DNA of 46,353 bases from a virus, in IMG/VR virus record IMGVR_UViG_3300021197_001349, positions 1 to 46,353 of that record; one strand, written 5' to 3'. Below the pieces are notes generated by a model that had not been told where the DNA came from, ran no database searches, and worked only from the letters and a program-made list of their open reading frames with translations. Position numbers and translations under genes: made by a program. The first letter of the stretch is position 1. Every line of letters begins with the position of its first letter. Positions 1 to 46,353 of the stretch are shown here, piece after piece.

Positions 1-60
1 GGGTTGGGTGGGTTGGGGGGTGGGGTCTGTGGTTGTTTCTGTGGGGGGGGGGTGTGTGGT
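1..60 (+). other. G-rich low-complexity tract with G-quadruplex pattern
   Basis: The first 60 bases are almost only G and T on the plus strand. Bases 1-20 hold four G-runs of three or more with loops of 1-2 bases, the canonical G-quadruplex pattern, and an 11-G run follows at 43-52. No gene start is visible. On the minus strand the frame at 1-90 is open and would encode a Thr/Pro-rich stretch that is in frame with the gene cut by the right edge if the molecule is circular. An assembly artefact at a contig end is also possible. Confidence 0.6.
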
Positions 61-85
61 GGGGGCGGGGGACGTGCCCGCCCCC
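61..85 (-). terminator. GC-rich intercistronic hairpin after the left-most gene
   Basis: A 9-bp perfect GC stem (61-69 with 77-85) and a 7-base loop sit directly after the stop of the left-most minus-strand gene. No U-run follows, so it is either an mRNA-stabilising or processing hairpin or a weak terminator. It is the same type as the hairpins at 7692 and 10259. Confidence 0.5.
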
Positions 86-92
86 CTTGGGT

Positions 93-440
93 TCAGGCTT
101 CGGTGACAGTGACGGGAACGCCCGCGGTGACGTTGTGGAAGTCCGAGGACAACTTGCTCCAAGGCTGCACGAATCGAGTGACGGTCCGTCGCGTGTTCTC
201 GTAGTGACGGATCGTCGCGTCGCCACCGGAGAACTCTGACTCGAAGATCGCATCGACGTCGATGGTGTACTTGAAGCAACCCGAGCCGAGGTCAGCGACG
301 TCGGTGACGACGCCCTCCATGCAGTCCGCGGATCCCTTCCAGTCAAAGGAGCGGACGCGGTGCCCGACCTTCGCGATGTCGAGGATGGTGGGCAGGTCGA
401 ACGAGCGAGCGGTGATTGCGTTGTTGGTTGCGTTGGTCAT
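93..440 (-). CDS. small accessory protein of unknown function (115 aa)
   Basis: The function is not recognised. The protein starts MTNATNN, the Thr/Asn-rich opening shared by several small accessory genes here, and continues as a compact mixed protein with Gly-Val-Val turns around residues 43-60, which suggests a small beta-rich fold. The start at 440 is supported by the shared ribosome site CTCAAGGA about 9 bases upstream. It is the second gene of the unit driven by the promoter at 707-741 and lies just downstream of the 58-aa gene. It ends close to the left edge. Confidence 0.75.
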   Translation of the reverse strand: MTNATNNAITARSFDLPTILDIAKVGHRVRSFDWKGSADCMEGVVTDVADLGSGCFKYTIDVDAIFESEFSGGDATIRHYENTRRTVTRFVQPWSKLSSDFHNVTAGVPVTVTEA

Positions 441-483
441 GGCTGGGTTCCTTGAGTTCGAGGTTGGTCGTGGTGGTCGTGGT

Positions 484-660
484 TCAGAACATGATGTCGT
501 GGGCGACTTCTTCGGTCGGGGCGACGTCGTCGAAGAGTCCGAGTTCGAGGCAGGCGTTGAGCCATTCTTTGCCGGGGAGTCGGTTGCCGTTCTCGTCGGT
601 GAGGCGGGCGGCGATCTCGGTCTCGGTCAGGTTCTTGTTGTTGTTGGTTGCGTTGTTCAT
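484..660 (-). CDS. small accessory protein, MNNATNNN start (58 aa)
   Basis: A 58-aa acidic protein of unknown function. The frame is open further upstream, but the start at 660 is chosen because it follows the promoter, leader hairpin and CTCAAGGAAC ribosome site common to the accessory units. The upstream extension would be translated from the promoter itself. The N-terminus MNNATNNNKN is nearly that of the gene starting at 33388 while the rest is unrelated. Residues about 12-45 look like a short helical fold with a Gly-Asn-Arg-Leu turn. Confidence 0.75.
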   Translation of the reverse strand: MNNATNNNKNLTETEIAARLTDENGNRLPGKEWLNACLELGLFDDVAPTEEVAHDIMF

Positions 661-741
661 TGGTCGGTTCCTTGAGGTTGTGAGCCGCGTGGCTCGTTGC
701 TTTGATGTGTGAAGTATGACCGCACTTGACCACTTGGTCAA
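661..741 (-). promoter_or_regulatory. accessory promoter module P1 with full palindromic operator
   Basis: Minus-strand promoter: -35 TTGACC (741-736), 17-bp spacer, -10 CATACT (718-713). The operator TTGACCAAGTGGTCAA (726-741) covers the -35 box. The leader contains the conserved word CATCAAAGCAACG, a hairpin GAGCC-ACGC-GGCTC (682-695) and the ribosome site CTCAAGGAAC. It is one of eight copies. Confidence 0.85.
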
Positions 742-773
742 CTGCCTTGATCGACTAATTGCTCATTTGGTCA

Positions 774-803
774 AAAAGAGCCCCTCCCGGTGTCGGGAGG
801 GGC
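774..803 (-). terminator. rho-independent terminator of the replication operon
   Basis: A perfect 10-bp GC stem (780-789 with 794-803), a GTGT loop and, on the minus strand, a following CTTTTT tract. It lies directly after the primase-helicase stop. Short A-runs on both sides would let it act in both directions. Confidence 0.85.
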
Positions 804-813
804 GAAACTTTTT

Positions 814-3453
814 TCAGAACGGGATCTCGGTGGTGGGCTCTTCAGCATCGAAGTCGTCGTTGTAGATCTGCGAAGCCTTCTCCCAGACCCAGCCGTAGAC
901 GATCGACTGCTTCCCGCTGCGGTGCCGGGTCGGGCGGCCGGTCGTATCCACCCGCACCCGCTTCGGTCGGTTGCCGTTTGCACTTGGAACTTCGATCGGC
1001 ATCAGGACGCCGCGGCCGAGCAACTTGCCGCGAGCGATCGAGATGCACTTGCGAGCGTTCGCCGCTGCGCTGTACTGCTCGTTCGGGTTCCAGAGTTCCG
1101 CGTCCTCCATCACCTTCACGATCTCCATCGACGAGATCTCCGACACGGCTTCGCCGACCACCTTGCGACCTTCCGCTTGCAGGTAACCGCTGACCGCTTG
1201 CACGATGTCGCTCGCTTCTTCCGCTTCGGCATCGGCAACAGGACGACGCTCGATGATGTCGGCCGCGAGTTTGTCCGGATCCGAATCCGGCACACGCGAC
1301 AGGACGTCACGCTGCCACGCACCCCAGCGGTCGCGGTGCTTCCTGTCGATCACGCCTTGCGACGGTTGACGCAACAAGTCGAGAAGATCCGAGATCAACT
1401 GCATCCGGTTCTCGTTGATGAAGTCCTGCGCCCACTCGACGAAGTCGCCGACGCGGGGCTGACCGAGTTTGATAATCACCGCACGCTGCGCGAGGTCGCG
1501 GGTCATTTCCGGCATGTTGAACGTGATGAGGAACGTGGCGTCGTTCGGACGCTTGACCGTGCCGACGAACAACTTGTGCCCGGTGAGGTTCTCGCTGGTC
1601 ACCGCGGCCTCGATCGCTGCGCCGCCGAACTTGCCCTTCACGTTGTCGAACAGGAACACCCGCGAGAGCCAGTCATCGGAAGACATGATCCGCTTCGAGA
1701 TCGACTGCCAGTTGTCTTCGTAGTCGAGCGGAGCAGCCCCGCCCCAGACGCGGCCGATTGCTTTCGCGGTCTCGGTCTTGCCGGATCCCTGCCCGTGGTC
1801 CGATGCGATCACGAACACCGGACGCGCACCGGGAGGGCCTCCCCAGCCCGGAGTCATCAACGCCGCGAGGATCAACTTTCGATCGGTCTCGGTCGCCGGG
1901 TTCAACGCCGCGAGGAACTCGTTCAGTTTCTCCCCGGTCGGCTTCGGCAGTTCGACGGGGAGGTAATAGATCCCCGGCCTCGGTGGCACGTGCGGCAGTT
2001 CAGAGATCGAGTCATACGCGGGGGTGATGTTGTCCTTGATCCACTTGAAGTACTCGGTTTTGGTCACCGCGGAAAGCGTGTCGCCGAGTTCGCTTTCGCA
2101 GTCGCCGCGAGCCCATCGAACCGTTGCCCGGTCGTGCAGCAGGGCGAACAGATCGTTCGCGTCGAAAAGTGACCAAATCTCGGGGCCGTCTTCGGTCTGC
2201 TTCACCGCGAATGGTCCGGTCGCCTTCGACCGCCGCGGCCACCCGCCGAGGGCCTCGCTCATATCGCGCCCCACTTGGTCGATGGTCTTGTACACAGTGA
2301 CCACTCGACGTCGGCCGTTGTCCATCACCACCCGCGTCGCGACGTTCGACACGTGGGGCCGATCTCGGGGATCAGCGGGGAGCCCGTCAAGCCGCGGAGA
2401 CTGGTCAGGGAGGTCAGGGGTCTCAGAGGGGGCCGACGGCACCGGAACCGGCGGAACGTCCGGGAGAGGGCCCTCTCCGGCCTCCCCCGGACTGCTCCCG
2501 CCTCGGTCCCCGTTCAGATCAGCCATCAGGTCCGCCATTGACACCTCGGGCCCGATGGCTCGGATGGTCGGGCTCGCAGGGCGGGCGTACCCGGAGCGGA
2601 CGGTCCGCTCGGCTTCACGAGGGTCGAGACCGTCACGATCGACGGCCAGACTGACCAAACGATTCAACGCATCCTCGACGGGGTAGTTGTTCGCGTTGAA
2701 GTCCAACGCGGCAGCGATCAGTCGATTGTTCCGCTCGCCCTCGGGCGTGGGCTCGTGCAGGAACTTCAGCGTCGTCATGTTGAGATGCTGGTCGTCGGGA
2801 GCGATGTTCGCATCCGGAGCGATGAACTCGAACGATGCGACTTCGTCACGTTGCACACCTGCATCGGTGTACACGTCGAACGATACGTTCGACTTCACGA
2901 TGCGGCACGCTGCTCCTCGTTTGTGGTTGAAGGTTCCCGGCAGTCGCATGATGCGACCGGGGTTCTTGATGCTCTTGTCACTCGACAGCGTACGGATGAG
3001 CCACGCCTGCACGCCTCGCCACTCGTCAGCGTCTTCGATCGGTTGTCGGAGACACCAGTACGCATGGGTGCCCGTCGCTCTACCGCTTTCGATCAGGAGC
3101 GTCGGCGTTGCGATTCCTGCTTCGGTGATTCTTCGCATGGCCTCGACGAGATTGGCATCGTCAAAGTCAACGAACACGCTTCGAAAGTTTGCGACGTCTT
3201 GGTCAGTCCCCGCGCCCGTTGGACCGCTGCCGCTCTTGGAATGTCGAGGATTCGGGCCGACGTAACAAGCCCACGACGGACCGTTGTGCGCTTGCACCCA
3301 TTCAAGCACGGACTCGATGTCGCTCGCCTTGACGAACTGAGTGTGCCCGCCGCCCCTGCCCCGAAGGGCTCGAAGTTCGACCCAGTCTTCAGGCCGAAAA
3401 ATTGTATCGCAGAACTCAACGATGACGTCCTTGTCGATCGGATGTTCAGTCAC
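814..3453 (-). CDS. primase-helicase fusion protein (replication)
   Basis: Predicted replicative primase-helicase (879 aa from a GTG start). Residues 1-290 resemble an archaeo-eukaryotic-type primase/prim-pol domain: VFVDFDD (93-99) supplies candidate metal-binding acidic residues, followed by SGRATGTHAYW (123-133) and NPGRIMRLPG (164-173). A Pro/Gly-rich linker spans about 316-365. The C-terminal half carries a P-loop GQGSGKT (554-560) and a Walker B-like LFDN (601-604), as in phage superfamily 3-like/AAA+ helicases. The GTG at 3453 overlaps the helicase stop (GTGA) and has AAGGGAG upstream. A longer ATG start at 3522 would overlap the helicase by 73 bases. It is last in the operon and followed by a strong terminator. 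The fold assignment comes from motifs only. Confidence 0.85.
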   Translation of the reverse strand: MTEHPIDKDVIVEFCDTIFRPEDWVELRALRGRGGGHTQFVKASDIESVLEWVQAHNGPSWACYVGPNPRHSKSGSGPTGAGTDQDVANFRSVFVDFDDANLVEAMRRITEAGIATPTLLIESGRATGTHAYWCLRQPIEDADEWRGVQAWLIRTLSSDKSIKNPGRIMRLPGTFNHKRGAACRIVKSNVSFDVYTDAGVQRDEVASFEFIAPDANIAPDDQHLNMTTLKFLHEPTPEGERNNRLIAAALDFNANNYPVEDALNRLVSLAVDRDGLDPREAERTVRSGYARPASPTIRAIGPEVSMADLMADLNGDRGGSSPGEAGEGPLPDVPPVPVPSAPSETPDLPDQSPRLDGLPADPRDRPHVSNVATRVVMDNGRRRVVTVYKTIDQVGRDMSEALGGWPRRSKATGPFAVKQTEDGPEIWSLFDANDLFALLHDRATVRWARGDCESELGDTLSAVTKTEYFKWIKDNITPAYDSISELPHVPPRPGIYYLPVELPKPTGEKLNEFLAALNPATETDRKLILAALMTPGWGGPPGARPVFVIASDHGQGSGKTETAKAIGRVWGGAAPLDYEDNWQSISKRIMSSDDWLSRVFLFDNVKGKFGGAAIEAAVTSENLTGHKLFVGTVKRPNDATFLITFNMPEMTRDLAQRAVIIKLGQPRVGDFVEWAQDFINENRMQLISDLLDLLRQPSQGVIDRKHRDRWGAWQRDVLSRVPDSDPDKLAADIIERRPVADAEAEEASDIVQAVSGYLQAEGRKVVGEAVSEISSMEIVKVMEDAELWNPNEQYSAAANARKCISIARGKLLGRGVLMPIEVPSANGNRPKRVRVDTTGRPTRHRSGKQSIVYGWVWEKASQIYNDDFDAEEPTTEIPF

Positions 3454-4826
3454 GCATGGACTCCCTTCCGCAACTCTTGAAGGAGTGCGCGTTGCTTGGT
3501 CTGTTTCTTCTTGACGATCCAATACAAGGACTCGTCGATTGTTTTCTTCGCGATGAGGTAGACGTACGTGACGTTCGACTTCTGCCCCGAACGATGCAAT
3601 CGGTCACGGCTCTGTTCGTGTTCTTCCGCAGAGAACGACAATCCAAAATAGATCGCATAGCGGCACACTTTCTGCAAGCCGTCCGTACCGTGTCCCGCGG
3701 CTTTGGGGTGCGCGATGATGCGGTTGGTCTTGCCTTCACGGAAGTCGTCCACGATCGCGGCGACATTGTGCGACGTGCGTCCGTCGATGATACCGCAGGA
3801 ATCCCCGCGGGCCCGAAGCAGCCTCTCGATGCGGTCAATATCCGCTCGAAACTCGCACCAGATCACGGTCGGTTCGTCACCGATTTCATCCAAGGCTTCG
3901 AGCATCGCGTCGATCTTCGAAGATCCGATCTCGACGGCCTTGCCTTCGACGCGGACTGCACCCCCGACGACTTGACGAAGTTTCATGATGACGGCCTCCG
4001 CGGCGACCGAGATCTTGACCCGTTCGTGCGGCCCCTCCTCGGTGCTGACTTCGAGGGCGAGTTCCTCGACCACTTGGTCATACTGCTCTCGTTCCGTCTT
4101 GGAGAGTTCGACTTCTCGCATCTGGTCAACCTGTTCGGGGAGGTCGAGACAGTCCTCCTTCCGCAGAGCCTCGCTCCACGGCCGGAGCGACTCGTTGAAC
4201 TGACCGACCATCTCAGGCTTCGGGAGCCAGCGACCGATGACCTGCTTGCCTCCTCGGCCCGGCTGCATGATCGGGATGAAGTATCGGTGCGCCCACGAAT
4301 AGAACGACGCGGTCGAGGCGCGGATCCCGAGGCACCGCAACTGCGACCACAACTCAGTCGGGCAGTTCGGCGACGGAGTCCCGGAGAGCAAGTACACCTC
4401 TCGCACGGCATCGCAGAACTTGTGCGCCTCGATCGACGTCTTCGCTTTTCGGTTCTTGAGTTTCGACGACTCGTCGAAGATCACGCGCTGCACCCCACTC
4501 TTCAGCAGCAGCGGAGCGTGCGCCCGGAACTGCTCGTAGTTGGTGACCAAAACATGGTCGCCCGGTTCTTCGATCAGTTTCAGTCGCTTCGATCGGTTCG
4601 CATGGTGGACGACCTTCAGCGGAACCTTGAGCAGCAGAGAATCCTTCGCCCACGCCGTACCGATGATCGACTTCGACGCGACGACGAGCGTGCGCATCGG
4701 ACGCTCTTTCCAGATGGAAAGCATCGCCATCGTTTTCCCTGTGCCCGGTGACCAAAAGAACGCGAAGCGTTGATGCTCGTTCGCAATCTCGACGCCTCGC
4801 TTCTGGTGTTCGAACAGTTCAATCAT
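3450..4826 (-). CDS. SNF2-family DEAD-like helicase/ATPase
   Basis: Superfamily 2 DNA translocase of the SNF2 type, 458 aa from the start at 4826 (an upstream ATG at 4904 lacks support). It has Walker A SPGTGKT (26-32), a DEAD-box variant FDESSK (117-122), motif III LSGTP (147-151), and near the C-terminus the motif VI region QSRDRLHRSGQ, diagnostic of SNF2 helicases. Such proteins accompany primases in many phage replication modules, where they probably remodel forks or recombination intermediates. The gene is translationally coupled to the primase-helicase by a 4-base overlap. A strong hairpin lies between it and the upstream gene. Confidence 0.9.
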   Translation of the reverse strand: MIELFEHQKRGVEIANEHQRFAFFWSPGTGKTMAMLSIWKERPMRTLVVASKSIIGTAWAKDSLLLKVPLKVVHHANRSKRLKLIEEPGDHVLVTNYEQFRAHAPLLLKSGVQRVIFDESSKLKNRKAKTSIEAHKFCDAVREVYLLSGTPSPNCPTELWSQLRCLGIRASTASFYSWAHRYFIPIMQPGRGGKQVIGRWLPKPEMVGQFNESLRPWSEALRKEDCLDLPEQVDQMREVELSKTEREQYDQVVEELALEVSTEEGPHERVKISVAAEAVIMKLRQVVGGAVRVEGKAVEIGSSKIDAMLEALDEIGDEPTVIWCEFRADIDRIERLLRARGDSCGIIDGRTSHNVAAIVDDFREGKTNRIIAHPKAAGHGTDGLQKVCRYAIYFGLSFSAEEHEQSRDRLHRSGQKSNVTYVYLIAKKTIDESLYWIVKKKQTKQRALLQELRKGVHA

Positions 4827-4852
4827 GACCGCATCCCCTTGAGCATGAAAAT

Positions 4853-4878
4853 GGGGCGGGGCCTTGCAGCCCCGCCCC
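4853..4878 (-). terminator. attenuator-like hairpin between the ssDNA-binding candidate and the helicase
   Basis: A perfect 10-bp GC stem (4853-4862 with 4869-4878), a 6-base loop and then ATTTTC on the minus strand. Its place inside the operon suggests partial termination, giving more upstream (262-aa protein) than helicase transcript. Confidence 0.65.
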
Positions 4879-4910
4879 GAAGCAGGTCTCGCGACATGCT
4901 CCACAATGGA

Positions 4911-5699
4911 TCAGATGTCAACGGGAGCCGCGGCCGAGGTCGGCACGTCATCCCGCGAGACGGTGATCTTCGACGCCCCGACCATATCAGCGAGGTCGCG
5001 GTGCATCTTCTTCAGAGCCTCGTACTCTTCCTTCGACTGCACCGTTGCGTTGCCATCGCTCGGGTTGTTGAAGTCGAGCCCGTACCACGATCGGTTGTTC
5101 CGCGTACGCAGCGACGCCTTGAACGCGATGCGGTTGGCGTAGATCGAGAACGTGCGACGCTTCAGCATCCCGCACAACTTCGCCCCGGTGTAATGCTCGC
5201 CACCGTTGAACGTGATGATCGCGATCTGCCCCTTCGCTTCGCCGGTCTCAATCCGGAAGATGAAGTTCAGGCATTCGACGTATCTGCGGAGGAATTCACC
5301 GCGGTCGCCGTACCGCTCTTCCCGCGTGTCGGGGCTCTTGCACCTTTGGGCGATGTTGCTGCCTTCGTCGGTCGTCGTCTCGGTGACCATCGGCGTCTGC
5401 TGGTCGTTGATATCCGACCAAACCTCCCACGTCGGCCAGAACACCAACGGGATCGCAACGAACTCCTCTTCCTTCGCTGCGACCTTCACGCCGTCGGGCA
5501 TGATCGCAACGGCACCTTCGCCGAACTGCGTCTTCCGCTCGGGGTCGCTCTGCCCCTGCACGATCGCAAGTCGCGGAGTCGTCTGGTGCTTTGCGAGGTC
5601 GTCCACGCCTTCCTTCTCCTCAGTCATGAGGAAGTCGGGAACCATGATTTCACCAACCTGCACGGTTGCGAGTCCGGTGTCTTCGTTTTTCTTTGCCAT
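4911..5699 (-). CDS. replication-associated protein, candidate ssDNA-binding protein (262 aa)
   Basis: It resembles a protein type common in phage replication modules that is often annotated as hypothetical or ssDNA-binding-like: a variable N-terminal tail, a central part rich in Phe/Trp/Tyr (FWPTWEVW, about 82-89) and a beta-rich region with YANRIAFKASLRTRNN, then an acidic C-terminal tail ending PVDI. The start at 5699 is preceded by AAAGGA; a longer ATG at 5726 overlaps the previous gene. It sits first but one in the replication operon and is followed by an attenuator-like hairpin, fitting a protein needed in many copies. Function is inferred from context and general features. Confidence 0.7.
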   Translation of the reverse strand: MAKKNEDTGLATVQVGEIMVPDFLMTEEKEGVDDLAKHQTTPRLAIVQGQSDPERKTQFGEGAVAIMPDGVKVAAKEEEFVAIPLVFWPTWEVWSDINDQQTPMVTETTTDEGSNIAQRCKSPDTREERYGDRGEFLRRYVECLNFIFRIETGEAKGQIAIITFNGGEHYTGAKLCGMLKRRTFSIYANRIAFKASLRTRNNRSWYGLDFNNPSDGNATVQSKEEYEALKKMHRDLADMVGASKITVSRDDVPTSAAAPVDI

Positions 5700-5722
5700 G
5701 TTCGTGATTCCTTTTTCTTGAT

Positions 5723-6109
5723 TCACCCACGTCGGTGCGAGACTTCCCGCACCATTTCCACGGAGAGACCTTCGGGCATACGCAGCCCGGCGTCCATTTC
5801 CTCTTGCAGTTTGCCAGCAGTCACGCGACGTTGAACGAGGAAGCCGTGATCGCTGGCGACGAGTTCCTTGAGGATCTCGTTCCAGTCACCATCGACCTTG
5901 ACCACGGGCTTCTCGCGAACCGAGAGCGTGATGCCTGTGCCGTTCAACTTGTCGATGCCCTCGGAGTCGCAGCGTCGGAGGACTTCGGCCGCGAGTTCAG
6001 CCTTGCGGCCGTTGAGTTTCTTCTCTTCGCTTCGCACCTTGTCGAGCGAGGAAAGAACTTCGAGGTATGTGTCGCAGAGCGATCCGATGTTCATGGATTC
6101 GAGGTCCAT
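5723..6109 (-). CDS. first gene of the replication operon, coiled-coil protein (128 aa)
   Basis: Not assigned to a family. Residues about 12-50 are a heptad-like, Leu/Glu/Lys-rich helix, followed by a beta-like segment GTGITLSVREKPVVKVDGDW and a helical C-terminus. Similar small proteins lie next to ssDNA-binding or recombination genes in other phages. The start at 6109 has AGGAG six bases upstream. It is the leader gene of the operon and is served by the promoter at 6162-6189. Confidence 0.75.
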   Translation of the reverse strand: MDLESMNIGSLCDTYLEVLSSLDKVRSEEKKLNGRKAELAAEVLRRCDSEGIDKLNGTGITLSVREKPVVKVDGDWNEILKELVASDHGFLVQRRVTAGKLQEEMDAGLRMPEGLSVEMVREVSHRRG

Positions 6110-6161
6110 TTGCTTCTCCTGTTAGAGTTCATCCGCAACGGAACGCGAAGCGGCGGCGAGT

Positions 6162-6189
6162 ACAATAACCGGCGAGACCAACTTGTCAA
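6162..6189 (-). promoter_or_regulatory. promoter of the replication operon with a related operator
   Basis: Minus-strand -35 TTGACA (6189-6184), 16-bp spacer and -10 TATTGT (6167-6162), about 50 bases before the first operon gene. The sequence TTGACAAGTTGGTC reproduces one arm and most of the second arm of the accessory operator TTGAC-N6-GTCAA. The conserved accessory leader is absent. The site overlaps the possible TTG start of the divergent nuclease gene. Confidence 0.6.
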
Positions 6190-6683
6190 CTGCACCCCCG
6201 AACTTTTTCGTGAGCATCGACCCGAGCAGCACCTGCACGGGTATCGCGTACTGGCGTGGTGGAAAACTCGTCGCTTTCGATTTGGTCAAAGCGAAGCAGT
6301 CGAAGAAGATCGCACCGCACGATCGAGCGATTCGATTTGGTGAAGTCATACGCTCGCGAGTGAATGACCAAATAGGCGAAGCGTCCGCGGCGTTTGCCGT
6401 CGAAGTTCCCGGCGGGCAGGGGAAAATGCACTCGCGGGGTTTGGTCACGCTCGGGCTCGCGGTTGGTGCGATTGCTGCGACCTTGATGACGCGCGGCGAG
6501 GTCGAGTTGATCCCGGTGACCAAATGGTCGCGGCTCTTCGGAGGCAAGTGCATCTCGAAGGACGCGCGTGCGGATCTGGTCGCGGAGATGTTCCCGGCGT
6601 ACGACCGAGCGGCGGACAAGGGCCTCGACATCGCTGACGCGATCGGGCTTGGTGCGTGGCGTCTTGGTCTGTTCCGCGCATAG
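6183..6683 (+). CDS. RuvC-like Holliday-junction resolvase/nuclease
   Basis: A RuvC/RNase H-fold nuclease of about 166 aa. The acidic catalytic set is visible: Asp in VSIDPSSTCTG (D13), Glu in AVEVPGGQGK (E74) and the pair in GLDIADAIGLGAW (D149/D152). The known family role is cutting branched DNA before packaging. The start is uncertain: TTG at 6183 has no clear ribosome site and overlaps the divergent promoter, and GTG at 6210 (VSIDPS) would remove 9 residues. It is one of only three plus-strand genes. Three copies of the 9-mer ATTTGGTCA/TGACCAAAT fall inside it. Confidence 0.85.
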   Translation: MSTAPPNFFVSIDPSSTCTGIAYWRGGKLVAFDLVKAKQSKKIAPHDRAIRFGEVIRSRVNDQIGEASAAFAVEVPGGQGKMHSRGLVTLGLAVGAIAATLMTRGEVELIPVTKWSRLFGGKCISKDARADLVAEMFPAYDRAADKGLDIADAIGLGAWRLGLFRA

Positions 6684-6687
6684 AGCC

Positions 6688-6749
6688 GCCCCCCTCGGCT
6701 ATGGAGAGCCAAGGAGGGCGGGAGCGACCGACCGACCAAAGTCGGTCGC
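6688..6749. terminator. paired hairpins between convergent genes
   Basis: Two inverted repeats separate the nuclease (plus) from the convergent 299-aa gene (minus). The first is an imperfect stem at 6688-6720 (CGCCC with GGGCG, GGCT with AGCC). The second is a perfect 9-bp stem, GCGACCGAC (6724-6732) with GTCGGTCGC (6741-6749). No long T-run is present, so they are probable but not classical terminators. Confidence 0.5.
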
Positions 6750-6760
6750 ACTCAAGGAAC

Positions 6761-7660
6761 TCACTTTCGAGCGAGGAAGCCTTGCGGCCCGTCGTCGTCG
6801 ATGACGACGATGCACACCTTCATATCGTTGACGCGCATCGTGTCGAACATGCACTCGCGAAGATGGCTCCACGAATCATTCGTCGTCCGTTGGATGTCGT
6901 CGATCACCTGCTCCGCGTCTCTCTTGCTTTCGTACCGGATGACGTCTTCGCCGGTGCCAATCTTGAACTGCGGAACGGTTGACTGTTCGTGGTTCCACTT
7001 GCTCGCGTTCTTCGCGTCATCGTACTCGTCCACGTGGACGTGTCGCAGGCCGCGAGTGTAACTTCGACCGATACATCCGCCCTCGGCGATGACCCACTTC
7101 TCCAACCACTCCGACGCAACGTCTCCCGCGTTGAGGATGCCCATGCTCGAAGCACTCTTCGCGGCGAACGTCTTCAGTCGAACGAGATCGTCGGTTCGGC
7201 CGGACGCGGGATTCCAAACACATTCGGAGACTGCGATGCGGTAGTCATCGAGTTCATCGGTGTACGAGCGGCTCGTGAACTCGACCTTGACACTCGTCTC
7301 GTGGTTGAAGCGGAAAGTTCTTTTCCCGCTCCACGTGCTTTCCGTCGGCTTGCGGCTTTCGAGATTGATCTGGATCGCGTCAACCTGCACCGAGGCTTCG
7401 GTGCCTTCGGTGGAGACGATCACGCGGCGAGCAACTAGAAGACTCGGCTTGTAGTCGGCGTTCAGAAGTTCACAAGTCGTTTCGACGCGGAACTCGTTCG
7501 GGGAAGTGTTGCCCTTCTGCTTGAGTTCGTGAGCCAGAAGGTTCGTCGCGTGCATGTCAACCTTGTACTGAGCGATGAAGGTTTCGACGTCGGACTTGAT
7601 GCCGCGAAGCAGTACGGCCTGACGGAGCGAGTCGGTGGTGGTGGTGGTCGTGGTGGTCAT
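6761..7660 (-). CDS. accessory protein of unknown function, poly-Thr start (299 aa)
   Basis: The largest protein of the left accessory block; no family recognised. It begins MTTTTTTTT, encoded by an ACC/ACG repeat directly after the ATG, followed by a helical part and a mixed alpha/beta body with an acidic, histidine-containing region (HVHVDEYDDA). The C-terminus contains MKVCIVVIDDDG, a strand followed by an acidic turn. The ribosome site CTCAAGGAAC precedes the start at 7660. It is the second gene of the unit driven by promoter P2, separated from the first by a GC hairpin. Confidence 0.75.
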   Translation of the reverse strand: MTTTTTTTTDSLRQAVLLRGIKSDVETFIAQYKVDMHATNLLAHELKQKGNTSPNEFRVETTCELLNADYKPSLLVARRVIVSTEGTEASVQVDAIQINLESRKPTESTWSGKRTFRFNHETSVKVEFTSRSYTDELDDYRIAVSECVWNPASGRTDDLVRLKTFAAKSASSMGILNAGDVASEWLEKWVIAEGGCIGRSYTRGLRHVHVDEYDDAKNASKWNHEQSTVPQFKIGTGEDVIRYESKRDAEQVIDDIQRTTNDSWSHLRECMFDTMRVNDMKVCIVVIDDDGPQGFLARK

Positions 7661-7691
7661 TGGTCTGTTCCTTGAGTCGGGGGTTGGTCGT

Positions 7692-7716
7692 GGGGGCGGG
7701 CAACGTGCCCGCCCCC
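7692..7716 (-). terminator. intercistronic GC hairpin with AACGT/ACGTT loop
   Basis: A perfect 10-bp stem GGGGGCGGGC with GCCCGCCCCC around a 5-base loop, identical to the copy at 10259-10283. It lies between the two genes of unit P2 and has no U-run, so it may set the ratio of the two products or protect mRNA ends. Confidence 0.6.
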
Positions 7717-7725
7717 GTAGTCGGT

Positions 7726-7986
7726 TCAAACGAGGGAGAGAAGGGTCTCGCGGAGGACGTCGGCCTCTTCGCCCCAGATGTCTCGGTGGCCGCGGGGCAT
7801 CGCACCGCGGGAGTAGTTGACGACGCGGACGCAGCCGTTCGAGAAAGCGATGACGTTCTTGATCGCACCGCGGGGGCCTTCGACGTAGCACTGAGCGTCG
7901 ATGTAGTTGGCCGGGCTGACGCCGCCGTCCATGATGGTGAAGGTGGTCTTGCCGATCTTGATGGTGTTGGTGGTGGTGTTGGTCAT
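7726..7986 (-). CDS. small accessory protein, MTNTTTNT start (86 aa)
   Basis: Unknown function. A likely beta-rich small protein: alternating strands (TIKIGKTTFTIMDGG, CYVEGPRGAIKNVIAF, CVRVVNYSR) and a charged C-terminal helix. The frame extends upstream to 8046, but the start at 7986 follows the shared leader and CTCAAGGAAC. First gene of the P2 unit. Confidence 0.75.
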   Translation of the reverse strand: MTNTTTNTIKIGKTTFTIMDGGVSPANYIDAQCYVEGPRGAIKNVIAFSNGCVRVVNYSRGAMPRGHRDIWGEEADVLRETLLSLV

Positions 7987-8065
7987 GGGTCTGTTCCTTG
8001 AGGTTGTGGGCTGGTGCCCGTTGCTTTGATGTGTGAAGTATGGCACCGATTGACTGGCTTGTCAA
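7987..8065 (-). promoter_or_regulatory. accessory promoter module P2
   Basis: -35 TTGACA (8065-8060), 17-bp spacer, -10 CATACT (8042-8037). Operator TTGACAAGCCAGTCAA (8050-8065). Leader word CATCAAAGCAACG and hairpin GGGC-ACCA-GCCC precede CTCAAGGAAC. It is nearly identical to P7 at 32478-32555. Confidence 0.85.
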
Positions 8066-8086
8066 GCCACCGACCAAAAGAATCCG

Positions 8087-8117
8087 AAAAAAAGTCAGGG
8101 GCCCCCGTGGGGGCCCC
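8087..8117 (-). terminator. rho-independent terminator
   Basis: GC stem 8098-8106 with 8109-8117, followed on the minus strand by a run of seven T. It closes the P3 unit and insulates it from promoter P2 just downstream. Confidence 0.85.
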
Positions 8118-8128
8118 GAAACCGGGGT

Positions 8129-8317
8129 TTAGTCGTCCCAATAGTCCGCTTCGGCGTGCAGCGTCGCGGCAGCAGCAGACCAACGGAGGCGGACGTGCAT
8201 CGGGATCTTGACGTTGTGGGCGGCCTCGTCAAGTTCCTTCGCGGCTTTGCGGGCGTCGCCGTCCGTCGCCTCGATGGCGTTGTTCCGGTCCTCTTCGATT
8301 CGTTCGGGGTTGCTCAT
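8129..8317 (-). CDS. small helical accessory protein (62 aa)
   Basis: Unknown. A short charged, Ala-rich protein that is probably entirely helical, with an acidic Tyr-Trp-Asp-Asp end. The start at 8317 has AAGGAG nine bases upstream; the longer upstream frame is a shadow of the neighbouring gene. Second gene of unit P3, after a GC hairpin. Confidence 0.7.
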   Translation of the reverse strand: MSNPERIEEDRNNAIEATDGDARKAAKELDEAAHNVKIPMHVRLRWSAAAATLHAEADYWDD

Positions 8318-8344
8318 CGTTTGCTCCTTGTTCGGTCGGTGAAG

Positions 8345-8369
8345 GGAGACCGGGAACGTCCCGGTCTCC
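8345..8369 (-). terminator. intercistronic GC hairpin, AACGT loop
   Basis: Perfect 10-bp stem GGAGACCGGG with CCCGGTCTCC around AACGT. The stem differs from the copies at 7692 and 10259 but the loop and position between two cistrons are the same. Confidence 0.6.
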
Positions 8370-8379
8370 CCGCGTTCGG

Positions 8380-8856
8380 TCATCGGAACGAGACTCGCGT
8401 GAGGGTCGAGTCTTCGCGTGCTGGGTAGTAGGAGGACTCCCGCTTCGAGGGGTCCGAGATCGAGACGATCTTGATGTCGGTGCCGCTCGTCCCTGCTCCG
8501 CGAGAGACGACGCGGCAGACGTGCCAGACTTCGCCGAAGAGACGGAGAACGAGGTCGCCGAGTTCGACTTGATACGGTCGGACGAGTTCGCAGTTCTCCG
8601 GTCCGTAGCGGACGCGGTTCTCGAACGGGTTCGAGATCCACGTCTCTTGTCCCGTGTGATCGACGCGGAACTGATAGAGGTCGTCGCCCGGACGAGTTCC
8701 TTCGGCGTTCATCGTCGTTGGGTAGTAGTCGAGACCGGACTCGTGAAAGAGATCGGTGAGCCGCTCTTCGATCTTCTTCGCGTCTTCGAGGCTTCCGCAG
8801 AAGACGGTCGCGTTGATTCGGTCGTGCGTCGTTTCGGTCTTGGTGATCTGCTGCAT
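8380..8856 (-). CDS. accessory protein of unknown function (158 aa)
   Basis: No family recognised. The N-terminal half reads as an alpha/beta domain (NATVFCGSLEDAKKIEERL), followed by an SH3- or Tudor-like beta segment (VELGDLVLRLFGEVWHVCRVVS). Such barrels are common in small phage host-interaction proteins, but this is inference. Start 8856 with CTCAAGGAGC upstream. First gene of unit P3. Its ribosome site lies 9 bases further from the leader hairpin than in the other units. Confidence 0.75.
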   Translation of the reverse strand: MQQITKTETTHDRINATVFCGSLEDAKKIEERLTDLFHESGLDYYPTTMNAEGTRPGDDLYQFRVDHTGQETWISNPFENRVRYGPENCELVRPYQVELGDLVLRLFGEVWHVCRVVSRGAGTSGTDIKIVSISDPSKRESSYYPAREDSTLTRVSFR

Positions 8857-8945
8857 GGTCGTTGCTCCTTGAGTCGGTTGGTTGTGAGCCGCGGGGCTCG
8901 TTGCTTTGATGAATACAGTATCGGCTTGATTGACTGACTTGTCAA
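8857..8945 (-). promoter_or_regulatory. accessory promoter module P3
   Basis: -35 TTGACA (8945-8940), 17-bp spacer, -10 GATACT (8922-8917). Operator TTGACAAGTCAGTCAA (8930-8945). Hairpin GAGCC-CCGC-GGCTC (8886-8899). The promoter part is identical to P6 at 11926-11954. Confidence 0.85.
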
Positions 8946-8965
8946 CCCATTCGGCAGGTAAATTC

Positions 8966-8996
8966 GAAAAAAGTCAGGGGCCCCCGTGGGGGCCCC
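8966..8996 (-). terminator. rho-independent terminator
   Basis: The same 9-bp stem as at 8098-8117 (here 8977-8985 with 8988-8996), followed by TTTTTTCG on the minus strand. It closes the single-gene P4 unit before P3. Confidence 0.85.
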
Positions 8997-9007
8997 GAAT
9001 CCCGGCC

Positions 9008-9334
9008 TCAGTTGTTGACGGCCATCCAGCCGCTTTCGAAGGTGGAGGCTTCGCAGTCCCCGACGAACTCGATTCGGATGCGGACGACGTCGCACCCGGC
9101 GTGGCGTTGGAAAGTTCGGCCAGTGACTTCGACGTTGATGGCGGTGCCGCGGTCGGTGCGGAAGTCACAACCAGCGAAGCCCGCGTCCACGTAGGCGTCG
9201 CCGTCGCGGAGCCCGATGCCGCAGAGGCTTCCGCCCTCGATCCAGATGCACCCACCGACGGCGGGGGTCGCGGTTTCGCGGACGAATTCGGCGTGGCGTC
9301 GGTTGGCTTCGGTGAGGTAGGCGGGGGTGGTCAT
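9008..9334 (-). CDS. small accessory protein (108 aa)
   Basis: Unknown. Gly-rich, with five Cys residues and repeated GxxxG turns (GGCIWIEGGSLCGIGLRDGDAYVDAG), suggesting a compact beta fold. The start at 9334 follows promoter P4 and CTCAAGGAAC; the ATG is embedded in CGACCAAATGACC, one base from the genome-wide 9-mer. The open frame to 9394 reads through the promoter and is not used here. Confidence 0.75.
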   Translation of the reverse strand: MTTPAYLTEANRRHAEFVRETATPAVGGCIWIEGGSLCGIGLRDGDAYVDAGFAGCDFRTDRGTAINVEVTGRTFQRHAGCDVVRIRIEFVGDCEASTFESGWMAVNN

Positions 9335-9413
9335 TTGGTCGTTCCTTGAGTTGGGGGCGTGTTGCCCGTTGCTTTGATGGGTGGAGTATGACACCGATTG
9401 ACCAAATGGTCAA
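9335..9413 (-). promoter_or_regulatory. accessory promoter module P4 with the best palindromic operator
   Basis: -35 TTGACC (9413-9408), 17-bp spacer, -10 CATACT (9390-9385). Operator TTGACCATTTGGTCAA (9398-9413) consists of two opposed TGACCA half-sites and contains the genome-wide 9-mer. Hairpin GGGC-AACAC-GCCC (9355-9367), ribosome site CTCAAGGAAC. Confidence 0.85.
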
Positions 9414-9445
9414 CCCACTCGCCCGCTGTTTTTCGAAGATTGTTC

Positions 9446-9480
9446 GAAAACCGCCCCCCTGATATCAGGGAGGCGGTTTC
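9446..9480 (-). terminator. bidirectional rho-independent terminator
   Basis: Stem AAACCGCC with GGCGGTTT plus CCCTG/CAGGG around TATC (about 9448-9479), T-runs on both strands. It ends the P5 unit after the 62-aa gene. Confidence 0.8.
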
Positions 9481-9483
9481 TTT

Positions 9484-9672
9484 TTAGTCTCGATCGCCAA
9501 GCCGGGCGGAGAGTTCGTCGATTTCGCGGGTCAGTTCCCCGATTCGCTTCTCGTCTTCGTACCTGTACCGCGGGCAACGGAAAGTCGGGTTTCGCAGATC
9601 ACGCTCGTACACACGTCGCAACTCGATCGCCTTGTGAAGTTTTTCCCGAAGTATTCGATCCATGTCCTTCAT
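9484..9672 (-). CDS. small coiled-coil protein (62 aa)
   Basis: Unknown. Almost entirely charged helix (LREKLHKAIELRRVYERDL and EKRIGELTREIDELSARLG), likely a coiled coil. It overlaps the preceding gene by ATGA and is the last gene of the five-gene P5 unit. An internal ATG three codons in is also possible. Confidence 0.65.
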   Translation of the reverse strand: MKDMDRILREKLHKAIELRRVYERDLRNPTFRCPRYRYEDEKRIGELTREIDELSARLGDRD

Positions 9673-9809
9673 CGCTTCGGTCTCCTTTTCACTCCGGGTC
9701 GCGGCTTCGCTTTGGCCTTGCTGCGATCCTTGCCGCCCTCTTCCCCTCTTGCGAGCATCGCCTTGATGATTCGATGCTCGTTTCCTTTGTGGTTCGTTCC
9801 GTGCGGCAT
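9669..9809 (-). CDS. very small basic protein (46 aa)
   Basis: A 46-aa Lys/Arg-rich protein ending KPRPGVKRRPKR. The ATG at 9809 overlaps the previous stop (TAATG) and the stop overlaps the next ATG, so it fits tightly into the coupled series. Its charge suggests nucleic-acid binding; the function is unknown. Confidence 0.6.
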   Translation of the reverse strand: MPHGTNHKGNEHRIIKAMLARGEEGGKDRSKAKAKPRPGVKRRPKR

Positions 9810-10030
9810 TACATTCGCTCCCCGTTCTTCGCTCGCTTCTTGATCTCCCGCACGCGCTGCTCGAAGTCTGCGGTCGCGTTGCCCTTGATGTTGTGAACTC
9901 GGCGGCTGCTTTGTCGCATGGTGCCCTCGTCTTCGCGCCACACGTACCAGAGTCGATCGGCTTGCTGGTAAGTCAAGCGGATCTCTCCCTTGCCTCGGTT
10001 GAACGCGAAGGTCTTGGTGTCGTACGTCAT
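9809..10030 (-). CDS. small accessory protein (73 aa)
   Basis: Unknown. A beta-like N-terminal half (TFAFNRGKGEIRLTYQQADRL, WYVWREDEGTMR) and a basic C-terminal helix. It overlaps both neighbours by 1-4 bases (ATGA upstream, TAATG downstream), so it is translationally coupled in the P5 unit. Confidence 0.7.
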   Translation of the reverse strand: MTYDTKTFAFNRGKGEIRLTYQQADRLWYVWREDEGTMRQSSRRVHNIKGNATADFEQRVREIKKRAKNGERM

Positions 10031-10230
10031 CGCTTCATCCTCCAGCCGCCACCGCGGGACTTGGTTTCGTACTCGACGCCTGCGGCGTCGATGCCCGTCT
10101 GATACTTGAACTGAGTGTCGCCGTTGTGAGTCGTGCGAAGAACGGGCTCAGTCCACTGCACGAGAGTCGCGGTTCCCTTGAGGGCTCCTGATCCGGTCAG
10201 CAGCGGAATCGGTTTGGTGTGGAATTTCAT
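10027..10230 (-). CDS. small accessory protein (67 aa)
   Basis: Unknown. A short probably beta-rich protein (ALKGTATLVQW, TQFKYQTGIDAAGVEYETK) with a basic tail. Preceded by CTCAAGGAGC and by the GC hairpin at 10259; second gene of the P5 unit. Confidence 0.7.
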   Translation of the reverse strand: MKFHTKPIPLLTGSGALKGTATLVQWTEPVLRTTHNGDTQFKYQTGIDAAGVEYETKSRGGGWRMKR

Positions 10231-10258
10231 CGGTCGGCTCCTTGAGTCGGTTGGTCGT

Positions 10259-10283
10259 GGGGGCGGGCAACGTGCCCGCCCCC
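10259..10283 (-). terminator. intercistronic GC hairpin, second copy
   Basis: The same 25 bases as 7692-7716: 10-bp perfect stem and AACGT loop, again between the first and second gene of an accessory unit. Confidence 0.6.
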
Positions 10284-10293
10284 GGTCGGGGGT

Positions 10294-10566
10294 TCAGTAG
10301 GATCGGAGTTCGCGAACGCCGCCCGCGGGCAGGACGTCGTTGCTCGCGACGTGCCACGAACCGTCGCAGAAGGTCTCGTATTCGCCGTAGGTCTTGACGC
10401 TGCGGCGGACGATGGTCTCGCCGGTGCGGTCTCGCCAGTCGGAGACCCAGACGCTCTTCGCGGTGCGGCGGACGATCTTGAAGGTCACGATGCAGTCGTA
10501 GTCGGCGATCGAACGGGTGTAGTAGGTGGTGCCGGTTTCGAAGGTGGTGGTGGTCGCGTTGGTCAT
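10294..10566 (-). CDS. small accessory protein, MTNATTTT start (90 aa)
   Basis: Unknown. After the Thr/Asn-rich start comes a likely five-strand beta protein (TGTTYYTRSI, DCIVTFKIVRR, SVWVSDW, ETIVRRSVKTYG). Such small barrel-like proteins are typical of phage accessory genes. First gene of the P5 unit; the start at 10566 follows the shared leader. Confidence 0.75.
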   Translation of the reverse strand: MTNATTTTFETGTTYYTRSIADYDCIVTFKIVRRTAKSVWVSDWRDRTGETIVRRSVKTYGEYETFCDGSWHVASNDVLPAGGVRELRSY

Positions 10567-10645
10567 GGGTCTGTTCCTTGAGGTTGTGGGCGAGTGCCCG
10601 TTGCTTTGATGAATGAAGTATCGTCTCAATTGACCGCCTTGTCAA
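10567..10645 (-). promoter_or_regulatory. accessory promoter module P5
   Basis: -35 TTGACA (10645-10640), 17-bp spacer, -10 GATACT (10622-10617). Operator TTGACAAGGCGGTCAA (10630-10645). Hairpin GGGC-ACTC-GCCC (10588-10599), then CTCAAGGAAC. Confidence 0.85.
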
Positions 10646-10666
10646 CGCACTCGGTCGGTATTTCCG

Positions 10667-10710
10667 AAAAAACCTCCCCGATCCCCGTTCTTGGTGCCGG
10701 GGACGGGGAT
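10667..10710 (-). terminator. rho-independent terminator
   Basis: ATCCCCGT (minus strand, 10710-10703) pairs with ACGGGGAT (10688-10681), followed by GGGGAGG and a TTTTTT tract (10672-10667). It ends the P6 unit before P5. Confidence 0.8.
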
Positions 10711-10718
10711 TTTTCTTT

Positions 10719-11264
10719 TCACTGCCCCCACAACTTTTTGACGTTCCCGTTCGAATCCATCAGTCGGGTGATCCCGTCGCGTCCGCGTTGGCACGTGCCG
10801 GGGGCACCGGGCTCGTCAGCGACTCGCTTGCCCCAGTGACCAAATGGCATCCGCTCCTCCGCACTGGTACACGCGAACAAGTGGAACTGGTTGCATTCGT
10901 CCATCAGTCGCGACTCCGCGGGGAACAACTCCACCGCTTCGAACTCGGGGCCGAGGATCTGGTTCTTGATGTCCTGCATTTCTCTCCAGTCGTGCCGCGG
11001 CGTCGAACACAATGGGCGAATGGAGATGTGCCACATGCAGTTGTCCGGGCCGTGGGCCTGAAGGAAGACGCGGTATCTCGGTGACTCGAAGACTCGCTGC
11101 GCCTTCTCTTTTCGATACTGCTCCTTCGCTGATGCGCGAGTCATTCCGTCGGCCATACGGGCCGCGATGAAATCCTTCACGGGCTGCTTGCGGGAACCGT
11201 TCCACTCCTCGGTGATCTCGACGAGTTTGCCCGCGGCTTCGGTGGGGGTGAACGTCTCGTTCAT
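10719..11264 (-). CDS. DUF7694-like phage protein (181 aa)
   Basis: The C-terminal part resembles the DUF7694 type of phage proteins: MWHISIRP, then HDWREMQDIKNQILGPE, then EAVELFPAESRLMDECNQFHLFA, a strongly conserved pattern of unknown function. The N-terminal 60 residues are helical (TPTEAAGKLVEITEEWNG). Two ATG codons stand in tandem; the second (11264) is better spaced from GGAGGT. It is the last gene of the P6 unit and overlaps the previous gene. The family call is from memory of the motif. Confidence 0.75.
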   Translation of the reverse strand: MNETFTPTEAAGKLVEITEEWNGSRKQPVKDFIAARMADGMTRASAKEQYRKEKAQRVFESPRYRVFLQAHGPDNCMWHISIRPLCSTPRHDWREMQDIKNQILGPEFEAVELFPAESRLMDECNQFHLFACTSAEERMPFGHWGKRVADEPGAPGTCQRGRDGITRLMDSNGNVKKLWGQ

Positions 11265-11569
11265 CATGCACCTCCTTCGACGGGGCTGATGATCGTGACG
11301 TTCCGCTCCGGCTGGATCTCGGAAAGGTAGAGCGTCACGTCCCGGAGAGATGGGTACATCTCCGGACGGTGGTTCTGGTCGGCCAACCGCTTGAAATTGT
11401 AGCCGTCCATCTGCACGGCTCTCAGGACGACGAAGAAGTCTGTCTCGCCTGCGTCGTTCAAGTTGGAGCCCTCGATCTGCCACACGGCGGTCGAGCCGGG
11501 GGCAAGGGTGACGTACGTGCCGATGGTCATGTCGGCGGTCTTCATGGGGGTGGTGGTTGCGTTGGTCAT
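11264..11569 (-). CDS. small accessory protein, MTNATTTP start (101 aa)
   Basis: Unknown. A Thr/Asn-rich start, then a beta-rich domain (TIGTYVTLAPGSTAVWQIEGS, DFFVVLRAVQMDGYNFKRL) recalling small single-domain barrels. The start at 11569 has CTCAAGGAGA upstream. Middle gene of the P6 unit. Confidence 0.7.
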   Translation of the reverse strand: MTNATTTPMKTADMTIGTYVTLAPGSTAVWQIEGSNLNDAGETDFFVVLRAVQMDGYNFKRLADQNHRPEMYPSLRDVTLYLSEIQPERNVTIISPVEGGA

Positions 11570-11594
11570 GGTCTGGTCTCCTTGAGTCGGTTGG

Positions 11595-11873
11595 TCAGCA
11601 GGATGGAAAGGCCGCTTCGGCACGCTTGCGAGAGATGCGGGCCGCACGCTTGTACGCACGCAGTGCGAACGAACTTTGCTGATCCCATGAGGTTTCCTCG
11701 AACGCGAGTTCGATGCGAGTCCAATCCTTCACGGTCGTCGGACCGGCCTGCTGCTCGGTCTTATCAACAAGACGCTCCGCGACGATGTTGGCGATGTCTC
11801 CATCGACGGTCTCGCCAACCATCTCGTCGAGGATGCTGAACACGCGGAAGATGATGATTTCGTTGCTGGTCAT
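11595..11873 (-). CDS. small helical accessory protein (92 aa)
   Basis: Unknown. Predicted mostly helical (IIIFRVFSILDEMVGETVDG, DIANIVAERLVDKTEQQ) with a basic C-terminal helix (AYKRAARISRKRAEA). The charge pattern would allow DNA binding, but no helix-turn-helix is convincing. First gene of the P6 unit; upstream frame to 11966 reads the promoter. Confidence 0.7.
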   Translation of the reverse strand: MTSNEIIIFRVFSILDEMVGETVDGDIANIVAERLVDKTEQQAGPTTVKDWTRIELAFEETSWDQQSSFALRAYKRAARISRKRAEAAFPSC

Positions 11874-11954
11874 GGCGGGGTTCCTTGAGGTTGTGAGCCG
11901 CGGGGCTCGTTGCTTTGATGAATACAGTATCGGCTTGATTGACTGACTTGTCAA
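11874..11954 (-). promoter_or_regulatory. accessory promoter module P6
   Basis: -35 TTGACA (11954-11949), 17-bp spacer, -10 GATACT (11931-11926). Operator TTGACAAGTCAGTCAA (11939-11954). Hairpin GAGCC-CCGC-GGCTC (11895-11908), then CTCAAGGAAC. The preceding stretch 11976-11990 gives a CCCCGAAAC-TTTTTT tail that may end the tail operon, though the stem is weak. Confidence 0.85.
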
Positions 11955-12000
11955 CCCATTCAGCAAAAGAATCCGAAAAAAGTTTCGGGGCCTGATTTGG

Positions 12001-12315
12001 TCACTGTTTGGGGGTTTCGCCTTGCCGAAGGAGATCTTCGAGTTGTGCTTGCAACGCGATGAACCGATCGTTCGAGCGGGAAAGTTCGTGTTCGAGAACT
12101 TCGAGCCTGCGGTTCCGTCGTTGGTCGTACTTGGAAATGGTCCAAGTGAACCCCGCCGTCGCGATCAGCGAAACGATGTACACCGGAAGCGAGATCGCGA
12201 TGCCGTCTTCGTTCACCGGAGTCGATTGCAGATCAGACGACGCGACCGCGCCCGATGACCAAGCGATCACGTTCGAAACGACGGCCAACTTTGCCGCATG
12301 GATTGACCAAATCAT
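12001..12315 (-). CDS. membrane protein with coiled coil, spanin/holin-like candidate (104 aa)
   Basis: A small membrane protein: a hydrophobic N-terminal segment (about 5-27) that could be a signal anchor, a clear membrane helix VYIVSLIATAGFTWTI (45-60), then a basic stop and a charged coiled coil (70-98). This layout fits inner-membrane spanins or other lysis-accessory proteins. It is last in the tail operon. The start ATG at 12315 follows a G-rich site; a GTG at 12333 overlaps the upstream stop and is an alternative. The stop codon lies inside one copy of the 9-mer and another copy covers the start region. Confidence 0.65.
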   Translation of the reverse strand: MIWSIHAAKLAVVSNVIAWSSGAVASSDLQSTPVNEDGIAISLPVYIVSLIATAGFTWTISKYDQRRNRRLEVLEHELSRSNDRFIALQAQLEDLLRQGETPKQ

Positions 12316-12329
12316 CCCGCCCCCCAGAA

Positions 12330-13451
12330 TCACGTGTCGATCGCGTACTTGTTCCGCAAGAAGTTCGCGACGCTTGTGATGGACCTCGTCGGGTCCGTGA
12401 TGTTGTCGTACACCGGAGTCGTTACTCCTGCGGAGCGAACGCGATATCCGTCTCCGCTTGAGTATTCAACGACGCGGCCGCTGTCAGAGTTCCCGTCGGA
12501 GTTGTACATGATCACTTCGAAGATGCTCATCCCCGAACCAAGTCCCGCAGTGGAACCGAGCGTCCCGTCCCCGTTGTTTCCCCCGATCCACATCTTCTTC
12601 CCCGCCGTTCCTCCGTGCGACTCTGCGAAGTTCGCTCCGTTGGAACTAGACCCTGCTTCGTCCACGGCCCACGCGACGCCTCGATTCACCAGACCCTGAT
12701 CTGTCACCATCGCGGTGCCGACCGTGATGAGTGCCTGCCAAGAACTCCCGTCATTGAATGACTGCGCCGCTCGTTGCATCACGATGACGTTGCCCCCGGT
12801 CTTCAAGTGCCCAACTGAATCGAACGTCGCCCCACCACCTACAGTCGGAGGGAGCAGGTAAGGACTGCCATTCGAATACTGGTGCGCACTTTGGAAGTAC
12901 AGTTTCGTGTCACCGTTATCGAATCGGCAGTGCAGGCTTATCCCCTCGTTGGAACCTGTCGCCGACGTGTCACACGTATGCTCCTCGTCTTCCGGCCACG
13001 AGACGACGACTCTGCGGCTTCCTTGTGAGTCGGCTTCGCTGACGTCGAGAACGTCACGCTGCCCGACGAGGAGCAAGGTGTACAGTCCACCGTGGTCATC
13101 GGCATTCGAGACCGTTCCGGTGTTCACGTTGTCGATGTAGAGGTGGGGGTTGTTGGAACTGGAATCCACTGCGACCGCCATGTTGTCGCGAGTCAAAGTC
13201 TCAAACTTCACGCCCTGCAAAGAATTCAACGCGACGCCGTCAGTGATCGGCTTCCCTTCGGCACTCACATTGTCGAAGACTGTTCCGTTGTTTTTGCTGC
13301 ATGTCCAGTCGTCGAACCCGCCGCCTCTCGCGGCAGGCAAGAGCGAGATACCTGTGGGCTGAAGGTGCAGAGCCAACCCGGCGAGCGTTGACGGGTCGAT
13401 GGTCTCGGTGACTTCACCAGATACCGAGTTGAAGAATGTTCTTCGCCCCAT
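12330..13451 (-). CDS. fibre-like, LamG-type receptor-binding candidate (373 aa)
   Basis: A beta-rich, Gly/Ser/Asn-rich protein at the end of the tail operon, with the texture of concanavalin/LamG-like carbohydrate-binding modules seen in phage fibres: LHLQPTGISLLPAARG, then DNMAVAVDSSSNNPHLYIDN, TLLLVGQRD, KKMWIGGNNGDG and a closing motif on FEVIMYNS. It is coupled to the previous gene (TAATG). A role in host recognition is inferred from position and composition. Confidence 0.65.
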   Translation of the reverse strand: MGRRTFFNSVSGEVTETIDPSTLAGLALHLQPTGISLLPAARGGGFDDWTCSKNNGTVFDNVSAEGKPITDGVALNSLQGVKFETLTRDNMAVAVDSSSNNPHLYIDNVNTGTVSNADDHGGLYTLLLVGQRDVLDVSEADSQGSRRVVVSWPEDEEHTCDTSATGSNEGISLHCRFDNGDTKLYFQSAHQYSNGSPYLLPPTVGGGATFDSVGHLKTGGNVIVMQRAAQSFNDGSSWQALITVGTAMVTDQGLVNRGVAWAVDEAGSSSNGANFAESHGGTAGKKMWIGGNNGDGTLGSTAGLGSGMSIFEVIMYNSDGNSDSGRVVEYSSGDGYRVRSAGVTTPVYDNITDPTRSITSVANFLRNKYAIDT

Positions 13452-14146
13452 TAGCCCGAGTTCCTTGTCGTCTTGATTGTGAAACTAAAATCGACCGGGG
13501 TGGCAGTGTTGCCAGTGATGTCAAGGATCAAGGACGACCCGACTGCGACGGTGTTGTTCGCTGTCGCGGTTTCCGTCGTTTCAGTCCCCGTCGAAACTTC
13601 CCCACTGATTCCTGTGATTGCGGTCAAAGTCGCATCGGGGTCGGTGCCAATCTTCAACGAGAACGTCAGGTTCGTACCTCCCCCGATCTCGTGAATCATC
13701 GTAGAGATGTCGTACGCATACGCGGCGGACTGGTCGAGGACGAACTGCTTGACGACCGGCGAAGTGATGTGCCCGGCGATCACTTCAATCTGACCATCCG
13801 TCGCGTTGTTGATGTAATCAACCCAAGCCGACCCGGTGTACACCATGAAGTCGTTGGTGGCGAGGTTGTAGACAACGAAGCCTTCCTCTGGTGTCACGTT
13901 GAACCATGCACCGCCGTCATAGAAAGCGATGTCCTTCGCGGTGAAGGTTGACCAACTGCCACCCACCGCCGCGCAGATGTACGCATCCCCGGCGGCAGGC
14001 GACCCCGGAGACGTCGTCGTCGTTGAGTTGACGACGCGAGGCATGACCAAAACGTCGAGGCGGTTGAGCGCATCGTTCATCGTCACCTCGGCGGACGCTT
14101 GCCCGGCGGTCAATCGAGTGATGTCGAGATTCGGAGTCGTTGCCAT
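13451..14146 (-). CDS. DUF2793-like tail protein (231 aa)
   Basis: Resembles DUF2793 proteins that sit next to the tip protein in gene-transfer-agent-like tails: PGSPAAGDAYICA, GGSWSTFTAKDIAFYDGGAW, then PEEGFVVYN, a repeated Trp/Gly beta pattern in residues 45-110. The C-terminal half is Thr-rich beta. It starts four bases after the stop of the tip gene at the junction TGA-CCAA-ATG, a copy of the genome-wide 9-mer. Likely part of the distal tail/fibre base. Confidence 0.8.
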   Translation of the reverse strand: MATTPNLDITRLTAGQASAEVTMNDALNRLDVLVMPRVVNSTTTTSPGSPAAGDAYICAAVGGSWSTFTAKDIAFYDGGAWFNVTPEEGFVVYNLATNDFMVYTGSAWVDYINNATDGQIEVIAGHITSPVVKQFVLDQSAAYAYDISTMIHEIGGGTNLTFSLKIGTDPDATLTAITGISGEVSTGTETTETATANNTVAVGSSLILDITGNTATPVDFSFTIKTTRNSG

Positions 14147-14150
14147 TTGG

Positions 14151-17100
14151 TCATCCTGTCACGGTTGAGACGTTGCCGAGTTCGATGAACTGGCCGAGTT
14201 GTTGAATGTCGATCGTGATGCTGGACTGCGCGGACCCGAAGTCCGTGGCCTGCTGCGCCGCGGTGTACACGATCTGGAACCGATCATTGAACTTCGGGTG
14301 GTTCGTGCTTCCTGTGATTGCGCCCGTCGAATCATGATACAAGCCCCGCTTGACCGTTGCGTCTTCATCGGTGCCACTCTTGACGAGGAGCCTGAAGCGA
14401 TCGTTTCCAGTGAGGTTCGGCATGGCGTTCTGCGAGAACAACTTCTGAAGAGTTCGGCCCCGACGCATGAACCGGAAGATCACGTCGTTGGTAGCGAAAC
14501 TTACAGCCGGAAGATTGGTGTTCCCGCCCCCACTGTTGTCGAAGGCACCTGTGAATCGCACGATCTCCATCAGTCCGGGAGCGTGGCACTTTGCCGAAGA
14601 AGCGTTGTTCTCCACCACGGTACTCACGACATTCGTTTCGACTTCTGCGACGGGTACAACTTTGAACTGCACGGAAATGTCGAGAGAACTGTACGGAAGC
14701 GAAACAGGGACGACCGAGGTGGCGACGCCTGCGTTGTCCAGAACACACCCCAACTCTCCCACGGTGTGACTCGCCATCCTTCCGTCCCCTGCTTGGCCCC
14801 GAAGGTTGCGGAGCAGACCAGACAACCGAAAAACCGGATAGCCACCTTGGGCAGACTGCGCTGTTGCAGTTGTGTACCCAATCAACTCGCTCCCGATCCA
14901 CATGCGGTTCTGCCCGTTCAGCATGTTCAATTCAGTCACGGAGGAGACCGCCCCGTGAAGCATCAAAACGTCCACGGTGTTCGTGCGATCAATGACGTCC
15001 GCGTCAAAGTGATCACCCAGAACTGACGTCGTTTGGGCAAGAGTGGATTCTGCGGTCAGGCTTCCGACGCTGCTGAAAGTGTTTCCGAAGTCGGTAGACA
15101 AGAAGACCTGCGCGCCGAGATATGCAGCGTCGCGAATCGTGCAGCACGCACCGAAAACCATTTGGGAAACGAGCGTACCTTCGTCGGAAACGGCTTCCCC
15201 CGACCACACTGTCGAAGTCATCACCGGGATGTCGTACGTGCTGTCCTGTCCACCCTCGCCGTCAGAGCCAAGGTCTTCGTCAATCTCTTCGAACCTAGCC
15301 CCTTCGATGATGCCTTCAACTTCGTGGACGTAGTTAGCCCCTCGACTCACCTTCATCGCCCGCACGGAAAAGGTTTCGTCTTCCGAAGTGTTGACGGAAA
15401 TGACGTCGCCCTCGCGGACATCAATTCGGTCAGGCGGAAGTCTGAAATTTGCCCGGCGTCGGAACGCTTCCGCCTCATACAAGATCTGCGCGCTACGTTG
15501 CCGTGCTTTCCCTGCGTAGGAAGTCATGTTCGAATCGTAGTTCCGCACGTTGCGTTCTTCGAAGATCACCTTCTGCACTTTTTCAGAACCGCGTTGGAGA
15601 TCCTTGTTTCTGTCGAAATATGTGCAGTTGATTTCGGAAGGCAAACGGAAGTCGTTGGTGTCGGAGATCGTGAACTCTTGACCAATGGATTCGGTTTCTT
15701 CTCGGCACGCAAGTTCCGAACTCGATGCGGATGTCGTTGGTGGATTGTCGCCGTCGAAGAAGAACAGAACCCCGTCTTCTTCACGCGCTCGAATGTCGTG
15801 CCACGTCATCAACGGCTGCAACTTCTTCACAACCGGCAACGCTCCCGCAGTTGCGAAACCATAGACCCCGTTCTTCGAACGGCTCGCGTCGATTCCAGTC
15901 ACGTCGAACTGTGATGACGTGTATCCGCCGTCGAGAAGAATCGAGGAAATGACGTCATCGACCGTCTCTCCGTAAGTCTTCCCGCTGAGGACTGCCCCGC
16001 TCTTGTTGATGATGAAGTTGAACTGCGGAACAGAGTTCCCGAAGTCTGCGAGTTCCAACCCTTCGATCACCAAGTACGCGATGCCATTCCAGCACGGAGC
16101 CGTTCCTCCGTTTGCGGAAGCGATCAACGAGTTCGCGGTTGACTGCGACCCCGTGTAGAACGTGTCTGCGGCTTTGATGCCTTCCTTCCAAGGGTTGTAG
16201 GACTTTGTGAAGGTCAAGTCCTTGTTCGTTGCGGCCCCGCTCAATGCCGTACCACTTGGCTCTCCGGACGCGCCGCCAGTTGGGGAATACTCGTACGCCT
16301 TCGTATACGGGCCCGGCCACACAACGCCAATGGTCTCAAGCGGGAAGTTTATCACTGGGTTCGAACCAGTTTCAACTTCGTAGCCTTCAGGCTTTAGATT
16401 GGCCTGCGTCAAATTGGAGAAGGTTGAATTCGCCGTATCGCCTTCGATCCTTCTTCCTCCTTCTGCGATCGTTGATGTACCATCGTCGTTTACGATGAAG
16501 AGACCTGTGTTGTCGTCAATCTTGGTGAACAGTTTGCCTTCAAGGTCTCCCAAGTCTCCAGTGATGTCCAGTGCATACGTTCCCGAGGGGAAGGACGCGA
16601 ACGCGCCGGTCTTGGTCACCTTGATCATCTGCTGGTTGGTGTACCAGTAATAGAACGCCGAACCATTGAACTTTCGATACCCCATCAAACCTTCGCAAGA
16701 GAACGTCCCCGTGGTCGTCTTTGAAGTTCCCGACTTGTAGATCAGTTTCCCGTTGGCGAAAATCTTTCGGACACCTGCATCCTCTGCGTCCGTTCCTTGT
16801 GTCTGCGTTTGAATGTTGCCCTTGCAAATCCCGAGAGCGATATCGCAGTCGTAGGAATACGAAGTCGAAGAGACACTTGGCCCCCCTTTTCCTCCTCCTT
16901 GCGATTCCGTCTTCTTCGTCTCACGAATCGAAGACAGATAAAGAACCTGCGCACCAAGTCGGTTCTCTCTGCCGTGTACCTCCGTGATACCTCTGCCTTC
17001 TGTTGCTGTTTGCAGAACTATGTCGTCGAGCCGAGGACCGTTGAGGCTCATGGGATCCGGGGCGAAGATGTAGTTCGCGTCGATGTATGAACCGATCAAA

Positions 17101-17216
17101 CCACCGACCGCCATACCAATCGCAGCGGCTCCGATGAACGTACCCGCAATGACCACGCCGCCACCGATGGCTCCACCGATTGCTGCGCCTGCGATTGCCA
17201 GAGCGATCGTTGCCAT
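14151..17216 (-). CDS. tail tip/host-specificity protein (1021 aa)
   Basis: The large central tip protein of the tail, the position and size of lambda J/GTA gp15 analogues. The N-terminus has a Gly/Ala-rich hydrophobic segment (about 5-50) as in alphaproteobacterial phage tip proteins, followed by GPRLDDIVLQTATEGRGI and a baseplate-hub-like body. Fibronectin-like beta sections fill the C-terminal third. It overlaps the NlpC/P60 gene (TAATG) and is followed by the DUF2793-like gene. Expected role: closing the tail tube and contacting the receptor. Confidence 0.85.
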   Translation of the reverse strand: MATIALAIAGAAIGGAIGGGVVIAGTFIGAAAIGMAVGGLIGSYIDANYIFAPDPMSLNGPRLDDIVLQTATEGRGITEVHGRENRLGAQVLYLSSIRETKKTESQGGGKGGPSVSSTSYSYDCDIALGICKGNIQTQTQGTDAEDAGVRKIFANGKLIYKSGTSKTTTGTFSCEGLMGYRKFNGSAFYYWYTNQQMIKVTKTGAFASFPSGTYALDITGDLGDLEGKLFTKIDDNTGLFIVNDDGTSTIAEGGRRIEGDTANSTFSNLTQANLKPEGYEVETGSNPVINFPLETIGVVWPGPYTKAYEYSPTGGASGEPSGTALSGAATNKDLTFTKSYNPWKEGIKAADTFYTGSQSTANSLIASANGGTAPCWNGIAYLVIEGLELADFGNSVPQFNFIINKSGAVLSGKTYGETVDDVISSILLDGGYTSSQFDVTGIDASRSKNGVYGFATAGALPVVKKLQPLMTWHDIRAREEDGVLFFFDGDNPPTTSASSSELACREETESIGQEFTISDTNDFRLPSEINCTYFDRNKDLQRGSEKVQKVIFEERNVRNYDSNMTSYAGKARQRSAQILYEAEAFRRRANFRLPPDRIDVREGDVISVNTSEDETFSVRAMKVSRGANYVHEVEGIIEGARFEEIDEDLGSDGEGGQDSTYDIPVMTSTVWSGEAVSDEGTLVSQMVFGACCTIRDAAYLGAQVFLSTDFGNTFSSVGSLTAESTLAQTTSVLGDHFDADVIDRTNTVDVLMLHGAVSSVTELNMLNGQNRMWIGSELIGYTTATAQSAQGGYPVFRLSGLLRNLRGQAGDGRMASHTVGELGCVLDNAGVATSVVPVSLPYSSLDISVQFKVVPVAEVETNVVSTVVENNASSAKCHAPGLMEIVRFTGAFDNSGGGNTNLPAVSFATNDVIFRFMRRGRTLQKLFSQNAMPNLTGNDRFRLLVKSGTDEDATVKRGLYHDSTGAITGSTNHPKFNDRFQIVYTAAQQATDFGSAQSSITIDIQQLGQFIELGNVSTVTG

Positions 17217-17686
17217 TATTCTGTGACTCCCGGAAACTCAAAGACTGCGGAGATTCGTCTGCGCCACCTGTGGTCGATTGCAGACTCGACGACCTTTCCC
17301 CAACTGCTGAACGTGTGCAACACACCGACGCCGCCTTCGACGGCTTCGTCCTGCTGAAACGAATCGTTCGATGTCCAGATCCCGACGTGCTGAGGCAGCG
17401 ACTTGTTGACGATCCAAAAGATCACGATGTCGCCGGGCAGGATTTGGTCAATCGGCTTCTCCGTGAACTGCGCCCGCATACGCTTCAGCAATGTCACGCC
17501 GTCAGGTCGGAACGAGTAATCGACCCGGTCCTCAAACTCCAACCCGAGAGCCTTGCCCGTGCAAGCAAGGAGCCCGATGCAGTCGATACCGATGTCTGGC
17601 CGTCGCCCTTGATGAATCCACGGCACGCCGAGCAGCGTGCGAGCCGCTGCGACAATCTGCGATCGAGTGAAGGTAGCGTCGGGCAT
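17216..17686 (-). CDS. NlpC/P60-family tail peptidoglycan hydrolase (156 aa)
   Basis: Cysteine peptidase of the NlpC/P60 fold: Cys36 in GIDCIGL, His100 in PQHVGIW and a third polar residue (His124 in VLHTF) form the expected triad. Family members in tail modules (GTA gp14-like) cut cell-wall peptides during injection. Length matches the single-domain family. It lies between the DUF2163 protein and the tip protein, as in gene transfer agents. Confidence 0.9.
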   Translation of the reverse strand: MPDATFTRSQIVAAARTLLGVPWIHQGRRPDIGIDCIGLLACTGKALGLEFEDRVDYSFRPDGVTLLKRMRAQFTEKPIDQILPGDIVIFWIVNKSLPQHVGIWTSNDSFQQDEAVEGGVGVLHTFSSWGKVVESAIDHRWRRRISAVFEFPGVTE

Positions 17687-17689
17687 TGT

Positions 17690-18640
17690 TTACTCGGGAG
17701 CGTCAGGAACCACCCGGACCTTGTCGTCGCCGGGAATGTAGGGGAAGCCTCCGTACTTGACGAAGTTGTTGTATTTGTTGGTGCAAGTGGTGCTTCGCTT
17801 GTCGCATCCTTGAACGAGTACGACCGTGTCAGTCAGCCCGTCGTTCATGTCGAACGGTGTAGGAAGACAGAGTTTGACTTGACGAGTTGAAGCAATGTAA
17901 TCGAGGATCTCCAACTTCAGGTTCGCCAGTTTCGAAGAGCCATTCTTGAACTCGACGAAGCCATAGTTGAAGTCGTTGTTCGCGTAGCCCGATGACAAAG
18001 AGGAGACCTTGAACCACGATCGTTTGTCCGCGGCAACCGCTGAGATTGAAAGCGTCCCCGTGGTGATCGCGTTGCCTGCTTGGTTGTTGGTCCCGAGGTT
18101 CACGCCGCACCCGGAATCGCCGAGAATGTGACGACAGTTCCGAGTCCAGTGCATCCCGACCTTCTTCTCCTGTGACTTCACTTTCGAGACGAGGTCCGCG
18201 CGCCACCCTCTGTTGCTGAACGCTAGGTTCAGGACGAGATACGTGTTCTTCTCGAAGTACCCGTTCCACGGGTATCGCCAATCGACCAAGTATTCAGTCA
18301 CTTCCGAGTTGTCGAATCGTCCGCCTCGCAGATCTTCCTCGGTGATCTTGCCGGATGAAACGATGCCCTGAACTTCGAAGTCGTTCGAAACAAGCCCATC
18401 GGAAAACTCAGCAGCACTCGCGTCAAGTCCGTCGCTTGGGTTGAACGTCACATAGGAAGGGCTGACGCCTTCGAGTGCGGACCCAACTGCGGTTTCACCT
18501 GTGCGAACCTTCAGGCTATTCGGGTGATCGGTGAAGTCGAAGTTCGTTCCGTCTGGACGTGTGATCCTCCAGCACCGCGAATAGCGATGGACTCTCGCCT
18601 TGTTGAGCGAGGACTGCGGAGGGTCAAATGACTTCGCCAC
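17690..18640 (-). CDS. DUF2163/BR0599-type distal tail protein (316 aa)
   Basis: A GTA gp13-like tail protein: DUF2163-type N-terminal beta domain and a C-terminal BR0599-type segment with conserved Cys residues (MHWTRNCRHILGDSGCGVNL and a late CDKRSTTCTNKYNNFVKYGGFP). The start is GTG at 18640 with GGAGGT upstream. It follows the glycosyltransferase and precedes NlpC/P60. It probably forms part of the hub that links tape measure and tip. Confidence 0.88.
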   Translation of the reverse strand: MAKSFDPPQSSLNKARVHRYSRCWRITRPDGTNFDFTDHPNSLKVRTGETAVGSALEGVSPSYVTFNPSDGLDASAAEFSDGLVSNDFEVQGIVSSGKITEEDLRGGRFDNSEVTEYLVDWRYPWNGYFEKNTYLVLNLAFSNRGWRADLVSKVKSQEKKVGMHWTRNCRHILGDSGCGVNLGTNNQAGNAITTGTLSISAVAADKRSWFKVSSLSSGYANNDFNYGFVEFKNGSSKLANLKLEILDYIASTRQVKLCLPTPFDMNDGLTDTVVLVQGCDKRSTTCTNKYNNFVKYGGFPYIPGDDKVRVVPDAPE

Positions 18641-18643
18641 GGC

Positions 18644-19759
18644 TTAGACCTCCGGAAGTTTCGAGGGGTCGAGGGGAGGGGCGTTTCGGCCCCCGCAGGG
18701 GATACATTCCCCGCCGTCAATTCTCGCACGAATTTCATCGTCTTGCCGTTGGATTTCTTCGGCTCGGTCTTGCTTGACCTTTTTACTGATTCGCTTTCGA
18801 TCGGCATCCGGATCCTTTGCCGCCATTGTCGTGAACCCATCGGGGAAAGCGTATCCAACCAGAGCGAGCAGTTCCGAATCGTTGAACCTGCGCTGAGACT
18901 GGAAGACGTTTCGAAAATCTTCGATCGCGTCTTTTCGCGACTCGAACTCTTCGAAGGCTCTCGCTGCATGGTTGGGTTCAGTGAAGCGAACGAACGGTCG
19001 GAAGTGCTTCTCGAAAACGCCATCTTCGAAGACCGTCGCCGCCACCAGCATCGCGTTGTATGTCGCGTGCCACGTCGCCATCTCTGACCTGTTGCTGGTC
19101 AGGTGGCTTCTGCGGTAGTTGTGAGCGACGCGAAGCCCATTGATGCACCTCGCTTCGTATCCGCAGGCCCACGCTCGAAGGGAGAGATCTTGTTCCTCGT
19201 AGCCCCACCCGGTGAGGTTGGGATTCAGGCCCCCCAAAACTGACCAAATGTCCCGCGGGATGATGTAGCACCCTCCGAGGATCGCAGGAACCAGATCGAC
19301 CAAATCAGAGTCGCGGGAACTCATCCACTCCAGCGAGAGCCCGATCGGCCCGCGGCGATTGAATCGAGCCCCTGCTCCGTGGAACTTCGAGTCCTGATCG
19401 AACCCGACCGACGAGGGGCACATGATCGCCATCGGATACCGCGAGTGAGCGTCGAGGATGATTCGGAGCCAGTCCTGCGAGAACCGCAGGTGCGCATCCA
19501 TCAGGACGATCAGGTCGCCGGTGGCCCTGTGGCCGCCGTACGCCTTCGCTGGGCCCGCTCCGAGGCGTTCGGGGGGTCTGACGACCTCCACGTCGCTCCA
19601 GAGGCTCAGGCGAGGGCTGAGGGGCTCGGTGGACCAATCGTCCACCACGATGATCTGGTCAGGGGCAGGATCCGAGGCACGAGCGAGGGCGATGGTCGCT
19701 TCGAGATCCGGCCCCTCATCGACGCAAGCGATCACGAGCGAAATCGTTGGGGTAGGCAT
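18644..19759 (-). CDS. family 2 glycosyltransferase inside the tail module (371 aa)
   Basis: GT-A fold glycosyltransferase: nucleotide-binding VVDDWS (38-43), metal-binding DAH (88-90) in place of the usual DxD, and acceptor-site motif GWGYEEQDLSLRAW (184-197). The DxH plus GWGxEExDLSxR combination is that of polypeptide GalNAc-transferase-like enzymes. The 110-residue C-terminal tail is charged, with Cys pairs (ECIPCGG). It is embedded between tail genes and coupled to them, so virion-protein glycosylation is plausible; modification of host surface glycans is the alternative. Confidence 0.88.
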   Translation of the reverse strand: MPTPTISLVIACVDEGPDLEATIALARASDPAPDQIIVVDDWSTEPLSPRLSLWSDVEVVRPPERLGAGPAKAYGGHRATGDLIVLMDAHLRFSQDWLRIILDAHSRYPMAIMCPSSVGFDQDSKFHGAGARFNRRGPIGLSLEWMSSRDSDLVDLVPAILGGCYIIPRDIWSVLGGLNPNLTGWGYEEQDLSLRAWACGYEARCINGLRVAHNYRRSHLTSNRSEMATWHATYNAMLVAATVFEDGVFEKHFRPFVRFTEPNHAARAFEEFESRKDAIEDFRNVFQSQRRFNDSELLALVGYAFPDGFTTMAAKDPDADRKRISKKVKQDRAEEIQRQDDEIRARIDGGECIPCGGRNAPPLDPSKLPEV

Positions 19760-19768
19760 CCCGTCATT

Positions 19769-20713
19769 CTAAACGGGAACCACCCCGGCAGCGGGCGGCC
19801 GTCTCGACCGGCTTCGAATCGTTTCGTTTTGCAAGTGCAGGGAAATACCGCGAAGGGCAAAGGGCACCGGCTGCGTCCCAAAGGCGGACGATCCGTCACT
19901 CCTCAACCCACGGACTCGATCGTTTCCTGAGTACAGGAATGCGTCGGCGTTTGCGAGCGAAGCGATATCGCTGCGGCCCTTCGATATTGCCACTCGTGCA
20001 ATCTGCGAAGGCATCGCGACCGGATTGAACTGCAAAGACGAATCGAAAACGTGGCACGCCGTCGTTTGGTTCCCCGCGGAGATTCCGATCGTCGGCTTGC
20101 TCGATGCGACCCCGAAGATGTTGTTGACTGCATTGAACTGTGACGCGCCTCCGGGGCAAGACTGAACCAACGGAGCGAAGCCTGAATCTACATCGGTGTT
20201 CGAAGTGCCTCCGCCCCAATCGCCGTCGCTCGTGAAGGTCAGCGTGTTGTCGTCGGCGTTGGTTGTTGTAGCGTTGTCAAAAGTCGTCGTACTGTCTTCG
20301 CCTCCTTGGCACGCTTCGGCGGCATTCGTTGTGGAAGTCCCGCAACTACCAGAACGGATCGCGGAGAAAGAAGAACCCCCAACGGCGCAGGTTGTCACCC
20401 CCCACGCACCGGCTGCGGTGCTGGTCCCAAGACAGAAAACGCGAGCCCACGAGTTCTTCTCCACGTACCCGATTTCGACCCCGTCGAAGTTGAACAAGCA
20501 GAACGGATGACAAGCGGACTCGTTCTTGATGATGAACACGGGCCCGCCTTCCTGAAGAGGAAGACGAGTCGCGTTCGGCAAGTACCCGCGCACTTGGAAC
20601 CGCGTGATGTTCAAATGCTTCACTCTGCCTGTGCCCAGAACGAGTCGGAAGTCGCTGGCAATCGCTGCGGAACGAACTGCGCCGCCGAAGTGTTCTTCGA
20701 TTGATACTGTCAT
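19769..20713 (-). CDS. tail-associated beta-rich protein (314 aa)
   Basis: No family recognised. Residues about 40-100 (LPNATRLPLQEGGPVFIIKN, then GVEIGYVEKN and a Trp near 100) look related to the C-terminal domain of the neighbouring DUF2460 protein. The middle is a Ser/Thr/Asp-rich repeat-like region with several Cys, and the end is basic. ATG at 20713 overlaps the previous stop (ATGA); a longer ATG at 20728 is possible. Likely a decoration or fibre protein of the distal tail. Confidence 0.65.
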   Translation of the reverse strand: MTVSIEEHFGGAVRSAAIASDFRLVLGTGRVKHLNITRFQVRGYLPNATRLPLQEGGPVFIIKNESACHPFCLFNFDGVEIGYVEKNSWARVFCLGTSTAAGAWGVTTCAVGGSSFSAIRSGSCGTSTTNAAEACQGGEDSTTTFDNATTTNADDNTLTFTSDGDWGGGTSNTDVDSGFAPLVQSCPGGASQFNAVNNIFGVASSKPTIGISAGNQTTACHVFDSSLQFNPVAMPSQIARVAISKGRSDIASLANADAFLYSGNDRVRGLRSDGSSAFGTQPVPFALRGISLHLQNETIRSRSRRPPAAGVVPV

Positions 20714-21729
20714 GGCATCAGATACCAAGTCACTGCGTTCGAAGCATTGATCCCCAGAACCGCAGTCTTCTGGGTGTTGCCTGCAATCGTTCCGATCGTG
20801 GTCGCTCCCGTGCTGTCTTTGACCGTGATCGCGTTGGAAGCGTGAAGGTTCACGAGGTAGAAGTACGGGCCTCCCGTTGGGATTGCCGGACCTGTTCCGT
20901 GATAAGGCAACCGAAGGTTCAGGCTTCCGGTGTTCGGAGTGAAGGCGATGACTCTTCCGTCCTGCACACTGAGCGAAGTGTCAGCGGTCAGCGTCCCAAG
21001 GTTCTTCGCACCCCCATAGAAAAAGTCGTCGGCAAGTGTCCCGTCTTCTCCGATCAACTCGACCAACTCAACGCGAGAAGTACCAGACGAAAAATCGTCA
21101 AGGCTCGCAGACATCACCTCGTCGGAAGAATCACCGAAGCGAACAGGGACGTCGAACTCGAAACCTGCATACACCTTCTGCGCATTGTTCAACGCGAGGA
21201 CAGTGACCACCCCGGTCAGGTTGTTGACGCTCCACGTGATCGTGTTGCCGTCACTGTGCGCCGTCCCCGTCGAGGCAATGTTCTCGATGTTTCCCCCCGT
21301 ACCTTCGACCCCAACCTTCAACGAACCGGCGACGGGTTTGGTGATGGCTCGGTTGAAGACTTGAGTCCCCGAGACGTAACGCTTGCGCAGTTGGTAGGTC
21401 TCACTTGATGCACCTGCCGAAGTACCGAGTTCTTGATCGGCTTGCGTTGTCGCAATCGTCCCCGGATTCCCGCTGGTGTAGTCGAGCCAGTCCTTGAACC
21501 GAAAGCCATGCGCGGAACCCTCGCGGTTCATGTAGAACCCTTGGAGGTTGCTGAGTTGTGCATAGGACCGAACACCGTACGACACGTCGAACATGCGTCG
21601 AGCAGATGACCACTTGCTCACGCGATGCTCGGACCCTGACTGCAATGCGATGATGTCAGTCTTGAACCCCGGACCACCTGCGGAACCGTATGAAATGTCG
21701 GTTGGAAATCGTACGTCGTGAAATGACAA
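20710..21729 (-). CDS. DUF2460 distal tail protein with an extra C-terminal domain (339 aa)
   Basis: The N-terminal 200 residues match DUF2460 (GTA gp12-like, Dit-like): FHDVRFPTDISYGSAGGPGF, RVSKWSSARRMFDVSYGVR and the segment AHGFRFKDWLDYTS. The remaining 130 residues, ending GTIAGNTQKTAVLGINASN and WYLMP, are an added beta domain that seems shared with the next gene. Situated just after the tape measure, as expected for the distal tail ring. Confidence 0.88.
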   Translation of the reverse strand: MSFHDVRFPTDISYGSAGGPGFKTDIIALQSGSEHRVSKWSSARRMFDVSYGVRSYAQLSNLQGFYMNREGSAHGFRFKDWLDYTSGNPGTIATTQADQELGTSAGASSETYQLRKRYVSGTQVFNRAITKPVAGSLKVGVEGTGGNIENIASTGTAHSDGNTITWSVNNLTGVVTVLALNNAQKVYAGFEFDVPVRFGDSSDEVMSASLDDFSSGTSRVELVELIGEDGTLADDFFYGGAKNLGTLTADTSLSVQDGRVIAFTPNTGSLNLRLPYHGTGPAIPTGGPYFYLVNLHASNAITVKDSTGATTIGTIAGNTQKTAVLGINASNAVTWYLMP

Positions 21730-21741
21730 GGCTGTCCCCGA

Positions 21742-24700
21742 TCAGATATCTGCTTGTGCCGCCTTCAGCGAGCGGGCGATTTGTGTCTTGGAGCGTCGGA
21801 ACGAATCCGCGTCCGGCGTGCTGACGTTCATGTTGATCGTGACGTTCTTCTGCGTGTTGCCCGCAGACTGAACGCCAAGTTTTCCGTCGGAGCCTCGACG
21901 AAGAGGCATGATCGCCTCGGGGCCGGACTCGCCCATCAGCCCCGTTCGTCCTCCCGACATCGGGAAGTAGGACGGAGAACCGACGACGCCGCCGTACGAA
22001 TACGGAACAACGACGCCGCGGTTGAATGCTGCACCCTTCGCATACGCGGGCGGACCCATTCCCCCCGCGCCGAATGCCGCAGCACCACCGAGCCCACCGA
22101 ACGCCCCCATCATTCCCGCCGAGAAGATTCTCGTCACCGTCATCGCCATGATCTGCTGCATGACCATGTTGGCGATTGTCTTTCCGAAGTCCTTGAGTGC
22201 CTGCTGCGCAGACTTTGATCCGTCCACGATATCCAAGACCATGCCGGAAAACGCTTGGCCTGCTGCGTCGCTCAACTGTTGGGCAGCCTGCGTGATCTTC
22301 TGCTGCGCCTCCATGATCTTCTGCTGCTCGCTCATCATCTGGTACTCATCGCGCAGTTCGAGCAACTTGGCCCGCTGCTCATCAGTCGCACCGTTCATCG
22401 CCTGCATGAAGATCTTCGCCATCTCCTGCTGCTCGGCGAATCGTGCGCCCGCCTCCGTGCCTTGGTCCGTCTCCACCCGCAGGCGTGCGAGGTTTTCAGC
22501 GAGCCGCTCGACCTCGTCGGCATAGGAGTCTTGGAACCCCTTTCGGAGATCTGCTTGTCGCTCCAGTTCCCTCGTCTTTTCTCGCTCAAGTTCAAGAGCC
22601 TTCGCGGCCGCGGTCTCTTGGGCACGAAGTGCTTCTTGCATGTCGTAGAGTTGGCCTGCCCCTTCAACGACCGCGTCTCGTTGGGCTTGGGTCAGTCTGA
22701 CCAAATTGTTGCGAGCAACCCCTTCGGCTTGGAAGAGCGCGGCCTGCTGAACTGCTTCCCTCGTTTGGCCTTGCATCTCCAACGTGATCAGAGCCTGCTG
22801 TTCTTGCTGACGACGGAGTTGCCCCTGCACCGTCTCCATCGTCTTCGCCATCGCTTCACGGAACTTCTCCAGCGGAGCAGTCAGTGCGTCCATGAAACCA
22901 GAAGACTTTCCGCCTGCCGCTTCAGCACCGACTATCGGAGTCACGGCCCCGCCTGCTGCCGATTGAACTTCCGCAAACGACAAAGCCAGCGCATCCATCT
23001 GGTCCTTCGTCTTGAGAACACCCATCTCATCAAGTGCGGTCCGGAACGCAGTGAATTTCGAACCTGCGAAGTCCGCAGACTTCCCGAGGGTATCGACGAT
23101 CTGCTTGACATCCGCGAACAGTTTGAGATTAGCAAGCGACCGCCGCGTCGCAGACATATCCGCCTGATCAATCTCTGCCTTCCGGCTAGAGATGTCTCGC
23201 TGCATCGCGTCCAGTTGTGCGCGGGCGTCTCTCACTGCACTATTGAATTCGTCCGTGCGCTGCTCCCTGAATGGGCCTATGTTTTGCATAGTGCCGCCCC
23301 TGAGCCCGCGGTTCTGGTTCGCCCTGACGTTTCGATCGTAAATGGCCCGCTGACTTTCTGGTGACCCCAATACTACTTCTGATTGTGTTCGGGCTTGTTT
23401 GAGCATGTCAACAAGTGAACGGGCGGCGGCAATCTGAGACGAGACGCGGCCTTCGAAACCTGTTTGGCGGTTCACGCGATCGAGGGATTCAGAGTATGCG
23501 TCCGTGGCATCTACCAAAGACCGCATCGCTCCCTCTTGTTCCGCAGTCGCTCGCGAGTAGGAGTGGAAGACCCCAATACCAACCGCCAACGCCGTCGCAA
23601 TCAGACTGATCACACCAACCGGACCCCCGAGAGCCATCATCGAAGCCTTTAGCGTGGCGAACACGCCCGCGGTTGCTCTTGCTGCAACTCCTGCGGCGTA
23701 TATTGATCTGACTAATCCACCAAAGAACACCACCAGAGAGAGAGCCTTGATTGCGATGAACCGAATGACCAAGACCTCAATCGCCAACGACAACGTAACG
23801 ACCAGAGCCTTGAACCGATCGACCGTATGCCCCACCCCACCAAACACTCGAAGGACTCCCGTCATCACGTCAACCGTGGCCTGAAGTGCGCCCGCGAGAC
23901 CTTGATCTCCGGACGCAATCATGACGCCCTCGAACGCGGACTTGAGGGCAGCGAGTGATCCCTTCAGCGTGCCCGCCATCACCTTCGACATCTCTTCGGC
24001 TTCACCACGTGCCAAAATCGTCGCGGCTTCCAATGCCGCCATCTTCTTCACCGAGTCGGTCAACACCAACGCCGCGGAAGCGTTGCGGCGTCCAAAGATC
24101 GCGACGGCATCTGAGGCGGACAAGTTCGCCGCCTTGAACCGCTCGAACACCCCGACGACCCCGTTCGCTTCCACGTCGATATCTTCGAGCGAGAGCCCCA
24201 TCTTCCCAAGCGCGGCTTTTGCCTTCGACGTCGGCCCGAGCAGCCCGGCCATGATCCCGCGGAGGTTGGTGCCCGCGAGGCTGGCTTGAATGCCCGCGTC
24301 ACCGAGCGCACCCAGAGCCGAAGTGGTTTGCTCGACGGTCAGCCCGAGGGCCCCAGCGACCGGACCCGCGTACTTGAGAGCCTCCCCGAGTTGGCTGACG
24401 TTCGTGTTCGCCCGATTCGAGACGATGATCAGGGCATCGACCACGCGGACGGTTTGCTCGGCTTCGAGTCCGAACTGCTTGACGACGTTTGACGCGAGGT
24501 CTGCGGCCTCACCCAGCCCCATCACGCCAGCGGCCGCCAGATCCAACGTAGCGGGCAGGGCGGCGATGGCCTGCTCTGCCTCGAATCCAGCCCTCGCGAG
24601 GAACAGGAGGCCGTCAGCGGCCTCTGCGGCGGTGAAGCGAGTGGTCGATCCGAGCATCTTGGCCTGCTTCGCCATTCGATCGAACTGGTCGCCGCTCGCC

Positions 24701-24987
24701 CGACTGACCTTCCCCGCCAGAGCCATCGTCTCCTCGAACTCGGAAATCGCCCGAGTGGCTTGGGCCACGACGATCAGCCCACCGAACACCCCGAACATCG
24801 CGAGCATCTGAGAGCCCGCGGACTTCGCAGTCGCTCCGGTGGTGGCGAGTTTGGTTTGCAGTCGTCCGACTTGCGTGGTCGCGACGCTCGCATCGCGGCC
24901 CATTCGTCCGACGTCTCGACCGAACGCGCGGCTACCGGGCCCCGCTTCGTTTCGGATTCCCACTGCCAGTTGTGCGACTGTTGCCAT
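21742..24987 (-). CDS. tail tape measure protein (1081 aa)
   Basis: Determines tail length and threads the tail tube. The N-terminal 300 residues match the TP901-type tape measure core (EETMALAGKVSRASGDQFDR, TRFTAAEAADGLLFLARAGF, SQLGEALKYAGPVAGALGL). Hydrophobic segments at about 380-470 include a likely membrane helix, followed by long Gln/Glu/Arg coiled coils and a lambda H-like C-terminus with GLMGESGPEAIMPL. Length suggests a tail of roughly 160 nm at 1.5 angstrom per residue. The start at 24987 overlaps the T chaperone reading frame by 56 bases. Confidence 0.93.
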   Translation of the reverse strand: MATVAQLAVGIRNEAGPGSRAFGRDVGRMGRDASVATTQVGRLQTKLATTGATAKSAGSQMLAMFGVFGGLIVVAQATRAISEFEETMALAGKVSRASGDQFDRMAKQAKMLGSTTRFTAAEAADGLLFLARAGFEAEQAIAALPATLDLAAAGVMGLGEAADLASNVVKQFGLEAEQTVRVVDALIIVSNRANTNVSQLGEALKYAGPVAGALGLTVEQTTSALGALGDAGIQASLAGTNLRGIMAGLLGPTSKAKAALGKMGLSLEDIDVEANGVVGVFERFKAANLSASDAVAIFGRRNASAALVLTDSVKKMAALEAATILARGEAEEMSKVMAGTLKGSLAALKSAFEGVMIASGDQGLAGALQATVDVMTGVLRVFGGVGHTVDRFKALVVTLSLAIEVLVIRFIAIKALSLVVFFGGLVRSIYAAGVAARATAGVFATLKASMMALGGPVGVISLIATALAVGIGVFHSYSRATAEQEGAMRSLVDATDAYSESLDRVNRQTGFEGRVSSQIAAARSLVDMLKQARTQSEVVLGSPESQRAIYDRNVRANQNRGLRGGTMQNIGPFREQRTDEFNSAVRDARAQLDAMQRDISSRKAEIDQADMSATRRSLANLKLFADVKQIVDTLGKSADFAGSKFTAFRTALDEMGVLKTKDQMDALALSFAEVQSAAGGAVTPIVGAEAAGGKSSGFMDALTAPLEKFREAMAKTMETVQGQLRRQQEQQALITLEMQGQTREAVQQAALFQAEGVARNNLVRLTQAQRDAVVEGAGQLYDMQEALRAQETAAAKALELEREKTRELERQADLRKGFQDSYADEVERLAENLARLRVETDQGTEAGARFAEQQEMAKIFMQAMNGATDEQRAKLLELRDEYQMMSEQQKIMEAQQKITQAAQQLSDAAGQAFSGMVLDIVDGSKSAQQALKDFGKTIANMVMQQIMAMTVTRIFSAGMMGAFGGLGGAAAFGAGGMGPPAYAKGAAFNRGVVVPYSYGGVVGSPSYFPMSGGRTGLMGESGPEAIMPLRRGSDGKLGVQSAGNTQKNVTINMNVSTPDADSFRRSKTQIARSLKAAQADI

Positions 24988-25297
24988 GCTGCTGCTTCCC
25001 CTGCCAAGCGATGAACTCGTTGTCGAGGGCCCGAATCAAATGGAAGAAGTCCATTCGATCCTCCGTGCCTTCGATCCCGATGAACTCAAGATACGCGACG
25101 ATCTCGCCCGCCGGGAGACCGCACGGTCCGGCGGGACCAATCGGACGCCCTGCACTGAGTTTCGCGAACGCTGACCAAATGGGGAGCAGGTCAGGAAACA
25201 GTTCTGGTTCGTTGTCGAGGATCGCAACCCGTTGGCCTCGGCGGCGGAGCCCTTCGAGTCTCTCGCGGCTGTCTCCCACCGCGAGGTTCCACCTCAA
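24932..25297 (-). CDS. tail assembly chaperone T frame, made by -1 frameshift as GT
   Basis: The second frame of the tail chaperone pair (lambda G/GT analogue). It opens with a TTG overlapping the G stop, an improbable independent start, while a perfect slippery heptamer lies 13 bases upstream of that stop. A -1 slip there would join G residue 133 to LAEFLRWNL and give a fusion of about 258 aa. The sequence is helical with SAFAKLSAGRP and YLEFIGIEGTEDRMDFFHLI. In lambda the T part binds the tape measure, encoded immediately downstream here too. Confidence 0.8.
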   Translation of the reverse strand: MRWNLAVGDSRERLEGLRRRGQRVAILDNEPELFPDLLPIWSAFAKLSAGRPIGPAGPCGLPAGEIVAYLEFIGIEGTEDRMDFFHLIRALDNEFIAWQGKQQHGNSRTTGSGNPKRSGAR

Positions 25298-25707
25298 GAA
25301 CTCGGCGAGTTTCCCGCGGACTCCTCGATGACTTCCTGCTTGAAGAGTTCCTGCTCCTGCGCGAGTTCCTGAACCATGCGGTAGAAGTCGCGATACTCGG
25401 TCATGATCTCCTCGGCCTTGGCAACCGAGAACTCGATCGCTTTTCCGTCCTCATCTTCGAGACCCTTCCAACCCTTCAGGAGTGCGCGGGCGGACGCCTT
25501 GATGGTGAGGGCCTCAAGCGTTGACGGTTCGATCGTGTTCATCCGAATCTGTCGGAGGTACGGCTTGCCGAGCCGTCGGAGTTCCTCTTCATACTTCGGG
25601 TTGTTCATTCGAGCGACACAAAGTTCGCAGCCAGATCCAGCGTCAACCCAGACGCCTTCGATCTCGCGTTCTCCATCGGTCTTGAACTGTGAAAGATTCA
25701 ACGGCAT
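25294..25707 (-). CDS. tail assembly chaperone G (137 aa)
   Basis: Helical chaperone analogue of lambda gpG, located between the tail tube and tape measure genes. Start at 25707 with GGAGA nine bases upstream; the frame continues to 25746 without support. An N-terminal LSQFKTDGEREIEGVWVDAG strand region with a Cys pair (GCELC) is typical of the tail chaperones of this tail type, followed by LKGWKGLEDEDGKAI and a Glu/Gln-rich end EESAGNSPSS. Confidence 0.85.
   Translation of the reverse strand: MPLNLSQFKTDGEREIEGVWVDAGSGCELCVARMNNPKYEEELRRLGKPYLRQIRMNTIEPSTLEALTIKASARALLKGWKGLEDEDGKAIEFSVAKAEEIMTEYRDFYRMVQELAQEQELFKQEVIEESAGNSPSS
25309..25315 (-). other. -1 ribosomal frameshift slippery site GGGAAAC
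   Basis: On the minus strand the G-frame codons read GCG GGA AAC, so the heptamer G-GGA-AAC is in the correct zero frame (X-XXY-YYZ). Lambda G/GT uses the near-identical GGGAAAG. The G stop follows 13 bases later and the T frame is exactly -1. Confidence 0.85.
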
Positions 25708-25750
25708 GGTGTGTTCTCCAGTGGGGCGGAATTGAACTCTCATCATACGA

Positions 25751-25786
25751 CATCGGCCTCACCCTTTGTGGAAGGCGAGGCCGATG
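25751..25786 (-). terminator. hairpin after the tail tube gene
   Basis: Perfect 10-bp stem CATCGGCCTC (25751-25760) with GAGGCCGATG (25777-25786) in the gap between tail tube and chaperone genes. There is no U-run. It probably protects or separates the abundant tail tube message from downstream genes. Confidence 0.6.
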
Positions 25787-25805
25787 CGGGAGGTAGGCAA
25801 GGCGA

Positions 25806-27125
25806 TCAACCGAAGTACGTGGCCTGAATCGTGGCTGATTCCGTGGCATCGACAAACGCTTGAAACTCCAGTTCCGCAATGATGTCGGTGCCGGTTCCGG
25901 TTGCCGTTCGGGTCGCACCCATGAACTTGACCCGCGGCATGTGAAGGCAAAGTGCCGCAGTGGTGTTTCGGGCCGCCGCCCAGTTGACTCCTTCGTTCAC
26001 CGAAGCCGCTTCGAAAGCGATCGCGAGGGCCCCGTCTTCAAACCCTTCGTACAACTTTTCGATGATGTTTGAACTCGTTGCGTCATAGTACACCTGCATC
26101 GAGCCGGTCACGCTGATCGCGGACTGACCAAATGATGCCGCACCCAATGTTCCGACTTCGTTGCGGGCACGAAGACCGTTCGAGATGTTGATCTCGAACG
26201 AGGTAACACCATCGAGTGGCGTCAACGTCGCGTCTTGACCCGTCGTCCCTGTCTTGCAGTAAATGCCTGCAACGTGATCGACTGCGTTGAGGATTTCAGC
26301 AGTGGACGCCGCACTGCCGCCAGCCGTCAACCCGGACAAGTGGCTCGCGTTCTGGCCTTGGAACGAGATGTTCTTGGTGATGATGTTTTCGGGAGAGACC
26401 GAGATCGAAAGTGATTCGATCGTCATGCCAAGACCCTGCATCCCTTCACCGCTATCTACGTCGGCGAAAGACTTCTGGATGGTGAACGAACGATCTGCGA
26501 GGCCGTTCTCAAACTCATACACACCATCCCGAATCGTGGTGGTGCCCGTGAGAGCGGCGTCGGCGAGAATCTTGGAGCCTTCGAGTTCCAGATATGCCGC
26601 GTTGGTTGTGATCACGCGGAAGTACCCGCCTCCCTTGACCCCACCCTGTGCAGCGGAACCAACCGTTGCCGCCAAGTTGTTCGGCGGCTCGATACGGATC
26701 CAATCCCCGGCACCGAATCCGGTGAGGTCATCGGCCCCAGTGTCGCGCATCAGCCCATGCTTGGGAGTTGCTCCGGCGTCGTAAACCTCAAGGGAAAACG
26801 CCTGCGCTCCGTCAGCCTGATCAAACACCGTCGGCGTGATCAGGCCCGCGGATGCGGCCCCCATCGACGCTTCAAGAATTGATCGCTCGATGGTCAGACT
26901 CAAATCCATTTCCTGCGCCAGTTCACACGACGCACCGACTGAGGTACGCACGACGTCTTCGACCTGCCGGTCGGGACGAATCACTGCGGAGGTAGTGGTG
27001 GAAGTGTCTCTGGTGAGACTCTCAGAGGTGAATCTGACCTTCTTGTAATCGCTCCCGGAGGCCGAAGCGGTGCCGAAGGTCGATTCCTCCGCAATCTGTA
27101 CGGTTGTGCGGTCTGCGTTCGACAC
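25806..27125 (-). CDS. major tail tube protein (439 aa)
   Basis: Matches phage tail tube proteins of the type with a RTTVQIAEESTFGTA start, TSESLTRDTSTTTSAVI and RPDRQVEDVVRTSVGAS in the first 70 residues. At 439 aa it is longer than simple tube proteins and probably carries an added surface domain in the middle. The subunit stacks around the tape measure. It lies between the tail terminator and the chaperones, the standard position, and is followed by a strong hairpin consistent with high expression. Confidence 0.88.
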   Translation of the reverse strand: MSNADRTTVQIAEESTFGTASASGSDYKKVRFTSESLTRDTSTTTSAVIRPDRQVEDVVRTSVGASCELAQEMDLSLTIERSILEASMGAASAGLITPTVFDQADGAQAFSLEVYDAGATPKHGLMRDTGADDLTGFGAGDWIRIEPPNNLAATVGSAAQGGVKGGGYFRVITTNAAYLELEGSKILADAALTGTTTIRDGVYEFENGLADRSFTIQKSFADVDSGEGMQGLGMTIESLSISVSPENIITKNISFQGQNASHLSGLTAGGSAASTAEILNAVDHVAGIYCKTGTTGQDATLTPLDGVTSFEINISNGLRARNEVGTLGAASFGQSAISVTGSMQVYYDATSSNIIEKLYEGFEDGALAIAFEAASVNEGVNWAAARNTTAALCLHMPRVKFMGATRTATGTGTDIIAELEFQAFVDATESATIQATYFG

Positions 27126-27136
27126 GTTTCTGCTCC

Positions 27137-27598
27137 TTACGTTTCGTTATCGTCGGCGTACCACGGCACGCGGACGTTCATCTTGAACCATTGGCCGCCA
27201 TCGTCAGTGCCTGCAATACTCACGACTGGCGTTTGATAAGTGACACCGGAGGCGGTAACCCCCCGGAACCTTGACGCGATTCTATCACAGAAGAATGCCG
27301 CAGATGCCGTGCCTGTTCCGTTGCGTTGGAACACCTCGAAAGCCACCACACCGATATGACGGAACACTCGCGTCGAGTCCCCCATCGTGATCTGGCGGCT
27401 TTCACCGGGGCGAATCGCTGCATGGATCCAGACTCGATCGGTGTCCGGCTGCGGGCGGCCGTCGTTGTCATAGATCACGACAGGGGCAGAGCCTTCGCTG
27501 CCCTGCGGGTCGTTGCCGTAGTCGAAATCGGTCGAGTCGATCCGAGTACGGATTGCGTTGTGAGTGGTTGCGTGAAACGAGGTGTATGCCGTCATCAT
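27137..27598 (-). CDS. tail terminator-like protein, DUF4128 type (153 aa)
   Basis: A small alpha/beta protein resembling DUF4128/tail terminator proteins: an N-terminal helix (TSFHATTHNAIRTRI), WIHAAIRPGESRQITMGDS and VVAFEVFQRNGTG in the core. It probably caps the tail tube at the head-proximal end. Two tandem ATG codons overlap the previous stop (ATGATGA); either start works. Confidence 0.8.
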   Translation of the reverse strand: MMTAYTSFHATTHNAIRTRIDSTDFDYGNDPQGSEGSAPVVIYDNDGRPQPDTDRVWIHAAIRPGESRQITMGDSTRVFRHIGVVAFEVFQRNGTGTASAAFFCDRIASRFRGVTASGVTYQTPVVSIAGTDDGGQWFKMNVRVPWYADDNET

Positions 27599-28023
27599 AC
27601 GGCTCCTGCACCGAAGATACCTGTTCGGACTTCATGCAACGCAGGCGTCAAGATCCCGTCGCTCTTCTGCGGAGACCAGCCGTTTTCGAGCCGCTCGATA
27701 TACGGGACGTTGTTGGTGATCCAGATCGTGGTGCCAGTCGGGGCAGGAAGCGAATTGATTTTCGACGCACCTTGCGAGAGTGAGTTGGTCCCGGACTTGT
27801 CGGCGGATCCGGATGAGGTCGTTGCGGGTGTGTTGATTGACACCTGCCAGTTCCCGCGTGCCCGGCCGGTATCGACTGGAGTGTTCAAGACGGCACCACG
27901 CAAGACGTCGAGCGCAACCTTTTTCGTCGCCAACTCAGCCACCTCCGGAACCATCGTCCTGCTGAACTTCTTCAGTGCGTACTGGAACCGATCGACTTCA
28001 TCTTGCAGCGTAAACTTATACAT
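27595..28023 (-). CDS. HK97 gp10-like head-tail/neck protein (142 aa)
   Basis: Resembles the HK97-gp10 family: an N-terminal helix ending KKVALDVLRGAVLNTPVDTG, RARGNWQVSIN, and the conserved late part TTIWITNNVPYIERLENGWS. The start at 28023 (MYKFTLQ) is set by GGAGG overlapping the previous stop in GGAGGTGACCAAATG; the junction is TGA-CCAA-ATG, a copy of the genome-wide 9-mer. Expected at the neck, joining head completion and tail. Confidence 0.87.
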   Translation of the reverse strand: MYKFTLQDEVDRFQYALKKFSRTMVPEVAELATKKVALDVLRGAVLNTPVDTGRARGNWQVSINTPATTSSGSADKSGTNSLSQGASKINSLPAPTGTTIWITNNVPYIERLENGWSPQKSDGILTPALHEVRTGIFGAGAV

Positions 28024-28027
28024 TTGG

Positions 28028-28435
28028 TCACCTCCGAAGTTGAAATTCGAACGCGGCAATCTGCGAACCGGAGTGCAACGGTCTCACCGTCACCGCCGTC
28101 AACGTGTCGCCGTCAATGTCGAAGGTTTGCCCCGGACGATCCCGCCGGAACGAGGCGAAGTCGATCGAGTCGAGCGTCTTGGTGTCGCTTTGCTTGAACG
28201 GTACGATCACACGGACATCGCCTCGCTGCACGTTCTTCTCGTCGATCATCGAGATGTCGTAGTCCAACGGGGGAGACCCGAGGACAGTCATCGACGCCGT
28301 TGCAATGCTTCGAGATATCCCTGTCGTCGGATCGTACGTCTGCGCCGAATTGCCCTGCACGGTGTACGTACGTCCGACGTCGTTGCAGAGATCGAACGCT
28401 GCGAGTTGTAGCCCTGCATCGAGTGAACCCGCCAC
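28028..28435 (-). CDS. head-tail joining (stopper-like) protein (135 aa)
   Basis: A beta-rich small protein in the position of the head-closure/stopper protein between connector and gp10-like genes: GRTYTVQGNSAQTYDPTTG, DVRVIVPFKQSD, GDTLTAVTVRPLHSG. GTG start at 28435 with AAGG upstream, directly after the connector stop. Assignment rests mainly on gene order and fold texture. Confidence 0.75.
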   Translation of the reverse strand: MAGSLDAGLQLAAFDLCNDVGRTYTVQGNSAQTYDPTTGISRSIATASMTVLGSPPLDYDISMIDEKNVQRGDVRVIVPFKQSDTKTLDSIDFASFRRDRPGQTFDIDGDTLTAVTVRPLHSGSQIAAFEFQLRR

Positions 28436-28436
28436 G

Positions 28437-28952
28437 TCAAGACCTTTCGGTTGTGTTGCCGAACACGAACTCGCGGAGCAGCATTCGAACGACGCGGTAG
28501 GACTTCAAGTTGCCCTTCCCGCCAACGTACTTCGTCCGCTTGGACAACGAACCAACCGTGGACTCTTCTTCTGCAATCTCACCGGGAGAATCAAGGTCCG
28601 GCTGCAAGTCCTGCCCCAACGCACGCACCGCGAGTTCCATCGTGGCACGCTTCAACTTGGTCGGGATCTCGTCGCTGTCGATTGCATATCCGTCATAGTC
28701 CACAAGGTGATATCGAGGAAACGACAACGCCTGATCCTCGTCGGACTTTCGTCCGCGGAACCGGGCGTTGTACGTCTCCTCGATATAGTCCGTCGCGTCG
28801 CGAAGGGCCTGCTCCTTCAGTGCCGTGGTGGAGGTAGTCGCCGCCCACGTAGAAGATCCCGTCCTCCCAGTGAAATACGCATCGGCGTCGGCCACCGAAG
28901 CATATGACTCGGAGTCTGTTTTGCTGGTCCCGTCCTCGACGATGAGGGCCAT
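28437..28952 (-). CDS. head-tail connector, DnaT-like adaptor family (171 aa)
   Basis: An all-helical connector: DSESYASVADADAYFTGR, ALRDATDYIEETYNARFRGRK, SFPRYHLVDYDGYAID and IPTKLKRATMELAVRAL are the hallmarks of the phage adaptor family that databases label putative DnaT-like. It docks to the portal. It lies immediately downstream of the coat gene and a small protein. Confidence 0.87.
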   Translation of the reverse strand: MALIVEDGTSKTDSESYASVADADAYFTGRTGSSTWAATTSTTALKEQALRDATDYIEETYNARFRGRKSDEDQALSFPRYHLVDYDGYAIDSDEIPTKLKRATMELAVRALGQDLQPDLDSPGEIAEEESTVGSLSKRTKYVGGKGNLKSYRVVRMLLREFVFGNTTERS

Positions 28953-28953
28953 G

Positions 28954-29172
28954 TCAACCCTCCTCGATGATCGGCTTCTTCGGAACTGTCTTCTTCACCG
29001 CAGGCTTTGGGGCCTCGGTTTTTTCTGAAGCCGAAGGAGTCAAACAACGCACGACTTCGTACCCCTTGTCTGTGTACACCGTCAGGTCGCGTCGGAACAC
29101 GCTGACGATTCGCCCCGTCGGCTTGCGCACTTCAATCAGGTCTCGTCCGTTTTCCACGATGACGTCTCCCAT
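28954..29172 (-). CDS. small protein between coat and connector (72 aa)
   Basis: Unknown. An N-terminal beta-like half (DVIVENGRDLIEVRKPTG, VYTDKGYEVVRCL) and a Lys/Pro-rich tail (KPAVKKTVPKKP). Small proteins of this kind, often called head fibre or Rho N-terminal-like, are frequent after coat genes. It follows a strong hairpin. Confidence 0.7.
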   Translation of the reverse strand: MGDVIVENGRDLIEVRKPTGRIVSVFRRDLTVYTDKGYEVVRCLTPSASEKTEAPKPAVKKTVPKKPIIEEG

Positions 29173-29189
29173 GTGTGAGTTCAGGAAAT

Positions 29190-29215
29190 GCCGGGGGAGC
29201 CGAAGCCCCCCCGGC
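29190..29215 (-). terminator. hairpin after the coat gene
   Basis: Stem GCCGGGGG (29190-29197) with CCCCCGGC (29208-29215) capped by a C(TTCG)G tetraloop on the minus strand and followed by ATTTCC. It likely reduces read-through from the highly expressed coat gene. Confidence 0.7.
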
Positions 29216-29232
29216 GTTTGTCATCCAGTGGA

Positions 29233-30420
29233 TCAGATGGCGACGTCAACGATGCGACACGCCAGTTCCGGACGGACCAACTTCACCCCGTAGAGGATGT
29301 CGAACTCCCACACGACCTGTTTGTACTGACGAGTCACTTCGAGACGAAGCGAGAGGCCAGTGAGCGGGTCGGTCATGCTCATCATGTTGGAGTTCATGCC
29401 GTCGTACATGCTGGTCTCGGCCATGAGCGGACGAGTAGCAAGAGCGAACGCATCACGATGGAACGCGAGGTTGACCGTGTGGCTTTCCACGAGGTCCATC
29501 GCGACGTTGTCAGCGACCGCCGCAGCGAGTCCCGTCGAAAGCGTGATGTCCTGATCGTTGGTCGAGAGCGCACTAACGGCTGCGACGGCATACTGACGCT
29601 TGCCAGTGTTGCCGCCGTGGTCGATCTCAAGAACGTCGCCGACGATGAGGGCCGTATCGACACCGTCCACGTGGATCGCCTTGATGCCCGCAGCGTATCC
29701 CGCAGCGTTGTCGATCAGGATGCTGTTGTCGGACGGGGTTCCCGTGGTGGTGTGGTAAGGAACGGCATCGTCGGCGTAGATGTCGAAACCGAACCGGCTT
29801 CCGATCTCACCGGAGACACGAGGCTGTCCGCCTGCGTTGCCGACTTCGTTGAACGCGGTGACGTTCGAGAGTTGCAGAAGAGCGTCTTCCGCGACGAAGT
29901 TGCAAACGATCCGACGGTTGTCGATCGGTGCGTTCTCCTGATTCAGCGCACGACGTGCAGCAGTGATCTGGCTCACGTCGCCGAAGATGCCTTCAGCGGG
30001 AGCCTCAGCGACTCGACCGACGTTCTTGTACTCGGCGAAACAGTCAGCGTTCACCTGATTGGCAAGACCGCGAACGGCTTCGTCGATCTGCATCGGAACG
30101 AAGTGGCGGTTCTCGTCGAGTTCGACGAGTTCCTTGTCGGTCATTCCGAACGGCGTGGACTTGTACCACTTGTCGAGGTTGATGGCGACGGTGGAAGGCG
30201 TCAGGGCCGTCGCATCGACGGGGACGTTGTTCGGGGTCACGGTCGTCGCGGCAATCGCGGACGGGATCGGGACGTCCACGGTGCTGCCCTTCTGGGCGGC
30301 GTCGGTCGAATAGTCCATGTTGACCAAACGAGGCATAACCGCACGCTCGCGGAGGGTCATGAGACCCCGCGCAAGAATCTTCGGCATGATGCTCGTCATC
30401 GTGTTCGGGAGGTTTCCCAT
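29233..30420 (-). CDS. major capsid protein, P22 coat-like (395 aa)
   Basis: HK97-fold coat protein of the P22 gp5-like family: ILARGLMTLRERAVMPRLVN, AAQKGSTVDVPIPSAI, and further LDKWYKSTPFGMTDKEL. Such coats form icosahedral shells with the help of a scaffold, encoded just upstream. Start at 30420 has AAAGG ten bases upstream; the frame to 30477 lacks support. A tetraloop hairpin follows the stop. Confidence 0.93.
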   Translation of the reverse strand: MGNLPNTMTSIMPKILARGLMTLRERAVMPRLVNMDYSTDAAQKGSTVDVPIPSAIAATTVTPNNVPVDATALTPSTVAINLDKWYKSTPFGMTDKELVELDENRHFVPMQIDEAVRGLANQVNADCFAEYKNVGRVAEAPAEGIFGDVSQITAARRALNQENAPIDNRRIVCNFVAEDALLQLSNVTAFNEVGNAGGQPRVSGEIGSRFGFDIYADDAVPYHTTTGTPSDNSILIDNAAGYAAGIKAIHVDGVDTALIVGDVLEIDHGGNTGKRQYAVAAVSALSTNDQDITLSTGLAAAVADNVAMDLVESHTVNLAFHRDAFALATRPLMAETSMYDGMNSNMMSMTDPLTGLSLRLEVTRQYKQVVWEFDILYGVKLVRPELACRIVDVAI

Positions 30421-30527
30421 AGTTTTGAACCTTTGCTTCTTGTGTGAGTGTCGAACGGAAGAACGATTCTCACGCAACCATCCCGGTCACGTCGGGCATC
30501 CCACCCGCATCGCGTGAACTGACCAAA

Positions 30528-31316
30528 TCAGTCCACGACTTTGATTTCTCCCGAAGCAATCGCTTCGAGATTCTGCCCCATCGCCTTCGCGTCGGAGCGA
30601 GAGATCGTCCTGATGCCGCCCTGCGGCGTCAGGCCCTTGCCTGTGGCGTTGCCCGGAGTCGTGCCGGACCCGGTTGCGCCGGTAGGCTCGAACGCACGAG
30701 AGAACGTATCGCTCGCCCGCATCTCATCAACCAGTTGGGGGATCGTCATCGGATTCCCCTGAGCGTCACCGATTCGAGGGTTGCCGTCGCGATCGACAAC
30801 CTCGACAACGAACTGACCGCCGTCCGACTGACGCATCCGCGTCGAAGTCAGAACGTGAGGCAGCAGAAGATCGACGCTCCCCTTGGCCCCCGCGATCGCC
30901 TTGGCGGCGGCGGACGTCACGAGGGTGTCGCTGAGTTGTCCTCGCAGATGCTCGGCTTCGCCCTTGACGGATTCGATTTCCGTTTGATGCTTCGCGAAGA
31001 TCTGCTTCTCCCGAACCTTGATCGCTTCCTCGACCCTTTGCTCAGGATTGAAGTTCGCCATCTCTTCGACTTTGCCCAGTGCGTCCCGTGCTGAAGTCGG
31101 GTCGAGACCCTCGAAAGCACGAAGCCCCTTTTGCGCTTCCTGTGCGGCGGCGCGTTCCTTCGACAGCGCGCTCTTGAGTGCGCTGGTGTCGGAAAGTTCC
31201 CAGCCGTTCCCGGTTTCGACGTCAAGGCGGACTCGTCCATCGGACTGTTCCACGTAGAACTCGGAGAGGCTTTCAGGGACTTGGTCAGAGGATTCGTAGA
31301 ACGGTGGCAGTGGCAT
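30528..31316 (-). CDS. capsid scaffolding protein (262 aa)
   Basis: Located directly upstream of the coat gene and highly charged and helical: KSALSKERAAAQEAQKGLRA, RVEEAIKVREKQIFAKHQTE, with a Gly/Thr-rich, disordered C-terminal region (GATGSGTTPGNATGKG). This composition and position are standard for phage scaffold proteins. Start at 31316 has AAGGA five bases upstream; ATGs at 31322 and 31331 are alternatives. No protease motif is visible. Confidence 0.8.
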   Translation of the reverse strand: MPLPPFYESSDQVPESLSEFYVEQSDGRVRLDVETGNGWELSDTSALKSALSKERAAAQEAQKGLRAFEGLDPTSARDALGKVEEMANFNPEQRVEEAIKVREKQIFAKHQTEIESVKGEAEHLRGQLSDTLVTSAAAKAIAGAKGSVDLLLPHVLTSTRMRQSDGGQFVVEVVDRDGNPRIGDAQGNPMTIPQLVDEMRASDTFSRAFEPTGATGSGTTPGNATGKGLTPQGGIRTISRSDAKAMGQNLEAIASGEIKVVD

Positions 31317-31409
31317 AAGCATCCTTCCCATCTCGGGATCACTCGCATCTCGCGAGTGTGCGGATTTGGTCGGTCTTCCGGCACGAAAGCCGACGTCGAA
31401 AGAGAATCC

Positions 31410-31429
31410 GCCCCCCTGTGCAGGAGGCG
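31410..31429 (-). terminator. hairpin ending accessory unit P7
   Basis: CGCCTCCTG pairs with CAGGGGGGCG on the minus strand (31429-31410), followed by GATTCTCTTTC. It resembles the terminator at 9446. A second inverted repeat, CACTCGC-N5-GCGAGTG (31340-31358), lies closer to the scaffold start and could be an operator. A possible -10 TATCAT (minus) at about 31451-31456 has no good -35. Confidence 0.55.
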
Positions 31430-31496
31430 AGAACGTGGTACGCCTAAATGATACCGCGGAATCTGACCAAATGTCCGACTGCTCGGATGTTTTCGG

Positions 31497-31691
31497 CTAC
31501 TGAACCGAATGTTCGAGCGGGTGGTTCGGATCCACCGAGATCGACGCCTCGGCGTAGTGCGGCCCCGGCAATCGCACCACAAGTTCGCGAGTGCCCGAGC
31601 GCGAGACCCCGAGGTTCTTGACCACTTCGTAGCGGCCGGGCACCACGCGGTGCCCGGCCTTGATCGTCACGAATCGCTTCGACTGCGTCAT
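31497..31691 (-). CDS. small accessory protein (64 aa)
   Basis: Unknown. A beta-rich 64-aa protein (KRFVTIKAGHRVVPGRYEVV, GTRELVVRLPG). ATGA overlap with the preceding gene. Last gene of the P7 unit, followed by a hairpin before the scaffold gene. Confidence 0.7.
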   Translation of the reverse strand: MTQSKRFVTIKAGHRVVPGRYEVVKNLGVSRSGTRELVVRLPGPHYAEASISVDPNHPLEHSVQ

Positions 31692-32026
31692 GCTGCTCCC
31701 ATCGCAATCGCGAACAACTGGTTCGCGTACTTCGGCATCTTCTTCCGCACGTGCGGCATCTGGCGGGGTGTCGGCTGGCCGTACCGCAGAACACCCTGTG
31801 CGATGCTGCTGAGGAATTCGGCGTCGGTCCCGTTGAAACCGATGCCATTGTCCTCGATCGTCGTCTGGCTGCTCTGCTCTTCGCTGGTCTGGTTCTCGTA
31901 GATCGAGAGCAGTGCCCTCGTGGCCCAGCGATCGTCGCTGGAGATCTTCGCCTTGATCTCGGCGGGGGTGGGGATGCCTCGTTCGGCGGCGGCGGCGAGT
32001 TGCTTTTTCGTGGGTCTGAAGGTCAT
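31688..32026 (-). CDS. conserved mobile-element protein of unknown function (112 aa)
   Basis: It resembles a widespread but uncharacterised protein type of phages and plasmids with the pattern DDRWATRALLSIYENQT, then EDNGIGFNGTDAEFL and MPKYANQLFAIA. The motif recurs in accessory regions, where roles against host defence have been suggested only loosely. The start at 32026 has CTCAAGGACC upstream; the frame to 32113 is unsupported. Second gene of the P7 unit. Confidence 0.7.
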   Translation of the reverse strand: MTFRPTKKQLAAAAERGIPTPAEIKAKISSDDRWATRALLSIYENQTSEEQSSQTTIEDNGIGFNGTDAEFLSSIAQGVLRYGQPTPRQMPHVRKKMPKYANQLFAIAMGAA

Positions 32027-32046
32027 GGTCTTGGTCCTTGAGTTGA

Positions 32047-32066
32047 GGGGCCCCCGAAGGGGCCCC
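32047..32066 (-). terminator. intercistronic UUCG-tetraloop hairpin
   Basis: Perfect 8-bp stem GGGGCCCC on both arms with a TTCG loop on the minus strand, an extra-stable RNA tetraloop. It is identical to the copy at 33056-33075 and again lies between the first two genes of a unit. Confidence 0.65.
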
Positions 32067-32075
32067 GGTCGTTGG

Positions 32076-32477
32076 TCAGCCTGCCATTGATTCGGCACGT
32101 TCCGCTGCGGCATCGCAAAGTTCGGCTTTGAAGTAGCCCATCATGGCCCCGCGGGCGGTGGCGTCAGGCATCCCGCGGAAGTTGCGAGTCTGCGCGAGTT
32201 CGGGACGATCTGACCACCATGCAGCCATGAACTGGTTGTCGTGGCGGTCGCTTCGCTGCACGATGAGCCGTTCCTTCGATTCCGAAGCCTTGATCGTGAT
32301 TCGCTCGTTGACGGTGTCCACGGTGATGACCACGCCGTCAAGCATGAAGTCGAGCATCCGGTTGTAGAAGTCGAGGGCGTCGCCCGTGAGCGGTCGGCCC
32401 TTGTAATCCACGAGCATCTCGGCCCGGATCTGAGCCTTGATTCGGTCGGACTTGGTGGTGGTGGTTGCGTTGGTCAT
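32076..32477 (-). CDS. accessory protein, MTNATTTT start (133 aa)
   Basis: Unknown. A Thr/Asn-rich start, then helix (KSDRIKAQIRAEMLVDYKG), a beta hairpin (GVVITVDTVNERITIKASES) and a C-terminal helical part rich in Ala/Met. The first seven residues equal those of the gene starting at 10566 although the bodies are unrelated. First gene of unit P7. Confidence 0.75.
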   Translation of the reverse strand: MTNATTTTKSDRIKAQIRAEMLVDYKGRPLTGDALDFYNRMLDFMLDGVVITVDTVNERITIKASESKERLIVQRSDRHDNQFMAAWWSDRPELAQTRNFRGMPDATARGAMMGYFKAELCDAAAERAESMAG

Positions 32478-32555
32478 GGGTCGGTTCCTTGAGTTGTGGG
32501 CTGGTGCCCGTTGCTTTGATGTGTGAAGTATGGCACCGATTGACTGGCTTGTCAA
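32478..32555 (-). promoter_or_regulatory. accessory promoter module P7
   Basis: -35 TTGACA (32555-32550), 17-bp spacer, -10 CATACT (32532-32527). Operator TTGACAAGCCAGTCAA (32540-32555). Hairpin GGGC-ACCA-GCCC (32498-32509), then CTCAAGGAAC. It is almost base-for-base P2, 24 kb away. Confidence 0.85.
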
Positions 32556-32576
32556 GCCACCGACCAAAAGAATCCG

Positions 32577-32613
32577 AAAAAAACTCCGGAGCCCCCCCGA
32601 AGGGGGCCCCAGA
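32577..32613 (-). terminator. rho-independent terminator
   Basis: GC-rich stem with a TTCG loop (about 32585-32613), followed on the minus strand by TTTTTTT. It ends unit P8 just upstream of P7. Confidence 0.8.
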
Positions 32614-32624
32614 GCATCAAAGCC

Positions 32625-33035
32625 TCAACACAAGGTCGAGATCGAGTCGAAGAAGCCCTTCGACTTGAGGAACACGTTCCACCGCTTCGCCTCCCGGACC
32701 GCGGAGGTCTTCCACGTCCGCTTCCCGAGTTGGCTGCACGCCCCCTCGCCGGGGATGTCGTGGATGCGGGTGATTGACCCGTCGATCCACTCGCCGAAGG
32801 CATACGAGACATCCCAGAACGGAAAACCGGGGTCGGAGATCAGCCGCACGCGGATGAACCGCTTGAAGGCGGGCTGTGCCCACGCGGGGCGTCCGTCCTC
32901 GTGCCACTGCACGGAGTCCTTCGAGGGCTGGCCGGGCTGCGGGCCCCGTTCCTCGACGTTGCGGCCGCCGTTCAGCCCGTTGGTCTCGATGCACCCGTAC
33001 GTGCTGGTCTTCATGTTGTGGTTGCGGTAGGTCAT
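32625..33035 (-). CDS. accessory protein of unknown function (136 aa)
   Basis: Unknown. A basic, aromatic-rich protein with FKRFIRVRLISDPGFPFWDV, an amphipathic mixed domain and a C-terminal helix (VREAKRWNVFLKSKG). Start at 33035 has CTCAAGGAAC upstream. Second gene of unit P8, behind the tetraloop hairpin. Confidence 0.72.
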   Translation of the reverse strand: MTYRNHNMKTSTYGCIETNGLNGGRNVEERGPQPGQPSKDSVQWHEDGRPAWAQPAFKRFIRVRLISDPGFPFWDVSYAFGEWIDGSITRIHDIPGEGACSQLGKRTWKTSAVREAKRWNVFLKSKGFFDSISTLC

Positions 33036-33055
33036 GGTCGGGTTCCTTGAGTTGT

Positions 33056-33075
33056 GGGGCCCCCGAAGGGGCCCC
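33056..33075 (-). terminator. intercistronic UUCG-tetraloop hairpin, second copy
   Basis: The same 20 bases as 32047-32066: 8-bp stem and TTCG loop on the minus strand, between the two genes of unit P8. Confidence 0.65.
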
Positions 33076-33091
33076 GTTGCAGGGGAGAAGT

Positions 33092-33388
33092 TCAGCGGTT
33101 CGCCGCCTTGCGGACGAGTCGGTTGAGCATTGGCTCGGCCAACGCCTTCATCTCTTCGCGAAGTTCCGGGTTCGGCATCGACTCCATCGACTTGCGGAGT
33201 TCTGCGATCTCTTCGACGGTCGTGTAGCCGTCCATCAGGCTGGTCTCTTCCTCGGTCTCGATGATCCAGTCGATGATTTCCTTTCGCTGCGCGGCGTTCA
33301 AGAAGCCGTTCGGGACGTTGTTGCCTTCAGCGATTTCGTTCATGAGGGCGTTGTTGTTGTTGTTGTTGTTGTTGGTTGCGTTGTTCAT
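33092..33388 (-). CDS. small accessory protein, poly-Asn start (98 aa)
   Basis: Unknown. It begins MNNATNNNNNNNN, encoded by an AAC repeat directly behind the start codon, followed by an acidic helical body (QRKEIIDWIIETEEETSL, TVEEIAELRKSMESM). The opening equals that of the gene at 484-660 while the bodies differ. The repeat length could vary by slippage. First gene of unit P8. Confidence 0.75.
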   Translation of the reverse strand: MNNATNNNNNNNNALMNEIAEGNNVPNGFLNAAQRKEIIDWIIETEEETSLMDGYTTVEEIAELRKSMESMPNPELREEMKALAEPMLNRLVRKAANR

Positions 33389-33469
33389 TGGTCGGTTCCT
33401 TGAGGTTGTGAGCCGCGTGGCTCGTTGCTTTGATGAATGAAGTATCGGCTAGATTGACTGACTTGTCAA
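33389..33469 (-). promoter_or_regulatory. accessory promoter module P8
   Basis: -35 TTGACA (33469-33464), 17-bp spacer, -10 GATACT (33446-33441). Operator TTGACAAGTCAGTCAA (33454-33469). Hairpin GAGCC-ACGC-GGCTC (33410-33423), the same stem-loop as P1, then CTCAAGGAAC. Confidence 0.85.
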
Positions 33470-33490
33470 CCCACTTGGTCGATATTCCTG

Positions 33491-33531
33491 AAAAAAAAGA
33501 AAACCCCCCCTCCCGTGGCCGAGAAGGGGGG
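33491..33531 (-). terminator. rho-independent terminator of the head operon part
   Basis: CCCCCCTTCTC pairs with GGGAGGGGGG on the minus strand (about 33531-33504), followed by TTTTC and TTTTTTTT. It separates the terminase-portal-head genes from accessory unit P8. Confidence 0.85.
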
Positions 33532-33560
33532 CCCTATGACGGCCCAAAGCCGCAGGGGGG

Positions 33561-33833
33561 TCAATACACCAAAGGGATCTCGGAATCAGGCTCGGGAGGC
33601 GGCGGATCCAGCGATACCAGTTTCACATTCGGAAACGTCGCCTTGATTGATGACCAAATCAAGGGGAACAACGAAGGCGCGCCGCCGTGATGACGCCGAG
33701 AAAAAATCTCCTGAACGATTTCTTCAACTTGATCGCGGTATCGCGACCCAACCTCGTCAGTGACTTCGTATTCGTCGCCCACTTCGACCTTGACGGTCGG
33801 ACCGGATCCTTGTTTGAACTCTATCTTCAGCAT
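33561..33833 (-). CDS. small protein downstream of the head morphogenesis gene (90 aa)
   Basis: Unknown. It opens with a beta pair (MLKIEFKQGSGPTVKVEVGD), then an acidic helix and a Pro-rich end (DPPPPEPDSE). The start at 33833 is 1 base after the upstream stop; an ATG at 33857 inside the upstream gene is an alternative. Last gene before the strong terminator. Confidence 0.65.
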   Translation of the reverse strand: MLKIEFKQGSGPTVKVEVGDEYEVTDEVGSRYRDQVEEIVQEIFSRRHHGGAPSLFPLIWSSIKATFPNVKLVSLDPPPPEPDSEIPLVY

Positions 33834-33834
33834 G

Positions 33835-36396
33835 TCAATCCAACAGCCTTCCTTCAATCGCCGGACTTCTCAAAACGTCATCGGTGTACTTGCGACTGAA
33901 AAACGTACCTCGGGAACGCAAAAAGTCAACAGAGAACTCGAACATCTCGCGGTCGGCGGACAAGAGTAGCATCGGATCGTGGTACATCTGCTCGATCGAC
34001 ATGGTCGCGACCTCGTTCCCGTAGACATACCGCTCCCCGGTCACGACGGTGTCCCCAAACTTGGGGTCTCTGCCGATCGGCTTGTGGTCCTTACCGGGAA
34101 ACACTTTCGTCCCGACCCTCTTGTTTCTGAGTTCGTAAACCTTGCCGCAATACGGATTGAAAAATTCATCCTTCCATGCGACCTCTGTCTTGTCGTACCC
34201 ACTGTTTCCCGTGAGTTTCCGAAGGGTCTCTTGTGACTCTCCCCTTGCACGTGCTGCACGGATGCGACGGTTCAAGAACGCACGAGAAGACGCGAGATGC
34301 GCCTCGCTGAAGTCTTCGATGCGATGAACGAACTCATGGACCCAAGTTTTCGCACCGTCAGCCGGTGCCATGTTCAACGTGCCATCGAGGCTGCAACTTG
34401 CACGCTGGTGCGTCTTCAACCGTTTCGCCCTCGCGGCCCGACAAGCATCGTCTGCCGTGTCACGGTGAACCACCTTCTGCAACCACTCCTTCGCCTTCAT
34501 CCATTGCCCCTTCATGTCGTACGCCTCGTCCGCTTTGAAGCGAACGCCTGCGAGGGTCAAGTCAGAGCCGCGGCTGGCTTTGTCCAAGAACAACATCTCG
34601 TGGATATCGTCCCTGAGTTGCGATGTGAGTGCGTCTCTTCGTGCCCGTACCACGTTCAATTCGTCAACGATTGCACCGATTCTTCGGCCCTCTTCCGTTG
34701 CGTTTTTCCAGCCGGGGTGGACCACTTCCTCCATCCACCTCGAAAATGCCGCTTCCTGAGCCTCCTGCATTTCTTTGTTTCGTGCGATTGCCTCCGGACG
34801 GAGGCGGATGCCATCGTCGGCGTTCTCGCGGAAGAACTTTTTCTTAGCCTCGACAAGATCCTCCCACTCTTTGCGAAGTGGATGATTCATCGCCGCATCG
34901 CTGTCCATGTACAGGTCGGTCAACTCGAACTCGCGGCTTCTGTTGGCTTGGTATTTCGTCCAAAGTTCATCATGCCGCTTTCTGGCCGTTTCCAACTCTG
35001 CAAGTTTCGCCCCGTGTCGTCGCTCCACTTCCGCCCGCAACTCTGCGCCCGTCATCTCCGACGTCGGCTTGCTTGAAGTCTGCGGTGCGGGTGCAGGCGG
35101 CGTCGGCTTCTCCGTCACCTTCTTCGTGACCTTCTTCGTGACCTTCTTCTTCGTCTTCTTGCGGACGACCTTCTTCTTGCCCCGCGTGCTGAGACGGCCA
35201 GCGATGCCACCAACGCCGCCGGACTTCGTGCCTGCAACCACCGCCTTCTCGAACGCGATCAGGTCGTCGAGCGACAACGACTTCGGCGGGAACGTGCCGT
35301 AGTTCACGAACCGAGACAGGTGCAGACGATCGTTCCGGAACACCTGCGCACGACGACGACCCAGCACCGAGTTCTGGAAGTCCGGCGTCTGCGTCTTGAG
35401 CCACGAGTTGTATGTGGCTTTCGCAGGCACCGCACCGTTCATCGACGCACGCAACTGATTCTCGGTCGCCGGGCTCTTCAACTTCGCGAAGGCGTCCGTC
35501 TTGAACTCCTTGCCGAGTTCGTCCCACGACTTGGTGATCGGCACCGTGGTCGAGCGGCAGTTCATGTGCAGCGGCGGACGCGGACCCTCGGTCGGCTTGA
35601 AGACCTGCCCGTCGAGACCCGCACAAATGTCCGTCGTCCGGGCGTCGAGCGTCGCGACGTACTGCACGCCCTTGATGACGTCGGTGTTCTCTTCGTATGT
35701 CAGTTCCCGAGCCTTGTTTGACACGTGCGTCACCTGAGTACGCACCAGTGTCTCCGCGTTCCGCTTCGTCGTGCCGAAGACGCCGTCCGTGTACCCGGAT
35801 CGCTTGGTGCCGGTGATGCGACGGATGATCTTCTGCGTCGGTTCGCCGGTCGTCAGCCCGAGGTTCACTTGACGCGAGATCTCCGCTTGCGTCGATTCGC
35901 CGAGTTCCTTGTACCAGCGGGGGATCAGTTTGCCCTCGACCGGCGTGTTCCGGACCACCGCTCGCACCGTCTGAAGGTTCGGCAGCCGAGCGTCATAGTT
36001 GAACGGCAGAGCGTCCCGCAACGAATCGCCCGCGAACTCGGCTTCCGCGTATCCGATTTTGGTCAGTTGCTCGGTGATCCGCTTCGACGTGAACTTCATC
36101 CCGCCGCGAACCGCCCCGAGCGTCTCGTCCATCATGTCCCGGTAGTATTGCGTGGTCCACGGCCCACGGTCGCCGCCCAGACGCCTCGCTCGGCCCAGAC
36201 GCCTGCGGAGCGTCTTCTGGACGTCAGGGATCACCTCGTTGTTGAGGTAACGAGCGACGGCGTTGACCTCGGTCTGCTTGAGGCTTTCCAGAAGCATCGC
36301 GTGCCGGACCCCACGGTTGAACAGGTGACCGTTGACCCTTCGCAGGGCCATCGAGGTATCGACGTTCGGGATCGCACGCTGAACCGTCGGCGGCAT
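33835..36396 (-). CDS. Mu F-like head morphogenesis protein fused to a zinc-metalloprotease domain (853 aa)
   Basis: Residues 1-290 match the Mu gpF/SPP1 gp7 head morphogenesis family (RNAETLVRTQVTHVSNKARE, LDARTTDICAGLDGQ, PPLHMNCRSTT). A Lys-rich linker spans 407-430, followed by about 200 residues of charged coiled coil. The C-terminal 170 residues carry HEFVH (687-691), the HExxH zinc-binding motif of zincin proteases, with KTEVAWKDEF supplying a possible third ligand. The protein is about twice the length of plain F-like proteins. The start is at a TGA-CCAA-ATG junction. The protease may act in head maturation or be injected with DNA; this is inference. Confidence 0.85.
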   Translation of the reverse strand: MPPTVQRAIPNVDTSMALRRVNGHLFNRGVRHAMLLESLKQTEVNAVARYLNNEVIPDVQKTLRRRLGRARRLGGDRGPWTTQYYRDMMDETLGAVRGGMKFTSKRITEQLTKIGYAEAEFAGDSLRDALPFNYDARLPNLQTVRAVVRNTPVEGKLIPRWYKELGESTQAEISRQVNLGLTTGEPTQKIIRRITGTKRSGYTDGVFGTTKRNAETLVRTQVTHVSNKARELTYEENTDVIKGVQYVATLDARTTDICAGLDGQVFKPTEGPRPPLHMNCRSTTVPITKSWDELGKEFKTDAFAKLKSPATENQLRASMNGAVPAKATYNSWLKTQTPDFQNSVLGRRRAQVFRNDRLHLSRFVNYGTFPPKSLSLDDLIAFEKAVVAGTKSGGVGGIAGRLSTRGKKKVVRKKTKKKVTKKVTKKVTEKPTPPAPAPQTSSKPTSEMTGAELRAEVERRHGAKLAELETARKRHDELWTKYQANRSREFELTDLYMDSDAAMNHPLRKEWEDLVEAKKKFFRENADDGIRLRPEAIARNKEMQEAQEAAFSRWMEEVVHPGWKNATEEGRRIGAIVDELNVVRARRDALTSQLRDDIHEMLFLDKASRGSDLTLAGVRFKADEAYDMKGQWMKAKEWLQKVVHRDTADDACRAARAKRLKTHQRASCSLDGTLNMAPADGAKTWVHEFVHRIEDFSEAHLASSRAFLNRRIRAARARGESQETLRKLTGNSGYDKTEVAWKDEFFNPYCGKVYELRNKRVGTKVFPGKDHKPIGRDPKFGDTVVTGERYVYGNEVATMSIEQMYHDPMLLLSADREMFEFSVDFLRSRGTFFSRKYTDDVLRSPAIEGRLLD

Positions 36397-36400
36397 TTGG

Positions 36401-37306
36401 TCAACCTCCCCCTGAGATTTCGAACTCGTTCATCCGCTCCAAGACCGGAATCACGTCCTCGCAGTCCTTGCGGAACTGCCGCGAAGCCATCGCGGCCAAC
36501 AGCCGCTCGACTTCGTCCTCGCTCCCGGAGTGGCTTGCCAGCGGGCAGTCACCGATCGCCTGTGCAGGCAGACCCATCATCGCCGTCTCGTACAGCCCCG
36601 TCGAGTTGATCGCGAACGTGCCGCGACAAGTCATGATCTGCTCGATCAGAGTCGAGTCGTCCGGGTCATTGAACTCGACACCGCGAGCCTCGCACAACCT
36701 TCGCCAATCGTCCCGCTCCTTGTCGAACGGATGCGGGCGAAACGAGATTTGGTCAACCCCGAACTGTGCTTCGGCGTCGAGCAAAACGTCCTCGACCGTT
36801 TGGTGATCGGAAGACGCCACGATCTGCGAGTCACGCATCAGTTGACCAAGTACGAGAATCTTGCCGTTCTGCTGATGACGACGACGACGAGGCGGGTTCC
36901 AGTCCTCGGGCCAATACTCGTCGCGGAGTTCGTCGAGTGCCCGGTACTCCGGTTCCCCGACCCAGTCGAGACTGTCAACGCACAACGACGAGTCGCCAGC
37001 GATCCCGTTGTGATCGAAACCGAAGTGGTCACGCTGCGGCATCCAACCCTGCTCGACCGTCAACGTCGCGAGACCCAAGCGGCGACGCAAGTTCAGGATA
37101 TACCTCGCGTCCGGCGTGGTGCCGTTCCACAAGACCATGTTCTGCGCACAACGAAACACCTTGACGTGCGGAATCGGCATCCGATCAAGGGCGAGGAAAC
37201 TCCAAGACATCCGGCTGCACGCGGTCGAAAGAATTTGGATCAAAGCCTTCTGGTCAGGATGATCCCAAGCGTGCGATCGCCAGAAAATGAGTTCACCTCT
37301 TGCCAC
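36401..37306 (-). CDS. capsule-synthesis-like glycosyltransferase (KpsS/KpsC type) (301 aa)
   Basis: Resembles the capsular polysaccharide synthesis family (KpsC/KpsS-like sugar transferases): TVEQGWMPQ (83-91), SFRPHP (188-193) and INSTGLYETAMMGLPA (233-248) match the conserved His-Pro and Ser-Glu-Gly motifs. In bacteria such enzymes build the lipid-linked Kdo base of capsules. Here it lies between the portal/dioxygenase and head genes. The start is GTG at 37306, overlapping the preceding small gene. It may decorate the virion or alter the host surface; neither can be read from the sequence. Confidence 0.75.
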   Translation of the reverse strand: MARGELIFWRSHAWDHPDQKALIQILSTACSRMSWSFLALDRMPIPHVKVFRCAQNMVLWNGTTPDARYILNLRRRLGLATLTVEQGWMPQRDHFGFDHNGIAGDSSLCVDSLDWVGEPEYRALDELRDEYWPEDWNPPRRRRHQQNGKILVLGQLMRDSQIVASSDHQTVEDVLLDAEAQFGVDQISFRPHPFDKERDDWRRLCEARGVEFNDPDDSTLIEQIMTCRGTFAINSTGLYETAMMGLPAQAIGDCPLASHSGSEDEVERLLAAMASRQFRKDCEDVIPVLERMNEFEISGGG

Positions 37307-37406
37307 GCTTGCCCTTCATGCCTGCGGCCTTCTTGGTCGCGGCCTTCTTCGCTGCGGCCTTGCCCTTTGCGGTGTACGAGAACTTTCTGTTTCCGACCTT
37401 CGGCAT
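37293..37406 (-). CDS. very small Lys/Ala-rich basic protein (37 aa)
   Basis: A 37-aa basic protein (MPKVGNRKFSYTAKGKAAAK at the start, ending KGKRGKR). The opening YTAKGKAAAKKAA is common in small conserved phage proteins. It starts 1 base after the dioxygenase stop and overlaps the following GTG start. Possibly a DNA-binding or packaged basic peptide. Confidence 0.7.
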   Translation of the reverse strand: MPKVGNRKFSYTAKGKAAAKKAATKKAAGMKGKRGKR

Positions 37407-37407
37407 T

Positions 37408-37989
37408 TCAACCAACCTTTCTTTCGAAGTCAACGTGCAGGATTGTCCGCTCACCGTCGCCGTGATTCCACGCGGAATGATGCAGGGAGTCGTCGAATAT
37501 CACGCACTGCCCCGTCTTTGACCAAATGAACGTCTCGTCCTCGACCATGATACCCGACCCCTCGGGCGGAACATCAAGAGCCACGTGCATCACCAGCGAG
37601 TCCGGGTTGAAGTGGCGGTGCGGGGCCAGCATGGATCCGGGAGGCATCTTCGAGACACCCACGAAGTTGATCGCCTTGAAGGAATCGAACCAACGAGTCA
37701 ATCCGGGGATCTGCTTCGGCAGCCTGCGAATCGCCGCCACGGCCTTCCGCTGCTCGGCGTTGGTCAATTTCGGACGCGGCTTTGTCTTTCGACGCACGAA
37801 GATACTGTCGCGGCGATAGACCATCGCCGTCAGCCACTCACCCGTCAGATGCTTCTCGTGATCCGCTGCGTACTGCATCCAGTGGAGATCGACCAACTTG
37901 AGTTCGTCCCAGACCCCTTCGGCACAACGCACCAGAGGGGAGAGCGACGCGAAGTCTTGAACGCTGAAGAATCGCTGTCGTTGGCTCAT
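37408..37989 (-). CDS. Asp/Asn beta-hydroxylase-like 2-oxoglutarate dioxygenase (193 aa)
   Basis: Matches the aspartyl/asparaginyl beta-hydroxylase family (Fe(II)/2-oxoglutarate dependent): LAPHRHFN (first iron His124), VMHVALDVP, IMVEDETFIW, IFDDSLHHSAWN (second His at 170 or 171) and ERTILHVDF (Arg181 for 2-oxoglutarate). The family hydroxylates protein Asp/Asn or, in LpxO, lipid A acyl chains. It starts with an ATGA overlap to the portal gene. A role in modifying virion proteins or host LPS is inferred. Confidence 0.88.
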   Translation of the reverse strand: MSQRQRFFSVQDFASLSPLVRCAEGVWDELKLVDLHWMQYAADHEKHLTGEWLTAMVYRRDSIFVRRKTKPRPKLTNAEQRKAVAAIRRLPKQIPGLTRWFDSFKAINFVGVSKMPPGSMLAPHRHFNPDSLVMHVALDVPPEGSGIMVEDETFIWSKTGQCVIFDDSLHHSAWNHGDGERTILHVDFERKVG

Positions 37990-39518
37990 TCATCTTCGTC
38001 CTCATTCGTGAAAGTATCGTCCTCGATCTCATCGTCATCGTCGTCAGCGTCGCCATCAGGCGGAGCCATCTGCGAAGCAATGACCAAATCAGCCGCCGCC
38101 AACTCTTCGAGTTCGGCCTCGATGTCGATCGTCTCGGAGAGCAGGCCCCGACGCTTGCACTCACGCAAGAACGTCTCGGCAGTGATTTGGTTAGACACCC
38201 GCATCTGGAGCAGGGCCTTCACGTCATCGGACGCACGGAGAGACACGCCGAAGTCGTTGTTGATGTCGATCCCGAAGTCATCGGGCAACGGCACATTCAT
38301 CCACTCCGCGGCGTGCAGGTACGCATCCCGCAGGGTGTTCTCGACCGATCGAATCCACGACTGCACCGCACTATCGACTCGCGACTCGTCCATCGCACGA
38401 GCGGTCGCCGTCTGACCCCCGGTCTTCTGCATGAACGGCTGAAGCCCGAGGGCCTCCATTCGGCGTTCAAGTGCATCGAGATCCTTCTGCCCCGACTCGA
38501 TCGCCCTCCCGTTGTGTTCGACGTACTGCATTCGAGCGTCGGGGTTGTTGGAGTGGACCAACTGATTCGGGCCGATCGTCAACCCGTCCTCGATCTCCTC
38601 GTCAGTGAACCCTGAAGCGAACAGGATGCCGACCCGAGCGAACCGCAGGACGTTCCGCTGGTCGCTCATCGACTGCCAGTGGGCGAGGTTCAGGTGGGCG
38701 AGATCGAGCATCGGAGGCTTCGCCGTCAGGAGCCCGGTGCGGTGGGCGTAGCACGTCACCAACGGGATCTCGCCGAAGGAATGGGTTCCGCTGTCCGCCA
38801 GCGTGAACTCGTCCTCGTCGAACTCCTTCCGCCACACCTCGAACGTGTCCGGCGTGATCACCCGGACATACTCGACTTCGTGGTCGATGAAGTTGCCCTT
38901 CGGCTCGACTTGCGTCTGCTTGATTCGGATCTGCGTCAGGCGGTCGCGGCCGTTGGCCTGCTTTTCGCTCCGCCAGCCGATCAACGCCGTCGGCGACACG
39001 TGCATCATCGTCGGCCGGATCTGCCTCGCACGCTCGTCCGCCAGCGACTCGATCCCGTCGGTCTTCGGGAAGTCGATCAGGATGTGGCCGACGCCGTAAA
39101 CGCACAACGATCGGAACAGGTCGCGGCCGATCTGCGTCAGGTCGCGACCGCTCATATCGACGTCCTTCTCGATCAGGTCGAGCGGCTCGGGAACCTCACC
39201 CTGAACCGTCACCGGCTGCGAGAACGGCTTCGAGACCAACTTCTCGATCGTGTCCGCGAACCCGTTGAACAGGAACGAACGGTGCAGTCGATTGTCGTAC
39301 GCGATCGACGACTCGCGGGGCTCCTTGGGCAACCAAATGTTCCCCGCCGCCCGCATCGCGTCCGTGCCCGCGAGCAAGTCTTCGAGCAGCGGCCAGTTGG
39401 CGGCCATGTGGTCGTACTCGACGGAAGTGACGTGGACCTTGTCCTCAGTCTTCGTCGAGTGGCGGTCGCTCATATACCGGAGAGCGAAGTTTTTCTGTAC
39501 GCCTGTGTATGCACTCAT
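37986..39518 (-). CDS. portal protein, DUF4055 type (510 aa)
   Basis: Matches the DUF4055 family, the portal of many siphoviruses: WPLLEDLLAGTDAMRAAG, YDNRLHRSFLFNGFADTIEK and VSPTALIGWRSEK in the N-terminal half, and RMEALGLQPFMQKTGGQTAT later. The C-terminus is an acidic tail. Forms the DNA-entry ring bound by terminase. The start at 39518 overlaps the lipoprotein stop (ATGA), with AAGGA upstream; the longer frame to 39569 is unsupported. Confidence 0.9.
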   Translation of the reverse strand: MSAYTGVQKNFALRYMSDRHSTKTEDKVHVTSVEYDHMAANWPLLEDLLAGTDAMRAAGNIWLPKEPRESSIAYDNRLHRSFLFNGFADTIEKLVSKPFSQPVTVQGEVPEPLDLIEKDVDMSGRDLTQIGRDLFRSLCVYGVGHILIDFPKTDGIESLADERARQIRPTMMHVSPTALIGWRSEKQANGRDRLTQIRIKQTQVEPKGNFIDHEVEYVRVITPDTFEVWRKEFDEDEFTLADSGTHSFGEIPLVTCYAHRTGLLTAKPPMLDLAHLNLAHWQSMSDQRNVLRFARVGILFASGFTDEEIEDGLTIGPNQLVHSNNPDARMQYVEHNGRAIESGQKDLDALERRMEALGLQPFMQKTGGQTATARAMDESRVDSAVQSWIRSVENTLRDAYLHAAEWMNVPLPDDFGIDINNDFGVSLRASDDVKALLQMRVSNQITAETFLRECKRRGLLSETIDIEAELEELAAADLVIASQMAPPDGDADDDDDEIEDDTFTNEDEDE

Positions 39519-39790
39519 TCGGGGATCCTTGCCTGAAAACCTGCCCAGTTGAACTTCGAGATCGTCCACCCAACCACTTGGTCAGCCTTGATCCAGCCGA
39601 CATCGACCAACTCCTCCTCGACGGGGTCGTACGCCGAAACCCGCATCCACCCGTCTTCGGTCTCGGTCACCAGCATCGGAGCGTCAGGGTGCCGAACGAT
39701 CTGGTCAGGCTTGAACCCGTCACACCCCGCTGCCAGAGTCATCAGCAGCAGACCGACGCACTTGGTCCTCGATGCTCTGGTCAATGTCAT
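39515..39790 (-). CDS. phage-encoded lipoprotein (91 aa)
   Basis: A secreted lipoprotein: basic N-terminus (TRASRTK), hydrophobic core and lipobox LAAGC with Cys23, then a soluble domain of about 65 residues (VTETEDGWMRVSAYDPVEEE). It starts with GAGGAG upstream and overlaps the preceding small frame by 71 bases. It may be an outer spanin of the lysis cassette or a superinfection-exclusion lipoprotein; Rz1-type proteins are usually more proline-rich. Confidence 0.75.
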   Translation of the reverse strand: MTLTRASRTKCVGLLLMTLAAGCDGFKPDQIVRHPDAPMLVTETEDGWMRVSAYDPVEEELVDVGWIKADQVVGWTISKFNWAGFQARIPE

Positions 39791-39920
39791 GCTGCAACTC
39801 CTCATCGGTGCCCAGAGCCCTCGTTCGCCGATGCCGACGCCCCTGTCTCAGAAGCCCCGGCAGGATCTCCCGCAGCAGGCGACCGAGAAACTCGCCGAGG
39901 GCAGCCAAGAATCCGACCAT
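39720..39920 (-). CDS. small amphipathic membrane-associated protein (66 aa)
   Basis: Starts MVGFLAALGEFLGRLLREIL, an amphipathic helix with Leu/Phe on one face and Arg/Glu on the other, then an acidic soluble part. GGAG lies 8 bases upstream of the ATG. It overlaps the lipoprotein gene in another frame, as spanin or holin partners often do. Likely part of a lysis cassette, but it has no full membrane helix. Confidence 0.6.
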   Translation of the reverse strand: MVGFLAALGEFLGRLLREILPGLLRQGRRHRRTRALGTDEELQHDIDQSIEDQVRRSAADDSGSGV

Positions 39921-39934
39921 GCTGAAAACTCCAA

Positions 39935-39980
39935 CGACACCGACACGCCCCCGCCCTTGGGCGAGCAGCGGCCGGTGTCG
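39935..39980 (-). terminator. hairpin in the putative lysis cassette
   Basis: Outer 8-bp stem CGACACCG (39935-39942) with CGGTGTCG (39973-39980) and an inner GCCC/GGGC pair. It lies between the holin-like gene and the next small gene. No U-run follows. Confidence 0.5.
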
Positions 39981-39990
39981 TCTGATTTGG

Positions 39991-40197
39991 TCATTCGCCG
40001 GTGGCCTGCTCAGAAGTCACGTCGTTGTCGCGGGCGAAGATCGCCGCGAGCGACGGGAACACCACGATCAGGGCCTCCCAGAGACCGTTGACCGTGGACG
40101 CATCAGCGTCGCCGCTGAAGATCGCCTTCACTGCGAGAGCCGCCGCTGCGACCAACCCCGCAACCCCGAGAACCGTCGTCTTCCATGATGCCTTCAT
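39991..40197 (-). CDS. holin-like small membrane protein (68 aa)
   Basis: A two-helix membrane protein: VLGVAGLVAAAALAVKAIF (9-27) and LWEALIVVFPSLAAIFA (39-55), then ARDNDVTSEQ. The FARDNxVTSE ending is seen in many small phage holin-type proteins of terminase-proximal lysis modules. The stop codon is inside a copy of the genome-wide 9-mer. Holin function is inferred from topology and family feel. Confidence 0.75.
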   Translation of the reverse strand: MKASWKTTVLGVAGLVAAAALAVKAIFSGDADASTVNGLWEALIVVFPSLAAIFARDNDVTSEQATGE

Positions 40198-40523
40198 GAG
40201 TCACTCCCTTCGCTGTCGTCCTCGTCCCAGTCGTCGCCGGTCAACCGAGACGCCAGAGACTTGATTGCGGAGCCCGTCACTTCGACGAGCGTCACCGCCG
40301 CGACGTTCCACGGCTGAACCAATAACGTGATCGGTGCAGGATCAGGGAACAACCGGATCCCACGGATCTCAACCGCGAAGTCCCCCCCATCGTACTCGCT
40401 GTCCGCGGACAGAAGCATCTCGGCGGAATCCCGTATATCGCCCTCGTAGTTGATGATCGTGATGCCCTCCCCGCACTTGAGGAAGACCGTCATCTCGATC
40501 AAGTTGAGATCTTCCTTCGTCAT
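40194..40523 (-). CDS. small phage protein of unknown function (109 aa)
   Basis: Unknown. A beta-like N-terminal part (LIEMTVFLKCGEGITIINYE, FAVEIRGIRLFPDPAPITLL) and an acidic tail. It lies 3 bases after the terminase gene and overlaps the holin-like gene (ATGA), so it is coupled to both. Confidence 0.7.
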   Translation of the reverse strand: MTKEDLNLIEMTVFLKCGEGITIINYEGDIRDSAEMLLSADSEYDGGDFAVEIRGIRLFPDPAPITLLVQPWNVAAVTLVEVTGSAIKSLASRLTGDDWDEDDSEGSDS

Positions 40524-40526
40524 CGG

Positions 40527-41858
40527 TCATCCAAGAACGCTCGTCGTCCGTGTGATCGGGCGAGCCCCCGCAACGGGATGCTTCTTCACCACGTAGTATC
40601 CCAGAGCATCCGAGAGGTGGGTGAGTTTCGGATCGCTTTTCTTGTCGATCTCACCCGCACCACCGTCAAGCACACGAACGCCTTCCAAGTCCTTCACCAC
40701 GTTGGGGGCCTTGTTCGGATCGAGCAGCATGTGGATCGTGCCGTCCGCCGTCTTGAGCCGTGCGTTCATCGCGTTCACCCTTGCACGCTCGCGGGGGTTC
40801 GCTCGGTCAACGCGGAACTTCACCCTCGACCCGAACACCGGGCGGAGTTCGGCCTTGATCAGATCCCAGTCCGAGCCCGCCACCGCCGACGTCGATCTCG
40901 CCCCGCCGGTCGCGTCCCCGTAGCAAAGGATGTCGGTGGGGTGGCTGCCCCAGTCCTCGATCAACTTGCGGCACACCGCGGGCGTGTTCGAGTTGTTCGG
41001 GATGTACACCTCGCCGATCACCTGCGAGATCCCCTCGCCGCTGCGTGCGTCCGGCACCTTCTCCTGAACCACCACCGCCACGCCGGGCGACACGTTGAAG
41101 TCGAAGCAGAAGATCAGCGGGCGGCCGGGGTCGTAGTCGCAACTGACCAAATGACTCGCCTCGTCGAACGTGTAATACGCTCGCCCGGTGAACGTGACGA
41201 ACGAGGCCCGATATTCCTGATTGAAGGTCAACTCGTCGAGGTCGCGACGGGCCGACTCGATCTCCTTCTTGTCGAGGATCTCTTCGGAGGTCCACGTGAA
41301 CGTCGCCCAGTCACCGCTGTCGTCCGCCTGTGCCGCCTTGTACAGGTCGTAGTAGTGGTTCCGCCCCTCGGGCACCCCGATGAAGTCGCACCAGCCCAGA
41401 CGGTCGGAGAGGGCCGGACGGAGGTGGTCGCCCCAGACGTGGCCCTTCATGTTCGCGTACTCGTCCAGAACCGCCCCGTCGATCGACCGACCCTCGATCC
41501 GCTCCGGTGCATCGAGCCCGACGACCGTGATCTCCGCCCCGTTGACCAACGTGATCGTCAGCGTGCCCTCGCTCGGTGGAGCCGCGAGCAACTGCTTGGG
41601 GATCATCGACTTGAGGTCACGCCAGAAGATTCGCTTGGCCTGCGAGTGGGTCGGTGCCCCCATGATGAACCAAGCGTCCTCCGCGTGGCACGAATTCAGG
41701 GCCTTCCGGATCATCCGCCGCTTGGCGCACTCGGTCTTCCCCGACCGCCGCCCCGCCGGGACGACCACGAAGCGGGAGGGGCAGTTCAGGTATTCGATTT
41801 GGAGGTCATGCGGGCGGAGAGCCTTCCACGTCGCCAGTCCGGTCGTCTTGGTTGCCAT
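40527..41858 (-). CDS. terL: terminase large subunit (443 aa)
   Basis: DNA-packaging ATPase and nuclease. ATPase: Walker A GRRSGKT (36-42) and Walker B AVLDEY (129-134). Nuclease: FCFDFN with Asp253, LCYGDATGG (311-319) and a C-terminal HLSDALGY acidic site. Length is typical. The start at 41858 lies inside the small terminase gene (53-base overlap) with GAGG upstream, a usual arrangement. Confidence 0.95.
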   Translation of the reverse strand: MATKTTGLATWKALRPHDLQIEYLNCPSRFVVVPAGRRSGKTECAKRRMIRKALNSCHAEDAWFIMGAPTHSQAKRIFWRDLKSMIPKQLLAAPPSEGTLTITLVNGAEITVVGLDAPERIEGRSIDGAVLDEYANMKGHVWGDHLRPALSDRLGWCDFIGVPEGRNHYYDLYKAAQADDSGDWATFTWTSEEILDKKEIESARRDLDELTFNQEYRASFVTFTGRAYYTFDEASHLVSCDYDPGRPLIFCFDFNVSPGVAVVVQEKVPDARSGEGISQVIGEVYIPNNSNTPAVCRKLIEDWGSHPTDILCYGDATGGARSTSAVAGSDWDLIKAELRPVFGSRVKFRVDRANPRERARVNAMNARLKTADGTIHMLLDPNKAPNVVKDLEGVRVLDGGAGEIDKKSDPKLTHLSDALGYYVVKKHPVAGARPITRTTSVLG

Positions 41859-42420
41859 CGGGGCCCTCGATCATGGTTTCGCGGAGGAACTCCCGGACGC
41901 GGGCGGCGATCTCCTCGGGGGTTCCGTTGCTCTGGTCCTCGGTCACGAGCCCGAGCAACTTGTTCAGAGCGTCCTGTGCCTGCATCTTCTCGCGGGCGGT
42001 CGAGTTCAGGTCGGCGATGACCCCCCGGTAGAGCGAGACCGCAGCGAGACGATGGTCCTCGATCGTCATCGCGGCAGCCTCATCCGGATCCACCGGCTCG
42101 TCGTTGAACTGCCCGGTCACGCGGCCGTCGAGTCGCTGCATGATCTCTGCGAACTGCGGCCCCTTGCCGTCAAACGCCGCCACGAAGCCCGAGAGCAGCA
42201 TGATGTCGCCCAGATCCAGCCCGCCGATCTCCTCAGCCTTGAGCCCCAGCCCACGGGCAACCTCGACCGCGAACGGAAAGTCCGTGGTCGGCGATTCGAC
42301 GAGCCGCTTGAGCCGCTCCCGCATCGTCTTCCACGGAGGCCGCCCGTTGGGGTTCCCCGACTGCCCCGGCTTCCACTGCCACGGCTTGAGATGGTCCGTC
42401 TTGCGGTACTCGTCCGCCAT
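41806..42420 (-). CDS. terminase small subunit-like protein, DUF5681 (204 aa)
   Basis: The N-terminal motif WKPGQSGNPNGRP is the signature of DUF5681 proteins, which lie before large terminases and are taken as small subunits. A helical body and an acidic C-terminus follow. The start at 42420 is in GAGGTGACCAAATG, so the ribosome site and the genome-wide 9-mer overlap. It precedes and overlaps the large terminase gene. Confidence 0.82.
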   Translation of the reverse strand: MADEYRKTDHLKPWQWKPGQSGNPNGRPPWKTMRERLKRLVESPTTDFPFAVEVARGLGLKAEEIGGLDLGDIMLLSGFVAAFDGKGPQFAEIMQRLDGRVTGQFNDEPVDPDEAAAMTIEDHRLAAVSLYRGVIADLNSTAREKMQAQDALNKLLGLVTEDQSNGTPEEIAARVREFLRETMIEGPDGNQDDRTGDVEGSPPA

Positions 42421-42429
42421 TTGGTCACC

Positions 42430-42705
42430 TCACCATTTGGTCTTGTTGGCCCAGTACGCCGCGGACATCTTGCCCTTGGCGATGTTCTTGGCGTGCCTCG
42501 CCTTGAACGACGAGCGACGTGCCGCCGCCCCCTTCGACTCGCCCTTCTTGGCCGGGGAGCCCGAGACGCCCTGTTGACCAAATCGGATCAACTTGACCTT
42601 CTCACCCTCCTTCGCCAGCACCGCGTGCGACTTCTTGGGGTGGTTCGGGGTCCGCTTCGGCTTGTTGAAGCCCGAGAACTTTTCACCACTGCGTTCGATC
42701 GTCAT
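42430..42705 (-). CDS. small basic conserved phage protein, DUF6321-like (91 aa)
   Basis: Resembles a conserved phage protein with the pattern HPKKSHAV, KLIRFGQQGV and SFKARHAKNIAKGKMSAAYW near terminase genes. Very basic, probably nucleic-acid binding; the role in packaging is unknown. Overlaps the preceding gene (ATGA). Confidence 0.8.
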   Translation of the reverse strand: MTIERSGEKFSGFNKPKRTPNHPKKSHAVLAKEGEKVKLIRFGQQGVSGSPAKKGESKGAAARRSSFKARHAKNIAKGKMSAAYWANKTKW

Positions 42706-42878
42706 CGAGACCCCTTCTTCTTGGTCGGTCGCTTCTTGGCGGTTTTGGCGGACGCCTTGAACGATGCCGCGGTCGGTGCCCCCTTCGAGCCCGCCTTCCT
42801 CATCTTCTCACCAGAGCCCGCCGCGATTCGCTTTCGCTTCGCGTTGATGTTTGCGTACAGTCCGGGTCGCTTCGCCAT
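42702..42878 (-). CDS. small basic conserved phage protein (58 aa)
   Basis: 58 aa starting MAKRPGLYANINAKRKRIAA, then GSGEKMRKAGSKGAPT and a Lys-rich end. This is a recurrent small protein beside terminase genes in marine and other phages. The ATG at 42878 is again in TGACCAAATG. Too short for most gene callers. Confidence 0.78.
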   Translation of the reverse strand: MAKRPGLYANINAKRKRIAAGSGEKMRKAGSKGAPTAASFKASAKTAKKRPTKKKGSR

Positions 42879-42885
42879 TTGGTCA

Positions 42886-43328
42886 GTCCCTGTTCAGGTG
42901 GTGGTGGTGGGTTGGTGCGATTCCTCGAACCGCGGTTCGTCCCGGAGAGCCCCCAGAGCCGCGAGCAGCCCCGGACCCCCTCCAGACACCTCATCAGAGC
43001 CGCAACCGCTCAGGACGGCGTCCTGTGGCTTGAGCAACCTGTCAAGGGTCAGGCCCCGACGACGGGAATCGAGTGGCGTCCCCCCGGCAGGGCCAGCCTG
43101 CCGCCCAGCGGCCAGCCCCCGCCTCGAACGTCGCCGCCGGGAGCCCGAGTCCGCCGCAGAGGTTCGCGTGAGAGCCGCCGCCGACCCCCGAACAGCGCGC
43201 GGTGCCGCCGGTCTTGAATCGTCTGAAGTTTTCAGTCGGCAACGGATCATCGTGTCACGATCGTACCACGCTCGTTCAGAGTCGTGCGATGATGTGATTG
43301 GCGAAGCGAGTTCTTCGTCGGGGGCTCC
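42886..43328. other. GC-rich divergent intergenic region without a secure gene
   Basis: About 440 bases between the leftward packaging genes and the rightward phosphoesterase. It is the natural place for divergent promoters, but no convincing -35/-10 pair was found. A minus-strand frame (43250-42894, 118 aa) is open but Arg/Pro/Ser-rich with a low-complexity Thr tail and is probably not coding. A (GGT)n-like run lies at 42897-42912. Confidence 0.5.
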
Positions 43329-44102
43329 ATGACAAACAGAGCGAGAATCGCGGTCATCTCTTGCACACATTCGCCGTTCACTCCCCCGGAGACCGAGCGG
43401 TGGTTGCTTGACCAACTGTCCGAGATCAAGCCCACGCACTTCGGGCATCTCGGTGACGTGTTCGACGCCGAGGCTGCGAGCGTCCACGCATCGAGTGCCG
43501 AGGCCGACCACACGCTTGAAGACGAGTACGAACACGCTGCGAGATTCCTGTCTCGTGTTCGTGAGGTCGTCGGCCCGGAGTGCAAGCGTTGGATCAACAA
43601 AGGCAACCACGACGCGAACCTTGAAGCGAGAGACCCTCGCCGGATTCCTGCATCGCTTCGGTCGTTGGTTCACTTCCAATCGCACCCGGAGTTCGGGGAA
43701 GAGTTCCGCCGATGGTGTTGGGTGGACTACGAGAAGTCGAAACGCGGCACGTTCCAGATTGGTCCGTGCGTCTTCTACCACGGGTTCGACTGCGGCTTGT
43801 CATCGGACGAGATCGAGGGCTTGCAGATGATGTATGCGACGGGCGGTCACGCTTGGCGTCTTGCTGTCCGCGGTCACACGCATCGCCCACTCGAAGCGAC
43901 GCAGATGTTCCGCACGAAGAAGTCCCCGTTGCCTTGGTGGTACATGAACGTCGGCACGTGCGGCCCGTTGAAGCCGGGGTACATGGTCCGCAAGGACACG
44001 AGTCTGTGGGGCAGTTCGATCGGCGTGATCGAGTGCAGTACGAAGCGACCTTCGCGATACACAAGCCGAGAGTTCGACGCTCAACTGGTGAGGATGGCAT
44101 GA
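43329..44102 (+). CDS. calcineurin-like metallophosphoesterase (257 aa)
   Basis: Metal-dependent phosphoesterase fold: GDVFD (42-46), GNHD (92-95), a central HGFD and GHTH (182-185) are the standard metal-ligand motifs. The first motif reads SCTH (11-14), so the usual first Asp of DxH is Cys12. That may change metal binding or specificity. Phage members are variously phosphatases or nucleases (SbcD/Mre11-like or 3'-5' cyclic nucleotide types); the substrate cannot be told. It is the first of a two-gene plus-strand unit. Confidence 0.87.
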   Translation: MTNRARIAVISCTHSPFTPPETERWLLDQLSEIKPTHFGHLGDVFDAEAASVHASSAEADHTLEDEYEHAARFLSRVREVVGPECKRWINKGNHDANLEARDPRRIPASLRSLVHFQSHPEFGEEFRRWCWVDYEKSKRGTFQIGPCVFYHGFDCGLSSDEIEGLQMMYATGGHAWRLAVRGHTHRPLEATQMFRTKKSPLPWWYMNVGTCGPLKPGYMVRKDTSLWGSSIGVIECSTKRPSRYTSREFDAQLVRMA

Positions 44103-44383
44103 CCAAACGACGCCGACGCATACCAATCGAAGACGAAACGAAGTATCCGCTCGAACGGATCGTGTGGGTGGACTCTTGCGAGCCGGGCGTGAACGCGGAA
44201 GTCGAACTGGACGGCGTGCCTGAAGTGCAGACGATTGTGCAGGTCGGTCATTTGGTCAAAGAGTGCGAGAACGCGGTCAGCATCGCCGGAGCGTGGAAAC
44301 CCGAACTCCGAACGCTTGATTACGTGATCACGATTCCCAAGGTCGCGATCGTCCAACGCGACAGGCTCTCGATCAAGCGATAG
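44099..44383 (+). CDS. small protein coupled to the phosphoesterase (94 aa)
   Basis: Unknown. An Arg-rich start (MTKRRRRIPIEDE), then a beta pattern (VNAEVELDGVPEVQTIVQVG, LDYVITIPKVAIVQRD). The ATG overlaps the phosphoesterase stop (ATGA). A bidirectional terminator follows. Confidence 0.72.
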   Translation: MTKRRRRIPIEDETKYPLERIVWVDSCEPGVNAEVELDGVPEVQTIVQVGHLVKECENAVSIAGAWKPELRTLDYVITIPKVAIVQRDRLSIKR

Positions 44384-44408
44384 ACTAAAGGTTCATCTCT
44401 TTCTCCTG

Positions 44409-44442
44409 CAACAACCCCCCAGCCTTGGCCGGGGGGTTGTTG
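44409..44442. terminator. bidirectional terminator between convergent units
   Basis: A perfect 12-bp stem CAACAACCCCCC (44409-44420) with GGGGGGTTGTTG (44431-44442) and a 10-base loop. It lies between the plus-strand pair and the minus-strand sigma-like gene. Confidence 0.8.
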
Positions 44443-44472
44443 TGTTCGGACCAGTGACCAAACCGGCCCAAC

Positions 44473-45003
44473 TCAAGGATCTCCGTAGAGTTCCGCCCAG
44501 ACTGCTCGTGCGGAGAGAACTCTTTGCCATGCGGCTTGTTTCGACCTTCCAATGGCGACCGAGATGAATTGTCGCTGAGGCAAACGGACGAGCAACTGCA
44601 AGGCGTCTTCTTGTTTCGGTGTCACTGATCCTAGCAGTTCTCGAACTTTCTCGCGGTCGAAGTTGGTGCGTTCTTTTCGCTCTGCGATTTGGTCAGGTTG
44701 CAAGTCTTCCGAGGGCGTGTCAATCTCAACCGGAACACTTTCACCGAAGTCCGACACGGGGAACTGGCGGGTCTTTCGAGTGGACAGTTTTCGACGGTGA
44801 TCAATGAAGCGACGGAAGGCGACGAGTGCCAACCAATTCGCGAGTCCGGGGGAGTCCTCGATCGACTGCTCGAAGGCAAGAACCACCGCGTCGCTCAGGA
44901 AGTCGTCGATCTCTTGCGAAGGCACTTGATGCACATGGTGCAGTCGCCACCTTGCAAGGATCAACGCCTTGTCCCATGCGACGGGTTCAGATCTCTTCGT
45001 CAT
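44473..45003 (-). CDS. sigma factor-like protein (ECF-type candidate, 176 aa)
   Basis: It resembles a small two-domain sigma factor. Residues 30-75 read as a region 2-like helix set (DDFLSDAVVLAFEQ, NWLALVAFRRFIDHRRK). A linker follows, and residues 121-172 read as region 4 with a helix-turn-helix (VTPKQEDALQLLVRLPQRQF, VAIGRSKQAAWQRVLSARAV). If active it could direct host RNA polymerase to phage promoters. It overlaps the upstream dockerin gene by 17 bases. The region 2 match is weak; another DNA-binding protein is possible. Confidence 0.65.
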   Translation of the reverse strand: MTKRSEPVAWDKALILARWRLHHVHQVPSQEIDDFLSDAVVLAFEQSIEDSPGLANWLALVAFRRFIDHRRKLSTRKTRQFPVSDFGESVPVEIDTPSEDLQPDQIAERKERTNFDREKVRELLGSVTPKQEDALQLLVRLPQRQFISVAIGRSKQAAWQRVLSARAVWAELYGDP

Positions 45004-45616
45004 CAGACGACTCGGACCACTGGCTGAACAGGATGCCGAGGTCGGTGCCGTTGACAGTTCCGTCGAAGTTGAGATCCGATCGAGGTTCGCTCGTTCCCCA
45101 GTCGCTCATCAGCACGCCTTGATCTTCTGCATCAACCCAACCGTCTGCGTTGATGTCTGCGATCATGTCCTTGTACCGAAGGATGACTTCCCAGTTGATG
45201 CTTTCGGTCAGTGTCGCGTTGCCACCGACTTCGAAAACGTAATCACGAACGATCCGGCACTTCTCTTCGTCCCAACAGAGGTCGGACCCCAGTTCGAAGA
45301 TCGGGACCATGTCCTGACCAATTCGCACGCTCTGCCGGTACTTCACGTTTCGCGTCGAGTTCGACCTGTTGGTGACTTGCGCATCACCGTCCATCGTGAA
45401 CGGTCCGGGCACGTCCGTGTCGGACGGCGTGAGGTAGTACACGACAAGTTCGCGGGTGTCGGTACTTGCTTCCGAAACGATCTGCAACATGCTGGTGACT
45501 TCGCCGTCCGGCCCGAAGACAGGAAGGCGAGTCGTCGTCATCGGAGTCAAGCGAGGGCTGCACGGCTCGGCGTCCTGCACGCCGATGACCGTCGCGAGTA
45601 GCACCGGGATCATCAT
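44987..45616 (-). CDS. secreted protein with dockerin type I repeats (209 aa)
   Basis: An N-terminal hydrophobic signal (MMIPVLLATVIGVQDA), a beta-rich middle with four Cys, and a C-terminal pair of dockerin calcium-binding repeats: DINADGWVDAEDQ (154-166) and DLNFDGTVNGTDLG (181-194), each ending in a W. Dockerins bind cohesins in extracellular complexes and are very common on secreted proteins of Planctomycetota. Here it may bind to the host surface or a virion fibre. It overlaps its two neighbours. Its function in a phage is unknown. Confidence 0.8.
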   Translation of the reverse strand: MMIPVLLATVIGVQDAEPCSPRLTPMTTTRLPVFGPDGEVTSMLQIVSEASTDTRELVVYYLTPSDTDVPGPFTMDGDAQVTNRSNSTRNVKYRQSVRIGQDMVPIFELGSDLCWDEEKCRIVRDYVFEVGGNATLTESINWEVILRYKDMIADINADGWVDAEDQGVLMSDWGTSEPRSDLNFDGTVNGTDLGILFSQWSESSDDEEI

Positions 45617-45816
45617 GGAGCCTCGTAGGTGATGGACTTCAGAGCGGTCGCCGACGCAGTGAGTTCGGTCGATGCCGCGACGAGCGCGTCGATCATGGCG
45701 TCGTCGACTGCGTTGCGTGCTTCGACGGTCGCGAACTTCTCGGCGAGTCCGCCGAGGATCTGGGCGATGCTCGCCATGTTGGATGCGATGCGGGCGTATT
45801 CAGAGACGCTTGACAT
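45613..45816 (-). CDS. small helical protein near the fibre genes (67 aa)
   Basis: Unknown. Ala-rich helices (YARIASNMASIAQILGGLAE, DAMIDALVAASTELTASATA) suggest a coiled coil or trimerisation domain. The ribosome site AAAGGAAC resembles the accessory CTCAAGGAAC. It overlaps the dockerin gene. Confidence 0.65.
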   Translation of the reverse strand: MSSVSEYARIASNMASIAQILGGLAEKFATVEARNAVDDAMIDALVAASTELTASATALKSITYEAP

Positions 45817-45834
45817 GAGTCGGTTCCTTTGGGG

Positions 45835-46353
45835 TTAGACATCGTCGATGTCGATGAGGGTGGTACGGCCTGAGATCTGCGAACCAATCTTTCCTTGATA
45901 CGAGATCCAGTCGATGTTCTGGTTGCAGTTTCCGGTGTGCGTTCCGGTGCCTCCTCCGACAAATGGGACGATGCAACTTGCAAACGTCATCGAACCAGTT
46001 CCAACGCTGGAGCCGTTGATGTAGAACGCAATATCCCAATTAGAATTGCCCGCGTTGTATTTCACATGGATGCCAAGGCGAATCCATGTGTCAACGTAGG
46101 AGGAGATCGGATAGGAACCCCCGAGATCGGTTGGACCCGGAACTCCGCCTTGGCCCGGCGTGGCACCGCCTCCGGTGTCCTTGATGCAAGTGAGGACATT
46201 TGTTTGCTCTAGGTCGATCGTAATCGAAGCCCAATCAAACGCCGAGTAGGTGTGTCCGGGGATCTGGTCGTTTGCATTGAGCGTTGCGATGCTATCGGCG
46301 ACTCCGAGACCAACCATCCCGGTTGTCGCGTTTGAGTCTACGAAGTAGAACCT
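45835..46353 (-). CDS. partial fibre/LamG-like protein, 5' end outside the window
   Basis: The frame is open to the right edge; the visible 172 residues lack a start. The texture is that of a LamG/concanavalin-like lectin domain: YSAFDWASITIDLEQ, DTWIRLGIHVKYNAG, NWDIAFYINGSSVGTG, and a Gly-rich loop with two Cys. Such domains decorate phage fibres and capsids. If the molecule is circular the frame continues into the Thr/Pro-rich frame of bases 1-90. Confidence 0.7.
   Translation of the reverse strand, partial: RFYFVDSNATTGMVGLGVADSIATLNANDQIPGHTYSAFDWASITIDLEQTNVLTCIKDTGGGATPGQGGVPGPTDLGGSYPISSYVDTWIRLGIHVKYNAGNSNWDIAFYINGSSVGTGSMTFASCIVPFVGGGTGTHTGNCNQNIDWISYQGKIGSQISGRTTLIDIDDV

Follow-up and report, generated by a model that had tools for sequence, protein, structure and literature searches.

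The window (the whole 46,353-nt stretch of viral DNA analysed here) is 92% coding, has almost all of its genes on the same strand, and carries a terminase gene, a sigma-factor-like gene, a predicted AEP primase-polymerase (PrimPol) and eight near-identical sigma70-like early promoters. Scattered across it is the 9-mer TGACCAAAT/ATTTGGTCA (Table 1).

Table 1. Copies of the 9-mer and features of the predicted PrimPol in the window
Feature	Position	Strand	Basis
TGACCAAAT copy, intergenic	765..773	-	
PrimPol (predicted AEP primase-polymerase, helicase-like towards its C-terminus); candidate reader of the word	814..3453	-	phmmer, Foldseek, motifs
TGACCAAAT copy	2170..2178	+	
Predicted helix bundle at PriCT_1 position, candidate template-recognition domain	2584..2775	-	
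TGACCAAAT copy	6280..6288	-	
TGACCAAAT copy	6365..6373	+	
TGACCAAAT copy	6517..6525	+	
TGACCAAAT copy within palindrome TTGACCAAATGGTCAA over promoter -35	9399..9407	+	
TGACCAAAT copy	10837..10845	+	
TGACCAAAT copy; TGA is stop codon of 12001-12318	11995..12003	-	
TGACCAAAT copy adjoining start codon of 12001-12318	12304..12312	+	
TGACCAAAT copy across stop of 14151-17216 and start of 13451-14146	14145..14153	-	
TGACCAAAT copy	17442..17450	-	
TGACCAAAT copy	19241..19249	+	
TGACCAAAT copy	22698..22706	+	
TGACCAAAT copy	25172..25180	+	
TGACCAAAT copy	26125..26133	+	
TGACCAAAT copy across stop and start codon	28022..28030	-	
TGACCAAAT copy at stop of 30528-31322	30520..30528	+	
TGACCAAAT copy, intergenic	31464..31472	+	
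TGACCAAAT copy, intergenic	33651..33659	+	
TGACCAAAT copy across stop and start codon	36395..36403	-	
TGACCAAAT copy	36747..36755	-	
TGACCAAAT copy	37519..37527	+	
TGACCAAAT copy	38081..38089	+	
TGACCAAAT copy; TGA is stop codon of 39991-40197	39985..39993	-	
TGACCAAAT copy within terminase gene, antisense	41144..41152	+	
TGACCAAAT copy at start codon	42419..42427	-	
TGACCAAAT copy	42575..42583	+	
TGACCAAAT copy at start codon	42877..42885	-	
TGACCAAAT copy	44250..44258	-	
TGACCAAAT copy within sigma-factor-like gene	44687..44695	-	

The scattered word and its placement

An exact search of the whole window found 30 copies of the word, 17 on the plus and 13 on the minus strand when read as TGACCAAAT, which agrees with the about 30 copies and the strand split of an earlier sequence-only reading after amendment of one coordinate (33652 to 33651). 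The excess is real: Markov models of orders 2, 3 and 4 predict only 0.14, 0.28 and 1.2 copies (Poisson -log10 P of 58, 49 and 30, respectively), and the word remains the top outlier among all 9-mers of the window at each of these orders, while its reversed, uncomplemented pattern has 0 copies. TTTGGTCA occurs 40 times where 1.1-1.6 copies are expected, so that the earlier estimate of about nine near copies, which would now be about ten, was correct. A single-substitution scan of the word found its GGTCA end nearly invariant and its 5' A/T end tolerant. The copies are neither significantly evenly spaced (CV 0.76, P 0.13-0.38) nor significantly alternating between strands (17 runs vs 15.7).

As had been described, the copies lie inside as well as between genes. 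They occur in both orientations and in every phase, which excludes an origin of the word from one codon pair or a single frame. Nine of the 30 are intergenic despite the high coding density, and 9/30 overlap a start codon or a stop codon, against 5.9% under the null (P 4e-5). A late or sigma-factor promoter can be dismissed as a general account, since 17 copies oppose the dominant gene strand (13 follow it) and the eight early promoters form a repeat of their own. Among these promoters, an exact copy of the word and a near copy each coincide with a -35 element. The exact copy had been taken for the half-site of an operator at 9398-9413, and it is indeed there, but the region belongs to one of the eight promoters, of which only two contain TGACCA while the remaining six read TTGACA. 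The closest relatives of the window terminase have a different word, TGACAAC, and their primase gene is absent from the contigs examined.

Several of these features would suit a set of operators or stoperators as in mycobacteriophage L5, where a phage repressor, bound to an asymmetric word at promoters and at the edges of genes, stops transcription. The copy number, the share of copies at start and stop codons or between genes, the two sites over -35 elements and the different word of close relatives, reminiscent of the immunity groups of cluster A, all point that way. We nevertheless regard this explanation as unlikely, because six of the eight promoters lack the word and its orientation in the window is not consistent with transcription; analogous words in six annotated phages (see below) likewise have no polarity, with 94 sense and 118 antisense copies. 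Furthermore, no repressor or integrase was recognised with Pfam or PHROGs in the part of the window's ORFs that was scanned, in a record that may be incomplete. What stands of the sequence-only reading is a scattered, strand-independent recognition word, while its L5-like interpretation is not supported.

The predicted primase-polymerase of the window

Based on homology and structure prediction, the gene product marked in Table 1 is an AEP PrimPol, though the choice of its start codon is uncertain (the ORF opens at 3522). It matches the AEP domain of the S-2L PrimPol (6zp9) by phmmer (E 1.4e-9), the same structure is the top Foldseek match of its model (E 8e-7, prob 1.00; model of moderate confidence), and it carries the putative AEP catalytic motifs VDFDD, ESGRATGTHAYW and RIMRLPGT. 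It belongs to an S-2L-like branch and not to an NrS-1-like one. A PriCT_1 match under the curated cut-off (E 0.0035) coincides with helices predicted at residues 227-290 with low to moderate confidence. Searches for relatives via the window primase or capsid protein gave no matches.

Membership in this branch does not predict the word. None of 38 IMG/VR loci of S-2L-like AEP contigs had a strong word (above -log10 P 8) and their median equaled background, although most slices of the window of the same size as these contigs would pass detection; a rule that an AEP implies a word therefore fails for this branch, and S-2L itself has no scattered word. The branch nearest to the window PrimPol has a weak excess of TTGGTTT (68 vs 29 over five 104E43.1-like contigs; 45 vs 13 in Vibrio phage 104E43.1).

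Scattered words in phages with NrS-1-like primases

According to PMC8718748, which refers to Zhu et al. 2017, the PrimPol of phage NrS-1 recognizes the template 5'-TTTGGTTA-3', and GTGG/GTGA motifs are efficient as well; TTTGGTCA of the window differs from this site, as given there, by a single mismatch. Among cultured phages, the primase of NP1 (Queuovirinae) matches structures of the NrS-1 PrimPol (E about 1e-8), and PF22763, the helix-bundle domain of NrS-1, is matched by the primases of NP1, CAjan, Ab26 and Halfdan. Scattered words in this group are strand-symmetric and contain GTGG. Twelve phages that combine an NrS-1-like primase with no sign of temperate life were tested, and in eleven of them a word of this kind, either TGTGGTYA or TGTGGGCA, is scattered over the genome. 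These include TGTGGTCA in NP1 (34 copies), TGTGGTTA in CAjan (41 copies), such words also in 9g, MiCath and DoCa3, and TGTGGGCA in Ab26, Halfdan, phiAxp-1 and Langgrundblatt2. Words predicted beforehand came out on top in KP1 (TGTGGGCA) and EC151 (TGTGGTYA), and our literature search found no report that phages carry TGTGGTYA or TGTGGGCA words. Ten phages with such primases were tested for spacing; in seven of these (NP1, 9g, Ab26, Halfdan, Langgrundblatt2, KP1 and EC151), same-strand spacing is more even than after label shuffling (P 0.0073 or less), as it also is in the Nostoc phages N1 and A1 at the same threshold.

The pattern has exceptions in both directions. Despite a good NrS-1-type helix-bundle domain, Proteus phage RS10pmA lacks the word expected of it, while T1, with a T7-type primase and no word expected, has 25 copies of CTGAYTGGT. 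The word is not scattered in NrS-1 or Lactobacillus phage A2, both of which have integrase genes. The placement of the sites in NrS-1 nevertheless favours a link with the primase: of seven matches to T[GT]TGGTYA, five fall in a 373-bp stretch directly behind the primase gene. At a -log10 P threshold of 12, words were found in 14/23 phages or contigs with AEP-type primases and 1/17 with other or unclassified ones (Fisher 6e-4), a count that serves as a guide only because the phages are not independent, the primase type of Nostoc phage A1 is unchecked and some contigs are fragments. Primases of IMG/VR contigs were classed by scans for PF09250, Toprim_2 and the DnaG zinc ribbon. Separately, we observed CTG-containing words in three phages with DnaG-type primases (T1, G031 and MW202657), with copies not evenly spaced in two of them.

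Proposed primer start sites and comparison with known systems

Primase recognition sites are usually regarded as short, abundant trinucleotides. Cultured phages, when compared with the window, suggest that the word indicates the places at which a primer-making enzyme of the phage initiates DNA strands, and we lean toward TGACCAAAT/ATTTGGTCA being the site at which the window's own PrimPol starts primers. The enzyme would bind the word, reading 5'-ATTTGGTCA-3' on the template strand; around 30 sites on both strands would place one about every 2.5-3.7 kb along each strand, so that each strand, as lagging-strand or restart template, would get a start site at useful intervals, used in vivo presumably for Okazaki starts. 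A primase site accounts for the sequence of the word and its relatives better than stoperators do. In its favour we count the excess of the word, the PrimPol encoded in the window, the related and evenly spaced words of phages with PrimPol primases, the predictions borne out in KP1 and EC151, the published NrS-1 site and the TTGGTTT excess of the nearest branch. We count against it the S-2L-like branch without a strong word, the spacing in the window, RS10pmA, T1, NrS-1 and A2, and the TGACAAC relatives. That many lytic phages encoding a PrimPol have a grid of primer starts written into the genome, regular, strand-alternating and with a word co-evolving with primase specificity, of which the window would be one instance, seems to us an even bet. 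If phages were confirmed to have primase words that are long and occur at even intervals on either strand, genome sequence would position Okazaki starts, the template specificity of PrimPols could be predicted from it alone, and a virus of bacteria would offer a genome-wide set of start sites testable at the bench.

Strand-specific, evenly spaced sites would also fit a Chi-like recombination hotspot that a helicase-nuclease of the phage reads in single-stranded DNA, and a RecB/Cas4-like exonuclease and helicase are annotated in most NrS-1-type lytic phages; however, NrS-1 has RecB and helicase too without a scattered word, the scanned ORFs of the window include no recognised RecB-like nuclease, and the word is similar to a primase site that has been measured, which makes such hotspots quite improbable. 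Sites for a packaging or DNA-organizing protein (the small subunit of the terminase, for instance) would agree with the genome-wide spread and with the kinship of the window terminase to Nipunavirus terminases (35%), but we consider them very unlikely, as they leave unexplained the strand alternation and even same-strand spacing of analogous phages, a spacing that the Nostoc phages share despite their different word, and the likeness to the primase site. Boxes of another replication initiator, e.g., DnaA-like, can largely be set aside: a CCACA end is common to some words, and TTAACCACA and TTGACCACA resemble the DnaA box TTATCCACA, but the window's TGACCAAAT and the Nostoc word TGAYTCCGGGG have no CACA end and the hosts are diverse.

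Among known systems, the 20-22 bp repeats of the lytic siphophages T1, TLS and Stevie are comparable as repeated elements, but they are longer, mostly intergenic and oriented along transcription (PMC11447400, PMC4319613), and are distinct from the T1 9-mer. The stoperators of L5 and cluster A share with the window 20-30 asymmetric genome-wide copies, many at gene borders, and a word that varies between relatives; unlike the window word they are about 13 bp long, mostly oriented along transcription and act with a repressor (PMC6550527, PMC9283540). The Nostoc cyanophages A-1 and N-1 carry 43 and 21 asymmetric motifs that are not consistently aligned with genes (PMC4916379) and, as in the window, are scattered and strand-symmetric, though with another word, at higher density and in strongly alternating orientation; related phages have motifs that are a single base apart (TGACTCCGGGG and TGATTCCGGGG), and N-1 encodes an AEP-like primase. 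In NrS-1, the recognition word stands in one copy within an origin-like repeat after the primase gene instead of being scattered, but its site shares with the window word a TTTGGT-A core on the template strand and the company of a phage-encoded AEP PrimPol.

Abundance and gene context of the 9-mer

The word TGACCAAAT/ATTTGGTCA is genuine and strongly over-represented in the window. An exact search of all 46,353 bases returned 30 copies (17 plus-strand, 13 minus-strand), in agreement with the sequence-only reading, whose coordinates hold save for a single off-by-one (correct position 33651). Markov models of orders 2, 3 and 4 predict 0.14, 0.28 and 1.2 copies, and under all three the word ranks first among 9-mers. 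Its core TTTGGTCA occurs 40 times, with a looser 5' end and an almost unvarying GGTCA end. Every phase and both orientations are represented among the 30 copies, as had been claimed; nine are intergenic, and nine fall at start or stop codons, several of them spelling TGA-CCAA-ATG between the stop of one gene and the start of the next.

Nearly all genes of the window record (G000; GC 60%, listed in IMG/VR as lacking end repeats) lie on the minus strand; a plus-strand gene encodes a RuvC-like resolvase. The window also encodes a terminase, portal, head morphogenesis, major head, tape measure and tail proteins, a SNF2/SF2-type helicase, Pam3 gp33/gp34-like proteins and several further features (see table), among them a putative dockerin-type repeat protein that may hint at a planctomycete-like host. 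No repressor or integrase was recognised among the proteins scanned, a subset of the ORFs of a possibly incomplete record. Eight near-identical sigma70-like promoters, two of them within the structural region, each precede small genes and consist of TTGAC[AC] with an inverted repeat, N17, [GC]ATACT and ATCAAAGCAACG, in most cases followed by a ribosome-binding stretch CTCAAGGAAC and ATG.

Features located in the window
Feature	Position	Strand	Remarks
PrimPol	814-3453	minus	
Promoter-leader repeats	706, 8030, 8910, 9378, 10610, 11919, 32520, 33434	minus	
Aspartyl/asparaginyl beta-hydroxylase domain	37408-37989	minus	within structural region
Sigma-factor-like protein	44473-45003	minus	PHROG 1740 E 8e-5; NCBIfam sigma70-ECF E 1.5e-4, below cut-off
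Dockerin-type repeat protein	44987-45616	minus	Pfam E 3e-4, below cut-off

Scattered words in related phages

The closest terminase and portal relatives of the window show no TGACCAAAT excess. In six of them it is replaced by a scattered 7-mer, TGACAAC (L009, 17 copies; L010, 9; L011, 16; L089, 12; L102, 6; L117, 7; ca. 1.4 to 3.9 expected per relative), and L090-L101 have no such excess; the word therefore differs from relative to relative. Further scattered words (TGA[AT][AC]AGT, TGAGTAAT, GTGACA[CT], TGTAGAYA) occur in terminase or portal relatives L034, L058, L151 and L060. Pseudomonas phage YuA has 55 somewhat evenly spaced copies of CCTCGAA (20/35), and L016 (G008) combines a PF09250 Prim-Pol (E 4e-44) with dispersed AGCGCCCG and GAGCGCC.

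Searching named phages with terminases related to that of the window led to Pseudomonas phage NP1, with 34 copies of TGACCACA in 50 kb vs 1.3 expected. In its Queuovirinae relatives the word is T[AG]ACCACA (CAjan 41, 9g 30+17, MiCath 27+15, DoCa3 33), and the template-strand reading of these words is TGTGGTYA. Among phages with NrS-1-like primases, picked by sequence similarity, TGTGGGCA is scattered in Ab26, Halfdan, phiAxp-1 and Langgrundblatt2, and words forecast for KP1 and EC151 before their sequences were inspected proved to be the top words of both. The forecast failed for Proteus phage RS10pmA, which has a strong match to the helix-bundle domain (HBD) of these primases but no such scattered word. 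In Nostoc phages N1 and A1 the scattered words are TGATTCCGGGG and TGACTCCGGGG, at ca. 60 copies each in 50 kb; N1 additionally has 33 copies of GCGATCGC, and its primase appears AEP-like from its motifs and a weak resemblance to the enzyme of cyanophage S-2L.

Spacing, orientation and rival readings

Same-strand copies are spaced more evenly than after label shuffling in N1, A1, Halfdan, Ab26, Langgrundblatt2, 9g, NP1, KP1 and EC151, and orientation alternates beyond chance in most of these nine, strongly so in N1 and A1; ordinary 6-mers of the same genomes show no alternating tendency. In CAjan, MiCath and phiAxp-1, spacing is even against random positions, not against strand-label shuffling. 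Such same-strand regularity suits a role required at intervals on each strand, e.g., priming. Neither this geometry nor the orientation of the words relative to genes (94 sense, 118 antisense in six annotated phages) suits a role in transcription. The stoperator set of mycobacteriophage L5 type that the sequence-only reading had put first is unlikely and not the account that we prefer. We consider Chi-like sites quite unlikely, and packaging or DNA-organising sites improbable. The pattern is not significant for the window copies; it is therefore the class of phages, and not the window, that lends geometric support to priming.

Proposed primase recognition and its known counterparts

Primase recognition sites, which the phage's own PrimPol would bind and use, are probably the best account of the TGACCAAAT copies. 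The link between primase and word is not strict in either direction, given 38 PrimPol contigs that lack a strong word and a word in Escherichia phage T1. Relatives of the window PrimPol were identified on 43 contigs, and none of the 38 of adequate length has a strong scattered word, though most window slices of matching size would have revealed one; those nearest Vibrio phage 104E43.1, within the window PrimPol branch, show a modest, consistent TTGGTTT excess. T1 carries strand-symmetric CTGAYTGGT (25 copies, 14/11), and its primase bears a T7-type zinc ribbon.

The window PrimPol is nearest to that of S-2L by sequence and also by fold (model mean pLDDT 56), and the primase of NP1 has matches among the NrS-1 PrimPol structures. 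Scattered words are missing from NrS-1 and Lactobacillus phage A2, two phages that carry integrase genes. The NrS-1 genome has seven T[GT]TGGTYA sites, five of them packed into 373 bp of origin-like repeats just past the primase gene. NrS-1 PrimPol is reported to recognise 5'-TTTGGTTA-3' and also GTGG/GTGA motifs (PMC8718748), and the TTTGGTCA of the window word differs from TTTGGTTA by one base.
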